Assembly (NCBI RefSeq): GCF_003609645.1
Contig: NZ_MCIB01000008.1
Coordinates: forward strand, 1 to 64,000
From: Thermohalobacter berrensis
GTDB taxonomy: Bacteria > Bacillota > Clostridia > Tissierellales > Thermohalobacteraceae
Length of the DNA stretch: 64,000 nucleotides
Reading direction: 5' to 3'
Of the stretch, positions 1 to 64,000 are shown one piece after another. Made by a program: the position numbers and the translations under genes. Under the pieces are notes generated by a model that was not told where the DNA came from, made no database searches, and saw nothing but the letters and a program-made list of their open reading frames with translations. Every line of letters begins with the position of its first letter. Within the stretch, counting starts at the first letter, position 1.

Positions 1-18
1 AATTTTTAAAAAAAGATA

Positions 19-47
19 TTGCATTTTTGTTAAAAATATAGTAACAT
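19..47 (+). promoter_or_regulatory. possible sigma-A promoter of the his operon
   Basis: TTGCAT (19-24) and TAACAT (42-47) are separated by 17 bp and lie 70 bp before hisZ. The -10 box is a weak match. The leader after it holds four imperfect 8-bp units (71-102: AAAGTGAT, AAAGTTAT, AAATTAAT, AAAGTGAG). No T-box or other known leader is recognisable, but the window begins only 116 bases before the gene, so further elements could lie upstream. Confidence 0.3.
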
Positions 48-116
48 ATAGACTAATAATTTAGCATGATAAAGTGATAAAGTTATAAATTAATAAAGTG
101 AGGTGCCAAATATACA

Positions 117-1415
117 ATGTACAATTTCAAGCGTGAAGTTCCTCAAGGAGTTAATGATGAGCTAAGTGATTACTATGAGATTAAGGATAAGCTTATATTA
201 GAAATAAAAAACATTTTTAAAAGCTATGGATATAAACAGATTTGCACTCCAACTATTGAGTATTTAGATGTATTTTCTAGAATAGGAAGTACTGTAATAA
301 AGGATGAAATGTTTAAGCTTATAGATAGCTCAGGAGAGATACTCGTTCTTAGACCCGATATGACAGTTCCAATTACTAGAATGGTTACAAGCAGAAAAAA
401 ATTTAATGATGATTTATTAAAGTATTTTTATGTTTCAAAAGTATATAGAATGAATAAAAACCATCAAGGAAAAAGAAGGGAAATTACCCAAGCTGGTATT
501 GAGTTTTTTGGAAATGAAAAATTAGATGCAGATGGTGAAGTAATTGCAATAGCTATTAAGACTTTATTAAATGAAGTATCAGATTTTCATATAGAGATAG
601 GCCATACAGATTTCTATAAGGGACTATTTGAAGAAGTAAATGCAGATAACAATATTAAAAGTCAATTAAAAAAGCTTATAGAAAATAAAAATTTTACAGA
701 AATTGAAAGGTTTCTAGAAAAATTAAATATTAGAGAAGATGTAAAAGATATTCTAGTAAAAGTTCCCGGACTTTATGGAGACTTTGAAAACATAATAGAT
801 AAGGCAAAGGAAATGTGTTTAAATAAAAAAATGGAAAAAGCATTAGAAGACTTAAAATCAGTATATGAAATACTAAAAGACTATGGTTATAGTAATTTTG
901 TATCTGTGGATTTAGGATTAATAAATTACCTTGATTATTACACAGGTATTATATTCAAAGGCTATATGGCAAATTATGGTCAGATAATATTAAGTGGAGG
1001 GAGGTATGACAAATTAACAAAGGAGTTTGGACATTCCATACCTGCAACTGGTTTTGGAATAAATATAGATGAACTATTAAGGGGGTTGTTAACAATTAAT
1101 AAGTTAAAACATAAAAGGTATTATACAGATTATTTAATTCTTTATACACCTAAAAATAGAAGGGAAGTATTCCAAATAGCAGAAAAATTAAGAAAGAATG
1201 CCTTTATAGTAGAAACTAGATTACTTAATAAAAGATTTAAAGATTATATAAACTATGCATCAGCAAACAGGGTAAGATGGGTAATGAAATATAGTGATGA
1301 AAGGGTAATAGTCATCGATAATAAGAAAAATAGTTCTGAAACAATTAATACAAGACGCTTTATAAAGGAAATAGATACTAAGGAAAACCAAAACTTAGTT
1401 ATGCCTATACACTAG
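117..1415 (+). CDS. hisZ: ATP phosphoribosyltransferase regulatory subunit HisZ
   Basis: Catalytically inactive histidyl-tRNA synthetase paralogue that forms an octamer with short-form HisG and is needed for its activity and histidine feedback, the first step of histidine biosynthesis. The 432-residue protein shows class II synthetase motifs: RPDMTVP near residue 80, the motif 2 region KRREITQAGIEFFG near 120, and GGRYDKL near 300. Cytoplasmic. First gene of the his operon, 10 bp before hisG. It is too short and too divergent after residue 330 to be a real HisS with an anticodon domain. The hisG neighbour without a regulatory domain confirms the call. Confidence 0.95.
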   Translation: MYNFKREVPQGVNDELSDYYEIKDKLILEIKNIFKSYGYKQICTPTIEYLDVFSRIGSTVIKDEMFKLIDSSGEILVLRPDMTVPITRMVTSRKKFNDDLLKYFYVSKVYRMNKNHQGKRREITQAGIEFFGNEKLDADGEVIAIAIKTLLNEVSDFHIEIGHTDFYKGLFEEVNADNNIKSQLKKLIENKNFTEIERFLEKLNIREDVKDILVKVPGLYGDFENIIDKAKEMCLNKKMEKALEDLKSVYEILKDYGYSNFVSVDLGLINYLDYYTGIIFKGYMANYGQIILSGGRYDKLTKEFGHSIPATGFGINIDELLRGLLTINKLKHKRYYTDYLILYTPKNRREVFQIAEKLRKNAFIVETRLLNKRFKDYINYASANRVRWVMKYSDERVIVIDNKKNSSETINTRRFIKEIDTKENQNLVMPIH

Positions 1416-1425
1416 GGGGGATAAT

Positions 1426-2082
1426 TTGGAATATTTAAACATAGCTCTAGCTAAGGGAAGATTAGCCCAAAAAGGATACAAACTTTTTAAAGAAATGGGA
1501 TTTGAATGTGAAGAAATAGAAAAAAATACTAGGAAATTAATATTTGTAAATGAAGAAAAGCTTATTAGATATATACTAGTCAAAGCAAGTGATGTTCCAG
1601 CATACGTTGAAAGGGGAGCAGCGGATTTAGGGGTAGTTGGTAAAGATACTATTATGGAGGAAGAAAAGGAATTTTATGAATTATGTGATTTAGGATTTGG
1701 AAAATGTAAATTTGTTATTGCAGGCCCTCCTGGATATGAAATGAATACAAGCTATGAGACTTTAAGGGTAGCAACAAAGTATCCTAATGTAGCTAAAAAG
1801 TATTTTCTAAAAAAGGGAAAACAGATTGATTTGATAAAACTTAATGGTTCAGTAGAATTGGCACCATTGGTGGGATTAGCAGATGTAATAGTAGATATAG
1901 TAGAAACTGGTAGAACTTTAAAAGAAAATGGGTTAAAGGTTATAGAAGATATGTATCATATAAGTGCTAGACTTATAGCTAATAAAGTAAGTTTTAAAAT
2001 GAAAAATAATAGAATTAAAGAAATAATGAAAAAAGTAAGGTTAATTCAAGAGGTGAATAAAAGAAATGATAAGGATAATTAA
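1426..2082 (+). CDS. hisG: ATP phosphoribosyltransferase, short form HisG
   Basis: Condenses ATP and PRPP to phosphoribosyl-ATP, step 1 of histidine biosynthesis. The 218 residues start LNIALAKGRL, contain the periplasmic-binding-like substrate motif GVVGKDT near residue 68 and the PRPP loop DIVETGRTL near 160. The C-terminal ACT-like regulatory domain of long HisG is absent, so HisZ is required. Start is TTG at 1426, supported by AGGGGGG at 1414-1420; no ATG fits. The 3' end overlaps hisD by 17 nt, which suggests translational coupling. Confidence 0.95.
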   Translation: MEYLNIALAKGRLAQKGYKLFKEMGFECEEIEKNTRKLIFVNEEKLIRYILVKASDVPAYVERGAADLGVVGKDTIMEEEKEFYELCDLGFGKCKFVIAGPPGYEMNTSYETLRVATKYPNVAKKYFLKKGKQIDLIKLNGSVELAPLVGLADVIVDIVETGRTLKENGLKVIEDMYHISARLIANKVSFKMKNNRIKEIMKKVRLIQEVNKRNDKDN

Positions 2083-3349
2083 CTTAAAAGAAGAAGGGAA
2101 TAAAGATATAAAGGCTTTTATAAGAAAGAGTAAAGTTGTATTTAATGATGTTACCAAAGGGGTAGAAAAGATTATTGAAGATGTTAAGAAAAACGGTGAT
2201 AAAGCTGTTATTGAGTATACAAAAAAATTTGATGGAATTAAATTAAACAACTTTTATGTTTCAAATACAGAAATAGAGGATGCATACAAAGATTGTGAAG
2301 ATGATTTTATAAAGGCATTAGAAAATGCAAAGGAAAATATTAAAGAGTTTCATAAAAAGCAACTTAAAAATTCTTGGATATGGAATAAAGATAAAGGGAT
2401 AACCCTAGGGCAACTATATAATCCAATTTATAGAGTAGGAATATATGTACCAGGTGGAACTGCAGCTTATCCTTCAACAGTTCTTATGAATGCTATTCCT
2501 GCAAAGGTTGCAGGTGTAAAGGAAATAGTTATGGTAACTCCACCTGATAAAAATGGACAGGTTAACAAAGCTATTTTAGCTGCAGCTAAGATTGCAGGTG
2601 TAAATAAGATATTTAAAATAGGAGGAGCTCAAGCAGTAGGTGCTTTAGCCTTTGGTACAGAGACAATCCCTAAGGTAGACAAGATAGTAGGACCAGGGAA
2701 TATATATGTAGCTACAGCTAAAAAATTAGTATATGGGTCTGTAGATATAGATATGATTGCAGGACCAAGTGAAATATTAATAATTGGTGATGAAAATTCT
2801 AATCCAAAATATATTGCTGCTGATATGTTAGGTCAGGCAGAACACGATGAATTGGCATCATCTATACTTATAACAACATCTATAAGATTAGCAGAAATGG
2901 TTAAAAATGAAATCAAAGAACAAGTAAAAGGACTGTCTAGAAGGGAAATTATAGAAAAATCCTTGAAGGATTTTGGAGCAATTATTGTTGTTGAAGATTT
3001 ACAAAAAGCTATAGATTTGTCTAATGAAATCGCCCCAGAACATTTAGAGCTTATGGTTGATAATGCCTTTGAGATAGTAAATGAAATAAAAAATGCAGGG
3101 GCAATTTTTATAGGTGAATATTCCCCTGAAGCATTAGGAGATTATTTAGCAGGACCAAATCATACTTTACCTACAAGTGGAACAGCAAAGTTCTTTTCAC
3201 CTTTAGGTGTAGATGATTTTATGAAAAAATCAAGCCTTATATATTATAGTAGAGAATCTCTTATGAAGGATAAAGATAAGATAATAAAATTAGCAGCAAA
3301 AGAGGGGCTAACGGCTCATGGAAACTCAATAAAAGTGAGGTTTGAATAA
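2066..3349 (+). CDS. hisD: histidinol dehydrogenase HisD
   Basis: Zn-dependent NAD enzyme that oxidises L-histidinol to histidine in two steps, the last step of the pathway. The 427 residues match the usual bacterial length. Recognisable blocks are [11 protein letters not shown] near residue 125, [11 protein letters not shown] near 210, the active-site region IAPEHLEL near 325 and [18 protein letters not shown] near 370. Start ATG lies inside hisG after AAGAGGTGAA. It shares one base with hisC (TAATG). Confidence 0.96.
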
Positions 3350-4425
3350 TGGAAAAGTCTTTAATTAAAGAGAGTATATTAGCTTTAAAACCCTATGTTC
3401 CTCATGATTATAATTATATTTATAAGTTAGATGCAAATGAAAGCCCTTTTAATATTCCAAATAGAGTTATTGAAAGTATTCAAAAAAAATTAAGTAATTT
3501 AGCCTTAAACAGATATCCCGATACAGATTCTACAGAACTTAGAAGGGAATTAGAAAAATATATAAATGTAGATTACAAAAATATTTTGGTAGGTAATGGT
3601 TCAGATGAAATGATAAATATTATAATAAATACTTTTGTAGATAAAGGAGATGTTGTAATATCCTATTCTCCAACTTTTGTAATGTATAAGCATATTACTA
3701 AAATTATTGGTGGAAGATATATATCTATACCAACTAATAGCAATTTTCAAGTAGATATAGATAGGATAATTAGGAAAGCCAATAAAGAGAAAGCCAAAAT
3801 TATATTTTTATGTTCACCAAATAATCCAACGGGAAAAAAGCTTAATAAGGAAGAAATTTTAAAGGTAATTAGAAATACAGAAAGCTTAGTAGTTGTAGAT
3901 GAAGCATATATAGAATTTTCACAGGGAAGTATTGTGGGTGAAGTAAAAAATTTTAAAAGGCTTATTGTACTTAGGACATTATCTAAAGCCTTTGGATTAG
4001 CAGGAATTAGGACTGGTTATATTGTGGCCAATGATGCTATTATAGATAGCCTTAATAGTGTAAAACCTCCTTATAATCTAAATAGCATATCACAACTTAT
4101 TGCAATAGAACTTTTAAAGAATAAAGATGATATATTTAAAAATATTGAAAAAATAAAGAAGGAAAGGGAACGTATGTATAACCAATTAAAAAATATTGAA
4201 GGTATTAAACCTTATACTTCAGAGGCTAATTTTATTTTTGTTAAAGTCCCAAACAATAAGAAAATATTTAAAGGATTACTAAAAAAGGGCATAATGGTAA
4301 GAGCTTTTGGTGATGGAATTTTAGAAAATCACCTTAGGATTACAGTAGGAAAAAAGAAAGAAAATGACTTTCTTATTAGTAGCTTAAAGGAAGTGATTAA
4401 TAATGAGGAAATCAGAAAAAACTAG
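3349..4425 (+). CDS. hisC: histidinol-phosphate aminotransferase HisC
   Basis: PLP-dependent fold-type I aminotransferase converting imidazole acetol phosphate and glutamate to histidinol phosphate. The 358 residues contain the substrate loop LDANESPF near residue 25, NGSDE near 80, SPNNPTG near 158, the cofactor Asp in VVDEAY near 183 and the Schiff-base lysine in LSKAFGLAGIRTGY (Lys about 213). Start ATG overlaps the hisD stop by one base, and the 3' end overlaps hisB by 23 nt. Confidence 0.95.
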   Translation: MEKSLIKESILALKPYVPHDYNYIYKLDANESPFNIPNRVIESIQKKLSNLALNRYPDTDSTELRRELEKYINVDYKNILVGNGSDEMINIIINTFVDKGDVVISYSPTFVMYKHITKIIGGRYISIPTNSNFQVDIDRIIRKANKEKAKIIFLCSPNNPTGKKLNKEEILKVIRNTESLVVVDEAYIEFSQGSIVGEVKNFKRLIVLRTLSKAFGLAGIRTGYIVANDAIIDSLNSVKPPYNLNSISQLIAIELLKNKDDIFKNIEKIKKERERMYNQLKNIEGIKPYTSEANFIFVKVPNNKKIFKGLLKKGIMVRAFGDGILENHLRITVGKKKENDFLISSLKEVINNEEIRKN

Positions 4426-4987
4426 AAGGACTTTAGAAACTGATATTAAGCTTATTCTTAATATTGATGGAAGGGGTAAAAGTAACATAAAAACTGGAAT
4501 AGGATTTTTTGATCACATGCTTACACTTTTTTCTAAACATGGATTATTTGACTTAGAAGTAGATTGTCAAGGAGATTTACATGTAGATGGGCATCATACA
4601 GTTGAGGATATAGGAATTGTTTTGGGAAAGGCCTTTAAGGATGCCTTAGGAGATAAAAAAGGAATAAGAAGATATTCACATGTTTATACACCTATGGATG
4701 AAAGCCTTACATGTATAGTTGTAGATATTAGTGGAAGACCTTATTTAGCATTTGATGTAGATTTTACAAGAGAGAAGGTAGGGGAGTTTGATACTGAATT
4801 AGTGGAGGAATTTTTAAGGGGCTTTGTAAATAGTAGCAAAATTACTCTTCATGTAAAGCTTGTAGAGGGGAAAAACACCCATCATATTATTGAATCGATT
4901 TTTAAAGGATTAGGAAGAGCACTAGATAAAGCCACCGTTATAGATGAAAGGATAAATGGAGTTATGACGACAAAGGGAGTGATATAA
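4403..4987 (+). CDS. hisB: imidazoleglycerol-phosphate dehydratase HisB
   Basis: Mn-dependent dehydration of imidazoleglycerol phosphate to imidazole acetol phosphate. The 194-residue monofunctional form lacks the N-terminal histidinol-phosphatase domain of enterobacterial HisB. Metal ligands are visible in two duplicated halves: GFFDHML near 33, DGHHTVEDIG near 62, and HHIIESIFKGLGRALDKA near 160. The start lies 23 nt inside hisC. No histidinol-phosphatase gene was recognised in the operon, so that activity must be encoded elsewhere. Confidence 0.96.
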   Translation: MRKSEKTRRTLETDIKLILNIDGRGKSNIKTGIGFFDHMLTLFSKHGLFDLEVDCQGDLHVDGHHTVEDIGIVLGKAFKDALGDKKGIRRYSHVYTPMDESLTCIVVDISGRPYLAFDVDFTREKVGEFDTELVEEFLRGFVNSSKITLHVKLVEGKNTHHIIESIFKGLGRALDKATVIDERINGVMTTKGVI

Positions 4988-4989
4988 AC

Positions 4990-5592
4990 TTGATTGCAAT
5001 TATTGATTATGGAGTGGGGAACTTAAAAAGTGTCTATAAGGCCCTATTAAAACTAGGTTATAATTCAAAGATTACCGATAATCCTAATGAAATTGATGAT
5101 GCTAAAGGAATAATCCTTCCAGGTGTAGGGGCTTTTAGAGATGCTATCTATAGTTTAAGAAATAAAGGATTAATCTCTACTATAAAAAGAAATGTTAATA
5201 ATGATAAGCCCCTTTTAGGAATATGCTTGGGAATGCAGCTTTTATTTGAAAAGAGTTTTGAAGATGGAGAATATGAAGGATTAGGAATTTTAAAAGGTGA
5301 AGTTGTTAAATTTAAAAAAGGAATGGTTGTTCCACATATGGGTTGGAACACACTAGAAATAAATAAGGATAGTAAGATAATAAACTATATTAATGATAAA
5401 GACTATGTATACTTTGTACATTCCTATTATGTAAAAGCACAAGAAGATGATGTTGTGTGCTGGACTCAGTATGGAAATGAATTTCCCTCTATAGTACAAA
5501 AGGATAATGTAATAGGAATGCAATTTCACCCAGAAAAAAGTGGGAATACAGGATTAGCCTTATTAAAGGCATTTGGAGAGATGATACAATGA
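4990..5592 (+). CDS. hisH: imidazole glycerol phosphate synthase subunit HisH (glutamine amidotransferase)
   Basis: Class I glutamine amidotransferase that supplies ammonia through a tunnel to HisF. The 200 residues begin IAIIDYGVGNLKSV. The nucleophile Cys is in GICLGMQLLF near residue 79, and the triad His and Glu are in FHPEKSG near 179. Start is TTG at 4990, two bases after the hisB stop. The end overlaps hisA by 4 nt. It acts as a HisF-HisH heterodimer. Confidence 0.95.
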   Translation: MIAIIDYGVGNLKSVYKALLKLGYNSKITDNPNEIDDAKGIILPGVGAFRDAIYSLRNKGLISTIKRNVNNDKPLLGICLGMQLLFEKSFEDGEYEGLGILKGEVVKFKKGMVVPHMGWNTLEINKDSKIINYINDKDYVYFVHSYYVKAQEDDVVCWTQYGNEFPSIVQKDNVIGMQFHPEKSGNTGLALLKAFGEMIQ

Positions 5593-6305
5593 TAATATTT
5601 CCGGCAATAGATATAAAGAAAGGAAATTGTGTAAGACTTAAACAGGGAAACTTTAAGGATATAACAGTATATAGTAATAGTCCATCAGATATAGCTAAAA
5701 GGTGGGAAGTAGAAGGGGCTAGATATCTTCATATAGTAGATTTAGATGGAGCAGTAGGTGGATTAAATAAAAATATAAAATCCATAGAGGAAATCTTAAA
5801 AACAGTCGATATTCCAATACAAGTTGGTGGAGGAATAAGAAATCGAGCAAGTGTTGAAAGAATGTTAAGCTTAGGAGTAAAACGAGTTATATTAGGATCT
5901 CTTGCTGTTAGGAATAAACAGCTATTAAAGGAATTAGTAGAGGATTATGGTGAAAGAATTATTGTATCAATAGATGCAAGAGAAGGACAAGTTGCAGTTG
6001 ATGGATGGAAAAAAGTAAGCTCTATAAATTCTTTAGACCTAATAAAAGAACTTGAAAGCATGGGATTAAAAACAATAGTATATACGGATATATTAAGGGA
6101 TGGAATGATGAAGGGGCCTAATTTTGAGATATACAAGACCTTACAGGAAAAAACAGAAGTAAATATAATTGCTTCCGGTGGAATTAGTAGTTTAGATGAT
6201 GTAAAGAGACTAAAGAATATGGGAGTATATGGTTGTATAATCGGAAAGGCCCTATATACTGGAAAGGTTAGCTTAAAAGGGTTGCTGGAGGTGGCTAAAT
6301 GCTAG
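5589..6305 (+). CDS. hisA: ProFAR isomerase HisA
   Basis: 1-(5-phosphoribosyl)-5-[(phosphoribosylamino)methylideneamino]imidazole-4-carboxamide isomerase, a (beta/alpha)8 half-barrel duplication homologous to HisF. The 238 residues show the general acid/base Asp in [14 protein letters not shown] near 8, VGGGIRN near 80, the second Asp in [14 protein letters not shown] near 164 and IASGGISS near 195. It overlaps hisH by 4 nt and hisF by 7 nt. Confidence 0.96.
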
Positions 6306-7060
6306 CAAAGAGAGTCATACCATGTTTGGATGTTAGAGAAGGTATTGTAGTAAAAGGAAAAAAGTTTAAGGATATAAAAAATGTAGATGATCCAGTTAAA
6401 TTAGCTAAATATTATAATGAGCAGGGTGCTGATGAATTAGTTTTTTATGATATTACTGCATCACATGAAAAGAGGAAAATAATGTTAGATGTTGTAGAAA
6501 GGACTGCGGAAGAAGTTTTTATTCCACTTACAGTAGGAGGGGGAATAAAATCTATAGATGACTTTACTCAGATATTGAGGGCAGGTGCAGATAAGGTTTC
6601 TATTAATTCGGCAGCAGTAAAAAATCCTCAGTTGATAAAAGATGCTGCATTAAAATTTGGTTCTCAATGTGTAGTACTTTCCATTGATGCTAAGAAAGTA
6701 GATAAAAAAGATAAGTGGGAAGTTTTTGTTAATGGTGGAAGGATAAATACTGGATTAGATGCTATTAAATGGGCTAAGTCGGGAGTGGAATTAGGAGCAG
6801 GGGAAATTGTAATTAATAGTATTGATACTGACGGGATTAAAAATGGATATGATATTGAATTGGTTAAAAGACTATCTTTAGAAGTAGATGTACCTATAAT
6901 TGCATCAGGTGGAGCAGGAAAAAAAGAAGATTTTTATCAGGTGTTAAGTGAAGGTAAAGCAAGTGGAGCATTAGCTGCCTCAGTTTTTCATTTTAAAGAG
7001 ATTTTTATAGATGATTTAAAAGAATATCTAAAGTCAAAAGATATACCAGTAAGAAGGTGA
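6299..7060 (+). CDS. hisF: imidazole glycerol phosphate synthase cyclase subunit HisF
   Basis: Cyclase that makes imidazoleglycerol phosphate and AICAR from PRFAR using ammonia from HisH. The 253 residues form a TIM barrel with catalytic Asp in [14 protein letters not shown] near 11 and in [12 protein letters not shown] near 130-180. Phosphate loops VGGGIKS and [11 protein letters not shown] are present. The start ATG is 7 nt inside hisA. AICAR links the pathway to purine synthesis. Confidence 0.96.
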
Positions 7061-7067
7061 TATATTA

Positions 7068-7685
7068 ATGAAATTTATTGAAAAAATAAAATTCGACTCT
7101 AATGGATTAGTACCTGCTGTTATTCAAGATATAGAGACTAATAAAGTATTAATGGTTGCATATATGAATAAAGAGTCTTTAAAAAGGACAATTGAAACGG
7201 GAAAGACTTGGTTTTACAGTAGAAGTAGAAAGAAATTATGGAATAAAGGTGAAACATCAGGAAATTTTCAAGAGGTTTTAAAGATATATTATGATTGTGA
7301 TAAAGATACATTACTTATAAAGGTAAAGCAGAAGGGGGTAGCTTGCCACACTGGTAAATATTCTTGCTTTCATAATGAAGTTTTAAGTAAGGATTATAAA
7401 AACTATGATAAGGTAATTAGTGAATTATATGAAGTAATTAAAGGTAGAAGGAATAATCCAGTAAAAGGCTCTTATACTAGCTATTTATTTGAAAAAGGTA
7501 TAGACAAAATATTAAAAAAGGTTGGAGAAGAAAGTAGTGAGGTTATCATTGCAGCAAAAAATAATGATAAAAAAGAGCTTATATATGAGATTTCCGATTT
7601 AGTATATCATTTACTTGTATTAATGGTTAATGAGGGAATAGACATTGATAGTATAAAAAAGGAATTATATGATAGATCTAAATAA
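7068..7685 (+). CDS. hisIE: bifunctional phosphoribosyl-AMP cyclohydrolase / phosphoribosyl-ATP pyrophosphatase HisIE
   Basis: Carries out steps 2 and 3 of histidine synthesis. The N-terminal HisI half (about 1-110) has the zinc/metal motif [12 protein letters not shown] near 88-100. The C-terminal HisE half (about 115-205) is an all-alpha MazG-like fold with [13 protein letters not shown] and [13 protein letters not shown]. At 205 residues it has the usual length of the fused form. Last gene of the operon, followed by a terminator at 7746-7768. Confidence 0.95.
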
Positions 7686-7745
7686 TTTTAACTTAGTAAT
7701 ATCTTTTTATAATATGTAGATACTATATATGAATAACATAAATGT

Positions 7746-7768
7746 AAAGAGGGGATTGCCCCTCTTTT
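7746..7768 (+). terminator. rho-independent terminator of the his operon
   Basis: AAAGAGGGG (7746-7754) pairs with CCCCTCTTT (7759-7767) across a 4-base loop, followed by a short T-run. It lies 60 bases after hisIE and separates the biosynthetic operon from the oppositely acting hut genes. Confidence 0.85.
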
Positions 7769-7790
7769 GTTTATTTGAATAATTAAATAT

Positions 7791-7825
7791 AAATTGAAAC
7801 GAGAACCGGGGTCCTGTTTCAATTT
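7791..7825. repeat. palindromic GAACC/GGTCC intergenic hairpin
   Basis: Outer arms AAATTGAAAC (7791-7800) and GTTTCAATTT (7816-7825) are perfectly complementary. The inner arms AGAACC and GGTCCT pair with one mismatch. No useful T-run follows. It sits between the his terminator and the hutU operator. A related AGAACCGTCCCCGTT sequence lies at 10071-10089. Confidence 0.55.
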
Positions 7826-7860
7826 TGTAAAATAAACCCAATTCATAATTGTCACAAAAA

Positions 7861-7893
7861 TTAGACGATTTGGTGACGCTTATTTTATATAAT
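7861..7893 (+). promoter_or_regulatory. SARP-type operator/promoter of the hut operon
   Basis: Heptamer TTAGACG (7861-7867), spacer ATTT, heptamer GGTGACG (7872-7878), then 9 bases and TATAAT (7888-7893). The two GACG cores are 11 bp apart and the -10 follows the second by 9 bp. The same layout stands before the yjiH-like, BCCT and Mo-hydroxylase genes. There is no sigma-A -35 box at the proper distance, so an activator bound over the -35 region is expected. hutU starts 34 bp after the -10. Confidence 0.75.
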
Positions 7894-7926
7894 TAAAATA
7901 CACAAATCTATAGAAGGGGGAGTTGT

Positions 7927-9972
7927 ATGATTAACAATATAGATATTTCCAATGCTATGACTATAAAATTAGACGATATATTTGATGAATTGCCTGAAAT
8001 GCCTAAATTTGAAGAGGGTATTAGAAGGGCACCGAAAAGGGAATTAACTTTAAATAAAAAGGAAATAGAACTTGCACTTAAAAATGCACTACGTTATGTT
8101 CCAGAAAAGTGGCATGAAAAGTTAGCACCGGAGTTTTTAAATGAATTAATGACAAGGGGAAGAATCTATGGATACCGTTTCCGTCCAGAAGGAAGGATAT
8201 ATGGAAAGCCAATTGATAAATATAAGGGTAAATGTACTGAGGGAAAAGCTTTTCAAGTAATGATAGATAATAACTTGGATTTTGATATTGCCCTTTATCC
8301 TTATGAACTTGTTACTTATGGGGAAACAGGACAGGTTTGCCAAAACTGGATGCAATATAGACTAATAAAAAAATATCTTGAAGAATTAACTCAAGACCAA
8401 ACACTGGTAGTAATGTCAGGACATCCATTAGGATTGTTTAAATCTTCACCTGAAGCACCAAGGGTTATTATAACTAATGCATTAATGATAGGTATATTTG
8501 ATGACCAAGAAAACTGGCATAGGGCTGCAGCTTTAGGTGTAGCAAATTATGGTCAGATGACAGCAGGTGGATGGATGTATATAGGCCCTCAAGGTATAGT
8601 GCACGGAACTTATAGTACTATATTAAATGCAGGAAGATCTAAGCTTGGAATACCTGGTGATAAAGACTTAAGGGGACATCTATATGTTACATCAGGCCTT
8701 GGTGGAATGAGTGGAGCACAAGGTAAAGCTGTTGAAATTGCTAATGGTGTAGGTATAATTGCTGAGGTTGACTATTCAAGAATTAAGACAAGACATGAAC
8801 AAGGATGGGTTAGCGAGATAGTAGAGGATCCAAAGGAAGCATTTAGATTAGCAAAGGAATATCAAGAAAAAGAAGAAGGTATTGCAATAGCCTTTTATGG
8901 TAATATTGTTGATCTGTTAGAATATGCTGTTGAAAATAATATTGAAATAGATTTATTATCAGACCAAACTTCTTGTCACGCTGTTTATGATGGAGGATAT
9001 TGTCCTCAAGGATTAACATTTGAAGAAAGAACGGAATTATTAAGAAATGATAAGCCTAAATTTAAGGAGTTAGTTGATAAATCACTAAGACGTCATTTTG
9101 AATTAATTAAGAAGTTAGTTGCTAGAGGAGCTTACTTCTTTGATTATGGAAACAGCTTTATGAAGGCTGTATATGATGCAGGAGTTAAAGAAATCTGTAA
9201 AAATGGAGAAGACCCAAGGGATGGTTTCATATTCCCATCATATGTAGAGGATATAATGGGACCTGTTTTATTTGATTATGGTTATGGACCATTTAGATGG
9301 GTATGCTTAAGTGGTAAGCATGAGGATTTATTAAAGACAGATAGGGCTGCTATGGAATGTATAGACCCTAATAGAAGATTCCAAGATAGGGATAATTATG
9401 TATGGATAAGAGATGCAGATAAAAACAAATTAGTAGTTGGTACACAGGCAAGAATACTATATCAAGATGCCTTAGGTAGAATGAAAATAGCACTTAAGTT
9501 TAATGATATGGTAAGAAAAGGTGAAATAGGACCTGTTATGCTTGGTAGAGACCATCATGATACAGGTGGTACAGATTCTCCATTTAGAGAAACTGCTAAT
9601 ATCAAAGACGGTAGTAATATAATGGCTGATATGGCTACCCACTGTTTTGCAGGAAATGCAGCAAGGGGTATGAGCTTAGTTGCCCTTCACAATGGTGGAG
9701 GTGTTGGAATAGGAAAAGCAATAAATGGTGGATTTGGATTAGTGCTTGATGGTAGTAGTAGAGTAGATGAAATTATTAAGAGAGCTGTACCATGGGATGT
9801 AATGAGTGGAGTTGCAAGACGTGCATGGGCTAGAAATGAAGCATCTATAGAAACTTGTATAGAATACAACAAGATGAATGAAGGTACAGACCATATCACT
9901 ATACCATATATTCCTAATGAGGACTTAGTAAAAGGTTTAGTTGATGAAGCTTGGAATAAAATGAATGAATAA
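7927..9972 (+). CDS. hutU: urocanate hydratase (long form)
   Basis: NAD-containing urocanase that adds water to urocanate to give imidazolonepropionate. At 681 residues it is about 120 longer than the Pseudomonas/Bacillus enzyme and near the length of the animal enzyme. Conserved blocks seen are GQMTAGGWMYIGPQGIVHGT near 210, the NAD-binding GLGGMSGAQGKA near 255, DQTSCH near 345, GRDHHDTGGTDSPFRET near 540 and NGGGVGIGKAINGG near 590. ATG follows GAAGGGGGA. It is the first gene of the catabolic operon under the SARP-type operator. Homologues acting on thiourocanate are known, so the exact substrate deserves testing. Confidence 0.93.
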   Translation: MINNIDISNAMTIKLDDIFDELPEMPKFEEGIRRAPKRELTLNKKEIELALKNALRYVPEKWHEKLAPEFLNELMTRGRIYGYRFRPEGRIYGKPIDKYKGKCTEGKAFQVMIDNNLDFDIALYPYELVTYGETGQVCQNWMQYRLIKKYLEELTQDQTLVVMSGHPLGLFKSSPEAPRVIITNALMIGIFDDQENWHRAAALGVANYGQMTAGGWMYIGPQGIVHGTYSTILNAGRSKLGIPGDKDLRGHLYVTSGLGGMSGAQGKAVEIANGVGIIAEVDYSRIKTRHEQGWVSEIVEDPKEAFRLAKEYQEKEEGIAIAFYGNIVDLLEYAVENNIEIDLLSDQTSCHAVYDGGYCPQGLTFEERTELLRNDKPKFKELVDKSLRRHFELIKKLVARGAYFFDYGNSFMKAVYDAGVKEICKNGEDPRDGFIFPSYVEDIMGPVLFDYGYGPFRWVCLSGKHEDLLKTDRAAMECIDPNRRFQDRDNYVWIRDADKNKLVVGTQARILYQDALGRMKIALKFNDMVRKGEIGPVMLGRDHHDTGGTDSPFRETANIKDGSNIMADMATHCFAGNAARGMSLVALHNGGGVGIGKAINGGFGLVLDGSSRVDEIIKRAVPWDVMSGVARRAWARNEASIETCIEYNKMNEGTDHITIPYIPNEDLVKGLVDEAWNKMNE

Positions 9973-9977
9973 ATATA

Positions 9978-10006
9978 ATGTAGCGGAGAGCTTATTCTCC
10001 GCTACA
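9978..10006 (+). repeat. intercistronic hairpin after hutU
   Basis: TGTAGCGGAGA pairs with TCTCCGCTACA around a short loop, 6 bases after the hutU stop. No T-run follows, so it is more likely an mRNA-stabilising or processing hairpin than a terminator. The next gene belongs to the same pathway. Confidence 0.55.
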
Positions 10007-10123
10007 ACTATGGAAATAGAGTAATTTTATTCTTAATTATCATTCGACAAAATTTTTAAGTTATGCAAAACAGAACCGTCCCCGTTTTTCAGGGGGGAAA
10101 CTTACTGAAGGAGGAGATTGATT

Positions 10124-11026
10124 ATGGCTATGAAAAAGATAGTACAATGTGTGCCAAATTTTAGTGAGGGTAGGGATTTAGAAAAAATTGAAAGGATAGT
10201 TGAGCCATTTAGAGGTAAAGATGGGGTAAAACTATTAGATTATCAAAGAGATGAGGATCATAACAGAGTTGTTGTAACTGTTGTTGGAGAGCCTGAACCC
10301 CTTAAAAATGCAGTAGTAGAAGCTATGGGAGCAGCTATTGATGTTATAGATATGACAAAACATGAAGGTCAGCATCCAAGAATGGGAGCTGTAGATGTTG
10401 TACCATTTATACCTATTAGAAATGTAAGTATGACAGAGGCTATTGAACTATCCAAGGAAGTGGCTAAAGAGGCTTCAGAAAGGTATAACCTTCCTATATT
10501 CCTATATGAAAAATCAGCAACAAGACCTGAAAGGGAGAATTTAGCTAAAATAAGAAAAGGTCAATTTGAAGGTATGGCAGAAAAGCTTCAAAAACCAGAA
10601 TGGAAGCCAGATTTTGGACCAGATAAAGTACATCCAACTGCAGGTGTTACTGCTGTAGGGGCAAGAATGCCACTAGTTGCTTACAATGTAAACCTGGATA
10701 CTGACAATATAGAAATTGCTAATCAAATAGCAAGAAAAGTAAGACATATAAACGGAGGATTAAGATACTGCAAGGCAATAGGTGTAGAATTAAAGGATAG
10801 AGGAATAGTTCAGGTTTCTATGAATATGACTGATTATACTAAAACTGCCCTTTATAGAGTTTTTGAGCTTATAAAGATTGAAGCTAGAAGATATGGGGTG
10901 AATGTAGTTGGAAGTGAAGTTATTGGTCTTGTTCCAATGGAGGCATTAATTGATAGTGCAGTATACTATATGGGAATTGAAGATTTCTCAATGGACCAAG
11001 TATTAGAAACTAGAATAATGGAATAA
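10124..11026 (+). CDS. ftcD: glutamate formimidoyltransferase
   Basis: Transfers the formimino group of N-formimino-L-glutamate to tetrahydrofolate. The 300 residues cover only the transferase domain; the cyclodeaminase is the separate gene at 12373. Family blocks are IVQCVPNFSEGRD at the N terminus, RDEDHNR near 43, the His-rich EGQHPRMGAVDVVPF near 80-95 and GVTAVGARMPLVAYN near 180. ATG 10124 is chosen because GGAGGAG (10110-10116) lies 7 bases before it; an upstream TTG at 10118 is too close. Second gene of the hut operon. Confidence 0.93.
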   Translation: MAMKKIVQCVPNFSEGRDLEKIERIVEPFRGKDGVKLLDYQRDEDHNRVVVTVVGEPEPLKNAVVEAMGAAIDVIDMTKHEGQHPRMGAVDVVPFIPIRNVSMTEAIELSKEVAKEASERYNLPIFLYEKSATRPERENLAKIRKGQFEGMAEKLQKPEWKPDFGPDKVHPTAGVTAVGARMPLVAYNVNLDTDNIEIANQIARKVRHINGGLRYCKAIGVELKDRGIVQVSMNMTDYTKTALYRVFELIKIEARRYGVNVVGSEVIGLVPMEALIDSAVYYMGIEDFSMDQVLETRIME

Positions 11027-11064
11027 AAAACCCGTTATAGATATTTAAATTCAGGGGTGATTAA

Positions 11065-12345
11065 ATGGAAGGTAATTTGATTATAAAAAATGCTAATGAA
11101 CTGGTAACTTGTAGTGGCTTTAAAGCAAAACAAGGAAAGGAAATGTCAGATTTAAAGATAATATATGATGGTGCAGTAGTTATTGAAGATGGAATAATTA
11201 AGGAAGTTGGAAAAACAGAAGAAATATTAGATAAATATAATGAGAATGATTATGAAGTTATAGATGCTAAGGATAAAGCTGTTTTACCTGGATTTGTTGA
11301 TTCACACACCCATTTTGTTTTTGGTGGATATAGACCTGAAGAGTTTTCGTGGAGACTACGTGGAGATAGCTATATGGAGATAATGGAACGTGGTGGAGGT
11401 ATTGTAAATTCAGTTGAAGCAACAAGAAAGGCATCAAAGGAAGAACTTTTAGAAACTGGTAGAAAAAGACTTAATTCTATGTTAGCCTTTGGAGTTACTA
11501 CAGTTGAAGGAAAAAGTGGATATGGTCTAGATTATGATACTGAAATAAAACAACTGGAGGTTATGGAAGAGTTAGATAAAAACCATCCTGTAGATATAGT
11601 TAAGACCTTTTTAGGAGCCCATGCAATTCCAAAGGATTATAAAGGGAAAGAAGATGAGTTTATTGATTTTATTATAGATAAAGTTCTTCCTGATGTGGCA
11701 GAGAGAAAGCTTGCTGAATTCTGTGATATATTCTGTGAAAAGGGAGTATTCTCAGTAGAACAATCAAGAAAATTACTTAACAAAGCAAAGGAATATGGAT
11801 TAAAGCCAAAATTACATGCAGATGAGATAGTACAGTTAGGTGGAGCAGAATTAGCTGCAGAATTAGGTGCTGTATCTGCTGACCATTTACTTCAGGCTTC
11901 AGATAAGGGAGTAAAGGATATGGCTGAAGCAGGAGTTGTAGCAACTATCCTTCCAGGTACAGCCTTTAGTTTAAAAGAGCCTTATGCAAGGGCTAGATAT
12001 ATGATAGACCAAAACTGTGCAGTTGCATTGGCTACTGACTTAAATCCTGGTAGTTGTTTTACTGAATCTATACCTTTAATATTTTCATTAGCTACCCTTT
12101 ATATGGATGTAACAACAGAAGAAGCTATAACTGCCTTAACTATAAACGGTGCAGCTGCTGTAGGAAGGGCAGATACTATTGGAAGTATAGATGTGGGTAA
12201 AAAAGGAGATATAGTAATACTTGAGTTTCCATCATATAAATACATACCATATCATATAGGGGTTAATACAGTAGAAAAGGTTGTTAAAAATGGAAAATTA
12301 GTATATGACAAAGAGGAAATCTATAGTAAGATGTTTAAAATATAA
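11065..12345 (+). CDS. hutI: imidazolonepropionase
   Basis: Zinc-dependent amidohydrolase opening imidazolonepropionate to N-formiminoglutamate. The 426 residues show the metal motif VDSHTHFVFGG near 75-85, GKSGYGLD near 150, AHAIP near 188, the metal His in KLHADEI near 250 and the metal Asp in ALATDLNPGS near 322. ATG 11065 follows AGGGGTGA. It stands 38 bp after ftcD in the same operon. Confidence 0.94.
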   Translation: MEGNLIIKNANELVTCSGFKAKQGKEMSDLKIIYDGAVVIEDGIIKEVGKTEEILDKYNENDYEVIDAKDKAVLPGFVDSHTHFVFGGYRPEEFSWRLRGDSYMEIMERGGGIVNSVEATRKASKEELLETGRKRLNSMLAFGVTTVEGKSGYGLDYDTEIKQLEVMEELDKNHPVDIVKTFLGAHAIPKDYKGKEDEFIDFIIDKVLPDVAERKLAEFCDIFCEKGVFSVEQSRKLLNKAKEYGLKPKLHADEIVQLGGAELAAELGAVSADHLLQASDKGVKDMAEAGVVATILPGTAFSLKEPYARARYMIDQNCAVALATDLNPGSCFTESIPLIFSLATLYMDVTTEEAITALTINGAAAVGRADTIGSIDVGKKGDIVILEFPSYKYIPYHIGVNTVEKVVKNGKLVYDKEEIYSKMFKI

Positions 12346-12372
12346 TAAAAAAAAGTAAAACGAGGTGGTAAT

Positions 12373-12990
12373 ATGTTGGGGGAAATGAGTGTAAAGGAAT
12401 TTTTAGAAAAGACTGCATCTAAGGCACCAGTACCAGGGGGAGGAAGTGTAGCTGCACTTAGTGCTGGTATTGCTGCAAGTTTAACTGAAATGGTGGCTAA
12501 TCTTACAATAGGTAAAAAAGGCTACGAAGAAGTTGAAAAGGAAATGGAAGAATTACTTAATAAAGCAAAAGAATTAAGGGATAAATTTGTTGAAGATATA
12601 GATAGGGATTCAAATGCCTTTGACAAAGTTATGGAATCATTTAAATTACCTAAGGATACAGATGAACAAAAGGAAAAGAGAAAAAAAGCTATTCAAGAGG
12701 CTTTTAAAAATGCTGCTTTAGTTCCATTAGATGTGGCAAAAAATGCTTATAAAATGATGGACTTAGCAAAGGTAGTAATTGAAAAGGGAAATAAAAATGC
12801 TGTAACTGATGGAGCTGTTGCTTGTATGATGGCAAGAACAGCTGTATTATCTGCACTATACAATGTAAAGATTAACTTAGGTTCTATAAAGGATGAAAAA
12901 TTTGTACAAAAACTTTCGAAAGAAGTAGAGGAATTAGAGTCAAAAGTAAATAAGGAAGAAGAGGAAATACTTTCAAAAGTAGAATTGTAA
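12373..12990 (+). CDS. fchA: formimidoyltetrahydrofolate cyclodeaminase
   Basis: Converts 5-formimino-THF to 5,10-methenyl-THF and ammonia. The 205-residue all-helical protein contains APVPGGGSVAALSAG near 20 and the folate-binding helices typical of the FtcD C-terminal domain. Last gene of the hut operon. With hutU, ftcD and hutI it completes urocanate to glutamate plus one-carbon units. No canonical histidine ammonia-lyase gene accompanies it in this window. Confidence 0.92.
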   Translation: MLGEMSVKEFLEKTASKAPVPGGGSVAALSAGIAASLTEMVANLTIGKKGYEEVEKEMEELLNKAKELRDKFVEDIDRDSNAFDKVMESFKLPKDTDEQKEKRKKAIQEAFKNAALVPLDVAKNAYKMMDLAKVVIEKGNKNAVTDGAVACMMARTAVLSALYNVKINLGSIKDEKFVQKLSKEVEELESKVNKEEEEILSKVEL

Positions 12991-12992
12991 AA

Positions 12993-13107
12993 AAGTCTTC
13001 TATTAAAAATAGAAGACTTTCAAGGTTGACTTTTTTGAAACACATAACGGAAATTATATTTTATCCACAGCTTTTATTTGATTATAATTTCCTATGTGTT
13101 ATAAAAA
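12993..13107 (+). repeat. dispersed structured repeat, copy A
   Basis: This stretch of about 115 bp is matched in reverse orientation at 46911-47026 with roughly 85-90% identity by eye. It begins with a hairpin AAGTCTTCTATT/AATAGAAGACTT, continues with AAGGTTGACTTTTTT, and ends in a long inverted repeat with arms AACACATAACGGAAATTATA and TATAATTTCCTATGTGTT. It lies directly after fchA. No ORF is inside. It may be a small non-autonomous element or a structured RNA. Confidence 0.7.
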
Positions 13108-13135
13108 AGTGGAGACATTTGTCTCCACTTTTTTT
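13103..13135 (+). terminator. rho-independent terminator of the hut operon
   Basis: AAAAAGTGGAGAC pairs with GTCTCCACTTTTT around ATTT, ending in seven T. It is the first strong terminator after fchA and directly follows repeat copy A. Confidence 0.85.
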
Positions 13136-13179
13136 AATAATGAACCTTTAAAAGCAATTGACAATTAGAAAAACAATTA

Positions 13180-13735
13180 AAAATTAAAAATGTAAAATTG
13201 AAAATGAATGAGTTAGTGGTTAGTAGCAAGTAGTTAGTAGGAAATACAGTTGCTAGTTCCTGGTTCTCAGTTCTTAGCTTTTTAGAAAAAGTTAGTAGGT
13301 AGTAGTTAGTGAAAGTAGTTGTTAGTGGCTGGTGATTAGTGGTTAGGATAATGCAAAAGATAAAAAATAACAAACCATTAATAGCAAGAATTTAGTAAGA
13401 TGTTTTTTTAAATTAATAATCTTCATAGCATTACTAAAAAACAACCACTATCCACTAATCATCAAAAACTGCTTTTAAAAGTAACGGACATCCTTGTTTC
13501 TCTTCTCTGGAATAGTAACGGTCCTCGAAGTTTTACTTCCTTGGCATAGTAACGGACTTCCTAGGCTAGACATCCATGGCAAAGTAACGGGCCACAAAGC
13601 CTTACTACCTAGGTCAAGTAACGGTCCTTATAGGCTAGATTTCTTAGAAGTAATAACAGAACACAAAATACTAAACATGTTTTTAATTTTTTTATTTTTA
13701 AGAACTGAGAGTTAGGAACTAGGAGCTACGTTTTT
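13180..13735. repeat. repeat-rich non-coding block with nested inverted repeats
   Basis: The left part (13210-13350) is a TTAGTGG/TTAGTAG-rich low-complexity sequence. An arm at 13253-13277 (CTAGTTCCTGGTTCTCAG...) is inversely repeated at 13699-13723 with few mismatches. A second arm at 13331-13347 is inversely repeated at 13447-13463. Between them lies a 34-bp tandem array. Two short ORFs here do not look coding. I see no gene in this block. Confidence 0.6.
13480..13660 (+). repeat. 34-bp tandem repeat array (AGTAACGG units)
   Basis: Units beginning AGTAACGG start at 13480, 13514, 13548, 13583 and 13617, with a decayed sixth at 13649; spacing is 34, 34, 35, 34 and 32. Units at 13514 and 13583 resemble each other (TTAC..CC..GG core), and those at 13548 and 13617 resemble each other (TAGGCTAGA core). 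This gives a 69-bp higher-order period. No cas genes and no unique spacers are present, so this is not a CRISPR array. Confidence 0.75.
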
Positions 13736-13738
13736 TTA

Positions 13739-13767
13739 TTGACTCTTTGGACAAGTTTATATATGAT
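13739..13767 (+). promoter_or_regulatory. sigma-A promoter of the yibF-like gene
   Basis: TTGACT (13739-13744) and TATGAT (13762-13767) have a 17-bp spacer, 33 bp before the ATG at 13801. This is a normal housekeeping promoter, unlike the SARP-type promoters nearby. Confidence 0.75.
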
Positions 13768-13800
13768 TATGATATAGCATGTATATAGAGGGGTGAAGTA

Positions 13801-14979
13801 ATGAATATAAATTTTGGTAAATATCTATCACGATTTTTGGTCTTATTAATAATTTTTATTATAGTTTTAACCCTCAACTCAACCTATGTTAAAGCAGATG
13901 TTAGTGATACAACAAATAGCTTACAACAACAGAATATTTCAGAGGAGACACCTAAACCTGTTCGAGGAAAAGTTTTAGAAATTATATCAGATGAATATGA
14001 AAATGTAGAAGGATTTGGTGAAGACGTAAAAATGAGACGCCAACAGGTAGAGGTAAAAATCACTAGTGGTAAACATAAAGGTGAAATAATTACTGTGGAA
14101 CATGTTATTGATGAAAGATTTGCCTATAATATCTTTATCGATGCAGGAGATGATGTTCTTCTTTATTTAGAAGAAGATGAAAAGGGCGAAATTTTAGTAG
14201 GTTATATTAGTGATATTGTAAGGGATAAATATCTTCTTTATTTAGTTATAGGATTTATAGGTTTATTAATAGCTGTTGGAGGTATAAAAGGAATAAAGAC
14301 AGTTCTAACATTAGGTCTAACTATTTTTTCTGTAGTTAAAATACTTCTACCTCTTATTCTTAAAGGATATAGTCCCATATTGATTTCAGTTCTTATAAGT
14401 GTAGGTGTTATTACGATTACTCTATTAATTATTAGTGGACCTAATAAAAAGACTTTATCAGCAATTATAGGGACTTCTGGTGGGGTTTTAATTGCAGGAT
14501 TAATTGCATTAGGAATAGGAAATATGGCTAGTTTGACAGGTTTAGGAAACGAAGAGGCTCAAATGCTTATGTTCATTCCGCAAGAAATTGATTTTAATTT
14601 TAAAGGTTTACTTTTTTCTGGTATTATTCTAGGAGCATTAGGAGCTGTAATGGATGTAAGTATGTCTATATCTTCTGCAATGAACGAAATTTATATAACT
14701 AACCCACAAATTGAAATAAAGAATTTAGTTAGGTCAGGTATTAATATAGGTAGAGATATAATGGGAACCATGTCAAATACTTTGATTCTTGCATATGTAG
14801 GTGGGGCTATACATCTTATGCTTCTTTTTATGGCATATGATTATTCATTCATAGAAATTATAAATAGAGATATGATAGCTTCTGAAGTAGTTAGAGCCTT
14901 AGCTGGAAGTATTGGAATTATACTTACAATACCTATTACTGCCTTAGTTTCAGGAACTATATATAGAATGGAAAAGTAA
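13801..14979 (+). CDS. YibE/F family membrane protein
   Basis: Polytopic membrane protein of 392 residues. A hydrophobic N-terminal signal/anchor (about 10-32) is followed by an extracytoplasmic beta-rich domain to about residue 140, then six to seven membrane segments through the C terminus, the YibE/F arrangement. The family is of unknown function, perhaps transport. It has its own sigma-A promoter and a terminator at 15008-15039. It belongs to neither the hut operon nor the regulator genes. Confidence 0.85.
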   Translation: MNINFGKYLSRFLVLLIIFIIVLTLNSTYVKADVSDTTNSLQQQNISEETPKPVRGKVLEIISDEYENVEGFGEDVKMRRQQVEVKITSGKHKGEIITVEHVIDERFAYNIFIDAGDDVLLYLEEDEKGEILVGYISDIVRDKYLLYLVIGFIGLLIAVGGIKGIKTVLTLGLTIFSVVKILLPLILKGYSPILISVLISVGVITITLLIISGPNKKTLSAIIGTSGGVLIAGLIALGIGNMASLTGLGNEEAQMLMFIPQEIDFNFKGLLFSGIILGALGAVMDVSMSISSAMNEIYITNPQIEIKNLVRSGINIGRDIMGTMSNTLILAYVGGAIHLMLLFMAYDYSFIEIINRDMIASEVVRALAGSIGIILTIPITALVSGTIYRMEK

Positions 14980-15007
14980 AATATTTTTATTTTTTAAAAT
15001 TAGATTT

Positions 15008-15039
15008 GCTGGTGGATTCTAAATCCATCAGTTTTTTTT
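15008..15039. terminator. bidirectional terminator between yibF-like and spo0E-like genes
   Basis: CTGGTGGATT (15009-15018) pairs with AATCCATCAG (15022-15031), followed by eight T. It lies between convergent genes and overlaps the end of the minus-strand gene. A very similar CTGGTGGAT hairpin terminates the Crp/Fnr gene at 41051. Confidence 0.8.
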
Positions 15040-15195
15040 AGAATATATTCCATAGTATTCATTTAACAATATATCAAGCTTTTGACTTTCTTCTACTACT
15101 TCATGAGATGTTAAACTTAATCCTAATGAAATAGCTTCATGCATAATATCCCTTTGGTCTTCTATAACTTTCCGTTTAGCTTTCGATTTACCCAT
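15028..15195 (-). CDS. Spo0E-like aspartyl-phosphate phosphatase
   Basis: Small helical-hairpin protein of 55 residues whose C-terminal half matches the Spo0E family signature S-Q-x-L-D-x-L-L-x-x-Y (SQKLDILLNEY). Members dephosphorylate Spo0A-P to delay sporulation. ATG 15195 is chosen because AAAGGGTG stands at 15203-15210; an in-frame ATG at 15213 is upstream of that site. The N terminus is Lys-rich (GKSKAKRK), unusual for the family. A second family member is at 49143. Confidence 0.8.
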   Translation of the reverse strand: MGKSKAKRKVIEDQRDIMHEAISLGLSLTSHEVVEESQKLDILLNEYYGIYSKKN

Positions 15196-15315
15196 AATTA
15201 AACACCCTTTCACTAGAAAAATAAAATATTAAACAACTTGTACAAATTAAGATATACCCAAAAAAAAACATAATCAAACATTATTTTCAAAAAATTCTAA
15301 AATAACACATAATAA

Positions 15316-15348
15316 AAAGGAATAGGTAGAATAAACTACCTATTCCCA
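15316..15348 (-). terminator. terminator of the small membrane-protein gene
   Basis: On the minus strand GGAATAGGTAG pairs with CTACCTATTCC and is followed by TTTTTATT. It stands about 55 bases after the minus-strand gene at 15401-15508. Confidence 0.7.
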
Positions 15349-15400
15349 GTTTATATTCATTATCTTTAGTGATTTATTAAGGTATTCGATATACTATAGA

Positions 15401-15508
15401 TTAGTATCTATAGAAATAAGGATAGCAGAATAATATTACAAGTAGTAAGAAGAAAAATAGTAGAGAATCGTCACATCCACCTCTGTATCCTGATTTAGTA
15501 TCAGTCAT
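15401..15508 (-). CDS. small YjcZ-like sporulation-type membrane peptide
   Basis: A 35-residue ORF with a perfect AGGAGGTGG ribosome binding site (15513-15521) 4-5 bases before its ATG. The sequence has a Gly-Gly-Cys-Asp-Asp turn and then one hydrophobic segment (SLLFFFLLLVILFC, residues 15-28) and an aromatic tail. That layout is common in the small YjcZ/GCxx-LLFFFLLLVILF peptides of spore formers. A terminator follows. Upstream on the minus strand there is CATAATTTA, which resembles a mother-cell sigma -10 box, but no clear -35 was found. Family assignment is by pattern only. Confidence 0.7.
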   Translation of the reverse strand: MTDTKSGYRGGCDDSLLFFFLLLVILFCYPYFYRY

Positions 15509-15689
15509 TTTGCCACCTCCTTAGACTGTAGGTGTAAATTAATATTTATGTTTTTTCCTTTGCTATTATAAATTATGAGATAAGCTGTAAAAATGTTACA
15601 TTTGTGACTATATAACAGCTGGCTTTGGCAGGAATTTATATATTACTAATTGAAATATATAAGTATGAATTGTAGGGGGAGTGTATTTA

Positions 15690-18600
15690 ATGGCAGAGAT
15701 ATATGTAAAGATTTTTAATACTCCTATGGTACAGAAAAATGGAGAAAAGGTTTCCTTTCCCTTAAGAAAAGCAGAAGCTCTATTTTATTATCTTGTAGTA
15801 AATAAGCAAGCTACTAGAGATGAATTGGTGAATCTTTTATGGGGAAATTTAGGTGATAAAAGTGGTAGGAAGAACTTAAGAAATACCATGTATAGAGTAA
15901 GGAAAGCCTTCGATTTAGATGTTATTATTTCTCCTCAGCAGCAAATAGTAACACTTAATCCTGATATAAAGATAAATTCAGATTTAGAGACCTTCTTAAA
16001 TGATAATGAAGACAATCTAAAAGCATACACAGGGGAATTTTTACAAGGTTTTGCAGTTAAAAACGCAAAGAAATTTGAAGAATGGATGTTAAGTACAAGA
16101 GAATACTATAAGCAGTTATATATAAATAAAGTATATAAAAATATTGAATTTGATCTAAAAGATAAAAAATATGATTCTATTGAGAAATGGGTTAAAACAT
16201 TAATTAATTTAGATGAGTTTGATGAAAAGGCTTATAGAATTTTGATGAAAATATATGCTGAAAAGGAAGCCTATAACAAGGCTATAGAAGTATATAATAG
16301 ATTGTTTGAAATATTGAAGACTGAATTAGGGGTAGAACCAGATGTCAAAACAAAAGAACTTTTTAGAGAAATACTTGAAATGAAAAGTTTTAGCTTTGAT
16401 AAAAATAAAGATAGGCCTAAAAGTTTTTTCTATGGAAGAGAAAAGGAGCTTAATTTGTTAAGGAAAAACTATTTAAATTTTATAAATAGTAAAGAATCAA
16501 AATCTGTTGTTATAATGGGAGAAGCAGGCATCGGAAAGACAGCCCTTAAGGATAAATTTATCGAACAAATAAAATCCAATAATATCTATATATTAGAGAC
16601 TAATTGCTATCAAGTTGAAAAGGATTACTTTTTAAGACCATGGAATTTAATATTCTCAAAATTGTTAGAGATAATTAAAAGTGAAAATATAGATATATTA
16701 GATTCATGGAAAAATGTTGTATCGTATTTGTTTCCCGGATTTTTAGAAAAAGAGACAGGAACAGACCCAATTAGGAAAATAGATACCTTAAAATTTGGAG
16801 TAATTGAAGAAACAATAATAAATATATTAAAAAAGGTTTCTACGAAGAAGAAGATATTGTTTATAATTGAAGATTTACAATGGATAGATAAGATGAGTCT
16901 TTCATTGTTAACAAGTATTTTACTTCATATAAAGAACAATAATGTTATGTTTATTGGTACATTAAGAAATGGATATGAAAAAGAAATAGATAAATTTCTT
17001 GCACTTATGGGGAAATACAACATAATTGAAAAGATTTATTTGGAGAGGTTTTCTAAAAAAGAAACTAAAGAAATTATTAATAAAACCCTTCCTAAACATA
17101 TGATTAGTAAAGAACTTCAAAATATGATATATAGTGAAACAGAAGGTAATACTTTCTTTCTAGTGGAATTTTTAAAGACTTTAAAAGAAAAAGGGACTAT
17201 AAATGTAATGTCTTCAAAGATGAAGGACATATTAAAGACAAGATTTTTAGATATTTCAGAAAATGGAAGAAAACTTATTGATGTTATTTCAATCTTTTTT
17301 GATGAAGCACCTTTGGATATATTAAAAGAAACAAGTGAAAAAGATGAATTAGAAATTTTAGATATAATGGATGAACTTAAAAGTAAGTATATAATTAAAG
17401 AAATTGTAAACTTAGATAAAATAAGTTTTAAATTTACCCATCAAAAATTAAGAGATTTTATATATGAAGAACAATCATTGGCTAGAAGAAAGGTACTTCA
17501 TAATAAAATAGGATTGATCCTTGAAAATACACTTAAAGGAAATAAATCGGATGTTTCTATATATCCAAAGCTTATATATCATTTTCAAAAAGCTGGAAAC
17601 TTACTTCTGGCTCTCAAATATAGCATAAAAAATATAAGTATATATCTAAACTTTAGTCACGAGCTCTTCCCAGAACTAGATATAAACTTAGGAGAAAAAA
17701 ACAAATATTTAAATATTGATAAAGAGGAATCTCTATCATATTTAAAGGATATTGAAAAATTACTTCAAAAAGTAAAACAGAAAGATGGTATAACTAAGGA
17801 AGTAAAAAAACTTGAAATTGTATTTTTTCATATGATGGGAAGATATTTAATAAAAGAGGGAGAGTATGAAAAAGGAATAGGATATATACAAAAGGTTATA
17901 AAGAAATCTGAAGATATTAATGAGTATAAATATATTTTAAAGGGATATAGACAGATGATTTACTACTGTATACAAACTTATAATATTCAATTAATGGATA
18001 AATATTTAAAGCTTGGACTTGATTTAGCAAAAAGACAAAACTTTAAAAAAGATATTGGAATTTTATTAAGGCTTAAAGGTTTAAATAAAATTATGAAGGG
18101 TGAATACCAAGAAGCTGAGGAACTATTAAAGGAATCTATTAGAATATTTAACATGCTAGATAAAGGTACAAGCAGATACTTAGTATACATTGCCGCAGCA
18201 TATAACTATATTGGAGATATAAGGCGAAATAGAATGGAATTTTCTAATTCACTTAACTATTTTAATAAAGCAATATCTATTTGTGAAAATAAAAATATTT
18301 TAAGGGGACTTAGTATTTTTAATACAAGGGCAGGTCAAGCTGCATTTGATATGGGAGATTATAAAAGGTCCAGAGAATATTTAAGGAAGGCCCTCAACGT
18401 ATATAATAAAATTGATTTAGTTTGGGGAAAGGCTATTGCACAAGGATATATGGCAATGATTTATGTAAAAGAAGCTAAATATGTAGATGCTTTAGATTAT
18501 CTAAAGAAAGCAGAAGAAAATTCTCAGAAACTAAAAAATCCCTACGAAATCGGTCTTATATATAGAGTTAAAGCAGAAATAAAGTCTAATATGGCTAATA

Positions 18601-18734
18601 ATGAAGAATTAAATAAAAGTTTTTCACAATATTTACAATTACCATTGGAAAAATACTGTGAAGAGGGGATAACATTTTTAAAGAAGGTAAAAGATTGTTA
18701 TGAAATGGATATATTAAAGGCCTTAAAAAAATAG
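15690..18734 (+). CDS. SARP-type transcriptional regulator (winged helix-BTAD-ATPase-TPR), paralogue 1
   Basis: Large regulator of 1014 residues. Residues 1-95 form an OmpR-like winged helix (RKAEALFYYLVV, RDELVNLLWG, RKNLRNTMYRVRKAF). Residues 100-250 form a bacterial transcriptional activation (BTAD) helical domain. An ATPase follows with Walker A GEAGIGKT (about 277-284) and Walker B IEDLQWID (about 393-400). The C-terminal half is TPR-like helices. Such AfsR-type proteins sense a ligand and activate promoters through direct repeats. ATG 15690 fits AGGGGGAG at 15674-15681; a GTG at 15681 lies inside that site. Its stop overlaps the operator of the next gene. Likely controls the four operators described here. 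Confidence 0.85.
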   Translation: MAEIYVKIFNTPMVQKNGEKVSFPLRKAEALFYYLVVNKQATRDELVNLLWGNLGDKSGRKNLRNTMYRVRKAFDLDVIISPQQQIVTLNPDIKINSDLETFLNDNEDNLKAYTGEFLQGFAVKNAKKFEEWMLSTREYYKQLYINKVYKNIEFDLKDKKYDSIEKWVKTLINLDEFDEKAYRILMKIYAEKEAYNKAIEVYNRLFEILKTELGVEPDVKTKELFREILEMKSFSFDKNKDRPKSFFYGREKELNLLRKNYLNFINSKESKSVVIMGEAGIGKTALKDKFIEQIKSNNIYILETNCYQVEKDYFLRPWNLIFSKLLEIIKSENIDILDSWKNVVSYLFPGFLEKETGTDPIRKIDTLKFGVIEETIINILKKVSTKKKILFIIEDLQWIDKMSLSLLTSILLHIKNNNVMFIGTLRNGYEKEIDKFLALMGKYNIIEKIYLERFSKKETKEIINKTLPKHMISKELQNMIYSETEGNTFFLVEFLKTLKEKGTINVMSSKMKDILKTRFLDISENGRKLIDVISIFFDEAPLDILKETSEKDELEILDIMDELKSKYIIKEIVNLDKISFKFTHQKLRDFIYEEQSLARRKVLHNKIGLILENTLKGNKSDVSIYPKLIYHFQKAGNLLLALKYSIKNISIYLNFSHELFPELDINLGEKNKYLNIDKEESLSYLKDIEKLLQKVKQKDGITKEVKKLEIVFFHMMGRYLIKEGEYEKGIGYIQKVIKKSEDINEYKYILKGYRQMIYYCIQTYNIQLMDKYLKLGLDLAKRQNFKKDIGILLRLKGLNKIMKGEYQEAEELLKESIRIFNMLDKGTSRYLVYIAAAYNYIGDIRRNRMEFSNSLNYFNKAISICENKNILRGLSIFNTRAGQAAFDMGDYKRSREYLRKALNVYNKIDLVWGKAIAQGYMAMIYVKEAKYVDALDYLKKAEENSQKLKNPYEIGLIYRVKAEIKSNMANNEELNKSFSQYLQLPLEKYCEEGITFLKKVKDCYEMDILKALKK

Positions 18735-18763
18735 ACGTTTAAGCGACGGATATAGTATATAAT
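18731..18763 (+). promoter_or_regulatory. SARP-type operator/promoter of the yjiH-like gene
   Basis: Heptamer ATAGACG (18731-18737), TTTA, heptamer AGCGACG (18742-18748), 9 bases, TATAAT (18758-18763). The first heptamer contains the TAG stop codon of the upstream regulator gene, so the operator is packed against that gene. The layout equals that before hutU. Confidence 0.75.
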
Positions 18764-18876
18764 TTAAAAAAAGGGGGTGTAAAAACATTTAGAAAGAGTA
18801 TTTTTTACCAACAAAAATTTTCAGAATATTACAAAATCTATTCATGTTAGTCATTATTATACAAGGGGGAGATTGA

Positions 18877-20196
18877 ATGAAAAATACTGTTATGCCCGAA
18901 GGAAAGGCTTTAAGTACAAGTGGGAAAGTAAAATTTGTCCTCTTTAGTTTAATTGGTATATTTATGTTCTTTATTCCCGTAACTATTGGTGGGAAATCTA
19001 CTATTCCTCTAGACCATATTGTAACAGGCGTTAAAAATACACTACCTACTTTAGCACCTATATATGCAATTGCAGTAATAATTATAGGTAGTATTAAACC
19101 TTTTGTTAATAAGACATGGAACTCAGATAAAGTGAATACAGTTTTTTCAATTTTAAAAATTTTAGGTATTGTAGTTGTATTAGCTGTATATTCAAATATG
19201 GGGCCGGCTTGGCTTTTAGAAAGTGACATGGGACCATTTCTATTTGAAAAATTAGTAATTCCTGTTGGGCTTATAGTGCCTATTGGAGCTATATTTCTAT
19301 CCTTCTTAGTTGAATATGGACTTTTAGAGTTTATAGGAGTATTAATGCAGCCTGTAATGAAGCCAATCTTTAAAACTCCTGGAAGATCTGCAGTTGATGC
19401 TGTTGCTTCATTTGTTGGTAGTTATTCTATTGGACTTCTTATAACAAATAGAGTGTTTAAAGAAGGGAAATATACGATAAAGGAAGCAGCAATTATAGCA
19501 ACTGGTTTCTCAACAGTTTCTGCAACTTTTATGATAATTGTTGCTAAAACTTTAGGGCTTATGGATATATGGAACATATATTTCTGGACTACTTTAATAA
19601 TAACTTTTACAGTTACAGCTATTACAGTTAGAATAAAACCTTTAAGTAGTAAAAGTGATAGATATATTACTGGGGAAGGACACAAACAGCTAGCTTTTAA
19701 AGGGAACTTATTTAAAAATGCGTGGGAAGAAGGAGTAAGGGCAGCAGAAAAAGCAGAAACTATTGGAAAAAGTGTATTAGAGAACCTAAAAGATGGTTTC
19801 AATATGGCCATGGGAATTTTACCAACTATAATGTCTGTAGGGTTAATAGGATTAGTTTTTGCTAAATATACTCCTTTATTTGACGTTGTAGGGTATATTT
19901 TCTATCCATTTACTAAAATTCTACAGGTTCCTGATGCAATGTTAGCAGCGAAAGCCGCTGCAGTTGGAATAGCAGAGATGTTCTTACCAGCATTACTAGT
20001 AGTTGAAGCTGCACTGGTTACTAAGTTCGTAATCGGAGTAGTTTGTGTATCTTCTATATTATTTTTCTCAGCCTCTATACCATGTATACTTTCTACAGAA
20101 ATCCCAATTAGTTTAACAGAAATATTAGTCATATGGGTTGAAAGAACTATACTTACATTATTGATAGCAGTCCCAGTGGCGTTTTTAATACTGTAA
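18877..20196 (+). CDS. YjiH-family nucleoside-recognition (GATE) membrane transporter
   Basis: Polytopic protein of 439 residues with about ten hydrophobic segments and the paired gate-domain pattern seen in YjiH/SpmA-like proteins (PGRSAVDAVASFVGSYSIG near 170-188; a second half from about 310). ATG follows AAGGGGGAG. It has its own SARP-type operator and a strong terminator. Genes of this family recur next to hut genes in anaerobes, and I infer uptake of histidine, urocanate or a related imidazole. The substrate is not established by sequence. Confidence 0.75.
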   Translation: MKNTVMPEGKALSTSGKVKFVLFSLIGIFMFFIPVTIGGKSTIPLDHIVTGVKNTLPTLAPIYAIAVIIIGSIKPFVNKTWNSDKVNTVFSILKILGIVVVLAVYSNMGPAWLLESDMGPFLFEKLVIPVGLIVPIGAIFLSFLVEYGLLEFIGVLMQPVMKPIFKTPGRSAVDAVASFVGSYSIGLLITNRVFKEGKYTIKEAAIIATGFSTVSATFMIIVAKTLGLMDIWNIYFWTTLIITFTVTAITVRIKPLSSKSDRYITGEGHKQLAFKGNLFKNAWEEGVRAAEKAETIGKSVLENLKDGFNMAMGILPTIMSVGLIGLVFAKYTPLFDVVGYIFYPFTKILQVPDAMLAAKAAAVGIAEMFLPALLVVEAALVTKFVIGVVCVSSILFFSASIPCILSTEIPISLTEILVIWVERTILTLLIAVPVAFLIL

Positions 20197-20198
20197 TT

Positions 20199-20233
20199 AG
20201 AGAGGTAGGTGATTATCATCTACCTCTATTTTT
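20199..20233 (+). terminator. terminator of the yjiH-like gene, target of the group II intron
   Basis: An AGAGGTAG...CTACCTCT stem with a GTGAT/ATCAT extension ends in ATTTTT. The group IIC intron remnant begins at the very next base (20234), the known insertion preference of that intron class. Confidence 0.85.
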
Positions 20234-20729
20234 GTGCGCCGGGCATATGTAACAACTAGGTGGTGAAAGTCCACTGTGGAGGTTGACCATGCCAACCACT
20301 GACCGAAGGCAAAGGTGTCCACCTTGAGGTGGAATCTGAAGAAGCTGAAGACAAAATCCTGGTCTGAGGTACACGAATCACATTAGAGACTGTATAAACT
20401 GGGTGAGTTTGCATAACAAAACAAAGCCCTAAATGGTTCGAAAGTTTATGCAGTAAATATGGCGGATATATGGGAGGAAGCAGGTTACGCTTACCCCGGG
20501 AGGTCTCAAGGATAAGTCATTAAGATGTATTTCGAAATGACAACCTATACGGTGATGTATAGCTGAACCTTGAGAAGTCAGCAGAGGTCATAGTACCTGT
20601 CTAAACCTAGGATAGGGAGGGAAGGACCGAACATTAGGGAGGCAAGTAACATTGAAAGATTCGAGAGGTATGCAGAGACCACAGAAAACTTCATACTACT
20701 CGATTTTTATGGATTATAAAGGGAATTAA
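20234..20729 (+). mobile_element. truncated bacterial group IIC intron (5' ribozyme part and start of maturase)
   Basis: The 5' end is GTGCGCC directly after a terminator T-run. Conserved domain I-III blocks are seen: GGAATCTGAAG, GGTCTGAGGTACACGAA, GAGTTTGCATAACAAAAC, TACCCCGGGAGGTCT, GTCAGCAGAGGTCATAGTAC and GGAAGGACCGAACA, all closely like the Oceanobacillus-type IIC ribozyme. A maturase reading frame opens at 20670 (MQRPQKTSYYS) and runs only 19 codons. Reverse transcriptase, domain V and domain VI are absent. It is a dead remnant, and its orientation is the same as the flanking genes. Confidence 0.88.
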
Positions 20730-20788
20730 GGTAAATTTATATAATTATTATTTATAGGCATAAAAATAGTATGAAGGAGAGATGGAAA

Positions 20789-23700
20789 ATGGCCCTTATA
20801 GAAGTTAAATTATTTGGTTCGCCTAAAGTATACAAGAAAAAAGAGAAAATTAACTTTCCCTTTGGAAAGGCAGAAGCACTTTTTTATTATTTAGTTGTTG
20901 AAAAAGAAAGTTCAAGAGATGTGCTAATTAGCCTATTTTGGGGAAATATACCTGAAAAATCTGCTAGAAAAAATTTAAGAAATGCAATATATGTTATAAA
21001 GAAAGTATTTAATGAAGAAGTTTTAATTTCTCCAAGAAGGTCAATAGTAAAACTAAATCCAGAAATTGATTTTAAAATTGATTTAGAAGAATTTTTGAAT
21101 AAAAAGAATAAGGAAGCTATAGAAATTTATAATGGCCATTTTCTTGAAGGGTTTTTTGTAAAGAATGCTGAGGAATTTGAAACATGGATGACATCCTTAA
21201 GACATAAACATATGGATATATATGTAAATAAACTTAAAAAAGAAATTAATAAATATATAGAGAATAATCAGTTAAATAAAGCAGAAGCATATTGTAAGAA
21301 ATTAATAAATATAGATGAATTTGATGAAAAAGGATATAGAATCTTAATGAATTTGTATAGAAAGCAAGGAAAATACAATAAATGTATATCTATCTACAAT
21401 AAGTTAAAAGAATTATTAAATAAAGAATTGTCAGTATCTCCAGATGTAAAGACTAGAAGGCTATTTGAAGAAATTTTAATTGAGAAGAAAACTAGGAAGA
21501 TATTCAATAGTAAAGATAGTGATGAATTTTTTTATGGACGAAAAAAAGAACTAAAAATTCTAAATGGGAATTTTTTTAACTTTTTGCAAGGAAATGTTTC
21601 TAAATCTATAGTACTTTTTGGGGAAGCAGGAGTAGGAAAAAGTAAACTTTTATCTAGATTTTTAAACACAATCAATAAAGATGAAAACATATGGATACTT
21701 AAAACTAATTGCTACCAAGCAGAGGAAAAGTTTTTATTTAAACCTTGGAATGATATTTTTTATCAGTTATCAAATATCTTTAAAAAGGAAAATGTAGAAA
21801 TTCCTGTATACATAAGAAAGATAATATCACAAATATTTCCTACTTTTATAGGAGCTGATGAAATAGAAGGTAATTTATTTGAAAAATCACGACTATTAAA
21901 ATATGAAATTGTAGAAGAAGCTGTAATAGATATATTTAGGAAAGTATCAAAAAGGAGAAAAATAGTATTAGTTTTTGAAGATTTACAATGGATAGACAAT
22001 ATGAGTTTAAATCTATTAAAAAATATCATATTAAAGGATAAAAACAAGTCAATAACTGTATTAGTAACGTGTAGAAATGAATCTATTGAAAGGGTTGAAA
22101 ACTTTTTAACAGAAGTAGGAAAATACGGATTAATAGAAAAACTTTCTGTAGGAAGATTTAATAAAGAGGAAACTTTAGATTTTGTAGATAAAATGTTACC
22201 AGATAAAAATTTATCTTTAGAAATAAAAAATTCAATATATAAAGAGAGTGAAGGAAATGCTTTGTTTATAGTTGAACTTTTAAATAATCTAAAGGAAAAG
22301 AATAATTTTACTACTTTTACTCCTAAACTAAAGGATGTTTTAAAAAGCAGGCTTTTAGATATATCAACTGAAGAAAGAAAAATTTTAAATATTGCTTCTG
22401 TATTTTTTGACAAATTTAATTTGGATGTATTAAAAGAAATAACACAGAAAAATGAATTAGAACTTGTTGAAATTCTTGAGGAACTTCAGAGAAAAAAATT
22501 AATTAGAGAGATTTTAGATTCTAGTGGAAATATTAACTTTATGTTTACACATCAGAAACTAAGAGAATTTATATATTCGCAGATGTCTATGGCAAAAAGG
22601 AGAATTTTACATAATAGGGTATCACATTATCTAGCAGGGAAACTAACAGGTAGTAATAGTGATAAATTATTATATCCTAAACTTATATACCATAATAAAA
22701 AGGCTGGAAACAAATTAGAATATTTTAAGTATAAAATAAAGAACTTAGAGCAATATATACATCTAATCCATGAAATCTTTCCTGTAATCGATGAAAATGA
22801 TGTATTAAAAAAGAATTTTCTATATATGTCTGATGAAGAAATAGAAAAACAATTAAATGATATTAATGAATTACTAAAAGAAATCAAAGAGGAAGTTAAA
22901 TTAGACAGTAGTTTAGTATATTCAGAAATAACTTTTTTACATATGCTTGGAAGATATAATATTGGAAAAGGTGACCACAAGGAAGGACTAAAAATAATAA
23001 GAAAGATGATTGATAGGGCATTAAAAACTAAAAATTATAGTTTTGCATTAAAAGGTTATTTAAAAATAATATACTATTGTATTAACACACACAACATAAA
23101 ACTTATGAACTCTAGTATAACAAAAGCTTTAGATATAGCTAAAAAAAGTAATAGTAAGGGCGAAATAGCTATTTTATTAAGATTAAAAGGATTTCAAAAA
23201 ATTATGAATGGAGAATTTAACAAGGGTGAGGAACTTTTAAAAAAATCTATCAAAATATTTGATAACCTAGATCATAAAGAAAAATATGAATTAAATATTG
23301 CTGCTTCTTTTACCTATATTGGAGAGAGTAAAAGACGTAAAAAAGAATTTAATAAAGCTATTTACTATTATGAAAAAGCTATATCTATGTGCGAGAAAAA
23401 GGGGTTAGTAGGGGGACTTACTATAGCTTATACAAAAGCTGGACAGGCAGCTTATGAAGTTAATAACTATGAAAAAGCTAAGGAATATTTTAAAAAAGCA
23501 ATAAGTTTGTATAACCAATTCAATCTTGTATGGGGACGTTCTATAGCTAATGGTTATTTTTCTTTAATATTGGTTAAGGAGAAAGAATGGGATGAAGCTC
23601 TAAAGTATATTAACAAGGCAGAAAAATTTGCCAAGAAGGTGAATAATCCTTATGAGATTGGTCTGCTTTATAGAGTAAAGGCAGAAATGTGCAAACTAGT

Positions 23701-23842
23701 AAAAGAAAATAATAAAAAGATTTTAGGATATCACTGCCAAGACAATATAGATGAATATTGTAACAAAGGATTAAAATATTTAAAAGATATAAAGGGGTGT
23801 TATGAAAAGGAAGTATTAAAAAGATTAAAAAATATTAGTTAA
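20789..23842 (+). CDS. SARP-type transcriptional regulator (winged helix-BTAD-ATPase-TPR), paralogue 2
   Basis: A paralogue of the protein encoded at 15690, co-linear over its whole 1017 residues. It has the winged helix (GKAEALFYYLVV, LISLFWG, RKNLRNAIYVIKKVF), BTAD to about 250, Walker A GEAGVGKS (about 278-285), Walker B FEDLQWID (about 397) and C-terminal TPR-like repeats. ATG 20789 is preferred because AAGGAGAG (20774-20781) stands 7 bases before it; the ATG at 20771 precedes that site. The two copies flank the yjiH-like gene and may answer to different ligands or form mixed oligomers. No SARP operator precedes either gene. Confidence 0.85.
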   Translation: MALIEVKLFGSPKVYKKKEKINFPFGKAEALFYYLVVEKESSRDVLISLFWGNIPEKSARKNLRNAIYVIKKVFNEEVLISPRRSIVKLNPEIDFKIDLEEFLNKKNKEAIEIYNGHFLEGFFVKNAEEFETWMTSLRHKHMDIYVNKLKKEINKYIENNQLNKAEAYCKKLINIDEFDEKGYRILMNLYRKQGKYNKCISIYNKLKELLNKELSVSPDVKTRRLFEEILIEKKTRKIFNSKDSDEFFYGRKKELKILNGNFFNFLQGNVSKSIVLFGEAGVGKSKLLSRFLNTINKDENIWILKTNCYQAEEKFLFKPWNDIFYQLSNIFKKENVEIPVYIRKIISQIFPTFIGADEIEGNLFEKSRLLKYEIVEEAVIDIFRKVSKRRKIVLVFEDLQWIDNMSLNLLKNIILKDKNKSITVLVTCRNESIERVENFLTEVGKYGLIEKLSVGRFNKEETLDFVDKMLPDKNLSLEIKNSIYKESEGNALFIVELLNNLKEKNNFTTFTPKLKDVLKSRLLDISTEERKILNIASVFFDKFNLDVLKEITQKNELELVEILEELQRKKLIREILDSSGNINFMFTHQKLREFIYSQMSMAKRRILHNRVSHYLAGKLTGSNSDKLLYPKLIYHNKKAGNKLEYFKYKIKNLEQYIHLIHEIFPVIDENDVLKKNFLYMSDEEIEKQLNDINELLKEIKEEVKLDSSLVYSEITFLHMLGRYNIGKGDHKEGLKIIRKMIDRALKTKNYSFALKGYLKIIYYCINTHNIKLMNSSITKALDIAKKSNSKGEIAILLRLKGFQKIMNGEFNKGEELLKKSIKIFDNLDHKEKYELNIAASFTYIGESKRRKKEFNKAIYYYEKAISMCEKKGLVGGLTIAYTKAGQAAYEVNNYEKAKEYFKKAISLYNQFNLVWGRSIANGYFSLILVKEKEWDEALKYINKAEKFAKKVNNPYEIGLLYRVKAEMCKLVKENNKKILGYHCQDNIDEYCNKGLKYLKDIKGCYEKEVLKRLKNIS

Positions 23843-23863
23843 TATTATTCCAAATTTTAGCTT

Positions 23864-23896
23864 TTTGACTTTTTATTGACGTTTTGTTAGTAAAAT
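23864..23896 (+). promoter_or_regulatory. SARP-type operator/promoter of the BCCT transporter gene
   Basis: Heptamer TTTGACT (23864-23870), TTTT, heptamer ATTGACG (23875-23881), 9 bases, TAAAAT (23891-23896). The same TTTTATTGACG core precedes the Mo-hydroxylase operon. The TTGACG hexamer is too close to the -10 (9 bp) to act as an ordinary -35 box. Confidence 0.72.
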
Positions 23897-23996
23897 AACA
23901 ATTAGGAACGAAATTTTCAGAAGATTCAAAACAAAGGAAACAAAAGATAAATTCAAATATGAAATAAAAAAGTATATTAAAAAGGGGGATGGTATT

Positions 23997-25631
23997 ATGG
24001 AGGTAACTAATAGGACAGGTAACAAAAATAATAAAGCTTCATTAAGACTAACTATTTTTATTCCTATGGCAGTTATTTTTTTAGCAGCAATAATTTTAGG
24101 AGTAGTTGCTCCTAAAGCCTTCTATGATGTTGAGAATGCAATTGTACAGTTTGCATTTGAAACTTTTGGATGGCTTTTTCAAATTTGTGGAAACATTTTC
24201 CTATTTATATGTCTTTGGGTTATGGTTTCAAGGTATGGTGAAATTAAACTTGGGGGAAAAGAAGCCAAACCTATTATGAGTTTTTGGAATTGGTTTGCAA
24301 TATCATTATGTGCTGGAATTGCTACAGGAATTTTATTTTGGGGGATTGCAGAACCTATCACTCATTTTATGTCACCTCCAGAGGCTTTAGGAATAACTCC
24401 ACAAAGTGAAGAAGCTGCAATGTTTTCGATGACAACTACTTTTATTCATTGGACTTTTATACCATATGCAATGTATGGTATTGCTGGATTAGCTATAGGT
24501 TTTGCAACTTTTAATATGAAGCTACCGTATCAAGTTAGCTCAGTATTGTATCCAGTGTTTGGTAAACATACAAAGGGAATAGTAGGAGAAATAGTTGATA
24601 ATATTTGTTTATTTGCAATGGCTGGTGGTGTTGCTGCAATATTGGGTGTAGGAACTATGCAGATAGGTAGTGGATTAAATACTTTAGCTGGTATTCCAAC
24701 AGGTAAAACTTTATGGACTATAATTGTTGGTTTGATAGTTGTTACATATATTTTCTCAAGTTATACAGGATTAAATAGAGGAATACGCTGGTTATCAGAT
24801 AAAAACTCAAAACTGTTTATAGCAATAATGTTATTTGTATTTTTCTTAGGACCTACTAAGTTTATTTTATCTTTAGGAACTCAATCAACAGGTCATTTTA
24901 TTCAAAATTTCTTTGTAAGAACTCACTATTTAAGTCCTATAGAAGGCTCTGCATGGCCTAGATGGTGGCCAATATACTATTGGGCTATATGGTTAGCATA
25001 TGCTCCATTAACTGGTATGTTTTTAGCAAGAATTTCGAAGGGTCGTACATTAAGACAGTTTATGCTAGTGAATTTAATTTTACCTGCAACCTTTGGATTA
25101 ATCTGGTTTTCAGTATTTGGAGGCTCAGCAATACATCTTCAATTAAATGGAGGTCAACTTTGGGAAGCTATCCAAAAGTCTGGTTTAGAAATATCAGTCT
25201 TTGCATTTTTCGAAAATTTCCCTCTTTCCAAATTGATAAGCTGGGTATTTATTTTAGCAATTTACATTTCAATAGTTACCTTGGCAGATTCAATGACTAC
25301 TACAGTTTCATCCCTTTCAACTACAGCATATAATAATGCAGAAGTTGAGCCGCCAACTAAAGTTAAGATATTCTGGGGTATTGTAATGTCCTCAATGGCT
25401 ATAATAAACTTAATTGCTGGAAAGGCTGGAAAAATTAGCGGTATAGATGCTACTAAGCAGATTGCTACAGTTGCGGGATTCCCAATACTATTTTTCATGT
25501 TATTGTTAGCTTTTTGTGTAATAAAAATGCTTGTAAAACATAAGGAATATGATATAGTAAATCATCCTGATACTGCTTATATAGAAGAAGAAATGCTAGA
25601 GAAAAATCAGGCAGATATAGCTATACAGTAA
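23997..25631 (+). CDS. BCCT family (betaine/carnitine/choline type) transporter
   Basis: Membrane protein of 544 residues with twelve hydrophobic segments. The BCCT signature region is present: the aromatic trimethylammonium-box segments around ARWWPIYYWAIWLAYAPLTGMF-like residues near 320-345, and GLNRGIRWLSDKN near 260. BCCT proteins import quaternary ammonium compounds, usually with sodium or protons. The neighbours (SARP-type operator, Mo hydroxylase, MIO-less lyase that would release an amine) suggest a histidine betaine such as ergothioneine or hercynine as substrate; this is inference. It has its own promoter and terminator. ATG follows AAGGGGGATGG. Confidence 0.88.
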   Translation: MEVTNRTGNKNNKASLRLTIFIPMAVIFLAAIILGVVAPKAFYDVENAIVQFAFETFGWLFQICGNIFLFICLWVMVSRYGEIKLGGKEAKPIMSFWNWFAISLCAGIATGILFWGIAEPITHFMSPPEALGITPQSEEAAMFSMTTTFIHWTFIPYAMYGIAGLAIGFATFNMKLPYQVSSVLYPVFGKHTKGIVGEIVDNICLFAMAGGVAAILGVGTMQIGSGLNTLAGIPTGKTLWTIIVGLIVVTYIFSSYTGLNRGIRWLSDKNSKLFIAIMLFVFFLGPTKFILSLGTQSTGHFIQNFFVRTHYLSPIEGSAWPRWWPIYYWAIWLAYAPLTGMFLARISKGRTLRQFMLVNLILPATFGLIWFSVFGGSAIHLQLNGGQLWEAIQKSGLEISVFAFFENFPLSKLISWVFILAIYISIVTLADSMTTTVSSLSTTAYNNAEVEPPTKVKIFWGIVMSSMAIINLIAGKAGKISGIDATKQIATVAGFPILFFMLLLAFCVIKMLVKHKEYDIVNHPDTAYIEEEMLEKNQADIAIQ

Positions 25632-25634
25632 AAT

Positions 25635-25662
25635 AAAACTCCCATTATGGGAGTTTTATTTT
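25635..25662 (+). terminator. terminator of the BCCT gene
   Basis: AAAACTCCC pairs with GGGAGTTTT around ATTAT, followed by ATTTT, four bases after the stop codon. Confidence 0.85.
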
Positions 25663-25685
25663 ACTGTATTAAACAAGGAAATTAT

Positions 25686-25718
25686 CTAGACTTTTTATTG
25701 ACGATCGTTTTATATAAT
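25686..25718 (+). promoter_or_regulatory. SARP-type operator/promoter of the Mo-hydroxylase/lyase operon
   Basis: Heptamer CTAGACT (25686-25692), TTTT, heptamer ATTGACG (25697-25703), 9 bases, TATAAT (25713-25718). It lies 51 bp before the first gene. Spacing is identical to the other three sites. Confidence 0.75.
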
Positions 25719-25769
25719 ACAATTTAGTCCACTTATTAATAAAACTTATTTTTCATAGGGGGAGAGACA

Positions 25770-26225
25770 ATGAAGCTAGAGTTTACTGTAAATGGACAGG
25801 ATTATACTTTAGATGTAAATCCAGATGATAGGTTACTAGATGTTTTAAGGGATAAATTAGGGTTAACCAGTGTAAAAGAGGGTTGTTCTGAAGGGGAATG
25901 TGGAGCTTGTACAGTAATTATGGATGGAGCAGCAGTTACTTCCTGTACAGTTTTAGCTATCCAGGCTAGGGGAAAGGAAATAATTACTGTAGAAGGTTTA
26001 GAAAAGAATGGAGAATTAGATGAGTTACAAAAATCTTTTATAAAAAATGGTGCAGTACAATGTGGATTTTGTACACCAGGTATGTTGATGTCTAGTAAGG
26101 CTTTATTAATGAAAAACCCTAATCCTACAGAAGAAGAAATTAAAAGAGCAATAGAGGGTAATCTCTGTAGATGTACTGGTTATGTGAAGATTATAAAGGC
26201 AGTTAAGGATGTAATAGAAGGGTAG
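25770..26225 (+). CDS. molybdenum hydroxylase, [2Fe-2S] small subunit
   Basis: Electron-transfer subunit of a xanthine-dehydrogenase-family enzyme, 151 residues. The plant-type cluster motif CSEGECGACTVIMDG lies near 39-55 with the fourth Cys in SCTVL. The second cluster is in the helical domain (QCGFCTPGM near 99, LCRCTGY near 133). ATG follows GGGGGAGAG. First gene of a four-gene operon ordered FeS-FAD-Mo-lyase. It passes electrons between the Mo centre and FAD. Confidence 0.93.
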   Translation: MKLEFTVNGQDYTLDVNPDDRLLDVLRDKLGLTSVKEGCSEGECGACTVIMDGAAVTSCTVLAIQARGKEIITVEGLEKNGELDELQKSFIKNGAVQCGFCTPGMLMSSKALLMKNPNPTEEEIKRAIEGNLCRCTGYVKIIKAVKDVIEG

Positions 26226-26245
26226 TTGGGAAAGGGGGAATATCT

Positions 26246-27133
26246 ATGGAGAGTTTAGTAGTTGAGACTCCAGAAAGTTTAGATGAATTAGTAGAGTGCT
26301 TAAAACGTGCAGATAAGAATACTTATTTACTTGCTGGAGGTACAGATTTAATTATTAGAATGAGAAGAAGTAAGATTTATAGCGGTAAAGTAATTGATTT
26401 ATCAGGTATTAATGAACTTAAGAAAATCAAAGAAGAAAGTAAATATTTAAGAATAGGGGCTTTAGTTACCCATTCAATGATTAGTGAAAATGATAAAATA
26501 AAAGAATTTTTTCCTGCCCTTATGGAAGCATCAAGCCAAGTAGGTTCTACACAGATTAGGAACAGAGGAACAATTGCTGGAAATATAGCTAACTCATCAC
26601 CTTGTGCAGATACCGTTCCGCCATTGATGACATCTAGTGCTAAAGTGAGGACTATAAATGGAAAAGGAGAAATAAAAGAAAGAGATATAGATGAAGTAGT
26701 TAAAGGCTCTGGTTTTAACTATTTACAAAAGGATGAAGCAATTATTGAAATAATTATACCGAAATTAGGAAATGAATATTTATCTGCTTTCGGAAAATTA
26801 GGAAGTAGAACTGCAGTAACTATTGCAAAAATTAATGGAGCTATTTTAGTAAAAATGGATTCTACAGGAAAAAAGATTAAAAAAGCCTATGTATCATTAG
26901 GGGCATTAGGACCGAAGGCTTTTAGATCGAAAATAGTCGAGGATAGATTAATTGGAAAAGAAATATCAAGACAATTATTTCATGATTTATGTAATTCCTT
27001 AATAGAACAGGTAGATTTAGCTATAAAGGGGAGAAGTTCACACCCTTACAAAAGAGAAGCAATAAAGGGTATGGCACAGGATATTTTTATTAGGCTTTTT
27101 GGAAGTGGGGTGTTAGAGAATGAAAAAAAATAA
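26246..27133 (+). CDS. molybdenum hydroxylase, FAD-binding middle subunit
   Basis: CoxM/XdhB-like FAD subunit of 295 residues. The flavin motifs are LLAGGTDL near 30, GALVTH near 72 and the pyrophosphate-binding TIAGNIANSSPCADTVPPLM near 113. It overlaps the Mo subunit by 14 nt and starts with ATG after AAAGGGGGAA. It would exchange electrons with NAD or another carrier; the direction (oxidation or reduction of substrate) cannot be read from sequence. Confidence 0.92.
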   Translation: MESLVVETPESLDELVECLKRADKNTYLLAGGTDLIIRMRRSKIYSGKVIDLSGINELKKIKEESKYLRIGALVTHSMISENDKIKEFFPALMEASSQVGSTQIRNRGTIAGNIANSSPCADTVPPLMTSSAKVRTINGKGEIKERDIDEVVKGSGFNYLQKDEAIIEIIIPKLGNEYLSAFGKLGSRTAVTIAKINGAILVKMDSTGKKIKKAYVSLGALGPKAFRSKIVEDRLIGKEISRQLFHDLCNSLIEQVDLAIKGRSSHPYKREAIKGMAQDIFIRLFGSGVLENEKK

Positions 27134-29399
27134 ACTTAAATATGTAGGAAAATCAATTCCTATACATGATGTAACTGAAAAAGTAACTGGTAGATTAAAG
27201 TATGTGGGAGATATAGAATTACACGGGATGTTACATGCTAGACTGCTATTAAGTGATATTGCCCATGGGAAAATAAAAAGAATAGATACCTCTAAAGCAG
27301 AAGCACTTCCTGGAGTGAAAGCTATTTTTACTTATGAAAACTCTCCTAACACTCTTTATAACTCACATGTATGGTTAGAAGGTATGGAAATTATAAAGGA
27401 TGAAAGATTATTTAGTGATAAAATTAGGTATTATGGAGATAGGATAGCGGCTGTGATTGCAGAGGATGCTAAAACTGCTAAAAAAGCAGTAGACTTAATA
27501 AAGGTGGAGTATGAAGAATTACCTGTTATAACAGATCCAGAAGAAGCATTAAAGGAAGATGTAGTTAAAATACATTCTCCTGGAAATGTAACTTTCAGTA
27601 AAGAACTAGAATGTGGAAATATAGATGAAGGATTTGAGAAAGCAGATTATGTATTTGAAGATAGGATTACAACACAAAAACAGCACCATGCAGCAATGGA
27701 GCCTCATGTTTGTATAGCAGCACCTGATCCTTTTGGGAATATAACTATATGGAGTCCATGTCAAGTTATATTTCAGGTTAGATTAATTACAGCTGAAGTA
27801 TTAAATATGCCCCTTAATAAAATAAGGGTAATAAAAGCTCCTATGGGTGGATCCTTTGGGGGTAAAGGACAACCAATTCTTGAACCAATATGTGCTTTTT
27901 TAGCTAAAGAAGTTGGTACTCCAATTAAATTACAGATGGATAGGGTTCAAACTATTATAGGCACAAGAACTAGAAATGCAGTAATAGGGAAAGTTAAAAC
28001 AGCTGTTGATAGCAAAGGAAATATACTTGCTAGAGATATAGACATTCTTGTAGATAATGGTGCTTATTTTACTAATGGTAGTGCAGTTAATATGGCGATG
28101 GCCAAAAAATATTTTAGATTATATAGGATAAAGAATCAGAGATATAAGGGAACATCAGTATATACCAATACGCCTATTGGAGGAGCTTGTAGAGGGTATG
28201 GTTCTCCACAGATCCATACTATAACTGAGATAAATATAGATAATATTGCTAGAAGTTTAAATATGGACCCCGTAGAGTTGAGACTTAAAAATTTAGTTCA
28301 TCCATATGACGAAGATCCTATAGGTGGACCAAATTTAGGAAATGCTAGAGTTATTGATTGTGTTAAGAAAGGTGCTGAAGCTTTTAAATGGAAAGAAAAA
28401 TGGAATAGACCTAAAAGTAAAGGAAGATTTGTAAAAGGTGTAGGTATGGCTTGCTCAACACATGGAAATGGATACCATGGAGCTTATCCAGATTTTATTA
28501 CAATGTCATTAAGATTAACAGAAGATGGAGGAGCCTATTTAAAGTCAGGTATACATGATTTAGGGTGTGGTACTGTAACGTCTATAAAGCAAATAGTAGC
28601 TGAAGTATTAGATATACATCCAGATAAAATATTAGCCCCTGAAGGAGATACAATGATAAGTCCTTTTGATTCAGCAGGTACCCAAGCTAGTAGAGTAACC
28701 TTTGTATGTGGTGGTTGTGCTAAAAAAGTAGCAGAATTAGCAAAAGATAAACTTATTTCATATGCAGCTAAAATTCTAAATTGTTCTAAAGATGATATAG
28801 TAGTGGAAGATGGTTTAGTATGGTCAGTAAATACACCTCATTACAAGGTAAGCTATGGATCTATAGTTACCGAAACTCAAAATAATTTTGAAGATAGTAT
28901 AGAAGTAACCTATACTTATAAGTCACCATCTAATCCAGGAGTGTATTCTGCAAACTTTGCAGAGGTTGAAATAGATACACTAACGGGATTAGTAAGAGTA
29001 GTAGACTTTTTAGCTGTACATGACGTAGGTAAAGCCATTAATAAAGGATTTGTAGAAGGTCAAATACACGGTGGAGTACAAATGGGAATAGGGTATGCAC
29101 TTTCTGAAGAAATAACAATAGATAAAAAAGGAAGAATAAAGTCAGACAATTTTAATAGATACCATATTATAAATGCACCAGATATGCCAAATGTAAAAGT
29201 ATTACTTATAGAAGAAGGAGAGAAGGATGGACCCTTTGGAGCAAAAAGTGTAGGTGAAATAGCCGCTGTTGCCTCTACACCTGCTGTTATTAATGCTATA
29301 AATAATGCCTTAGATATTAAAATTAATTCTTTACCAGCAACACCGGAAAAAATCATAAAGGCATTAAAAGAAAAAGAGAGAACGGTTAATAGAATTTAA
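27120..29399 (+). CDS. molybdenum hydroxylase, molybdopterin-binding large subunit
   Basis: Catalytic subunit of the xanthine dehydrogenase/aldehyde oxidase family, 759 residues. Seen in order: N-terminal a/b-hammerhead (VGKSIPIHDVTEKVTGRLKY), QKQHHAAMEPH near 190, the pterin loop GGSFGGKG near 243, GACRGYGSPQ near 357, and GAKSVGEIAAVA near 707-718 with the catalytic base Glu at about 713. No in-frame TGA is needed. Substrate pocket residues differ from xanthine dehydrogenase (for example no FRGFG). Its operon partner is a (thio)urocanate-forming type lyase, so an imidazole C2 substrate is likely; unproven. Confidence 0.9.
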   Translation: MKKNKLKYVGKSIPIHDVTEKVTGRLKYVGDIELHGMLHARLLLSDIAHGKIKRIDTSKAEALPGVKAIFTYENSPNTLYNSHVWLEGMEIIKDERLFSDKIRYYGDRIAAVIAEDAKTAKKAVDLIKVEYEELPVITDPEEALKEDVVKIHSPGNVTFSKELECGNIDEGFEKADYVFEDRITTQKQHHAAMEPHVCIAAPDPFGNITIWSPCQVIFQVRLITAEVLNMPLNKIRVIKAPMGGSFGGKGQPILEPICAFLAKEVGTPIKLQMDRVQTIIGTRTRNAVIGKVKTAVDSKGNILARDIDILVDNGAYFTNGSAVNMAMAKKYFRLYRIKNQRYKGTSVYTNTPIGGACRGYGSPQIHTITEINIDNIARSLNMDPVELRLKNLVHPYDEDPIGGPNLGNARVIDCVKKGAEAFKWKEKWNRPKSKGRFVKGVGMACSTHGNGYHGAYPDFITMSLRLTEDGGAYLKSGIHDLGCGTVTSIKQIVAEVLDIHPDKILAPEGDTMISPFDSAGTQASRVTFVCGGCAKKVAELAKDKLISYAAKILNCSKDDIVVEDGLVWSVNTPHYKVSYGSIVTETQNNFEDSIEVTYTYKSPSNPGVYSANFAEVEIDTLTGLVRVVDFLAVHDVGKAINKGFVEGQIHGGVQMGIGYALSEEITIDKKGRIKSDNFNRYHIINAPDMPNVKVLLIEEGEKDGPFGAKSVGEIAAVASTPAVINAINNALDIKINSLPATPEKIIKALKEKERTVNRI

Positions 29400-29426
29400 T
29401 TATTTTCAAAAGGGGGAGTAGGTTAA

Positions 29427-30956
29427 GTGGAAATGGAGACTATTTTACTTAATGGGAAAAACTTAACTATTGATAAGATTTTAAAGGTTGCTAAAGAGGG
29501 TACTAAAGTTGAGATAGCCCCAGAAGCTATGGAACTTGTAAAAAGGGCAAGAAAGTTAGTTTTTCAACTGGCAGAGGAAAATGTTCCTGTATATGGATTA
29601 AATAGGGGAGTTGGATGGAATAAAGATAAAAAAGTTTTTAGTAAGTATTTTGAAGAATATAATAGAAATTTAATTTATGCCCATTGTGTAGCTGCAGAAC
29701 CTGAAGCTAGTGAAGAACAAGTAAGGGCAATAATGTTAGTAAGATTAAATACACTACTTTTAGGATATACGGGAATACAGCCTGAAATTGTCAATATGTA
29801 TAAGGAATTTTTAAACCATAGAATTCATCCAGTACTTCCATTAAGGGGTTCTGTTGGTGAAGCAGATATTGCTAACCTTTCACATATAGGTTTAGCTATG
29901 ATTGGAGAAGGGGAAGTATATTATAATGGTGTTCGTATGGAAGCTTATGAGGCATTAAAAAAAGCAGGTTTAAAGCCTATAGTGCTAGGACCTAAAGATG
30001 GATTAGCTATGGTTTCATCAAACGCACTATCAGCTGGGTTAGGTGCTTTAGTTTTAGATGAAGTAAATAATATCATAGAAATAGCAAACTTAGTTTGTGC
30101 ATTAACTTTAGAAGGAATAAAGGGTAATATTACTCCATTAGATGAAAAAGTAAACAAAATAAGGGGTTTTTCTGGACAAAACTATTGTGCAGGAAAAATA
30201 AGAGATTATTTAGATGGTAGTTATCTTTGGAGAAGGGATATAACAGAATCTTTACAAGACCCATTAAGTATAAGGTGTGCATGTGCAATACATGGTGCAG
30301 TAAAGGATTCCCTTGAATATGTATGGAATAAATTAATTAATCAATTAAATAGTACAGATGATAATCCTTGTGTTTTATTAGATGAAAGAAAAATAATTTC
30401 ATGTTGTAATTTTGAGCCTATGACTTGGGTTCTAGGCTTTGAAATGTTAGGAATAGCTTTGAGTCATCTTTCTAGGGTTTCTTGTAATAGAACAATAAAG
30501 ATGGCAAATCCTAGCTTTACTGAGCTTACAAGATTTTTAACTCCATCTGAAGGGGAAGTAATAGCTTATGGAACTATTCAAAAGACTTTTGCTTCCCTTG
30601 ATACAGAAATAAGACATCTATCCAATCCTGCTACAGTAGATTATCTTTCTTTAGCTGGTGATATTGAAGACCATGCTAATAATTCACCTTTTGTAGTTAG
30701 AAAGGTTAAGAAAATTGTAGATAATTTACGCTATATATTAGGTATTGAAGCATTACACGCTGTGCAGGCTATAGATTTAAGGAAAAAATTAAAATATGAA
30801 GAAAATATAAAGCTAGGTAAGAAAACAAAGGATGCCTATGAAATGATTAGAGGAGAAATTCCATTCTTAGATAAGGACAGAAATCTTACAGAGGATATTA
30901 AAAAGATTTACAACATATTGAAATCAGAGGAATTTTTAGAATTACTTAAAAACTAA
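29427..30956 (+). CDS. MIO-less aromatic amino acid lyase homologue, ergothionase-like
   Basis: Member of the histidine/phenylalanine ammonia-lyase family, 509 residues, with the active-site Tyr in VYGLNRGVG (Tyr56) and the family core around residue 140. The Ala-Ser-Gly that cyclises to the MIO electrophile in HAL (positions 142-144 there) is Glu-Ala-Asp here (GSVGEADIANL, residues 145-147). It therefore cannot form MIO. Ergothionase, which eliminates trimethylamine from ergothioneine to give thiourocanate, is the known MIO-free member. A neighbouring BCCT transporter supports a betaine substrate. Start GTG 29427 has AGGGGG 10 bases upstream; ATG 29433 is possible. Last gene of the operon. 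Confidence 0.82.
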   Translation: MEMETILLNGKNLTIDKILKVAKEGTKVEIAPEAMELVKRARKLVFQLAEENVPVYGLNRGVGWNKDKKVFSKYFEEYNRNLIYAHCVAAEPEASEEQVRAIMLVRLNTLLLGYTGIQPEIVNMYKEFLNHRIHPVLPLRGSVGEADIANLSHIGLAMIGEGEVYYNGVRMEAYEALKKAGLKPIVLGPKDGLAMVSSNALSAGLGALVLDEVNNIIEIANLVCALTLEGIKGNITPLDEKVNKIRGFSGQNYCAGKIRDYLDGSYLWRRDITESLQDPLSIRCACAIHGAVKDSLEYVWNKLINQLNSTDDNPCVLLDERKIISCCNFEPMTWVLGFEMLGIALSHLSRVSCNRTIKMANPSFTELTRFLTPSEGEVIAYGTIQKTFASLDTEIRHLSNPATVDYLSLAGDIEDHANNSPFVVRKVKKIVDNLRYILGIEALHAVQAIDLRKKLKYEENIKLGKKTKDAYEMIRGEIPFLDKDRNLTEDIKKIYNILKSEEFLELLKN

Positions 30957-30975
30957 TATCGTTTTGTTAATAGTT

Positions 30976-31001
30976 AGCATCCGCACTGCGGATGCTTTTT
31001 T
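30976..31001 (+). terminator. terminator of the Mo-hydroxylase/lyase operon
   Basis: AGCATCCGC pairs with GCGGATGCT around a 2-4 base loop, followed by six T, 20 bases after the lyase stop. It separates the catalytic operon from the maturation genes. Confidence 0.88.
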
Positions 31002-31086
31002 AAAAGGATTTAATAAGTCAATGTAGAATTCAATATTAAAGAATATTCGCAAATGTTTGAAATTTTTACATAAAAGGGGGATAACT

Positions 31087-32106
31087 ATGAAAAAGGTTAG
31101 GGTAGAGGATGCAGTAGGGGCTGTATTAGGACATGATTTAACTAAAATTGTTCCAGGAGAATTTAAAGGTCCAGCATTTAAAAAGGGCCATATAATTAAA
31201 AAAGAAGATATACCAATTCTTAAGGGTATGGGTAAAAACCATATTTATGTTATAGATTTAAAGGAGCACCAAATTCATGAAGATGAGGCGGCTTTAAGGA
31301 TAGGTAATGCAGTAGGAGGGGAAGGAATATATCTTAAAGGTCCTTCAGAAGGCAAAGTAAGTCTTAGAGCAAAATATAAGGGACTATTAAAAATAAATTT
31401 AGAAGCTTTAGAGACTATTAATAGTATAGAGCTAATTATTTTAGCCACCCTCCATAATAATACATTGGTGAAAAAGGATGAACAAGTTGCAGGTACAAGG
31501 ATAATACCATTAGTAACAGAAAAGAGTAAAATAGAAAGGGTAGAGGATATATCTAAAAAGTTAGGAACTGTAATAAAAATAAAAAGACTAAAGCCTAAAA
31601 AGATAGGTATAGTAGTAACAGGAACAGAGGTTTATGAAGGAAGGATAACTGATAAATTTGGACCGATATTAAAAAATAAGGTGGAAAATTACGGGGGAGA
31701 ATTAGTAGACATAAGATATGCTCCAGATGATTCTAGCCAAATTGAAAAAGTAATTGAGGAATTTTTAAAAGAAGATGTAGAAATAGTATTTGCCTCAGGA
31801 GGAATGTCCGTAGATGCAGATGATGTAACTCCAAAAGCTATAAAAAATGTTTCAGATAATATTGTTACATATGGTTCACCTGTACTACCTGGTGCTATGT
31901 TTATGCTTGCCTATAGAGGCAAAAAAGCTATTATAGGAATACCTGCCTGTGGGATGTATTATAAAACTACAGTTTTTGATTTAGTATTTCCAAGGATATT
32001 AGCAGGAGAAATACTGTCAAGGAAAGACATAATCTCCCTTGCCCATGGTGGACTTTGTCTTAATTGTGATATATGTAATTATCCAATATGTCCATTTGGA
32101 AAGTAG
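31087..32106 (+). CDS. MoeA/MogA-like molybdopterin-binding protein
   Basis: A 339-residue protein with a MoCF-biosynthesis domain in its second half: GIVVTGTEVYEGRITD near 185, the catalytic SGGMSVDADDVTPKA near 240, and a Cys-rich tail CLNCDICNYPICPFGK. This type travels with selenium-dependent molybdenum hydroxylase gene sets and probably inserts or handles the cofactor. ATG 31087 is chosen because AAAGGGGG stands 6 bases before it; an upstream ATG at 31057 lacks a site. It starts the maturation operon. Confidence 0.82.
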   Translation: MKKVRVEDAVGAVLGHDLTKIVPGEFKGPAFKKGHIIKKEDIPILKGMGKNHIYVIDLKEHQIHEDEAALRIGNAVGGEGIYLKGPSEGKVSLRAKYKGLLKINLEALETINSIELIILATLHNNTLVKKDEQVAGTRIIPLVTEKSKIERVEDISKKLGTVIKIKRLKPKKIGIVVTGTEVYEGRITDKFGPILKNKVENYGGELVDIRYAPDDSSQIEKVIEEFLKEDVEIVFASGGMSVDADDVTPKAIKNVSDNIVTYGSPVLPGAMFMLAYRGKKAIIGIPACGMYYKTTVFDLVFPRILAGEILSRKDIISLAHGGLCLNCDICNYPICPFGK

Positions 32107-32114
32107 GTGGATAT

Positions 32115-32861
32115 ATGGATATTTATGAAGCTTTTAAAATAGATTTAGAAAGAGAAAATGTTATTACATTTATAGGTTCAGGTGGAAAGACAACAACTAT
32201 GTTTAAGCTGGCAGAAGAGTTAAAAAGGCTTAATAAAAGGGTTTTAGTTACAACAACTACTGCTATATTTTGTCCTGATAAAGGTCAATACGACAGTCTA
32301 ATTATTTCAGAAGAAATAAAAAATATAGATAAAAGTGAAAAGGGAACAGTTACTGTTATAGGGAGGACAATTTCAAAGGAAAATAAATTATTAGGTATAA
32401 ATAAAGAATTAATTGATGAAATATACTTTAAAAAGCCATTTGATTTTATATTGGTTGAAGCTGATGGATCAAGGGGACGTTCTATAAAAGCCCCTGCTTT
32501 ATATGAACCAGTAATTCCTTTAAGTAGTACCATAACTGTTGGAATAATAGGACTAGATATATTAGGCAAAAAGATAAATGCAAAGAATGTCCATAGACCC
32601 GAACTATTCTGTAGTGTTACAGGTAGTAAAAAGGGAAAAATAGTAAATGAGGAAAAAATTACTAGATTAATTGAAAATAAAAATGGATTGTTTAAAGACA
32701 CACCTGAAGGTTGTAAAAAGATACTCTTATTAAATAAAGCAGAAGGTAAACATAGGAAGGCTTCAGCTTTAGCTATTAAAGATATCCTAAGCAAAAATAA
32801 TATTAAAATAGATGGAATAATTATTGGAAGTATTAAAAATAAAAGCTTTTTTATGGAGTGA
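32115..32861 (+). CDS. yqeC: selenium-dependent hydroxylase accessory protein YqeC
   Basis: P-loop protein of 248 residues with Walker A FIGSGGKTTT near 19 and a Walker-B-like VEADGSRGRSIKAP near 117. YqeC belongs to the gene set found with selenium-dependent molybdenum hydroxylases, where it is thought to help mature the enzyme. ATG 32115 is preferred (TAGGTGG at 32104-32110 overlaps the previous stop). It precedes the MocA-like gene without a gap. Confidence 0.85.
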   Translation: MDIYEAFKIDLERENVITFIGSGGKTTTMFKLAEELKRLNKRVLVTTTTAIFCPDKGQYDSLIISEEIKNIDKSEKGTVTVIGRTISKENKLLGINKELIDEIYFKKPFDFILVEADGSRGRSIKAPALYEPVIPLSSTITVGIIGLDILGKKINAKNVHRPELFCSVTGSKKGKIVNEEKITRLIENKNGLFKDTPEGCKKILLLNKAEGKHRKASALAIKDILSKNNIKIDGIIIGSIKNKSFFME

Positions 32862-32865
32862 TAAA

Positions 32866-33459
32866 ATGATTACAGGCATTATCATGGCTTCTGGTTTTTC
32901 AAGGAGAATGTCTAAAGATAAGCTCCTTCTTAAAATAAAAGGAGTACCTATTATAGAACGGGTTATAAAAACTGCAGTAAAATCAAAAATTGATGAAATA
33001 ATACTTATCTATAGGAAAAATGAAATTAAAAAGATAGGACAGAAATATGGAATAAAAACTATTTACAATGAAGGGGCTAAAAAAGGCCAAAGTCAATCTA
33101 TAAAATTAGGGGTTAAATATTCAAATCCCAATACAAAGGGGTTTGTTTTCATTGTTGGCGACCAGCCTTTTTTAAGTTATAAAACAGTAAATAGATTAAT
33201 AGATGTTTTTTTACAAGGAAAACATCTAATAGTTGTTCCAATGTATAGGGAAAAAAGGGGGAATCCAGTTATTTTTTCTTCAAAACTTAATGATAAGCTC
33301 CTTAATATATATGGTGATAAAGGTGGTAGAGATATAATAAAGAAAATGGAAAATTATGTGGAGTTTGTTAATATTAAAGATAATATCGAGGGAATTGATA
33401 TTGATAAATGGCAGGAATATGTAAAATATAGAGAAATGGAGATGAATGGTTATGTTTAA
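32866..33459 (+). CDS. MocA/MobA-like molybdenum cofactor nucleotidyltransferase
   Basis: NTP-transferase of 197 residues with the nucleotide motif MASGFSRRMSKDKLLL near 7-22, the metal motif GDQPFL near 98, and GNPVIFS near 137. MocA-like proteins attach CMP (or GMP) to molybdopterin for hydroxylase-type enzymes. ATG 32866 follows GGAGTG, five bases after the yqeC stop. It overlaps yqeB by 8 nt or stands adjacent, depending on the yqeB start. Confidence 0.85.
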   Translation: MITGIIMASGFSRRMSKDKLLLKIKGVPIIERVIKTAVKSKIDEIILIYRKNEIKKIGQKYGIKTIYNEGAKKGQSQSIKLGVKYSNPNTKGFVFIVGDQPFLSYKTVNRLIDVFLQGKHLIVVPMYREKRGNPVIFSSKLNDKLLNIYGDKGGRDIIKKMENYVEFVNIKDNIEGIDIDKWQEYVKYREMEMNGYV

Positions 33460-34270
33460 TGATATTGTTATTGTAAGGGGAGGAGGAGATGTATCAACAG
33501 GAGTTGTCCATAGATTATATAAAAGTGGGTTTAGGAAGATATTAATACTAGAGATAGATAATCCACTTGTGGTAAGAAGGAAGATATCCTTTGCACAGGC
33601 AATATTTGATGGAGAGGTTATAGTTGAAGGCATAAAAGCTAAAAAGGTTAATAATTTAGATGAAATATATAATACTTGGAATCATAGCAATATACCTATA
33701 ATAGTTGATAAAGATGCTGTAATATTAAAAAAATTAAAGCCAAATATATTGGTAGATGCAATAATGGCTAAGAAAAACCTTGGAACTAATAAAAATATGG
33801 CCCCTATAACTATTGCAGTTGGCCCTGGATTTTGTGCAGGAAAAGATGTAGATGTAGTAGTAGAATCAAATAGAGGACATTTTTTAGGAAGGACTATATT
33901 TGATGGTTATGCCCAAGAAAATACAGGAAAACCGGGAGAAATAATGGGCTATAGTAGTGAAAGGGTTTTAAGGGCACCATGTGATGGAAAAATAAAAAAC
34001 ATGTTTAAGATAGGTGATAAGGTAAAAAAAGGAGAAATAGTTGCTAAAATAGATAATAAACCTGTAGAAGCAAAGATTAGTGGAGTTTTAAGAGGTATTA
34101 TTATGGATGGAACAAAAGTAAAAAAGGGACTAAAGATAGGAGATATTGACCCTAGAGGAATAAAAGAATATTGCTTTACTATTTCAGATAAGGCTAGGTC
34201 TATAGGTGGGGGAGTTTTAGAGGCAATATTTTCTATGAAAATAAGAAAGGGGGATTTAAATGGAAAGTAG
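33452..34270 (+). CDS. yqeB: selenium-dependent molybdenum hydroxylase system protein YqeB
   Basis: A 272-residue protein with an N-terminal Rossmann-like start IVIRGGGDVSTGV-type segment (IVIVRGGGDVSTGVVHRL), a central GPGFCAGKDVDVVVES region, and a C-terminal biotinyl-like segment (DGKIKNMFKIGDKVKKGE). This is the YqeB/EF2563 family, a marker of selenium-dependent molybdenum hydroxylase loci. ATG 33452 has GGAGATGA at a better distance than ATG 33446. It overlaps the XdhC gene by 11 nt. Confidence 0.88.
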   Translation: MFNDIVIVRGGGDVSTGVVHRLYKSGFRKILILEIDNPLVVRRKISFAQAIFDGEVIVEGIKAKKVNNLDEIYNTWNHSNIPIIVDKDAVILKKLKPNILVDAIMAKKNLGTNKNMAPITIAVGPGFCAGKDVDVVVESNRGHFLGRTIFDGYAQENTGKPGEIMGYSSERVLRAPCDGKIKNMFKIGDKVKKGEIVAKIDNKPVEAKISGVLRGIIMDGTKVKKGLKIGDIDPRGIKEYCFTISDKARSIGGGVLEAIFSMKIRKGDLNGK

Positions 34271-35066
34271 AGTATTAGAAAAACTAACCGAAAAGGTAAA
34301 AGACAATAAAGGTGCAGCATTAGCAGTTATAACTAAGGTTGAAGGTTCTACTCCTAGAGAAGAAGGCTCCATGATGGTTGTTTTAGAAGATGGAACTACC
34401 TATGGAACTGTAGGGGGAGGTAAGTTTGAATTAGTTGTAACAAAAAGGGCTCAAAAGTGTATAAAGAAAGGAAAAAGTCAAACATTTAGTTTTAAGCTTA
34501 ATGATGATAAAGGAAGTCTTCATATGCAGTGTGGAGGAAATGCAGATGTTTTTATAAAGGTATTTAAACCTAAGGATAAGCTAATGATTGTTGGTGGAGG
34601 ACATATAGCCCTTAAATTATATGAATTAGGTAAAACTTTAAATTTTTTTACGGTTATATTTGATGATAGAGAAGAATTTTGTAATTCAGACAGATTTCCA
34701 CATGCTGATGAACTAATACTTGGAAACATAGAAGAAAGTCTTAAAAACTATAATATAGATAATAACTGTTATATAGTTATAGTTACAAGGGGACATAAAT
34801 ATGATGAAATAGCTTTAGAAACTGTTATAGAAACTAATGCCAAATACATAGGAATGATAGGGAGCAAAAATAAAACCAAATATGTAATGGAGAATCTCAT
34901 GAATAAAGGGATAAGTAAAGAAAAATTAGAAAAGGTTTATGCTCCTATTGGGATAAATTTAGGAGGAGATAAACCAGAGGAAATTGCCTTTAGCATAATG
35001 TCAGAAATACTCCTTGTAAAAAATAATGGAACATTGGATCATATGAAGGAATTAAAAAGTATTTAA
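34260..35066 (+). CDS. XdhC family molybdenum cofactor sulfurtransfer/insertion chaperone
   Basis: A 268-residue protein. The N-terminal XdhC domain has GSTPREEGSMMVV near 29-41 and GTVGGGKFE. The C-terminal Rossmann domain has MIVGGGHIALKLYELG near 110 and MIGSKNKTKYV near 200. XdhC binds Moco and has it sulfurated (or selenated) before insertion into the hydroxylase. Last gene of the maturation set. No selD, selA or selB gene is in the window. Confidence 0.9.
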   Translation: MESRVLEKLTEKVKDNKGAALAVITKVEGSTPREEGSMMVVLEDGTTYGTVGGGKFELVVTKRAQKCIKKGKSQTFSFKLNDDKGSLHMQCGGNADVFIKVFKPKDKLMIVGGGHIALKLYELGKTLNFFTVIFDDREEFCNSDRFPHADELILGNIEESLKNYNIDNNCYIVIVTRGHKYDEIALETVIETNAKYIGMIGSKNKTKYVMENLMNKGISKEKLEKVYAPIGINLGGDKPEEIAFSIMSEILLVKNNGTLDHMKELKSI

Positions 35067-35133
35067 TATAATTAAGATTTAGTATATGGTATATAATATA
35101 GTTATAACTATGGTTTTATATAGGGGTGAACAT

Positions 35134-36006
35134 ATGAAAAAAGAAGTTGTAGGTAACTATTACATATGTAATGGAGAAATATATCCACTACAAAATAAAG
35201 AAGTGTTAAAGGGAATAACCTCTTCTTCAATATATGAAGTTATTAGGGTAGTAAAGGGGATTCCACTTTTTGTAGAAGAACATATTAAAAGGATGAAAAG
35301 GTCAGCAGAGTTATTAGGTTCTAGACTATATAGAAGTGATAAAGATATTCTAAAAGACATTTTAAAGCTTATAAAAATTAATAATGTAAATAATTTAAAT
35401 ATAAAATTGGTTTGTGACGGAAAATATGATAAAGATCAAAATTTTTTGATTTTCTTTATAAAGAGTTACTATCCTGAAAGGGAATTATATAAAAGAGGAA
35501 TACATACAATTCTATATAAAGGAAAAAGGAAAAATCCTAATATCAAATCTGTAAATGAAGAATTCAAAAGGAAAGTAAAGGAAAAATTAAAAGAAAAAAA
35601 AGCCTTTGAAGCACTTTTAGTAGATGAAAATAATAATATAACAGAGGGAAGTAGATCAAATGTATTTTTTGTTAAGGGTGAGAAAGTATATACGGCACCT
35701 AGTAGTAAAGTTTTATTAGGAATAACTAGAAGTCATATTGTAGGTATTTGTAAAAAATTAGGTATAGAGATAATAGAAAGGCCGATTGCTGTAGAAGAAC
35801 TTGATAAATTTGATGGAGCCTTTATAACAGGTACTTCTGTAAATGTATTGCCAATAACAGTTATTGATAATAGAAAGTATACTTCTGTAATAAATCCTAT
35901 TATAAGTAAAATAAGCAATGAATATGTTAAAGAAGTTAAAGAATATCTTATAAAAGAAAGGAAAAAAATAAAAAATATAATAAAATTTGAAAAAACCTAT
36001 TGTTAA
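35134..36006 (+). CDS. aminotransferase class IV (D-amino-acid/branched-chain/PabC type)
   Basis: PLP fold-type IV enzyme of 290 residues. The Schiff-base Lys is in PNIKSVNEEF near 145, and the cofactor motif in LLVDENNNITEGSRSNVFFV near 170-190, with TGTSVNVLP near 245. The family includes D-alanine and branched-chain aminotransferases and aminodeoxychorismate lyase, which sequence alone does not separate. ATG 35134 has TAGGGGTGAA upstream. Its stop codon overlaps the -35 region of the micro-ORF promoter. A link to the molybdenum genes is not evident. Confidence 0.78.
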   Translation: MKKEVVGNYYICNGEIYPLQNKEVLKGITSSSIYEVIRVVKGIPLFVEEHIKRMKRSAELLGSRLYRSDKDILKDILKLIKINNVNNLNIKLVCDGKYDKDQNFLIFFIKSYYPERELYKRGIHTILYKGKRKNPNIKSVNEEFKRKVKEKLKEKKAFEALLVDENNNITEGSRSNVFFVKGEKVYTAPSSKVLLGITRSHIVGICKKLGIEIIERPIAVEELDKFDGAFITGTSVNVLPITVIDNRKYTSVINPIISKISNEYVKEVKEYLIKERKKIKNIIKFEKTYC

Positions 36007-36028
36007 GAATTTCCGACTGTGGTATAAT
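36000..36028 (+). promoter_or_regulatory. sigma-A promoter of the micro-ORF region
   Basis: TTGTTA (36000-36005) and TATAAT (36023-36028) have a 17-bp spacer. It overlaps the end of the aminotransferase gene and precedes the first micro-ORF by 42 bp. Confidence 0.72.
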
Positions 36029-36070
36029 TTTTACATAGTATGATTTAGAAGTTAAAAGGAGGCCGTGAAA

Positions 36071-36163
36071 ATGATTATGACACTGGGAAATAGAAAATCT
36101 TCAAGAAAATTAAAGACAATGAAAATATATCGCGGCCTGCGAGTAGATGGTTTTATATGTTAA
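36071..36163 (+). CDS. 30-residue leader-type micro-ORF
   Basis: ATG 36071 has a perfect AAAGGAGG (36056-36063) 7 bases upstream. The peptide is basic in the middle (NRKSSRKLKTMK) and ends RGLRVDGFIC. The codons for Arg-Gly-Leu-Arg near its end (CGGCCTGCGA, 36133-36142) are complementary to the 5' arm of the next hairpin (36185-36194) over 10 pairs with one G-U. This makes it a good candidate for a regulatory leader peptide rather than a functional protein. I do not recognise a family. Confidence 0.55.
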   Translation: MIMTLGNRKSSRKLKTMKIYRGLRVDGFIC

Positions 36164-36182
36164 TTAAGTAATAAAGACATTT

Positions 36183-36210
36183 AATCGCAGGTCGAGTACC
36201 TGCGATTTTT
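36183..36210 (+). terminator. hairpin 1 of the ladder (attenuator-like terminator)
   Basis: AATCGCAGGT (36183-36192) pairs with ACCTGCGATT (36198-36207) around CGAGT, followed by TTT. Its 5' arm can instead pair with 36133-36142 inside the leader ORF, so the two structures exclude each other. Confidence 0.7.
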
Positions 36211-36263
36211 ATGTATATATTGTATTTTTTATTATGACAATATATAAATAATATTATGCTTAT

Positions 36264-36292
36264 AAAGGCCGCAGGTTAAACCTGTGGCTTTT
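36264..36292 (+). terminator. hairpin 2 of the ladder
   Basis: GCCGCAGG pairs with CCTGTGGC (one G-U) around TTAAA, flanked by AAAG and TTTT. It shares the CGCAGG/CCTG core with hairpin 1. Confidence 0.6.
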
Positions 36293-36331
36293 ATTGTTAT
36301 ATACATTTATATGTGTAATTTTAATAAGTAT

Positions 36332-36359
36332 AAAAAACCGCAGGTATCTGCGGTTTTTT
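36332..36359. terminator. hairpin 3 of the ladder
   Basis: AAAAAACCGCAG pairs with CTGCGGTTTTTT around GTAT. Symmetric A and T runs make it a possible bidirectional terminator. Confidence 0.75.
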
Positions 36360-36425
36360 ATTTTTATTATCAAATAAATTAGTTGTAACAAATTTGTTTG
36401 ATAATTAATAAACTATTATTGGTCT

Positions 36426-36453
36426 AAAAAACCGCAGATATCTGCGGTTTTTT
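36426..36453. terminator. hairpin 4 of the ladder
   Basis: AAAAAACCGCAGA is followed at once by the complementary arm TCTGCGGTTTTTT with a TA centre. It is nearly identical to hairpin 3 and ends 29 bases before the second micro-ORF. Between hairpins 3 and 4 (36365-36405) there is also a weaker TTATCAAA/TTTGATAA inverted repeat. Confidence 0.75.
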
Positions 36454-36481
36454 ATTGTGTAGAAAAAAGGAGGTGAAAAAA

Positions 36482-36583
36482 ATGACAGTATTTTTGGAAA
36501 ATATTGCTATGCTATTTGGAATTAGTAGAGATTCAGGGATGACAGAATATCTAAAATTAGAATTCAGAAAAGATAATCACTAG
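36482..36583 (+). CDS. 33-residue micro-protein, YLKxEF type (a)
   Basis: ATG 36482 follows AAAGGAGGTG, an ideal ribosome binding site. The N-terminal half is hydrophobic (VFLENIAMLFGI). The C-terminal half reads DSGMTEYLKLEFRKDN, closely matched by the next ORF (DKGLEQYLKIEFKNN). The shared motif D-x-G-x-x-x-Y-L-K-x-E-F-[KR] and the two strong ribosome sites argue for real translation. I do not recognise a family or function. Confidence 0.65.
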   Translation: MTVFLENIAMLFGISRDSGMTEYLKLEFRKDNH

Positions 36584-36609
36584 CTGCCATAGTAAGGGAG
36601 GTGAAATAT

Positions 36610-36708
36610 ATGCAGAATATAATCCATAAAATCTATGAAAATATCAAGGTAAAACAAGATAAAGGATTAGAACAATATTTAAAAATCGAGTTTAAAAATA
36701 ATAAGTAA
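36610..36708 (+). CDS. 32-residue micro-protein, YLKxEF type (b)
   Basis: ATG 36610 follows GGGAGGTGAAA. The 32 residues have an amphipathic N-terminal helix (NIIHKIYENIKVK) and end with the same YLKIEFKNN module as the ORF at 36482, 26 bases upstream. It is probably a diverged tandem duplicate. Function unknown. Confidence 0.65.
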   Translation: MQNIIHKIYENIKVKQDKGLEQYLKIEFKNNK

Positions 36709-36736
36709 ATAAATAAAATATTTAGGAGGGAATATT

Positions 36737-36844
36737 ATGTTTGATTTATTAATGTTTCTTGTTATGAAAACAAGAATTGAACAAGATATGGAAAAATTAA
36801 AAAATGAAAAGACAGATAAGTGGGAATCTACAAATGAACCTTAG
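36737..36844 (+). CDS. 35-residue micro-protein
   Basis: ATG 36737 follows TAGGAGGGAA. The N terminus is hydrophobic (MFDLLMFLVM) and the rest is a charged helix (RIEQDMEKLKNEKTDKW). It lacks the YLKxEF module of its two neighbours but has the same size, strand and ribosome-site quality. Followed by a 13-bp hairpin at 36846-36882. Function unknown. Confidence 0.6.
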   Translation: MFDLLMFLVMKTRIEQDMEKLKNEKTDKWESTNEP

Positions 36845-36845
36845 C

Positions 36846-36882
36846 CATATATTAGGGGCATTTCTTAGCCCCCTAATATATG
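36846..36882. repeat. long hairpin after the micro-ORFs
   Basis: CATATATTAGGGG (36846-36858) and CCCCTAATATATG (36870-36882) are perfect complements around an 11-base loop. No T-run follows. It could be a factor-dependent terminator, an RNase-processing stem or an operator for the aminopeptidase gene 41 bases downstream. Confidence 0.6.
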
Positions 36883-36922
36883 ATAAAATTAAAGAGAAGT
36901 AATATAAAAAAGGGGGATTTTA

Positions 36923-38032
36923 ATGGTAGATGAAAGAATTAAAAAATTAGCAAAGCTTTTGGTAAATTATTCCTTGGGGGTTAAAAAAGGGGACTATTTT
37001 TTCATTGAAGGTTATGACATTGCTTCACCTTTAATAAGAGAGGTATATAGGGAGGCAGTAAAAAAGGGAGCACATGTAAAAACAGAAATAATGCTTCCGG
37101 GCTTACAGGAAATCTTCCTAAAAGAAGCAAGTGATGAACAATTAAAATTTATAGCACCACATGAAAGAAACTTGGTTGAAAAAGCTGATGCACTATTATC
37201 TATTTGGGGAGGCTATAATGAAAGGCAACTTTCAAATGTAGACCCTAAAAAACTTCAAATATCCCGTGGTGCTAGAAAAGAAATACATAGCAAATTTTTT
37301 GATAAAGTAGCAAAAGGAGAAGCAAAATGGTGTGGTACACAGTTTCCTACTGATGCCAGTGCCCAAGAGGCCAATATGAGCTTAGAGGAGTATGAAGATT
37401 TTGTATTTGGTTCTATGCTTTTAGATAAAGAAGATCCTGTTGCTGAATGGAAAAAAATATCTGAAGAACAAGGAAAAATTTGTGAATATCTAGATAAAAA
37501 GAAAATGTTACATATAAAATCAAAGGATACTGATTTAAAGATGTCTATTGAGGGAAGAAAGTGGATAAACTGCGATGGTAGACAAAATTTCCCTGATGGA
37601 GAAGTTTTCACAACTCCTATAGAAGATACAGTAGAAGGGTACATTAGGTTTAGTTATCCAGGAATATATATGGGTAAGGAAATTGAAGATATAAGGCTTC
37701 AATTTAAAAATGGTAAAGTAGTAAAGGCAAGTGCTGCCAAAGGAGAAGATTTACTTCTAACTTTACTTGATACTGACGAAGGAGCTAGATTTTTAGGTGA
37801 GATAGCTGTAGGAACGAACTATGGAATAAAGAAATTTACAAAAAATATGTTGTTTGATGAAAAAATTGGTGGAACAGTTCATGCAGCTTTAGGATCGGCA
37901 CCTAAGGAAACAGGAGGAAAGAATGAATCAGGAATTCATTGGGATATGCTATGTGATATGAAAAATGGGGGAGAAATATATGCCGATGGGGAATTAATAT
38001 ATAAAGATGGAAAGTTTTTAATAAATTTTTAG
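36923..38032 (+). CDS. M29 family aminopeptidase (AmpS/PepS type)
   Basis: Metal-dependent cytoplasmic aminopeptidase of 369 residues. Seen: LLVNYSLGVKKGDYFFIEG at the N terminus, FPDGEVFTTP near 228 with a metal-binding Glu, and the C-terminal ligands NYGIKKFTKNMLFDEKIGGTVH near 300 and SGIHWDMLCDM near 340. ATG follows AAAGGGGGA. It releases N-terminal amino acids from peptides, in keeping with an amino-acid-fermenting cell. No operon partner. Confidence 0.88.
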   Translation: MVDERIKKLAKLLVNYSLGVKKGDYFFIEGYDIASPLIREVYREAVKKGAHVKTEIMLPGLQEIFLKEASDEQLKFIAPHERNLVEKADALLSIWGGYNERQLSNVDPKKLQISRGARKEIHSKFFDKVAKGEAKWCGTQFPTDASAQEANMSLEEYEDFVFGSMLLDKEDPVAEWKKISEEQGKICEYLDKKKMLHIKSKDTDLKMSIEGRKWINCDGRQNFPDGEVFTTPIEDTVEGYIRFSYPGIYMGKEIEDIRLQFKNGKVVKASAAKGEDLLLTLLDTDEGARFLGEIAVGTNYGIKKFTKNMLFDEKIGGTVHAALGSAPKETGGKNESGIHWDMLCDMKNGGEIYADGELIYKDGKFLINF

Positions 38033-38106
38033 AAACCATTTAAAAACAGTATAATTTACCCTATAAATTGCTAAAATACTATATAAGATATATTATAGGC
38101 GGTGTT

Positions 38107-38625
38107 ATGGTGGATAAGGTAGTTTTTTTAGATAGAGATGGAGTTATTAATGATAATACAAAACATGTAAATAGACCAGAAGATCTTATAATTTATGATG
38201 AAGCTAAGGAAGGGTTAAAAAGCCTTTATAATGCAGGCTATACCTTGTTTATAGTTACAAACCAGGGTGGAATAGAATTAGGCTATATTACAGAAGAAGA
38301 TTTAGAGAAAATACATAGAAGAATGGTAGATGAATTAAAGCCTTATTGTGAAATAAGGGATATAAAATATTGCCCATATTTTTATAAAAAATCAAAATAT
38401 AGAAAGCCTAATCCAGGGATGATATTAGAATTAGCTGAAGAATATAATATAGACTTAAAGGAAAGCTGGATGATAGGAGATAGGGATACAGATATAATTG
38501 CAGGTATAAAGGCGGGGTGTAAAACAGCTAAAATTGGAAAGGAATATTCTAAAGCTGATATTAACTGTAAAGACTTAAAGGATGCTGCCGATAAAATTTT
38601 AGAAAAAGATAGAATAAAAAGCTGA
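38107..38625 (+). CDS. HAD-IIIA phosphatase, GmhB/HisB-N-like
   Basis: A 172-residue haloacid-dehalogenase phosphatase with FLDRDGVIN (nucleophile Asp), FIVTNQGGIELGY, KPNPGM and MIGDRDTDIIAG. This family includes heptose-bisphosphate phosphatase GmhB and the HisB N-terminal histidinol phosphatase. Since the his operon here lacks a histidinol-phosphatase gene, that role is possible but unproven. The Cys ligands of the zinc loop are incomplete (one CPYFYKK segment). ATG 38107 follows AGGCGGTG. Confidence 0.82.
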   Translation: MVDKVVFLDRDGVINDNTKHVNRPEDLIIYDEAKEGLKSLYNAGYTLFIVTNQGGIELGYITEEDLEKIHRRMVDELKPYCEIRDIKYCPYFYKKSKYRKPNPGMILELAEEYNIDLKESWMIGDRDTDIIAGIKAGCKTAKIGKEYSKADINCKDLKDAADKILEKDRIKS

Positions 38626-38659
38626 TGGATTTTTAAAGCCATCGGCTTTTTTATTTTTT
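38616..38659 (+). terminator. terminator of the HAD phosphatase gene
   Basis: AAAAAGCTGATGG pairs with CCATCGGCTTTTTT around a 9-base loop, with a long T-run. The stop codon lies inside its 5' arm. Confidence 0.85.
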
Positions 38660-38716
38660 GCAAAAAATTTATAAAAAACTTCTAAAAATGAAAGAGAAGT
38701 GATATAATATATTATA

Positions 38717-38730
38717 CGAACAAATGTTCG
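38717..38730 (+). promoter_or_regulatory. LexA (SOS) operator
   Basis: CGAACAAATGTTCG is a perfect palindrome and matches the Gram-positive LexA/DinR box CGAAC-N4-GTTCG. It lies just after a TATAAT at 38703-38708 and 20 bases before the Y-family polymerase gene. Bound LexA would block transcription start. Confidence 0.85.
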
Positions 38731-38750
38731 ACAAAAGGTAGGGGGTAGGT

Positions 38751-40016
38751 ATGCAGAAAAAAAAGAATGCTAAAACTATAATGCACATTGATGTTAATTC
38801 AGCATTTTTATCTTGGCAGGCAGCCTATAATAAGCAAATAGGTGTAGAGACAGATTTAAGAGAAATATCATCAGTTATAGGAGGAGACAAGAGAAAGAGA
38901 AGGGGAATAGTTTTAGCTAAATCAATCCCTGCAAAAAGGGCTGGGATAAAAACTGGAGAAAGCCTTATGGAGGCAAAAATGAAATGTAAGGACCTAGTAA
39001 TTGTACCTCCAAATTACAATCTGTATATAAAAAGTAGTAAAGCACTTATATCACTACTTAAAGAGTATTCTCCATATATAGAAGTATTTAGTATAGATGA
39101 GTGTTTTCTTGATTATACAGGAATGGAAGAACACTTTGGTAATCCAGTAGATGCAGCTTATATGATTAAGGACAGAGTTTATAAAGAACTAGGTTTTACT
39201 GTAAATATAGGCATTTCTACTAACAAGCTTTTAGCTAAACAGGCAAGTGAATTAGAAAAACCAGATAAAGTAAATACACTATATCCTGATGAAATACCTA
39301 AAAAGCTCTGGCCTTTACCAGTAGAAGAGCTTTTCATGGTAGGCTCTAGGACAAAACCAAAACTAAATAAAATAGGAATATATACTATAGGGGATTTAGC
39401 TAACAGTGATTTTAACCTTATATATCAAAAACTAAAATCACATGGGAAACTAATATATCAATATGCTTGGGGAATTGATGATTCACCTGTACACTATACA
39501 AATTATATTCCCTTTAAAAGTATAGGAAATGGTAGTACCATTCCCTTTAATGTAGAAGATAGGGAAACTGCACACAAAATTTTATTAAGTCTTTCAGAAA
39601 CTACAGCTAAGAGATTAAGGGCTGCCAATATGCAGTGTAATGTTATAGGTATAAAAATAAAATACTCTGACTTTTTTTCTATTTCACATCAAAGGAAACT
39701 TTTAAATAGTGTTAACACAACTAGAGGTATTTATGAAACTGCTAGAGAGTTATTTGATGAGATATGGAATGGTAAACCTATTAGGAAATTTAGCATGAGA
39801 TTATCTGAGCTTACTTCCTGTAATATTACTCAGATGACTATTTTTGATAAAAAGGATGAAATAAAGATAAAGAAGCTTGATAAGGCGATAGATTACATAA
39901 GGGAGAGATACGGTAATAGGTCTATTGTAAGGGCCACTTTTTTACACAGTGGACTTGAACCTATGCTTGGTGGATTTGGGGCAGAAGATTATCCTGTTAT
40001 GACCAGTATACTTTAA
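38751..40016 (+). CDS. Y-family DNA polymerase (DinB/UmuC type), SOS-regulated
   Basis: Translesion polymerase of 421 residues. The palm begins MHIDVNSAFLSWQAAY, the catalytic SIDECFLDYT lies near 113, and VNIGISTNKLLAKQASELEKP near 147. A little-finger domain follows from about 250. ATG follows AGGTAGGGGG. The LexA box upstream places it in the SOS response. The insert GGDKRKRRGIVLAKS is the UmuC/ImuB-like variant of the DinB start, so I do not give a symbol. It forms an operon with the 80-residue gene 15 bp downstream. Confidence 0.9.
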   Translation: MQKKKNAKTIMHIDVNSAFLSWQAAYNKQIGVETDLREISSVIGGDKRKRRGIVLAKSIPAKRAGIKTGESLMEAKMKCKDLVIVPPNYNLYIKSSKALISLLKEYSPYIEVFSIDECFLDYTGMEEHFGNPVDAAYMIKDRVYKELGFTVNIGISTNKLLAKQASELEKPDKVNTLYPDEIPKKLWPLPVEELFMVGSRTKPKLNKIGIYTIGDLANSDFNLIYQKLKSHGKLIYQYAWGIDDSPVHYTNYIPFKSIGNGSTIPFNVEDRETAHKILLSLSETTAKRLRAANMQCNVIGIKIKYSDFFSISHQRKLLNSVNTTRGIYETARELFDEIWNGKPIRKFSMRLSELTSCNITQMTIFDKKDEIKIKKLDKAIDYIRERYGNRSIVRATFLHSGLEPMLGGFGAEDYPVMTSIL

Positions 40017-40031
40017 CAGGAGGGTAGTCTT

Positions 40032-40274
40032 ATGAAAATATTAAATGAACCTGTTGATATGATAGCTATATTTTATAAAGAGTCAGGAAAAATAAAACCT
40101 TTTAAATTTAGGTATAAGGATACCTCTGTAAGGGTTGAAAAAATATCAAAAATTTATGAAGAAAAGCTAGCAGGAAATAAAAGAATAGTTTTTGTTTGTA
40201 TACATAATGGAAAAGATATATATGAATTAAAATATGAAGTAGACACATGTAGATGGTTTTTATTTAAAAAATAG
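40032..40274 (+). CDS. small partner protein of the Y-family polymerase
   Basis: An 80-residue protein 15 bp after the polymerase gene, with AGGAGGG as its ribosome site. It has a beta-rich pattern (KPFKFRYKDTSVRVEKI, RIVFVCIHNGKDIYELKYE, RWFLF), like the short DUF6504-type proteins often coded beside Y-family polymerases in Clostridia and other bacteria. It would be induced with the polymerase by DNA damage. Function unknown; perhaps a polymerase accessory factor. Confidence 0.7.
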   Translation: MKILNEPVDMIAIFYKESGKIKPFKFRYKDTSVRVEKISKIYEEKLAGNKRIVFVCIHNGKDIYELKYEVDTCRWFLFKK

Positions 40275-40335
40275 GATAGAAAAAATATTTAATTGTATAA
40301 TTATTAGTAATGGATATAATATAAAGGGTGGTAAT

Positions 40336-41013
40336 ATGGATAATACATATAAGTTATTAAAAAATATTGAGACTTTAAAAAATGTGAAAGATGAAATCAT
40401 TAGAGAAATGGCTACAAAATGTATTGTTAGAGAATACAAAAGTGAAGAAACTATTTTTTTAGAGGGAGATTTAGTAGAGATTATATATTTAATTTCTAAA
40501 GGAAAGGCTATGGTTTCCAGGTTTTCAGAAGAAGGTGGAGAAAAAATTATACATATATTTGATAAAGGCCACTTTATAAATGAAGTTTCTATTGATGGTA
40601 GAAAGACATCTACAAGTGTTACTATTATGGAAGATAGTCAATTAATACATTTTAAAAAGAAAGATATTTTGTCTTGGATGGAAAAAGATTTTAATTTTAA
40701 TTTAGCAATTATAAAATCAATAAGTAATAAGCTAAGAAGCTCCTATAGACAGATAAGAAACCTTGGATTGAAGAAGATAAATTCTAGGATTGCTGCAAGG
40801 TTATGTAAATTGGTAAGGGATTATGGATATAAGGGCGAGGGATTAATATCTATTGAACTTAATTTAACTCAATCTCAACTTGCTGCAATGGTAGGAAGTA
40901 CTAGAGAATCAGTAAGTCGCTTTCTGAAACATCTGGAAAGGGAAGGAATTATAGAACAAAAAAATCAAAAAATAAGTATATTAAATTTTGAAGGATTAAA
41001 AGAATATACTTAA
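40336..41013 (+). CDS. Crp/Fnr family transcriptional regulator
   Basis: A 225-residue regulator. Residues 20-130 form a cyclic-nucleotide-binding-like beta barrel (YKSEETIFLEGDLVEIIYLISKG). The C-terminal winged helix is SQLAAMVGSTRESVSRFLKHLEREGII, with the E-S-V-S-R recognition helix typical of Fnr/Crp (R and E read TGTGA). There is no N-terminal Cys set for an FeS cluster, so it is not FNR proper. The neighbouring TGTGAT-N4-ATCACA site before the sulfide-channel/asr operon is the obvious target. Terminator at 41051. Confidence 0.88.
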   Translation: MDNTYKLLKNIETLKNVKDEIIREMATKCIVREYKSEETIFLEGDLVEIIYLISKGKAMVSRFSEEGGEKIIHIFDKGHFINEVSIDGRKTSTSVTIMEDSQLIHFKKKDILSWMEKDFNFNLAIIKSISNKLRSSYRQIRNLGLKKINSRIAARLCKLVRDYGYKGEGLISIELNLTQSQLAAMVGSTRESVSRFLKHLEREGIIEQKNQKISILNFEGLKEYT

Positions 41014-41050
41014 AAGTTACTGATAATTAAAAATTAAAATAAAGGGTTTA

Positions 41051-41083
41051 AAAAAGCTGGTGGATTTTATCCATCAGCTTTTT
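41051..41083 (+). terminator. terminator of the Crp/Fnr regulator gene
   Basis: AAAAAGCTGGTGGAT pairs with ATCCATCAGCTTTTT around TTT. It is a near copy of the hairpin at 15008. Confidence 0.85.
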
Positions 41084-41089
41084 GTTATT

Positions 41090-41132
41090 TGTGATAAAAA
41101 TCACAGATGCATACATGTTTTTTCGTTAAAAT
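41090..41132 (+). promoter_or_regulatory. Crp/Fnr operator and promoter of the FNT-asrABC operon
   Basis: TGTGATAAAAATCACA (41090-41105) is a perfect palindrome of the Crp/Fnr type. A -10 box TAAAAT lies at 41127-41132, giving a start near 41139, so the site is centred at about -41.5. This is the standard class II activator position. No good -35 box is present. Confidence 0.8.
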
Positions 41133-41176
41133 GTTATCAGAAAAAGAATAAAACGTATTAAAGGAGGAGGTTTAAT

Positions 41177-41989
41177 ATGATTAAGGAAAATGTTGTCAAT
41201 GTTGCCATGGCAGCAAAGAAGAAGGCTGATTTACTAAACAAAAGTTTCACAAGATACTTTATTCTTGCTATGATGGCAGGTATTTATGTAGGATTTGGTG
41301 TTATACTTATTTTTTCGATAGGTGCGCCACTTAAAGCAGCAGGAACATCAGCCTTAAAAGCACTTATGGGTGTAAGTTTTGGTATTGCATTAACATTAGT
41401 TGTGTTTGCGGGTTCTGAATTATTTACAGGTAACAATATGATTATGACTATAGGAAGTCTATCTAAAACTGTATCATGGATAGACACAATTAAAATATGG
41501 GTAACAAGCTATTTAGGAAATTTAGTTGGATCATTATTAATGGCATTAACACTAGTGCAAACAGGATTGATATCAAAGTCTCCATTAAAGGAGTTTATTT
41601 TAGGTGTAACTTCAGCAAAAATGAATGCTCCAGCAATAGAGCTATTTTTTAGGGGAATTTTTTGTAACATGCTAGTATGTCTAGCAATCTGGATGGCTAT
41701 AAAGGCAAAGGATGAAACTGCAAAACTAATTTTAATTTTCTGGTGTCTATTTGGATTTATAGGTGCAGGTTTTGAACATAGTATTGCTAATATGACTATT
41801 TTAGGACTAGGACTTTTTATACCACATGACCCAAGTGTTATTTCATGGGTTGGTTTTGCAAGAAATCTAATACCAGTAACAATAGGTAACTTAATTGGAG
41901 GTGCAATACTTATTGGAGCTATGTACTGGTATGTAAGTGATATTAAAGAAGGAAAGGGTGAAAAACATGGGGTTTCAGCTACAAAATAG
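41177..41989 (+). CDS. formate/nitrite-family channel, hydrosulfide channel (HSC/FNT3) type
   Basis: A 270-residue membrane protein with six hydrophobic segments and the FNT pattern (AGIYVGFGVIL near 36; LFTGNNMIM near 78; GFEHSIANM near 200). In Clostridioides difficile the FNT member adjacent to asrABC is a hydrosulfide channel, and the same gene order here supports that role: export of HS- made by the sulfite reductase. ATG follows AAAGGAGGAGG. The end overlaps asrA by 23 nt. Formate or nitrite transport is the alternative. Confidence 0.82.
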   Translation: MIKENVVNVAMAAKKKADLLNKSFTRYFILAMMAGIYVGFGVILIFSIGAPLKAAGTSALKALMGVSFGIALTLVVFAGSELFTGNNMIMTIGSLSKTVSWIDTIKIWVTSYLGNLVGSLLMALTLVQTGLISKSPLKEFILGVTSAKMNAPAIELFFRGIFCNMLVCLAIWMAIKAKDETAKLILIFWCLFGFIGAGFEHSIANMTILGLGLFIPHDPSVISWVGFARNLIPVTIGNLIGGAILIGAMYWYVSDIKEGKGEKHGVSATK

Positions 41990-42992
41990 TGATTTTAACA
42001 AGATATTAAATGAATTAAAAAAAGAATATAAAATTTATGCACCTAAACGCTTTGAAAAAAGGGGAACATTTTCAGATACAGATATGATACGTTATGGAGA
42101 AATTGATAGTGTAGAAGAAATAGTTTGGAAGGAAAAAAGTGAATATTCCCCAAAGGAAATTATATTTCCAATTACCCAAACATTATTTTATTTTACTGAA
42201 GAAGAGTACAAGGTTCCAAAGGTAGATGATAAAAAGATAATAGTATTTTTAAGACCCTGTGATATTAATGGGGTTCGTAGATTAGATACAATATTCTTAA
42301 AAAATGGAGAACATGAAGATTTCTATTATAAAAGACTAAGGGAAAAGGTAAAGTTTGTAATGATAGAGTGTAAAGAAAGCTTTGAAAATTGTTTCTGTGT
42401 TTCAATGAATGGAAACTATACAGATAATTACAGTATTGCAGTAAGGTTTGAAGATGGACAAGTTACTTTAGATGTAAAAGATGAGGATTTTAAAGGATTG
42501 TTTAACAAGGTAGGGAAGGAAGTAGATTTTACACCTGAGTATGTAAAGGAAAACCATGTAAAGGTAGAAGTGCCTGAAGTGGATAAAATGCCACTAGAGA
42601 TATTTAATCATGAAATGTGGAAGGAATATTCTGAAAGATGTATTGCCTGTGGAAGATGTAATGTCTCATGTATAACATGTAGTTGTTTTACTACACAAGA
42701 TATACCATATGAAGATAATCCAAAGGCAGGGGAACGAAGAAGAGTATGGGCAGGATGCCATATAGATGGATTTACAGATATGGCAGGAGGACATAGTTTC
42801 CGTAAAGAGTATGGTTCAAGGATGCGTTTTAAAACTCTCCATAAAATTTATGACTATAAGAAAAGATTTGAAGAAAATATGTGTGTTGGATGCGGAAGAT
42901 GTGATGATAGATGTCCAGAATATATATCCTTCTCTACATGTATTAATAAGTTAAATAAAGTACTAAAGGAGGAGGAAAAAGATGAAGAATAA
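41967..42992 (+). CDS. asrA: anaerobic sulfite reductase subunit A
   Basis: Iron-sulfur subunit of the NADH-linked, siroheme-dependent anaerobic sulfite reductase. The 341 residues end in a two-cluster ferredoxin domain: CIACGRCNVSCITCSC near 225 and CVGCGRCDDRCPEYI near 305. It carries electrons from AsrB to AsrC. ATG 41967 is preferred, with AAAGGGTG at 41953-41960; a longer frame starting at 41937 has no site. Overlaps asrB by 11 nt. Confidence 0.93.
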   Translation: MGFQLQNSDFNKILNELKKEYKIYAPKRFEKRGTFSDTDMIRYGEIDSVEEIVWKEKSEYSPKEIIFPITQTLFYFTEEEYKVPKVDDKKIIVFLRPCDINGVRRLDTIFLKNGEHEDFYYKRLREKVKFVMIECKESFENCFCVSMNGNYTDNYSIAVRFEDGQVTLDVKDEDFKGLFNKVGKEVDFTPEYVKENHVKVEVPEVDKMPLEIFNHEMWKEYSERCIACGRCNVSCITCSCFTTQDIPYEDNPKAGERRRVWAGCHIDGFTDMAGGHSFRKEYGSRMRFKTLHKIYDYKKRFEENMCVGCGRCDDRCPEYISFSTCINKLNKVLKEEEKDEE

Positions 42993-43776
42993 TCCATATT
43001 TACCTGAAAAAATGAAAATATTAGATGTTATCCCTCAAACAGATATAGATATAACCTATAGAGTTGAAACAGACATGAAGCCTAAAAATGGACAGTTTGT
43101 ACAAGTATCAATACCAAAGATAGGAGAAGCTCCTATATCAGTTAGTGATTTCGGAGATGGATATATTGAAATGACAATAAGAAAGGTAGGAAGGCTAACT
43201 AATGAGGTTTATACATTAAAACCAGGGGATTCACTTTTTATTAGAGGACCCTATGGAAATGGATTTCCAATTGAAAAGTATAAAGGTAAACACTTAATTA
43301 TAGCTGCTGGAGGAACAGGTTTAGCCCCTGTAAAAAGTATTGTAAATCATTTTTATAGGAATCTTGATGAATTAAAAAAATTCGACCTTTTAACAGGATT
43401 TAAATCACCAAAAGATATTTTATTTAAAGATGAAATAGAAAAATGGAGTAAAAGGTTTAATACAATATTGACAGTAGATAAGGGAACTGATGATTGGAAT
43501 GGTAATGTAGGCTTAATTACAGAGTATGTACCTAAAGTTGAAATAGAGGATATGGACAATGTTGAGGTTGTAATTGTAGGGCCACCACTTATGATGAAAT
43601 TTACAGCACAGGCCTTTATGCAAAGAGGAGTACCAAAGGAGAAAATATGGGTTTCCTTTGAAAGAAAAATGTCATGTGCAATTGGAAAGTGTGGCCACTG
43701 TAAAATTGATGAAACTTATGTATGTCTAGAAGGTCCAGTTTTTAACTATACTAAAGCAGAGAATTTGATTGATTAG
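42982..43776 (+). CDS. asrB: anaerobic sulfite reductase subunit B
   Basis: FAD/NAD(P)H oxidoreductase subunit of 264 residues. FAD-binding RGPYGNGFP near 88, NAD-binding AGGTGLAPVKSI near 109, and a C-terminal [2Fe-2S] motif CAIGKCGHCKIDETYVC near 232-249. It takes electrons from NADH for AsrA and AsrC. ATG follows AAGGAGGAGG. Confidence 0.93.
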   Translation: MKNNPYLPEKMKILDVIPQTDIDITYRVETDMKPKNGQFVQVSIPKIGEAPISVSDFGDGYIEMTIRKVGRLTNEVYTLKPGDSLFIRGPYGNGFPIEKYKGKHLIIAAGGTGLAPVKSIVNHFYRNLDELKKFDLLTGFKSPKDILFKDEIEKWSKRFNTILTVDKGTDDWNGNVGLITEYVPKVEIEDMDNVEVVIVGPPLMMKFTAQAFMQRGVPKEKIWVSFERKMSCAIGKCGHCKIDETYVCLEGPVFNYTKAENLID

Positions 43777-43790
43777 AAAGGAGGAAAATT

Positions 43791-44795
43791 ATGGGTTTAG
43801 ATTTAAATACTAAAAAGGTAAAAAAGAATGCCTATAGGATAACTAAGGAAAGAGGAAAAACAGCCCTTCGTATAAGGGTACCGGGTGGCCATTTAGAAGC
43901 TAAGTATTTACCTATTATAAAAGAAATAGCAGAAGAATATGGTAATGGTACAATTCATATAACTATTAGACAGGGTTTTGAAATACCTGGAATTCCATTT
44001 GAAAAGATGGAGGAAATAAATAGAAAGATAAGACCTATTATAGAAGGTCTAGAATTAGACTATGGTGTAAAAATAGACGATCCTGAAGGGGGATATCCTG
44101 CAGCTGGAACGAGAAATGTTTCTGCCTGTATAGGAAATAAAGTATGTAGATATGCCAACTATGAAACTACTGAGCTTGCAAGGAAAATTGAAAAAGCAAT
44201 ATATCCAAATCATTATCACGTTAAGATAGCCTTAACTGGATGTCCAAATGATTGTATAAAGGCACATATGCAGGATTTTGGTATAGTTGGTATGGCAGAT
44301 ACACAATATGATTCATATCGTTGTATCGGATGTGAAGCATGTGTAAAAAATTGTAAAAAGAGAGCAACTGGTGCATTGACTTTTAAAAACGGAAAGGTAA
44401 AAAAAGATGAGCGTAGATGTATAGGTTGCGGTGAATGTGTTCTAAAATGTCCTACAGGTGCATGGACAAGGAATCCAAAGAAATTTTACAAGTTATTAAT
44501 TATGGGGCGTACAGGTAAGAAAAATCCAAGATTAGCTAAACCTTTCCTAGAGTGGGTAGATGAAGATACTATTATTAAAGTTATAAAGAACACATATGAA
44601 TATATAGACAAATATATTGACCGTTCACTTCCAAAGGAACACGTTGGATATATAGTAGATAGAACAGGATTTAATGTGTTTAAAGAATATGCATTAAAGG
44701 ATGTTGAATTAGGACCTAAAGCCAAAGTAGCCGAGTATATAGATTTTAGAGGATACAAATATGAAAAAGATGCATTTATGAAAGAGGAAGAATAA
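43791..44795 (+). CDS. asrC: anaerobic sulfite reductase subunit C (siroheme)
   Basis: Catalytic subunit of 334 residues reducing sulfite to sulfide. The siroheme-[4Fe-4S] motif C-x5-C...C-x3-C is seen as ACIGNKVC near 115 and GCPNDC near 145. Two ferredoxin clusters follow (CIGCEACVKNCKK near 178; CIGCGECVLKCPTGA near 207). Last gene of the operon; a terminator follows at once. Confidence 0.94.
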   Translation: MGLDLNTKKVKKNAYRITKERGKTALRIRVPGGHLEAKYLPIIKEIAEEYGNGTIHITIRQGFEIPGIPFEKMEEINRKIRPIIEGLELDYGVKIDDPEGGYPAAGTRNVSACIGNKVCRYANYETTELARKIEKAIYPNHYHVKIALTGCPNDCIKAHMQDFGIVGMADTQYDSYRCIGCEACVKNCKKRATGALTFKNGKVKKDERRCIGCGECVLKCPTGAWTRNPKKFYKLLIMGRTGKKNPRLAKPFLEWVDEDTIIKVIKNTYEYIDKYIDRSLPKEHVGYIVDRTGFNVFKEYALKDVELGPKAKVAEYIDFRGYKYEKDAFMKEEE

Positions 44796-44797
44796 AT

Positions 44798-44834
44798 AAA
44801 AAATAGATGGCATTAACTTGCCATCTATTTTTTA
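44798..44834. terminator. bidirectional terminator between asrC and the minus-strand sulfite reductase
   Basis: AAAAAATAGATGGCA pairs with TGCCATCTATTTTTT around a TTAACT loop. It lies between convergent genes and overlaps the minus-strand stop codon. Confidence 0.85.
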
Positions 44835-45508
44835 TTTACATTACATTTTTCTAAAATGTCTTTTCTAAACTTTTCAAAACCTATTCTTTTAATAAATTTA
44901 TTTAGTTTTTCTTTATGTTTACCATTTTTCTTGTAATAGTTTATAATTGTATCTAACACTTCTAAAACATCATCTTCAGTTAAATCTTCAACTAATATAT
45001 CGGCAATTTTAGTATTAGAGCCACCACTTCCTCCTACAGTTATTTTATAACCATTTTCAGTACCTATAATTCCAATATCTTTAGTATATACATTAGTACA
45101 GCCATTTTTACATCCTACTACACTTATTTTAGTACGATTTGGCATATCTATGCCATGGTATAGCTTATCTATTTTCATTCCTAATTCATTGGAATTCTGC
45201 TTAGCCTTTTTACAGAATGAAGCTGAGCACATCTCAACATTTTTTATAGATAAAATTGATTTTACGCCAGGCTTCATTCCTAGCTCATTCCAAGCCTTTT
45301 CTACGTCCTGTGGCTCTAGGCCAAGTATTGCTATTCTTTGTCCTGATGTTATTTTTAAAGAAGCATTATATTTTTTAGCTACTTGACCTATTTTAATAAG
45401 TTGATCTGGAGTAACAAAGCCTCCTGGAATATGAGGTGTTATACCATATGTTTCCTTTCCATTACGAATTTTTTGAAGTACAGCATATTTAGGCTTCAAA
45501 GGAATCAT
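44825..45508 (-). CDS. low-molecular-weight siroheme sulfite/nitrite reductase
   Basis: A 227-residue, single-half sulfite/nitrite reductase. The N-terminal ferrodoxin-like half (GITPHIPGGFVTPDQLIKIG, ITSGQRIAILGL) is followed by the siroheme-[4Fe-4S] motif C-x4-C...C-x3-C (MCSASFCKKAK near 93; VGCKNGC near 133). Its size is that of the monomeric assimilatory-type sulfite reductase of Desulfovibrio and methanogens. It is convergent with asrC, so the cell carries two sulfite reductase types side by side. Electron donor unknown. Start ATG 45508 has AAAGGATG upstream on the minus strand. Confidence 0.82.
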   Translation of the reverse strand: MIPLKPKYAVLQKIRNGKETYGITPHIPGGFVTPDQLIKIGQVAKKYNASLKITSGQRIAILGLEPQDVEKAWNELGMKPGVKSILSIKNVEMCSASFCKKAKQNSNELGMKIDKLYHGIDMPNRTKISVVGCKNGCTNVYTKDIGIIGTENGYKITVGGSGGSNTKIADILVEDLTEDDVLEVLDTIINYYKKNGKHKEKLNKFIKRIGFEKFRKDILEKCNVNKK

Positions 45509-45563
45509 CCTTTCAATACTTACCTTGCTTTAATTATAGGTCAACTTAACATAGTAATCAAGT

Positions 45564-46787
45564 TTATTTACTATAGAGTTCTATTATTTTAAGTATAACT
45601 TCAACAGCTTTTTCCATTGAACTTATAGGTATGTATTCATATTTTCCATGGAAGTTATGTCCACCGGTAAATATATTTGGACAAGGTAGTCCCATATAAG
45701 AAAGCCTTGCACCATCTGTTCCACCTCTTATAGGTTTTATTAAAGGTTTAACTCCAACTTCCTCCATGGCCCTTTTAGCTGTTTCTACTATATGTATTAC
45801 CGGTTCAACTTTTTCTTTCATATTGTAATATTGATCTTTCATATCTAATACTACAGTATTTTCTCCGTATTTATTATTCAGGAAATTTGTAATATCATTT
45901 ATCATCTTTTTCTTATCTTCAAATTTTTTCTTATCATGGTCTCTTATAATGTAGGTAACATTTGTTTTTTCAACATTTCCGTTAATATCAATTATATGGA
46001 AAAAACCTTCATATTCTTCAGTATGTTCAGGCCTTTCATTTGTAGGGAGCATAGAGATAAATTCATTAGCTACTAACATTGAATTAATCATTTTATTTTT
46101 AGCTGACCCTGGATGAACACTTCTACCATTAAAAGTAATTTTAGCCATTGCTGCATTAAAATTTTCATACTCTAATTCACCAATAGGTCCCCCATCTATA
46201 GTATAAGCAAAATCCGCCCCAAATTTATCTACATCAAAGTGGTCTGCTCCCCTACCTATTTCTTCATCAGGCGTAAATCCTACTTTAATAGTCCCATGTT
46301 TAGCATCAGGATTATTTATCAAATATTCTAGAGCAGTCATTATTTCCGCTACACCAGCTTTATCATCGGCCCCTAGTAGAGTAGTACCATCTGTAGTAAT
46401 TAGATCTTCTCCTACATAATTATTTAATTCAGGAAATTCCTTTGGAGATAAAACTATATTCTTATCCTTATTTAACAAGATATCTTTACCAGCATAGTTT
46501 TTTACAATATTTGGCTTAACATTTTTGCCCGAAACCTCAGAACTTGTATCTAAATGGGCTATAAATCCTATTGTAGGTACTTCTTTGTCGATATTTGAAG
46601 GTAAAGTAGCCATAACATAACCATTTTCGTCTAATGAAACATCATTTATTCCCATTTCTTTTAATTCCTTTACAATTTCTTTTGCCAAAATCATTTGTCC
46701 CTCAGTACTTGGAGTAGAGTCAGAATTTATGTCTGATTTTGTATCAAACTTAACATATTTTAAAAACCTTTCAACCAAATTAGACAT
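45564..46787 (-). CDS. pepT: peptidase T (tripeptide aminopeptidase)
   Basis: Dinuclear zinc M20 peptidase of 407 residues removing the N-terminal residue of tripeptides. Metal-binding blocks: [14 protein letters not shown] near 77, [17 protein letters not shown] near 133, the catalytic Glu in [13 protein letters not shown] near 172, and [17 protein letters not shown] near 355. Minus strand, single gene, ribosome site AAGGAGG. A TATAAT-like box lies at 46827-46832 (minus). Confidence 0.94.
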
Positions 46788-46910
46788 TAAAAAACCTCCT
46801 TAAACAATATTTTTTATTTATAATGTATTATACTCTTATTTTAGACCTATTAAAAGTAAAATAGACAAGTTGCATTAAATAGAAAATATTAATAAAAAAT
46901 TTCATTTTTT

Positions 46911-47026
46911 TATAACACATAGGAAATTATAAACGAATAAAAATTATAGATAAAATATAATTTCCGTTATGTGTTTCAAAAAAGTCAACCTTAAGAATCT
47001 TCTGTTTTCAATAGAAGACTTTTTTA
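46911..47026 (-). repeat. dispersed structured repeat, copy B
   Basis: Reverse-oriented match of copy A at 12993-13107. Shared blocks are AACACATAGGAAATTATA, TATAATTTCCGTTATGTGTT, TTCAAAAAAGTCAACCTT and AATAGAAGACTTTTTT. The hairpin arm is less perfect here (AGAATCTTCTGTTTTC). It fills the 444-bp divergent gap between pepT and the GH18 gene. The rest of that gap holds only promoter-like sequence. Confidence 0.7.
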
Positions 47027-47051
47027 TTTATGCAAAAATTAATAAATACCT

Positions 47052-47080
47052 TTGAAAAAAAAGTAATAAAATGGTATAAT
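47052..47080 (+). promoter_or_regulatory. sigma-A promoter upstream of the GH18 gene
   Basis: TTGAAA (47052-47057) and TATAAT (47075-47080) with a 17-bp spacer. It lies 150 bp before the GH18 gene. A second TATAAT at 47192-47197 without a clear -35 is closer to the gene. Confidence 0.5.
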
Positions 47081-47231
47081 ACATAGAGTGTTTTAACAAA
47101 TGTAAAGACAGCGCAAAATTTTTTTGCTTTATTCGACAAATAATTCCATCAATTGATAATTTTGATTGATTATTTCCCATTAAAAACTTGCTATAATTAA
47201 ATATGTAAATATATAAAGAGGGAGGAATTAA

Positions 47232-48926
47232 GTGATTAAAAAGGCTTTTATATTTGTTACTTTAATACTGTTATTAACTTCTACGACAATTTTGGGAATC
47301 CTATTTTTCAAGTCTGTTGACCCACATAATGTGATTAAAGCCTTTTCACCTGGAGAAGTAAATATAGTTATTGAGGACAAGCCTATAAAGATTGATGCCC
47401 ATCCTATTATTACAGGAGAAAAAATATATATCCCAGTAGAAATATTAAAAGAATATATTTATGAAAATATTAAGCTTGATGAGAAAAATGATAGACTATA
47501 TGTAAACATAGAAAAACCATATTTTAGATTAGAAACAGAGGAACTAGATAAGAGAATAAAGGATGGAATAAAGTTAAATTTCTTAACCAGAAAATTTAAT
47601 AATATACATTATCTAAATATAAAGGGATTAGAAAAAGTATTTGGTATATCACTTCACTATGCTAAAGCGTCAAAAATCCTTACTATAGATAAAGTAGAGG
47701 ATGAAAGAAAAGTAGGGACAATAAAGGAAAAAACTTATTTAAGACCAAGGAAATCTTCATTTAGTTTTTGGATGGACAAACTATCAGTAGGAAGTAAAGT
47801 TATGGTATTTGACAATGAAGGAAAATGGGTAAAGGTTAGAACAGATAAAGGTTATATTGGATATATCCTTAATAGGAAAGTAGATGTTCAAAGAATATCT
47901 GATGGCACTGATAAAAAGTTAAATAGCGTTAGAGAAGATGTAGAATTTAAAAATAAAATAAATCTTGTATGGGATCATGTTTATAAATATTCTTCAGACC
48001 TTTCAAAGGAAGAAAAAATAGAAGGTTTAAATGTAATTTCACCTACTTGGTTTTCTGTAGTAGAGCCTAATGGATATATAGAAAATAAAGGTGATATTGA
48101 ATATGTAAAGGATGCCCATGAGAAGGGGTATATGGTATGGGGACTTATAGATAATAGCTTTAATAAAGATTTAACCCATAAGATACTAAAAGATAAAGAA
48201 GCTCAAGAAAATGTAATAAATCAAATCTTAGTCTACTCATCTATTTATGATTTAGATGGGATAAATATTGACTTTGAAAATGTTTACTATGAAGATAAGG
48301 ATAGATTAACTAAATTTGTAGACAAGCTTACCAAAGAACTGAAAAAGCAAAACTTAATAGTTTCCATGGATATGACGGTACCTTCCTCAAGTCTTAATTG
48401 GTCAAAGTTCTATGATAGAGAGAAACTGGGGAAAATTGTTGATTATTGTATGGTTATGACCTATGACGAACATTGGGCTTCAAGTCCAAAAAGTGGATCA
48501 GTAGCTTCAATCGGATGGGTTGAGAGGGGAATCCAAAAAACCCTTAAATATATTCCCAAAGAAAAACTTGTTATGGGTGTTCCATTCTATACTAGGGAAT
48601 GGGAAGAAGTAAAACTTAGAAATGGAAGAGTAAAAGTAAGATCTAAAGCATTATCTATGGAAAAAGTAGAAGAGAGGATAAAAGAGTATAATTTAAAACC
48701 TGTTTGGCTAGAGGAGACTGGACAATACTATATCGAGTATACTAAAGAAGGTAAAAAATATAGAATTTGGATTGAAGATGAGAGATCTATCAAACTTAAA
48801 TCTCTGCTAATCCACAAATATAATTTGGCAGGAGTTGCTTCATGGAGAAAAGGATTTGAAAAAGAAAATGTATGGCAAGTTTTAAATGACACAATTAATA
48901 GAGATAGCCAATTAGTTATGAATTAA
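47232..48926 (+). CDS. secreted/anchored GH18 family protein with stalk and SH3b domains
   Basis: A 564-residue exported protein. An N-terminal membrane anchor (about 4-27) is followed by a copper-amine-oxidase-N-like stalk (45-150), an SH3b segment (about 160-222) and a glycoside hydrolase 18 barrel. The GH18 motif is DGINIDFEN near 340, with the acid Glu present. Similar proteins act on cell wall or spore cortex in spore formers. Start is GTG 47232 after AGGGAGGAA. No terminator is visible after it. Confidence 0.82.
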   Translation: MIKKAFIFVTLILLLTSTTILGILFFKSVDPHNVIKAFSPGEVNIVIEDKPIKIDAHPIITGEKIYIPVEILKEYIYENIKLDEKNDRLYVNIEKPYFRLETEELDKRIKDGIKLNFLTRKFNNIHYLNIKGLEKVFGISLHYAKASKILTIDKVEDERKVGTIKEKTYLRPRKSSFSFWMDKLSVGSKVMVFDNEGKWVKVRTDKGYIGYILNRKVDVQRISDGTDKKLNSVREDVEFKNKINLVWDHVYKYSSDLSKEEKIEGLNVISPTWFSVVEPNGYIENKGDIEYVKDAHEKGYMVWGLIDNSFNKDLTHKILKDKEAQENVINQILVYSSIYDLDGINIDFENVYYEDKDRLTKFVDKLTKELKKQNLIVSMDMTVPSSSLNWSKFYDREKLGKIVDYCMVMTYDEHWASSPKSGSVASIGWVERGIQKTLKYIPKEKLVMGVPFYTREWEEVKLRNGRVKVRSKALSMEKVEERIKEYNLKPVWLEETGQYYIEYTKEGKKYRIWIEDERSIKLKSLLIHKYNLAGVASWRKGFEKENVWQVLNDTINRDSQLVMN

Positions 48927-49142
48927 AATGTAGCATTGTGTAAAAACAAGAAGAAATTTGGAAAATTGTTAAAATTATGTTAAAAATGCAGAAAAACATT
49001 GAAAAATAATTAAGAAAATAGTACTATCTTAAATGGTGTTTATTTCCTAAAATAATGTTTAGATGTCAAATGTTTACTAATGGCTTATAAGGGTATAAAG
49101 TTTAGTGATATAAAAGAAAAAACGGATTGTGAGGGATATATT

Positions 49143-49316
49143 ATGGAGGGAAATCTTTCACTTGAAGAGTTAAAGGTTATTATTGAGGAAAAACGTTATC
49201 AGCTTAATACACTTTTGAAAAATAATGATACAAATAGGGAAAAAGCCCTTAAGTTAAGTGTAGAGCTTGATAAGTTAATATGTAAATATTATAGTGCCAT
49301 AAATAAGTCTAATTAG
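49143..49316 (+). CDS. Spo0E-like aspartyl-phosphate phosphatase, second copy
   Basis: A 57-residue helical hairpin with the family signature around S-x-E-L-D-K-L-I-x-x-Y (KLSVELDKLICKYY). Helix 1 is LEELKVIIEEKRYQLNTLL. ATG 49143 has GTGAGGG about 8 bases upstream; an in-frame ATG at 49080 has no ribosome site and extends the protein without family support. A strong terminator follows. The canonical Gln of SQELD is Val here (SVELD). Confidence 0.75.
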   Translation: MEGNLSLEELKVIIEEKRYQLNTLLKNNDTNREKALKLSVELDKLICKYYSAINKSN

Positions 49317-49323
49317 ATAAAAA

Positions 49324-49367
49324 ATGCTTCTGCTTATATAAGTTATATAAGTAGAGGCATATTTTTA
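49324..49367 (+). terminator. terminator of the second spo0E-like gene
   Basis: ATGCTTCTGCTTATATAA pairs with TTATATAAGTAGAGGCAT around a short loop, then ATTTTTAT. Confidence 0.8.
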
Positions 49368-49477
49368 TATTTAATTAGTATAGATAAAATAGAAATATTT
49401 CCTAATAGTTGCATTTTTGATATAATACCTATATATGTATAATTTTTTAAAAATTTTGAATAGGAGGCCTTACATCA

Positions 49478-50461
49478 ATGAAGATCGGAGTTCCTAAAGC
49501 TTTACTTAATTTTTATTATGGGCCCTTCTGGGAAACTTTTTTTGAAGAACTTGGAATGGAAGTAGTTCTCTCTGAAGATACCAATAAAGAAATTATAGAT
49601 GCTGGTGTTAGAGAGTCAGTTCCAGAAATATGTGTACCCATAAAAATATTTATTGGACATGTACTAAATTTGCTAGAAAAGGATGTAGATTATGTTTTTA
49701 TACCAAGGATGGTTTCAATAAATGAAGGAGAGATTTTTTGCCCTAAATTTATGGGATTACCAGATATGATTAGACATGGATTAGAGGGATTAGAAGATAA
49801 AGTTTTAACATGTCATATTAAATCTGAAAGTGATGATATATCAGACTATAGCAATTACCTGTCAATAGGAAATACTTTAGGAATATCAAAAGAAAAAATA
49901 AAAAAAGCGGCTAAAGTAGCAGGAGAACATTGGAAAAAGTTTAGAAATTATAATAAAAATGGGTATACAGCATTAGAGTCATATAATTTAGTATATGGAA
50001 AGGGGAAACTTAAGGGTAGAAATAATAGAAAAAAAGGGATTAAAATAGGTCTTTTAGGATATGTATATAACGTATATGACAGTTTTGTAAATATGGATAT
50101 ACTTAATAAATTAAAAGAGCTAAATGTTGAGTTTATAACATTTGATATGATTGATGAGGATGAACTAAGAAATAATATAGATGATATGGACAAAGTACTT
50201 TTTTGGACTTTTAGTAATAAGCTTTTAGGAGCAGGGTATAAATTTTTTAGAGATATGGAGGTAGATGGAGTTATACATATAACAGCCTTTGGATGTGGAC
50301 CTGACTCATTTTTAGGTAAACTTCTTGAAATTGAATCAGATGAAACTCAAATTCCTTTTATGACCCTAAGGATAGACGAACATACTGGTGAAAATCATTT
50401 ACAAACTAGAATTGAAGCTTTTGTAGATATGTTAAAAAGAAAAAAATTAAAAGCTATATAG
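49478..50461 (+). CDS. 2-hydroxyacyl-CoA dehydratase-related protein, COG3580/DUF2229 type
   Basis: A 327-residue protein starting KIGVPKALLNFYYGPFWETF with PEICVPIKIFIGHV near 48 and a C-terminal FGCGPDSFLGKLLE near 268. Cysteine positions resemble FeS-binding subunits of 2-hydroxyacyl-CoA dehydratases. In many Clostridia this unit is one segment of a single protein of about 1400 residues that also contains the activase; here it is a separate gene. ATG follows TAGGAGGCC. The substrate is unknown. Confidence 0.8.
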   Translation: MKIGVPKALLNFYYGPFWETFFEELGMEVVLSEDTNKEIIDAGVRESVPEICVPIKIFIGHVLNLLEKDVDYVFIPRMVSINEGEIFCPKFMGLPDMIRHGLEGLEDKVLTCHIKSESDDISDYSNYLSIGNTLGISKEKIKKAAKVAGEHWKKFRNYNKNGYTALESYNLVYGKGKLKGRNNRKKGIKIGLLGYVYNVYDSFVNMDILNKLKELNVEFITFDMIDEDELRNNIDDMDKVLFWTFSNKLLGAGYKFFRDMEVDGVIHITAFGCGPDSFLGKLLEIESDETQIPFMTLRIDEHTGENHLQTRIEAFVDMLKRKKLKAI

Positions 50462-50468
50462 TGGAGGG

Positions 50469-51569
50469 ATGGCTTTGAAAATATCATTTCCCTATATGGG
50501 TACAGTAGTTATATATAAAAAACTATTAGAGCTTTTAGGCCATGAGGTAATAGTACCTCCTAGACCTTCTCAAAAGACTATAGATTTAGGGGTTAAACAT
50601 AGTCCAGAGTTTGCATGTTTTCCTTTTAAGGTAATAATGGGAAGTTATATTGAGGCATGTGAGATGGGAGCAGATACTATTGTTACAAGTGGAGGGCATG
50701 GTCCTTGTAGAGCAGGTTTCTATGGAGAAATCCATAAAAGGGTCTTAAAAAATCTTGGATATGATACAGAGGTTATAATAATAGATTCCTTTAATAGAAA
50801 TAGAAAGAAAGTTATGGAAAATATAATGAAATTAAAGGGTAACAATTCATGGTTAAAGTTATCTAAAGCTGTTAAGTTTACATATGATATGATTCAAGAA
50901 ATAGATAAATTTGATAAAAAGATACGTGAAATAAAACCATATGAAGTAAAGCCCGGAAGTGTAGATAGGGCTTGGGAGAAAATACAAAAAGAATTTGATA
51001 ACGCTTATTCAAAGAGAGAACTAAAAAAAGCAGTTAAAAGAAGTAATGAAATTATAAATTCACTAGAAATTAGTAGGATAGATGAAAGGGATAGGATTAG
51101 AATAGGAATAGTGGGAGAAATCTATGTTGTTATGGAATCATCTATAAACATGGAAATAGAAAAGGTATTAGGTGAATTAGGATGTGAAGTTGAAAGGGGA
51201 CATTATCTATCAGAGTGGGTGGATTTTAATCTAGTTCCATCATTTTTAAAAAAATCCCATGAGGAAGAGATTATTAAAAAGGGAGAAAAATATATAGAAA
51301 TAATTATTGGAGGACATGCAAAACAGACAGTTGGAGGTATTGTTGATTTTAAAGATAGGGGTTTTGACGGAATAATACATTTAATGCCCTTTGCATGTTT
51401 ACCAGAGCTTGTAACACAAAGTATAATACCCAAGATATCAAAAGAACATGACATTCCAATTTTAAGCCTTTCAATTGATGAACAGACTGGTAAAGCTAAT
51501 AATTTAACTAGGATAGAGGCTTTTATAGATTTAATAAGAAATAAAAAACTTAATAAGTATTCAGCATAA
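50469..51569 (+). CDS. 2-hydroxyacyl-CoA dehydratase-related protein, COG3581 type
   Basis: A 366-residue protein, 7 bp after the previous gene. It shows HSPEFACFPFKVIMGSY near 50, TSGGHGPCRAGFYGE near 75 and FACLPELVTQS near 305. These Cys-containing loops mark the second dehydratase-like half of the large fused activator proteins. It is likely a partner of the proteins encoded on either side. Confidence 0.8.
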   Translation: MALKISFPYMGTVVIYKKLLELLGHEVIVPPRPSQKTIDLGVKHSPEFACFPFKVIMGSYIEACEMGADTIVTSGGHGPCRAGFYGEIHKRVLKNLGYDTEVIIIDSFNRNRKKVMENIMKLKGNNSWLKLSKAVKFTYDMIQEIDKFDKKIREIKPYEVKPGSVDRAWEKIQKEFDNAYSKRELKKAVKRSNEIINSLEISRIDERDRIRIGIVGEIYVVMESSINMEIEKVLGELGCEVERGHYLSEWVDFNLVPSFLKKSHEEEIIKKGEKYIEIIIGGHAKQTVGGIVDFKDRGFDGIIHLMPFACLPELVTQSIIPKISKEHDIPILSLSIDEQTGKANNLTRIEAFIDLIRNKKLNKYSA

Positions 51570-51583
51570 AGGGGGAGAAGACC

Positions 51584-52558
51584 ATGGTTAAAGCCTATGT
51601 AGGGATAGATGTAGGCTCCGTTAGTACTAATATTGTAGCCTTAGATGAAAATTATGAGGTATTATTTAATTATTATGCTAGAACAAACGGTCAACCTTTA
51701 GATGCTATAAAGGCAGGTTTGGAGAAGCTAAAAAAAGAACTGGGGAATAATATAAATATAAGTGGTGTGGGGACTACAGGAAGTGGTAGACAACTTGCAG
51801 GTGTTATGGTAGGAGCTGATGTAATAAAAAATGAGATTACAGCCCATGCTGTTGCAACAACCCATTATGTTCCAGATGTTAGGACAATATTTGAAATTGG
51901 AGGTCAAGACTCAAAAATAATATTGATAAAAGACCAAATGGTTATTGATTTTGCAATGAATACTGTATGTGCTGCAGGTACAGGGTCCTTTTTAGACCAT
52001 CAAGCAGAAAGACTAGGAGTTCCAATAGAGAAATTTGGGGAGCTTGCTTTAACTTCAACAAATGATGTAAGAATAGCCGGAAGATGTACTGTTTTTGCAG
52101 AGTCTGATATGATTGCTAAACAGCAATATGGTTTTTCAAAGGCTGATATTATAAAGGGCTTATGTAAAGCGCTAGTAAGAAACTATATAAATAATCTTGG
52201 AAGGGGTAAAAAGTTAGAACCACCATTTGTATTCCAAGGAGGAGTTGCTGCAAATGTAGGTATAAAGGCTGCATTTGAAGAGGAAGTAGGCCATGAAGTT
52301 ATAGTTCCAAAATATCATAATGTCATGGGAGCTATAGGGGTAGCTTTACTTGCTAAAGAAGAAGTTGAAAAGAAAAAAGGCAGGACTAACTTCAGAGGAT
52401 TTAATTCCTTACAAACAGATTTTGTACCATCAAGCTTTATTTGTACTGGATGTTCAAATAATTGTGAAGTTATAAAAGTTGAGATGAATGGTACTCCAAT
52501 TGCTATGTGGGGAGATAGATGTGGAATGTGGAAGGAAAAAGTAAAAAGGGCTATATAA
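51584..52558 (+). CDS. ASKHA-type acyl-CoA dehydratase activase (BcrD/HgdC family)
   Basis: A 324-residue ATPase. Phosphate 1 motif YVGIDVGSVSTNIVAL, phosphate 2 IFEIGGQDSKII near 105, the [4Fe-4S] ligands in NTVCAAGTGSFLDHQAERLG near 128 and GRCTVFAESDMI near 168. These are all hallmarks of the archerase that injects electrons into 2-hydroxyacyl-CoA dehydratases. An extra C-terminal tail carries CTGCSNNCEV and DRCG. With the two genes before it, it forms a three-gene unit; no obvious dehydratase alpha/beta pair is in the window. Confidence 0.88.
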   Translation: MVKAYVGIDVGSVSTNIVALDENYEVLFNYYARTNGQPLDAIKAGLEKLKKELGNNINISGVGTTGSGRQLAGVMVGADVIKNEITAHAVATTHYVPDVRTIFEIGGQDSKIILIKDQMVIDFAMNTVCAAGTGSFLDHQAERLGVPIEKFGELALTSTNDVRIAGRCTVFAESDMIAKQQYGFSKADIIKGLCKALVRNYINNLGRGKKLEPPFVFQGGVAANVGIKAAFEEEVGHEVIVPKYHNVMGAIGVALLAKEEVEKKKGRTNFRGFNSLQTDFVPSSFICTGCSNNCEVIKVEMNGTPIAMWGDRCGMWKEKVKRAI

Positions 52559-52588
52559 AAATGAGCACATAGGGGCTCATTTTTTATT
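52557..52588 (+). terminator. terminator of the activase operon
   Basis: AAAAATGAGC pairs with GCTCATTTTTT around an 8-base loop, directly after the stop codon. Confidence 0.85.
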
Positions 52589-52741
52589 GCACAGGTGAAA
52601 GGGTAATTTTCAAATAGTTTATTTTATTCTAAATTTTTGTTAATATAATTACTAAAAGATAATTGACTATAAAAGGCATAAATTTTCATAGTCAATTTGT
52701 AGTATACAAGAAACTAAAAAAACAAGATTGGGGGGTTAGTT

Positions 52742-53710
52742 GTGATAGAGGTAAAAAGGTTAACAAAGAGATATGGAAGTATAACTGCAGTAGACAACCT
52801 TAACTTTAAGGTAGAAAAAGGAGAAATATTAGGTTTTCTAGGTCCTAATGGTGCAGGAAAAACTACAACAATGAAAATGTTGACAGGATATATGCCTGCA
52901 ACGGAAGGTAGTGTTACAATAGATGGTTTAGATATTATAGATGATTATAAAGAAGCTAAGAAGAAAATAGGGTATTTACCAGAACACCCTCCCCTTTATA
53001 AAAATATGACAGTAAGGGAATATTTAAACTTTGTAAGTGAACTAAAGGAAGTTGAGAAAAACAAAAGAAAGGAAACAATAGATAGTGTTATAGAAAAACT
53101 TTGGCTTAGTGATGTAGAAAATAGGCTTATAAAGAATATTTCTAAGGGATATAAGCAGAGGGTTGGCCTAGCACAAGCAATTATAGGGGACCCAGACCTT
53201 TTAATTTTAGATGAACCTACAGTGGGACTTGATCCTAAACAGATAATTGAAATTAGAGAGCTTATAAAGGAATTAGGCAAAGAACATACAATAATATTAA
53301 GCTCACATATACTCTCTGAAATTAGTGCAGTTTGTAATAGAATTATAATTATAAATAAGGGAAGGGTTGTAGCAATAGATACTCCGGAAAATTTATCAAA
53401 GAAATTGTCGCAGGCTTCTCAAATTTTTGCAAGGATTGTAGGAGAAAAGGATAAAGTTATAGAAATTATAAAAAATATTCCCCAAGTAGAAAATATAGAA
53501 GTCATTGGAGAAGTTGAAAAAGGTGCAATTGATTACAATCTTTCAAGTAGTTCTAAAGAGGATATAAGGAAAAAGCTATTCTTTAAAATGGCGGAAGCCG
53601 GTTATCCAATATTAGAAATGCAAATAAAAGAATTAACTTTAGAAGAGGTATTTTTAAGACTAACACAGGGTTTAGCAGAAGATGAAAAGGGGGATAAAGA
53701 GGATGAATAA
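52742..53710 (+). CDS. ABC transporter ATP-binding protein, GldA-like
   Basis: A 322-residue ATPase. Walker A GPNGAGKTT near 38, Q-loop GYLPEHPPLY near 80, signature SKGYKQRVGLAQAI near 135, Walker B LLILDEPTVGLDP near 155 and the H-loop SSH near 187. A C-terminal extension of about 100 residues is typical of the GldA/NatA group. Start GTG 52742 follows GGGGGG. It overlaps the permease frame and forms an operon with the next two genes. Confidence 0.92.
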   Translation: MIEVKRLTKRYGSITAVDNLNFKVEKGEILGFLGPNGAGKTTTMKMLTGYMPATEGSVTIDGLDIIDDYKEAKKKIGYLPEHPPLYKNMTVREYLNFVSELKEVEKNKRKETIDSVIEKLWLSDVENRLIKNISKGYKQRVGLAQAIIGDPDLLILDEPTVGLDPKQIIEIRELIKELGKEHTIILSSHILSEISAVCNRIIIINKGRVVAIDTPENLSKKLSQASQIFARIVGEKDKVIEIIKNIPQVENIEVIGEVEKGAIDYNLSSSSKEDIRKKLFFKMAEAGYPILEMQIKELTLEEVFLRLTQGLAEDEKGDKEDE

Positions 53711-54413
53711 GACATTTACTATATTTAAAAGGGAAGTTCTTTCCTATTTTAAATCACCATTGGCATATGTAGTTATATCTACATTTCTCGTTATAACAGG
53801 ATACATATTTACAACTGAATTACTATACTATAAGTTAGCCTATATGCAAAGTGTTTTTGAAAATATGGTTATGCTTTTAATATTTTTTACTCCTATTTTA
53901 ACTATGGGACTTTTAACAGAAGAGAGAAAAGAGGGAATAGACCAACTTTTATTTACTTCACCATTAGGTGTAGTTGAATTTGTTATGGGAAAGTTTATAG
54001 CTGCTTTTTCCGTATATCTTATAATGCTAATGTTTACTTTACTTTATCCATTAATACTTGAATATTTTGGTACACCCGATTATGGTCCAATAATAGGGGC
54101 ATATATTGGATTAATATTACTTGGAGGGGCTTTTATTTCTATAGGGTTATTTGCCTCATCTTTAACTCAAAGCCAGGTTATAGCAGGTCTTATATCCTTT
54201 GGTATATTAATTCTTCTATGGATTTTAACATATTTAAAGGGAATATTTAGTGGTCCAATATCAAAATTAATTCATAATATAGATGTTTTTGCTTATTTTG
54301 TTGACTTTAATAAAGGTATATTAGATTCTCGTGGAATACTAATTTACTTAAGTTTTACCTTTGTATTTTTATTTTTAACTACAAGAGTTATAGATAGGAG
54401 ACGCTGGAGCTAA
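53703..54413 (+). CDS. ABC-2 type permease, GldF-like
   Basis: A 236-residue membrane protein with six hydrophobic segments and the ABC-2 start KREVLSYFKSPLAYVVI. EERKEGIDQLLFTSPL near 80 is the usual cytoplasmic loop. ATG 53703 is preferred; it overlaps the ATPase gene by 8 nt. GldF homologues work with GldA and GldG; in Firmicutes the cargo is unknown. Confidence 0.88.
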   Translation: MNKTFTIFKREVLSYFKSPLAYVVISTFLVITGYIFTTELLYYKLAYMQSVFENMVMLLIFFTPILTMGLLTEERKEGIDQLLFTSPLGVVEFVMGKFIAAFSVYLIMLMFTLLYPLILEYFGTPDYGPIIGAYIGLILLGGAFISIGLFASSLTQSQVIAGLISFGILILLWILTYLKGIFSGPISKLIHNIDVFAYFVDFNKGILDSRGILIYLSFTFVFLFLTTRVIDRRRWS

Positions 54414-54423
54414 AGGGGGACAG

Positions 54424-55815
54424 ATGATGAAAGGATTATTTAATAAAAAATTAAAGTATGGAACTAATTCTATAATTATTACTATTTTAGTAATAGCTTT
54501 AATAGTTTTTATTAATGTAGTAACATTTAATCATAACTTTAGGATAGATATGACAAAAAACAAAGTATATTCACTTTCAGACCAAACTATTAATGTTATT
54601 AAAAAATTAGAAAAAGAAGTTGAAATAATAGGTTTTTTTAAGGATGATTCTCAACTATTACCTCAAATTGCAGAGTTATTAAAGGAATACAAACATGAAA
54701 GTAACAAAATAAAATATAGCCTTATGGATTTTGATGCTAATCAAGTTGAGGCTAATAAATATGGAGTTACTGATTATGATACAGTTGTATTAAAAAGTCG
54801 TGATAAGACTATTGTTTTAAATAAAAGTGACTTTTATAAAGTTGACTTTAGGACTAACACTAAGGTCTTTGCTGGTGAAGAGGCCTTAACACAGGGGATT
54901 TTAGATGTTACTTTAATTGAGAAAAATAACATATATCTTGTGGAAGGACATGGTGAATTATCGGGAGATAAGTTATATTTATTTACTAAAGCTATTAAGG
55001 GTGAAGGCTATAATGTAGCTTCACTAAATATAGCTAAAGAAAAAGGAATACCTAAAGATGCCGACCTTTTAATAATACCTGCACCAATAACTGATTATAG
55101 TAGTGATGAATTGTTTAGTCTGCAACAATATGTAGATAAAGGTGGAAGAGTTTTAATTTTAATGCGTACATTAGAGGATCAAACAAATATTAGAAAATTC
55201 CTTATGTTTATTGAAGGGCTTGGTATAAAAGTTGATAATAATATAATAATAGATCCTGAAAGGAATTATTTTGGTCAAGCAGAAACAATTATTCCTAAAT
55301 ATACTATTCATCCAATTGTTAATAAGCTAAAAGAAAAGGGACTAGCCCTTATAATGCCTTATTCATTAAGTATAGAAAAACTTGATAATTCAAATTATAC
55401 AGGTCAGTTTTATCCTCTGTTAGAAACTAGTAATAGTGCATGGGGAGAAACTAATCTTGAGAATAGTGAACCTAAATTAGATGAAAGGGATAAAAAAGGT
55501 CCATTGACAATAGCCGCTGTTACAGTAAAGCCAATTAAAAATGGAGAAACTAAGGTTGCAGTAGTCGGAAATGCTGCTATAGTAACTAATGAATTAATAA
55601 ATAAACAAGGAAATATGGATTTCCTTATAAATACTATTAACTTTCTTCAAGATAAAGAGGAGCTAATTTCTATTAGACCTAAAGAACATGCATTAGAGCC
55701 TTTAGATTTAAAGGGTAATGAAGGAAAATATCTTTTTGGAATCTTTGTTATTGGAATACCAGTAATTATATTTATAATTGGCTTAGTAGTTTTCTTAAGA
55801 AGGAGAAATAGATAA
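54424..55815 (+). CDS. GldG-like ABC transporter auxiliary membrane protein
   Basis: A 463-residue protein with an N-terminal membrane segment (about 15-37), a large extracytoplasmic domain of the GldG type (RIDMTKNKVYSLSDQTINVI near 45; YLVEGHGELSGD near 170; LLIIPAP near 205) and a C-terminal membrane segment (about 438-460). ATG follows AAAGGGGGACAG. It completes the GldA-F-G-like operon; a terminator follows. Confidence 0.86.
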   Translation: MMKGLFNKKLKYGTNSIIITILVIALIVFINVVTFNHNFRIDMTKNKVYSLSDQTINVIKKLEKEVEIIGFFKDDSQLLPQIAELLKEYKHESNKIKYSLMDFDANQVEANKYGVTDYDTVVLKSRDKTIVLNKSDFYKVDFRTNTKVFAGEEALTQGILDVTLIEKNNIYLVEGHGELSGDKLYLFTKAIKGEGYNVASLNIAKEKGIPKDADLLIIPAPITDYSSDELFSLQQYVDKGGRVLILMRTLEDQTNIRKFLMFIEGLGIKVDNNIIIDPERNYFGQAETIIPKYTIHPIVNKLKEKGLALIMPYSLSIEKLDNSNYTGQFYPLLETSNSAWGETNLENSEPKLDERDKKGPLTIAAVTVKPIKNGETKVAVVGNAAIVTNELINKQGNMDFLINTINFLQDKEELISIRPKEHALEPLDLKGNEGKYLFGIFVIGIPVIIFIIGLVVFLRRRNR

Positions 55816-55832
55816 AAATAAATATTACTAGT

Positions 55833-55861
55833 AAAAAGCGGCCTAATGGCCGCTTATTTTT
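55833..55861. terminator. terminator between the gldG-like and CAP-protein genes
   Basis: AAGCGGCC pairs with GGCCGCTT around TAAT, with A and T runs on both sides. It probably serves both convergent genes. Confidence 0.85.
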
Positions 55862-56699
55862 ACTTAGGTTTACTTATAAACATCTGTGTAATCATATATC
55901 CATATCTATCACTTGGTGCTACACCTATACCCACATGAGTAAAGTTTTCATTTAAAATATTTCTTCTATGACCCTGAGAATTCATAAGGGAAGTGTGGGC
56001 ATTTTGGATTGATGAATTTGCAGCAATATTTTCACCTGCATACAGATACTCTATACCAAACTGATCCATCATTTCAAAAGGACTACCATAAGTTGGTGAG
56101 TTATGGCTAAAATAATTATTTTCCACCATATCCTGTGATTTAAGTCTAGCAACCTTTGTTAACTCTAAGTCTACTTTTAGCGGTGGTAGATTTCTTTTAG
56201 TTCTTTCCTGATTAATTAGGTTTACCATTTGTTGCTCAGTTTCTTTTAGGCGAGTTGCTCTTCCTACTTGTCTTTGATCTTGCTCTTCCTCAGGATTACC
56301 CATCCTTCGTTCTTCAGCTTCTTCTCTTTGTTCAGCCATTTCGTTTTGTTGATTGTTTCCTTGGTTGTCGTCTACAACTATTGGTTTTGCCTGATTAGAA
56401 GGAATACATCCTACTGAATTATCAGGAGATTGTACTACATACCAATCTTTTAACTCTCCTATTACCTTTACTCTCTGATTCTTAGAAAGTTTGCCAATTA
56501 CAGGAAAATTATTTCCATTACCAGTTCTAATATTTACTCTGTCAGCGGTTATTCTTACATTTTTAACATCTGCAGCTTCAAATATAGAGGATTGCTTTGG
56601 TTTTGCATTTTCTCTAGGTCTTTCTTGAGGATTTGCACATGATACTGCAAATATTAAAATAAATGATATACATATGGCTAGAATAGTTCTTTTATTCAT
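55860..56699 (-). CDS. lipoprotein with SH3b and CAP (SCP/PR1-like) domains
   Basis: A 279-residue exported protein. The signal peptide ends in a lipobox-like AVSC (Cys21). An SH3b domain spans about 45-110 (RVNIRTGNGNNFPVIG). A Gln/Glu-rich linker covers 112-150, and a CAP domain about 155-277 (SHNSPTYGSPFEMM, AGENIA, SQGHRRNILNENFTHVGIGV) holds the conserved His/Glu. This YkwD-like form is common on spore and cell surfaces. Ribosome site GGAGGTGAA on the minus strand. Confidence 0.88.
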   Translation of the reverse strand: MNKRTILAICISFILIFAVSCANPQERPRENAKPKQSSIFEAADVKNVRITADRVNIRTGNGNNFPVIGKLSKNQRVKVIGELKDWYVVQSPDNSVGCIPSNQAKPIVVDDNQGNNQQNEMAEQREEAEERRMGNPEEEQDQRQVGRATRLKETEQQMVNLINQERTKRNLPPLKVDLELTKVARLKSQDMVENNYFSHNSPTYGSPFEMMDQFGIEYLYAGENIAANSSIQNAHTSLMNSQGHRRNILNENFTHVGIGVAPSDRYGYMITQMFISKPK

Positions 56700-56787
56700 T
56701 AGTTCACCTCCATACTAAATATTGTTTTACATAAAGATATTATTCTCTTTTTAAAGAGTTTTTATGAATTGCAAAATAAAAATTTAA

Positions 56788-56827
56788 AAATAAAAAGCTA
56801 TGTGATTTTCAAAATCACATAGCTTTT
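56788..56827 (-). terminator. terminator of the 32-residue ORF
   Basis: A perfect 17-bp stem AAAAGCTATGTGATTTT/AAAATCACATAGCTTTT with a one-base centre. On the minus strand it runs into TTATTTTTA. It stands about 45 bases after the small minus-strand ORF. Confidence 0.75.
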
Positions 56828-56872
56828 AGTATAATAGACATATATTAAGTTTACAATTATGTATATACTATT

Positions 56873-56971
56873 TTATACTGCCATAAGTATAACTAGTAAA
56901 GCAATTAAGATTACAATTATTGAAATAGCAATATATAAATGCTTCTTACTTATCAAAAAAATCTTAGTCAT
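56873..56971 (-). CDS. 32-residue single-pass membrane peptide
   Basis: ATG 56971 on the minus strand follows AAGGGGTGAT. The peptide starts TKIFLISKKHLY and then has one hydrophobic helix (IAISIIVILIALLVILMAV). It lies alone between the CAP lipoprotein and degV, with its own terminator. It resembles the signal-anchor start of larger exported proteins, so it may be a decayed remnant or a real micro-protein. Not recognised. Confidence 0.5.
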   Translation of the reverse strand: MTKIFLISKKHLYIAISIIVILIALLVILMAV

Positions 56972-57144
56972 TTAATATCACCCCTTAAATTTTAGACAAA
57001 AGAAGAGTATAATATTCCATATTATAAATTATTTAAATGACAAGATAAATATTACAAAAAAAGTTTGTATATACTGAAATTTTTGTGTATTGTTTTATTA
57101 AAAGAAGTATTATTGATTTTTAAATATAAATAAGGAGTGATAAT

Positions 57145-58008
57145 ATGAGTATAAAAATAATAACAGATACTGGATGTGATTTGTCTAAAGAAATTATAGA
57201 CGAATATGATATTGAAGTTATGCCTTTTATAGTTAATTTGGACGAACAAGAATATGAGGATGGAGTAAATATAAAACCTGAAACAGTATATAATTCTATG
57301 AGAAATGGAAAGGTTCCCAAAACAGCTCAAATATCAGCTGGTAAATTAAAAGAAGTATTTGAAAAATATGCTCAAGAAGGAGAGACCTGTATATATATAG
57401 CATTTTCATCAGAACTTTCAGGTACATATCAAACGGCAGTTATGGTTAAAAATGAACTACTTAACACCTATCCAGATTTTGACCTTACCATAATAGATAC
57501 AAAATGTGCTTCAATGGGTCACGGATTAGTAGTTTATAGGGCTGCACAAATGGCTAAAGAGGGTAAGACAAAGGATGAAGTACTAGATACAATAGAGTAT
57601 TATAAAAACCACATGGAGCATATATTTACCGTAGATAATCTTGAATACCTATATAGGGGTGGAAGAGTAAGCCGTACTGCAGCCTTTGTAGGAGAGTTAT
57701 TAAAGATAAAGCCTGTTTTGCATGTTGAAGATGGCAAGCTTATACCTATTGAAAAGGTAAGAGGTAGGAAAAAAGTATTTAAAAAAATATTAAAAATTAT
57801 GGAAGAAAGAGGAGACAACTTAGAAAACCAGACAATAGCAATAACTCATGGTGATGATATTAAAGGGGCAACAAAAATAAAAGAAATGATAGCAGAAAAG
57901 TTTGGCTGTAAAGACTTTATAATAAATATGATAGGTTCTGCAATTGGGGCACATTCTGGCCCAGGAACAATAGCGATTTTCTTTTTAAATAAATATAACG
58001 GAAGATAA
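57145..58008 (+). CDS. DegV family fatty-acid-binding protein
   Basis: A 287-residue two-domain protein. Family blocks: IITDTGCDLSKE at the N terminus, KTAQISAGKLKEVF near 58 (fatty-acid carboxylate-binding Thr/Ser), FSSELSGTYQTA near 90, DTKCASMGHG near 120, YLYRGGRVSRT near 170 and IGSAIGAHSGPGT near 268. DegV/FakB proteins present fatty acids to the FakA kinase; no fakA is nearby. ATG follows AAGGAGTGAT. Confidence 0.9.
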   Translation: MSIKIITDTGCDLSKEIIDEYDIEVMPFIVNLDEQEYEDGVNIKPETVYNSMRNGKVPKTAQISAGKLKEVFEKYAQEGETCIYIAFSSELSGTYQTAVMVKNELLNTYPDFDLTIIDTKCASMGHGLVVYRAAQMAKEGKTKDEVLDTIEYYKNHMEHIFTVDNLEYLYRGGRVSRTAAFVGELLKIKPVLHVEDGKLIPIEKVRGRKKVFKKILKIMEERGDNLENQTIAITHGDDIKGATKIKEMIAEKFGCKDFIINMIGSAIGAHSGPGTIAIFFLNKYNGR

Positions 58009-58043
58009 ATAAAGCGGCTGTTTAAACAGCCGCTTTATTTTAT
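58009..58043. terminator. terminator of degV
   Basis: AATAAAGCGGCTG pairs with CAGCCGCTTTATT around TTTAAA, ending TTTATT. The following 170 bases to 58214 show no gene or clear site. Confidence 0.85.
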
Positions 58044-58214
58044 TGATAAAAAAATAACAAGATGTTATACTTATATTGTAACAGTTTTCATTAATATCCA
58101 TAATAAGGTAAAGTGAATAGAAAAGAAGATATAGGTGTTAATAGTCTCTTGAGGTTAAATATATAACTACTATAGGGACAAATATATGACAATGATTTGT
58201 GAATATATTAACGT

Positions 58215-59051
58215 TTAAAAGGCTTTAAGATATTTTATGTCACTATATAAATCATCTAAGTAAGTATTGTTACAGCAGCTCACTAGTAATTCAAGATTTA
58301 ATACTCCATTAAAATTATTTTTCTTTAGAAACTTGACTTGTTCAGAAAAGTCTATTTCACTTTTCTGAATAGAAATATGTCTAAAATAATTATCTAAAAT
58401 TACACCATGGATATGGCAATGTATAACTTTATCTAGAAAATCTCTTGTAAGAGGGGGTTTCTCTGGATGATAATTTAGGCTGTCATGGGTTATGTCCCAA
58501 CATATTCCAAGTTTTTCAGTTTTAAATTTATTAAGTATATAATATATATCTTCTCTTTTACCACCGATAAATAAATTTTCTACTTGATTTACTGTTTCAA
58601 TAGCAAATTTTAGGTTAAGATTTTTTCTTTCAATAAAGTTTAATATCCAGTCTAAAAAGGATAAAGTGGAATACATTTTGTCATTTTTATTTTCAGTATT
58701 TTCATATTTGGAACCATGGATTGTTATAATGGATTCTTTATTAATTATTTGTTGAATATCAAAAACAATACTTAAAAACTGTTCATATTTTTCTAATACA
58801 TCCTTTTTGAATTCGGTAAAATTTCCTATTTCATAAAGGAAGTTATGAGCAAAATAGGGAACATGAAAACTTATATCTAAGTTTAAACTTTCAGAAATCA
58901 TAGCTATTTCTTTGTAAGTTTTAATAGGTAGAACAGATTTATCAGGAGCTAACTCAATACTACTAATCCCCATTTCTTTAGTTTTAGAAAATAGGGTTTT
59001 ACAATCTATTTTACTTAATATATTTTCATCAAATGTAAAGCCTAAATTCAT
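58215..59051 (-). CDS. sugar phosphate isomerase/epimerase-like TIM-barrel protein
   Basis: A 278-residue xylose-isomerase-like barrel of the AP endonuclease 2 family. Metal-ligand blocks: SSIELAPD near 32, HVPYFAH near 65, a central Glu in KFAIETV near 145, ICWDITHDSLNYHPE near 175 and CHIHGV near 210. ATG 59051 fits AGGAGGTGG. Divergent from the next gene. The substrate is unknown. Confidence 0.78.
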   Translation of the reverse strand: MNLGFTFDENILSKIDCKTLFSKTKEMGISSIELAPDKSVLPIKTYKEIAMISESLNLDISFHVPYFAHNFLYEIGNFTEFKKDVLEKYEQFLSIVFDIQQIINKESIITIHGSKYENTENKNDKMYSTLSFLDWILNFIERKNLNLKFAIETVNQVENLFIGGKREDIYYILNKFKTEKLGICWDITHDSLNYHPEKPPLTRDFLDKVIHCHIHGVILDNYFRHISIQKSEIDFSEQVKFLKKNNFNGVLNLELLVSCCNNTYLDDLYSDIKYLKAF

Positions 59052-59140
59052 TATAACCACCTCCTATATAGACTAAATAAAGTATAACATATATAAATAT
59101 TAAAGTTTATAAAAATATTTTCAAATAAGTAGGTGAAAAG

Positions 59141-59857
59141 GTGAAGGTTCTAGATATATTTAACAAAAAAGTGGACAAGATAATTAAAGATAAAGATGTA
59201 AGTAGTATATTACTTGTTGGTTCAGCAGCAACTAAAGGTAATAAAGAGTTTAGTAACTTAAGGGATATAGATATATTTGTAATTACAAATAAACAAAGTA
59301 ATTTTGAAAGGGAAGTTATAAAAATAGATGGAATAGAATTTGATATATCATATATATCTAAAGATTTGTTAAGTAAATGTATATCACAAAAGGTTCAATT
59401 TATTATCAATTCTTTGTGTAGCTGTAAAATAATTTATAGTCAAGATAATGAGATAAGTGATATACTAGAAAAAATATGTAGAACCTATTATAATGGACCT
59501 AAAAAGTTAGATAAAACTGAAATAAACTATATTAGATTTAACCTTTTTATGAAGTACAAAGATTTGTTAAGGAGAAGAGAGGATTTTTTAAACTCTCTAT
59601 TCTTAGCTAATAATTTGTTTAAAGAAGCTTTGGTATCATATTTTAAACTTAATAACCTTTGGATTCCAAAGGATAAAAAATTACTTAAAGAAATTGAAAA
59701 AAGAGATGAAAGATTATTTTTTTTATCAGAATCATTTATCAAGGAAGGTATAACAGATAAAAAAATAGAATTATTAGAAAAAATAATCTATCATATATTG
59801 AAACCCTTTGGGGGCCCCTTAGAATACTGGTTAAAGGGGAAATTTCCATTAAAATAG
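59141..59857 (+). CDS. nucleotidyltransferase-domain protein
   Basis: A 238-residue protein with a pol-beta-like nucleotidyltransferase start: LLVGSAATKGNKEFSNLRDIDIFV-type pattern (GS near 30, D-I-D near 48-50). The C-terminal helical part resembles substrate-binding extensions of this superfamily. Start GTG 59141 follows TAGGTGAAAAG. It lies 25 bp before folE and may be co-transcribed with it. The target (nucleotide or antibiotic-like) is unknown. Confidence 0.7.
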   Translation: MKVLDIFNKKVDKIIKDKDVSSILLVGSAATKGNKEFSNLRDIDIFVITNKQSNFEREVIKIDGIEFDISYISKDLLSKCISQKVQFIINSLCSCKIIYSQDNEISDILEKICRTYYNGPKKLDKTEINYIRFNLFMKYKDLLRRREDFLNSLFLANNLFKEALVSYFKLNNLWIPKDKKLLKEIEKRDERLFFLSESFIKEGITDKKIELLEKIIYHILKPFGGPLEYWLKGKFPLK

Positions 59858-59882
59858 ATAAAGGGAGAAGGGAGCTTTTGAA

Positions 59883-60449
59883 ATGGATAAAAAAAGAATA
59901 GAAAATGCTGTTAGAGAAATATTAGAGGCTATTGGAGAAGATCCTAATAGAGAGGGATTAAAGGATACTCCAAAGAGGATTGCAAATATGTATGAGGAGA
60001 TATTTTCAGGGCTAAAAAAGGATCCTAAAAAGCATCTAGAAATTTACTTTGAAGAAGAAAATCATGAGGAATTAGTACTTGTAAAGGATATTCCCTTTTA
60101 TTCAATGTGTGAGCATCATTTAGTTCCATTCTTTGGGAAGGCCAGTGTAGGATATCTTCCTAGAAACGGTAAGCTTACAGGTTTAAGTAAGCTAGCAAGG
60201 GTTGTAGAAACTGTAGCAAGAAGACCACAATTACAAGAAAGGTTCACATCAACAATAGCAGATTCTATTATGGAAAAACTAAATCCCTATGGTGTAATAG
60301 TTGTAGTTGAGGCAGAACATATGTGTATGACAATGAGGGGAGTTAAAAAACCAGGTTCAAAAACTGTTACTTCTGCAGTTAGGGGAGTATTTGATAGAGA
60401 TGCTAAATCAAGGGCTGAAGCTATGGCTTTAATAAACTTCGGAAAATAA
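59883..60449 (+). CDS. folE: GTP cyclohydrolase I
   Basis: Makes 7,8-dihydroneopterin triphosphate from GTP, the first step of folate synthesis. The 188 residues contain zinc ligands in [19 protein letters not shown] near 74-92 and [17 protein letters not shown] near 140. ATG follows GAAGGGAGC. First gene of folE-folP-folB-folK. The folates made serve the ftcD/fchA reactions. Confidence 0.96.
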
Positions 60450-60465
60450 TAAGGAGGGAGAATTT

Positions 60466-61317
60466 ATGAGGAATATAGGGTATAAGTTTCATAGAAAAAT
60501 AAACGTTAAATGTGGAAATAAAGAATTTAATTTTGGAAAAAAGACTTATATAATGGGAATATTAAATGTTACTCCAGATTCCTTTTCTGATGGGGGAGAT
60601 TTTGTAGATGTAGATGTGGCTATTGAACATGCCAAGAGAATGGTTGAAGAAGGAGCAGATATAATTGATGTAGGAGGAGAATCTACTAGACCGGGAGCTG
60701 TAGAGATTTCAGCAGAAGAGGAATTAAGAAGAATAGCACCAGTTTTAGAAAGGCTAGTTAAAGAAATTGATGTACCAATATCAGTGGACACATATAAGGC
60801 AAAGGTAGCAGAAAGAGCATTAGAGATTGGAGCTCATATAATAAATGATGTATGGGGATTACAAAGAGACCCTGATATAGCAAGTGTTGTAGCTAAATAT
60901 AATGTACCTGTAATTGTAATGCATAATCAAAAGGGAACAGAGTATGAAAAGGATATTATGGAAGAAATTTGTGATTTCTTTAATAAGTCAATTGATATTG
61001 CGAAAAAAGCAGGTGTAAAGAAAGAACAGATTATACTTGACCCAGGTATAGGCTTTGGAAAGACTCCAGAACAAAATATGCACGTAATGTCTAGACTAGG
61101 TGAATTAAATGACCTAGGCTACCCAATACTTCTAGGAACATCAAGAAAATCTATGATTGGAAAAATATTGGACTTGCCTCCTAAGGAGAGGGTTGAAGGT
61201 ACAGTAGCAACAACTGTTATGGGAATAATTCAAGGTGTAGATATAGTAAGGGTTCATGATGTAAAAGAAAACCTAAGGGCAGCTAAAGTAACAGATGCAA
61301 TCGTAAGAAGGGGATAA
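60466..61317 (+). CDS. folP: dihydropteroate synthase
   Basis: Condenses p-aminobenzoate with dihydropterin pyrophosphate. The 283 residues form a TIM barrel with MGILNVTPDSFSDGG near 26-40, DVGGESTRPGA near 67, SVDTYKA near 104, INDVWG near 125, ILDPGIGFGKT near 190 and RVHDV near 263. It is the sulfonamide target. ATG follows AAGGAGGGAG; it ends one base before folB. Confidence 0.96.
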   Translation: MRNIGYKFHRKINVKCGNKEFNFGKKTYIMGILNVTPDSFSDGGDFVDVDVAIEHAKRMVEEGADIIDVGGESTRPGAVEISAEEELRRIAPVLERLVKEIDVPISVDTYKAKVAERALEIGAHIINDVWGLQRDPDIASVVAKYNVPVIVMHNQKGTEYEKDIMEEICDFFNKSIDIAKKAGVKKEQIILDPGIGFGKTPEQNMHVMSRLGELNDLGYPILLGTSRKSMIGKILDLPPKERVEGTVATTVMGIIQGVDIVRVHDVKENLRAAKVTDAIVRRG

Positions 61318-61318
61318 T

Positions 61319-61684
61319 ATGGATAAAATAATAATGAAAAATTTAGCCTTTTATGGATACCATGGTGTCTTAGAAGAGGAAAGTAAATTAGGACAGAAGT
61401 TTTTTATAGATGTTGAGATGTACCTTGATTTGAAGAAAGCAGGTTCTGAGGATAATGTAGAATATACGGTAAATTATGCTAAAACCTATGAGTTAATTAA
61501 AGATATTGTTGAGAATAAGAGGTTTAATTTAATAGAAGCTTTAGGGGAGAATATAGCAAATATTATTTTAAATAAATTTAAACAGGTAAAAGAAGTATTA
61601 GTCACAGTAAAAAAGCCAGAGGCTCCTGTAAAGGGAATTTATGATTATTTTGCTATAGAGATAAGGAGAGAAAGAAATGGCTAA
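61319..61684 (+). CDS. folB: dihydroneopterin aldolase
   Basis: Cleaves dihydroneopterin to 6-hydroxymethyldihydropterin and glycolaldehyde. The 121 residues show FYGYHGVLEEESKLGQKF near 11-28, the catalytic Tyr/Lys set, NLIEALGENIA near 79 and VTVKKPEAP near 100. It overlaps folK by 8 nt. Confidence 0.95.
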   Translation: MDKIIMKNLAFYGYHGVLEEESKLGQKFFIDVEMYLDLKKAGSEDNVEYTVNYAKTYELIKDIVENKRFNLIEALGENIANIILNKFKQVKEVLVTVKKPEAPVKGIYDYFAIEIRRERNG

Positions 61685-62156
61685 GGCATATTTAGGGTTA
61701 GGTAGTAATATAGGAGATAAAAAGTATTACATTGATTCAGCCCTTAAGTTTCTTAATGAGAATGAAAATATAAATGTTACCAAGGTTTCTTCATATTATG
61801 AAACAGAGCCTGTAGGATATAAGGAACAGGATTGTTTTTTAAATGTAGTAGCTAAAATAGAAACGTCCTTTAGTCCTTATGATTTATTAGAATATTGTAA
61901 TCATATTGAACAGAAACTAAAAAGAAAAAGATTAATAAGATGGGGTCCAAGAACTATTGATATAGATATACTACTTTATGAAAATTTTACATCGGATGAT
62001 GAGAAACTAACAATTCCACATCCAAGGATGACAGAAAGGGCCTTTGTGATGATACCCCTTTATGAAATAGCACAAGACTTAGTAATAGAAGGCAAGAGTA
62101 TTAAAGAAATAGTAGAAAACTTAGAAGGGGAAGAAATAAATAAAATTAATTTATAA
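61677..62156 (+). CDS. folK: 6-hydroxymethyl-7,8-dihydropterin pyrophosphokinase
   Basis: Pyrophosphorylates hydroxymethyldihydropterin with ATP. The 159 residues include YLGLGSNIGDKKYY at the start, SSYYETEPVGYKEQDCFLN near 40, the Arg loop RWGPRTIDIDILLY near 84 with metal Asp residues, and PHPRMTERAFV near 110. Last gene of the fol operon; the hairpin at 62190-62232 may terminate it. Confidence 0.95.
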   Translation: MAKAYLGLGSNIGDKKYYIDSALKFLNENENINVTKVSSYYETEPVGYKEQDCFLNVVAKIETSFSPYDLLEYCNHIEQKLKRKRLIRWGPRTIDIDILLYENFTSDDEKLTIPHPRMTERAFVMIPLYEIAQDLVIEGKSIKEIVENLEGEEINKINL

Positions 62157-62162
62157 ATTGAC

Positions 62163-62191
62163 TTGACAATAGAATAAATTGGTAATATAAT
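62163..62191 (+). promoter_or_regulatory. consensus sigma-A promoter of the tetR-ABC operon
   Basis: TTGACA (62163-62168) and TATAAT (62186-62191) with exactly 17 bp between. Both boxes are perfect. The -10 overlaps the first palindromic operator. Confidence 0.9.
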
Positions 62192-62258
62192 ATGACTACA
62201 AAGTCACATGACCTTGTAGTCATATTTTTTTACATTCGATATGACCATGTGGTCATAT
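62190..62258. promoter_or_regulatory. three TetR-type operators (ATATGAC-N6-GTCATAT)
   Basis: Site 1 ATATGAC-N6-GTCACAT at 62190-62209. Site 2 ACATGAC-N6-GTCATAT at 62206-62225 overlaps site 1 by 4 bases. Site 3 ATATGAC-N6-GTCATAT at 62239-62258. Sites 1 and 2 together form a 36-base palindrome that covers the transcription start and is followed by a T-run, so it may also terminate the fol transcript. The next gene encodes a TetR regulator, so autoregulation is likely. Confidence 0.8.
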
Positions 62259-62280
62259 AATGGAAAGGAGAGATATTAAA

Positions 62281-62912
62281 TGCCTAAAAATACTTTTTTC
62301 AATCTACCAGAAGATAAAAGGGAAAAAATACTTGATTCAGCAATAGATGAATTTGCTAAGTATTCATACCATAAAGCCAGTATTAATAGGATAGTTAAAA
62401 AGTCAGGGATTGCCAAAGGAAGTTTTTATCAATATTTTGAAGACAAAAAAGACCTATATAAGTACATTATTGATATCTCAACCCAGAAAAAGCTAAAATA
62501 TTTAACCTATGTTATGAATAATCTTAATAGGCTAAACTTTTTTCAGATTGTTAGAGAATTGTATTTAGCAGGGATTAAATTTGCTAAAGATAATCCCAAA
62601 TTATCAGAAATAGCCAATAATTTTGTTAGGGATACTGATAGTAATTTAAAAGATGAAATTTTAGAAAGTGGAATTAAAAAAAGTAACAATTTATTTAAGC
62701 AATTATTAACACAAGGTATAGACAATGGTGATATTGATCCAAATATAGATATAGATTTAGTAGCATATGTAATTACATCTTTAAGTATATCAATATCAGA
62801 ATACTTTATAAAAGAGGTAAAAGGGGAAGATGAAATGGAGATTATGGCTTTTGTAGATAAAATGCTTTATATTATTGAAAATGGAATTAAGAATAAAAAT
62901 AAGGGGAATTAA
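62281..62912 (+). CDS. TetR family transcriptional regulator
   Basis: A 210-residue repressor. Residues 1-60 hold the TetR helix-turn-helix (KREKILDSAIDEFAKYSYH, INRIVKKSGIAKGSFYQYF). The ligand domain follows. The ATG follows AAAGGAGAGAT. It stands behind three matching operators and is followed by ABC-transporter genes whose start overlaps its end, so it probably represses its own exporter operon. Confidence 0.9.
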
Positions 62913-62913
62913 A

Positions 62914-63768
62914 ATGTTAAAGGTTAAAAATCTATATCATTCCTATACTAAAGATGATAACTATGCAGTAAAGGGAATAAGCTTTGAAATAAAAAAAGGA
63001 GAAATATTTGGATTTCTAGGTCCAAATGGGGCTGGAAAATCTACTACTCAAAAAATATTAACAGGATTATTACCATTACAAAAGGGAGAAGCATCAATTG
63101 CTGGGATAGATGTAAAGAAACCTACTGAAAAACTGTTTAACTTAATAGGAGTATCCTTTGAACACCCTAATATTTATAGTAAATTAACTGGTTATGAAAA
63201 TCTAGAATTTTATAAAAAGCTTTTTAGTGTACCAACAGAGGATCCAAAGGTATTATTAAAAATGGTTGGATTAGAAGATGCAGTTAACAAAAAAGCAGGA
63301 GATTATTCAAAGGGTATGAAACAGAGATTAGTATTTGCAAGATCACTTATTAATAATCCTCAATTATGGTTTTTAGATGAGCCTATATCAGGATTAGACC
63401 CAACAACAGCTAGTAACATAAAAGATATAATTAAAAAGAAAAAAGATGAAGGAACTACAATATTTTTAACAACACATAATATGCATATAGCTGATGAACT
63501 TTGTGACAGAGTTGCTTTTATAAATGAAGGAAAAATAGAAGTAATTGATTCACCAAGAAATCTAAAGTTAAAATATGGAGAACAACTAGTAAAAGTAGAG
63601 TATAAGGAAAACAATAAATTAAAAAGGGAAAGACTTTCTCTAATTAATGATAAAGATAGGGATAAATTGAATAAGTTAGTTAATGAAGGAAAAATAGAAA
63701 CAATACATTCTCAAGAAGCAACCCTTGAAGAAATATTTATAAAAGTTACAGGTAGGGGGTTAAAGTAA
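62914..63768 (+). CDS. ABC transporter ATP-binding protein
   Basis: A 284-residue ATPase: Walker A GPNGAGKSTT near 41, Q-loop VSFEHPN near 83, signature YSKGMKQRLVFARSL near 133, Walker B LWFLDEPISGLDP near 151 and H-loop TTHN near 187, with a C-terminal extension. ATG 62914 with AAGGGGAA upstream is chosen over an upstream in-frame ATG at 62875 inside tetR. It likely pairs with the permease that starts one base later. Confidence 0.92.
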   Translation: MLKVKNLYHSYTKDDNYAVKGISFEIKKGEIFGFLGPNGAGKSTTQKILTGLLPLQKGEASIAGIDVKKPTEKLFNLIGVSFEHPNIYSKLTGYENLEFYKKLFSVPTEDPKVLLKMVGLEDAVNKKAGDYSKGMKQRLVFARSLINNPQLWFLDEPISGLDPTTASNIKDIIKKKKDEGTTIFLTTHNMHIADELCDRVAFINEGKIEVIDSPRNLKLKYGEQLVKVEYKENNKLKRERLSLINDKDRDKLNKLVNEGKIETIHSQEATLEEIFIKVTGRGLK

Positions 63769-64000
63769 ATGTTAAATAGATATTTTGCATTACTAAAAAA
63801 AGATATTATAACAGGGGTTAGAAACTACTATTTTGTGGTAGTAATTGCAGTTGCGATTATTTTTGCTTTAATTGTAAATTTTTTAGTCCCTGAAGATACC
63901 TCAATAAAACCTGCAATATTTTATCATGTAGAATATCAGGGAGATATGAGGGAGAATATTGATGAAATAATAATGGAATCTGAAAGAGAGCATCCCAATG
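63769..64000 (+). CDS. ABC-2 type permease, 5' part (cut by the window end)
   Basis: ATG 63769 directly follows the ATPase stop. The first 77 codons give NRYFALLKKDIITGVRNYY, a membrane segment (about 22-41, VVVIAVAIIFALIVNFLV) and the beginning of an extracytoplasmic loop. This is the normal start of an ABC-2 permease. The gene runs beyond the window. Confidence 0.8.
   Translation, partial: MLNRYFALLKKDIITGVRNYYFVVVIAVAIIFALIVNFLVPEDTSIKPAIFYHVEYQGDMRENIDEIIMESEREHPN

Follow-up and report, generated by a model that had tools for sequence, protein, structure and literature searches.

Genes and promoters of the locus

The DNA analysed, referred to here as the window, comprises positions 1–64,000 of the forward strand of contig NZ_MCIB01000008.1 of Thermohalobacter berrensis (assembly GCF_003609645.1); all features described lie on the plus strand. 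A group of histidine genes begins with hutU, encoding urocanate hydratase (7927–9972; Pfam, and TIGR01228 above cut-off), and continues with ftcD for glutamate formimidoyltransferase (10118–11026; TIGR02024 above cut-off) and two open reading frames named by sequence, a hutI-like imidazolonepropionase (11065–12345) and an fchA-like formiminotetrahydrofolate cyclodeaminase (12373–12990). Further downstream lie genes for a Gate-domain (YjiH-like) membrane transporter (18877–20196; PF07670 above cut-off) and for a BCCT family transporter (23997–25631), which scored above the cut-off of PF02028 and reached none of the NCBIfam cut-offs for particular BCCT transporters. The Mo-hydroxylase subunits (25770–29399; 2Fe-2S 25770–26225, FAD 26246–27133 by position, Mo-binding 27120–29399) scored below NCBIfam equivalog cut-offs, and no substrate was therefore assigned to them. 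On their 3′ side stands an ergothionase homologue of the HAL superfamily (29427–30956), the best PDB match of which is 6s7j/6s7q.

Two further genes encode the paralogous proteins SARP1 (15690–18734) and SARP2 (20789–23842), which are 46% identical. We set their starts at ATG 15690 and ATG 20789, respectively; the ORF tool gave GTG 15681 and ATG 20771. Both proteins matched PF03704 (BTAD), AAA_16 and TPR_12 above cut-off, which is the layout of AfsR (SARP, NOD, TPR), and so the two SARP-like proteins that the initial annotation had placed inside the set are indeed there.

The same promoter layout recurs four times. Site A (7862–7893; GACs at 7864 and 7875, −10 TATAAT at 7888–7893) lies upstream of hutU, site B (18732–18763; GACs at 18734 and 18745, TATAAT at 18758–18763) upstream of the Gate transporter gene, site C (23865–23896; GACs at 23867 and 23878, TAAAAT at 23891–23896) upstream of the BCCT gene and site D (25687–25718; GACs at 25689 and 25700, TATAAT at 25713–25718) upstream of the Mo-hydroxylase operon. 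The predicted −10 is 33, 113, 100 and 51 bp from the start codon at A, B, C and D, respectively. The layout had been proposed from the sequence beforehand, and each element was found in its place at all four promoters: the second GAC follows 11 bp after the first, exactly 9 bp separate GACG from TAWAAT, and no −35 box occupies the normal distance, as no TTGACA-like hexamer (at least 4 of 6 positions) was detected 14–19 bp upstream of the −10 at any site. The upstream repeat itself agrees with TTGACA at 4–5 of 6 positions, with a spacer of 20 bp (3 bp beyond the usual 17) at all four. The sites thus show the features of a SARP-dependent promoter, namely 11-bp direct repeats, a 3′ repeat 8 bp from the predicted −10 and no proper −35; the spacing agrees with that given for SARP sites in PMC10936776. 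Site B and the stop codon of SARP1 (TAG, 18732–18734) overlap, a detail absent from the initial annotation. The hutH gene of T. berrensis (contig 17, ASG motif present) had no strict or loose site.

Occurrence of the motif in the genome and in relatives

The strict motif, GACK-N7-GACG-N9-TAWAAT, matched four times in the 2.76-Mb genome (2,763,896 bases, 40 contigs) and not once in a reversed control. All four matches are the promoters described above, so the motif is not scattered, a point on which the earlier proposal could have failed. None of 100 dinucleotide shuffles of the window reached four strict matches (mean 0.00), and none of 100 reached four with the loose pattern GAC-N8-GAC-N10-TANNAT (mean 0.03). 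Genome-wide, the loose pattern found the same four sites only, versus 5 matches in the reversed control; this count alone is therefore not above chance, and the non-chance element of the scan is that all four matches are these promoters.

We examined 80 loci (1.57 Mb) selected by the presence of a SARP gene. The spacing pair GAC-11-GAC-13-TAWAAT occurred in them 34 times, the other 379 spacing pairs 0.38 times on average, and the maximum in the reversed control was 6. In a scan that assumed no repeat letters, with genes masked and AT-rich and low-complexity repeats omitted, the top four counts among 208 combinations fell at a period of 11, 7–10 bp before the −10, where one site may count at several combinations. 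The loose motif gave 58 forward versus 0 reversed matches in these loci, 55 of the 58 lying outside same-strand ORFs of at least 150 codons. In 249 genomes of the order, the strict motif gave 40 forward and 19 reversed-control matches. That the four sites are ordinary sigma-A promoters with a TTGAC-like −35 repeated by chance is extremely improbable: the 4–5 of 6 matches of the upstream repeat to TTGACA speak for it, but it is opposed by the 20-bp spacer at every site, by a second repeat, placed 11 bp further on, that recurs at SARP loci from many families, and by the failure of every shuffle to reproduce four sites.

The sites in relatives stand mostly before genes of the same set, and not before unrelated ones: the gene that follows belongs to the histidine, one-carbon, glutamate-mutase, BCCT, Mo-hydroxylase or transporter group at 79 of the 98 distinct sites. 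The genes behind them in the 80 loci include hutU, hutH, hutI, ftcD, fhs, focA, glutamate-mutase and transporter genes, and this target set would form a histidine-fermentation regulon, mainly in Bacillota. In relatives, sites precede hutU, or fhs upstream of hutU. Sites before the Gate gene were found at two loci, before BCCT at five and before the 2Fe-2S subunit at five.

The motif also tracks the SARP gene. When SARP presence was defined by profile A1 at E ≤ 1e-50, 25 of the 249 genomes had both motif and SARP, 2 the motif only, 31 SARP only and 191 neither (Fisher p 1e-16); counted per genus, the numbers were 11, 2, 11 and 68 (p 8e-7), p values that overstate independence since the genomes are related. 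SARP genomes supplied 11 of the 30 hutU loci examined, and 10 of these have the motif, while none of the 19 from genomes without SARP has it; the eleventh SARP locus has the repeats, with one extra base before the −10. All 11 SARP loci in this comparison belong to one genus (g20), inside which the counts are 10 of 11 loci with SARP versus 0 of 9 without. There are exceptions to the conservation. Genome G017 has the motif before hutH, yet no SARP or BTAD was found in it; in G244 the motif precedes a Gate gene, and the sole BTAD protein found is small (349-codon frame) and encoded on a different contig; and the strict motif is absent from 31 of 56 SARP genomes, 23 of them in a single family. Looser repeats (GACG..GATG, or a −10 of TATAGT) occur in some lineages, as seen when 32 loci were scanned permissively, a search that returned obvious chance matches as well. 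The term 'local regulon', used in the initial annotation, fits T. berrensis, where 4 of 4 sites fall within 18 kb, and is unsuitable as a general label for a system that is widespread.

SARP-type activators as the candidate regulators

SARPs have been studied as antibiotic-cluster switches in actinobacteria (Streptomyces). The layout of the family, an N-terminal OmpR-type DNA-binding domain followed by BTAD, was found here: BTAD is present in both proteins, and a model of SARP1 residues 1–247 (pLDDT 93.7) matched best AfsR in a transcription complex (8k60, Z 18.0; 8hvr, Z 16.9), overlapping it over residues 2–234, and next EmbR of Mycobacterium tuberculosis (2ff4, Z 16.4; 2fez, 16.2) over residues 1–233, with the following match at Z 11.3. 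We compared the residues with which AfsR contacts DNA (W74, R87, T88, R92, R94 and K95) in an alignment of 83 rows, placing W51 on AfsR W74 (offset 23, our own assignment). All 81 rows with letters at these two positions have W51 and R64; K or R prevails at positions 71 and 72, N replaces T at position 65 in 69 rows, and position 69 is variable.

AfsR of Streptomyces coelicolor binds the afs box, according to PMC10936776. The promoters and regulators described here resemble that system in the SARP–NOD–TPR order, in two direct repeats of 11-bp period, in the upstream repeat at the −35 position and, if the window repeat is read as the heptamer TNGACGN, in a 3′ repeat 8 bp from the −10; they differ in having catabolic genes of anaerobes as targets instead of afsS. 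EmbR shares the SARP fold and carries a C-terminal FHA domain, where the window SARPs have NOD and TPR; the small SARPs ActII-ORF4 and RedD share the DNA-binding and BTAD module and the repeat geometry, but consist of the SARP domain alone, in contrast to ~1014–1017 residues in the window proteins (both from PMC10936776). The window SARPs scored 18.4 and 17.7 bits against the AfsR equivalog NF053617, far below its cut-off of 1430, and are thus not AfsR orthologues. The SARP reading is well supported.

Sites of OmpR/PhoB regulators can also be 11-bp direct repeats in place of a −35. Another winged-helix regulator, for example a response regulator of this kind, could bind the repeats, the SARP gene being a mere neighbour; SARP and PhoB-like binding are indistinguishable by geometry alone, and in G017, with its site before hutH, no SARP was detectable. 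Against this stand the co-occurrence of site and SARP in the 249 genomes and at the hutU loci (10/11 vs 0/19), as well as the presence of SARP genes near sites in many families. Moreover, no receiver domain was among the Pfam matches of either SARP, and no OmpR-type regulator gene was noticed in four ORF-listed regions, inspected by eye and unsystematically. We regard this explanation as improbable.

We favour, with a probability of about 0.86, the reading that large SARP-type activators use the four sites as operators, at promoters of the AfsR kind, and that these activators would control histidine fermentation, with a probable split between the paralogues. The two repeats (consensus approximately T-N-GAC[G/T], period 11 bp) would be occupied by two adjacent SARP protomers, at the position otherwise used by sigma region 4 to recognize a −35. 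The upstream repeat resembles a −35 hexamer whose 20-bp distance from the −10 is 3 bp too long, and the bound SARP would hold sigma region 4 and RNA polymerase there and so activate the promoter, the mechanism shown for AfsR and termed 'sigma adaptation'. The genes under control would serve histidine fermentation: hutU–ftcD–hutI–fchA in T. berrensis, to which the regulon of relatives would add hutH, fhs, focA, glutamate-mutase genes and transporters.

Two paralogues and a proposed ergothioneine module

The initial annotation had the two SARPs activating all four units together. The SARP-type part of that proposal is supported; 'together' is not, as the tree, the operator letters and the gene content favour, although not strictly, a division. 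SARP1 likely acts on hutU and the Gate transporter (A, B), serving histidine catabolism, and SARP2 on BCCT and Mo-hydroxylase (C, D), serving a module for ergothioneine (histidine betaine) made up of BCCT transporter, ergothionase and Mo-hydroxylase; these two sub-regulons, of histidine and ergothioneine, are likely and not strict. SARP2 and the seven other SARPs that we labelled as neighbours of BCCT or Mo-hydroxylase genes fall into one 12-row clade (SH-aLRT 100, quick tree), which mostly adjoins BCCT, Mo-hydroxylase and ergothionase-like genes; the neighbour-gene label needs 3 changes on the tree. In the recognition helix, the two clades have different residues at positions 67 and 69. Residue 69, which we equate with AfsR R92, is K, Q or R in the 18 rows with a letter of SARP1's 19-row clade, and M, I, V or S in the SARP2 clade, M, I and V there being exclusive to that clade among the 83 rows.

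It is unlikely, though less so than the explanations above, that both SARPs are redundant on all four units, with no sub-regulons. The identical geometry of the four sites would fit redundancy, but C and D have GACTTTTTATTGACG in common, unlike A and B. Where a genome has two paralogues, the first GAC is followed by G at all 7 histidine-side sites and by T or C at all 9 of the others (hand count; p 8.7e-5), a split that also opposes redundancy, as do the helix differences and the clade-wise link with BCCT and ergothionase-like genes. On the other side, in L082 (C. ultunense) the sole SARP gene within reach belongs to the SARP2 clade, with GACG (ftcD) and GACT sites both nearby, and GACT also stands at histidine-side genes in four other loci. 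Two members of the SARP2 clade (L109 and L112) adjoin hutU and have I at residue 69, so this residue follows clade, not gene content.

The case for ergothioneine as the module substrate comes from the lyase (29427–30956). It matched ergothionase (6s7j/6s7q, from Treponema denticola) over 501 residues with E 1.9e-164 and 551 bits, versus 245 for the next match; it scored below the hutH equivalog cut-off, lacks the ASG of the MIO cofactor, as does ergothionase, and keeps the GTIQK stretch of 6s7j. It thus has the marks of an ergothionase, a HAL-fold protein without ASG that is closest to 6s7j, and differs in its setting, as it follows Mo-hydroxylase genes and has a BCCT gene and a SARP nearby. 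Ergothionase-like genes occur in 6 of 12 loci holding a SARP2-clade member; at one locus (L094) the lyase has ACG at the MIO site. The substrate of the module may instead be some other betaine or imidazole, such as hercynine, which we consider a minority possibility of some weight: a single urocanase was found in the genome, it scored far below the thiourocanate hydratase cut-off (306 vs 930 bits), and we know of no role for a Mo-hydroxylase in ergothioneine breakdown. The much greater closeness of the lyase to ergothionase than to histidine ammonia-lyase (551 vs 245 bits) and the retained GTIQK stretch argue for ergothioneine, which we infer as the substrate.

HutP, which also controls histidine utilization genes in Bacillota, is an RNA-binding antiterminator of the Bacillus subtilis hut operon, whereas SARP is proposed to activate promoters. 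A literature search found no description of SARP-type operator control of histidine or ergothioneine breakdown, and the results point to a so far undescribed control system for the breakdown of histidine, and perhaps of ergothioneine. They place SARP architecture and operator geometry before primary catabolic genes in low-GC anaerobes (Clostridia, Negativicutes and Lactobacillales) and name a candidate for the control of histidine fermentation in Clostridia and, should ergothioneine indeed be the substrate, of a trimethylamine-yielding pathway. We give even odds to the wider view that the role of SARPs extends beyond antibiotic regulation in Streptomyces, that a widespread Bacillota class of them controls histidine fermentation through AfsR-like promoters, and that one duplication, with changes in a base-reading helix residue and in operator letters, gave rise to a regulator of ergothioneine breakdown.

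Unlike AfsR, the SARP of some genomes of genus g20 has a frame of ~565 codons without NOD, and the one tested with Pfam gave no AAA match. With this form and with two paralogues that have different operators, natural variants make specificity and the role of NOD directly testable.

Operators and promoter geometry in Thermohalobacter berrensis

The four operators described by the initial annotation, upstream of hutU, the Gate (YjiH-like) transporter gene, the BCCT gene and the Mo-hydroxylase operon, are all present in the window. A scan of the 2.76 Mb genome with the strict motif, GACK-N7-GACG-N9-TAWAAT, returned four matches, all in the window, and none in the reversed control. The loose motif, GAC-N8-GAC-N10-TANNAT, found the same four and nothing else (reversed control, 5); the number of loose matches alone would not stand out, but their positions do. 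None of 100 shuffles of the window reached four matches with either pattern. On the strict genome scan and the shuffles, a chance origin of the four sites is rejected. The hutH gene of this genome, which encodes the ASG motif, lies on contig 17, outside the window, and has no loose-form site.

As had been noted from the sequence, there is no -35 element at the normal distance before any of the four -10 hexamers. The upstream repeat does resemble a -35 hexamer, with a 20-bp spacer to the -10; on this -35/spacer analysis, a plain sigma-A promoter is rejected. PMC10936776 describes SARP sites as direct repeats with a period of 11 or 22 bp whose 3′ repeat lies 8 bp from the -10; it places the afs box at -40 to -19, over the -35. 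When the -10 hexamer is taken as -12 to -7, the two GAC triplets of our sites begin at -36 and -25, the same register as the afs box of AfsR as described there.

The geometry recurred in 80 loci selected by their SARP gene. The spacing pair 11/13 was found 34 times, the other 379 pairs averaging 0.38 and the reversed control reaching at most 6. In a scan for any repeated heptamer, with no letters assumed and with AT-rich repeats and genes left out, the four top counts among 208 combinations had a period of 11 and 7-10 bp to the -10. Two SARP protomers would most likely sit side by side on adjacent repeats and, by analogy with AfsR, the bound proteins would replace -35 recognition and recruit RNA polymerase.

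Association of the operator with SARP genes across the order

We compared motif and SARP occurrence in 249 genomes of the order, T. berrensis counted in, calling SARPs with a profile of the full alignment (A1, E ≤ 1e-50), which takes in forms lacking the NOD as well as a few fragments. The strict motif was present in 27 genomes, a SARP in 56 and a urocanase match in 153. Motif and SARP occurred together in 25 genomes, the motif only in 2, a SARP only in 31 (23 of them from one family, f4) and neither in 191 (Fisher p 1e-16), and the corresponding genus-level table was 11, 2, 11 and 68 (p 8e-7); the genomes are kin, so these p values cannot be read as coming from independent samples. Over the order, some strict matches will be due to chance: a hand count gave 40 forward and 19 reversed-control matches. 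Three strict matches without a locus (G060:C64, G187:C17:43627 and G207:C1:741000) fall outside the examined set, and the motif in G001 and G002 (loci L015 and L021), where no seed gene begins in the next 450 bp, looks like a shared coding stretch.

Conservation in relatives, which the initial annotation had made a touchstone of its reading, thus holds in that 25 of the 27 motif genomes also carry a SARP, with exceptions in G017 and G244. In G017 the motif precedes hutH and no SARP was found in the genome; the match is perfect and stands before a hutH-ftcD-fchA-hutU-hutI-like operon (L183, position 7955). In G244 it precedes a Gate transporter gene, and only a small BTAD protein (349-codon frame) is encoded, on another contig.

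A closer comparison used 30 hutU loci out of the 153 genomes with a urocanase match. Eleven of these came from SARP genomes, every one in genus g20: ten have the motif, and in the eleventh (G188) the repeats are present with the -10 one base further on. The motif was found in none of 19 loci from genomes without a SARP, nine of them also from g20. Gain or loss of SARP and operator therefore go together within one genus; outside g20, the test consists of 10 loci without a SARP and the genome table.

In nine g20 genomes the SARP matches fall into two pieces, one for the SARP and one for the TPR region; these frames run to about 565 codons and lack the NOD, which other g20 genomes (such as G207) retain. 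The G191 variant (L184, 1406-3106, 567 residues), the single one tested against Pfam, has BTAD and TPR only. Its gene and hutU are divergently oriented, with the operator retained between them; whatever conserves the operator therefore does not require the NOD.

Two SARP paralogues and their probable sub-regulons

Two SARP-like proteins are indeed encoded within the set, SARP1 (15690-18734) and SARP2 (20789-23842), 46% identical and each with BTAD, AAA_16 and TPR_12 over Pfam cut-offs. Between the Gate gene and SARP2 (20318-20627) there are two matches to group II intron D1-D4 (RF02001, 119.4 bits; RF01998, 72.0 bits), and this interval holds no intron-protein ORF of at least 100 aa.

A structure model of SARP1 residues 1-247, built from 78 sequences (mean pLDDT 93.7), had as its top PDB match AfsR in a transcription initiation complex (8k60; Z 18.0, 223 residues aligned, 3.5 Å), with Z 16.9 for AfsR 8hvr, 16.4 and 16.2 for EmbR (2ff4 and 2fez) and 11.3 for the following row. 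Judged by equivalog scores of 18.4 and 17.7 bits, far under the cut-off of 1430, SARP1 and SARP2 are not AfsR orthologues. A PDB sequence search with the full alignment recovered no SARP, only TPR-type or designed repeat proteins (23); the N-terminal alignment found AfsR and EmbR, matching in the BTAD part.

In a quick tree of 83 SARPs, the 8 labelled by hand as lying beside BCCT or Mo-hydroxylase genes (of adjacent SARP pairs, the one next to BCCT was taken), SARP2 included, fell into one 12-member clade (SH-aLRT 100), and SARP1 stood outside it, beside a Caloranaerobacter relative. The tree requires 3 changes of this label; shuffled labels required 7.7 on average, and none of 500 shuffles was as low. 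The SARP2 clade was compared with 19 rows around SARP1, both groups picked from the tree (fork of the 19, support 93); one of the 19 has a gap at the helix positions, leaving 18. Position 67 is M in 18/18 of the SARP1 clade and V or I in 12/12 of the SARP2 clade, and position 69 is K, Q or R in 18/18 versus M, I, V or S in 12/12. Across all 83 rows, M, I or V at 69 is confined to the SARP2 clade (11 rows). By our own assignment, setting W51 on W74, position 69 would correspond to R92 of AfsR, a base reader in the afs box.

In genomes with two paralogues, the first GAC is followed by G in 7/7 histidine-side sites and by T or C in the 9/9 others (p 8.7e-5). This hand count covers the window, L053, L097, L054+L066, L060+L103 and L069+L094 (L054 with L066 and L060 with L103 paired as same assemblies by accession) and omits an in-gene hit, L103:17512, as well as L068, which likewise has G at its hutU site. 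Against a strict split stand L082, which has both site types with one SARP gene in reach (SARP2 clade), GACT at histidine-side genes in L062, L067, L078 and L122, and the SARP2-clade members of L109 and L112, which keep I at 69 although they adjoin hutU.

The Mo-hydroxylase genes of the window are followed by a gene for a HAL-family lyase without the MIO motif (29427-30956), which scores 551 bits against ergothionase 6s7j and 245 against the next PDB entry, a probable histidine ammonia-lyase. This similarity suggests ergothioneine breakdown with trimethylamine release, and the BCCT transporter suits a betaine substrate. Thiourocanate hydratase was not recognised in the genome, where the only urocanase found scored 306 bits (cut-off, 930). 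Six loci (the window, L053, L066, L082, L103 and L104), each with a member of the SARP2 clade, carry ergothionase-like genes that lack the ASG of the MIO cofactor; in L104, from Clostridium ljungdahlii, this gene and the clade SARP are neighbours. In the 69 of 81 loci that have no clade member, many of them short, no such gene was recognised. Among further SARP2-clade loci, L097 has BCCT alone of the module, L094 has the Mo-hydroxylase and a lyase with ACG, L109 and L112 adjoin hutU, and L065 and L068 have a second SARP copy without any module gene beside it. A HAL-family lyase without ASG (GSVGYLSPEAHM) is also encoded from base 3 of L131, a locus of Acidaminococcus provencensis; it is cut off by the locus end and is 32% identical to the ergothionase homologue of the window.

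Genes behind the operators

The loose motif occurred 58 times in the 80 SARP loci and never in the reversed control, and 55 of the 58 sites lie outside same-strand ORFs of at least 150 codons. When one base more or less was tolerated ahead of the -10 and 33 motif loci of relatives were included, there were 98 distinct sites. The downstream genes, with classes named from Pfam, were hutU (26), fhs (16), NhaC-like (7), hutH (6), BCCT (5), the Mo-hydroxylase 2Fe-2S subunit (5), glmL (4), hutI (3), ftcD, focA, Gate and SARP (2 each), and B12-binding and PBP6 (1 each). Seeds for hutU, ftcD, hutI, BCCT, Gate and the 2Fe-2S subunit came from the window; those for hutH, NhaC-like, fhs, focA, glmL, the B12-binding protein and PBP6 were picked from genes downstream of the motif, which makes their counts partly circular. 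The 16 sites without a downstream seed match are in part inside genes and in part before cut-off, far or unknown genes. One hutU site (L081, 2643), which lies within fhs, was probably matched by chance.

The genes behind the sites are steps of histidine fermentation. Histidine is converted via urocanate to formiminoglutamate, the one-carbon unit passes to tetrahydrofolate and is released as formate (fhs, focA), and glutamate is carried onward via glutamate mutase. The hosts of site-bearing loci are largely Clostridia; others belong to the Negativicutes (Acidaminococcus) and the Lactobacillales (Vagococcus, Enterococcus and Companilactobacillus) or are MAGs labelled Atribacteria and Calditrichales. 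When 32 loci were scanned permissively, the output, which also contained plain chance hits, showed a weakened site, GACG..GATG, before ftcD in Clostridium and a -10 of TATAGT in Vagococcus (before hutU) and Carnobacterium (before ftcD).

SARP proteins and SARP geometry are already known. As far as searches of the open-access literature reach, there is no earlier description of this host group, of the catabolic regulon or of the split between paralogues: we found there no paper on a SARP controlling histidine or ergothioneine genes, nor on a SARP operator in Clostridia, and a term search within a review of Streptomyces SARPs (PMC10972967) returned none of Firmicutes, Bacillota or Clostridi.

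In G060 (L133, 889) the motif lies 18 bp upstream of a gene that may be a target other than the histidine genes; by eye it resembles an iron-sulphur subunit of NADH/hydrogenase type. Between fchA and the YibE/F gene (13160-13700), the window has an intergenic region with numerous short near-repeats, AGTAACGG and TTAGTAG among them.
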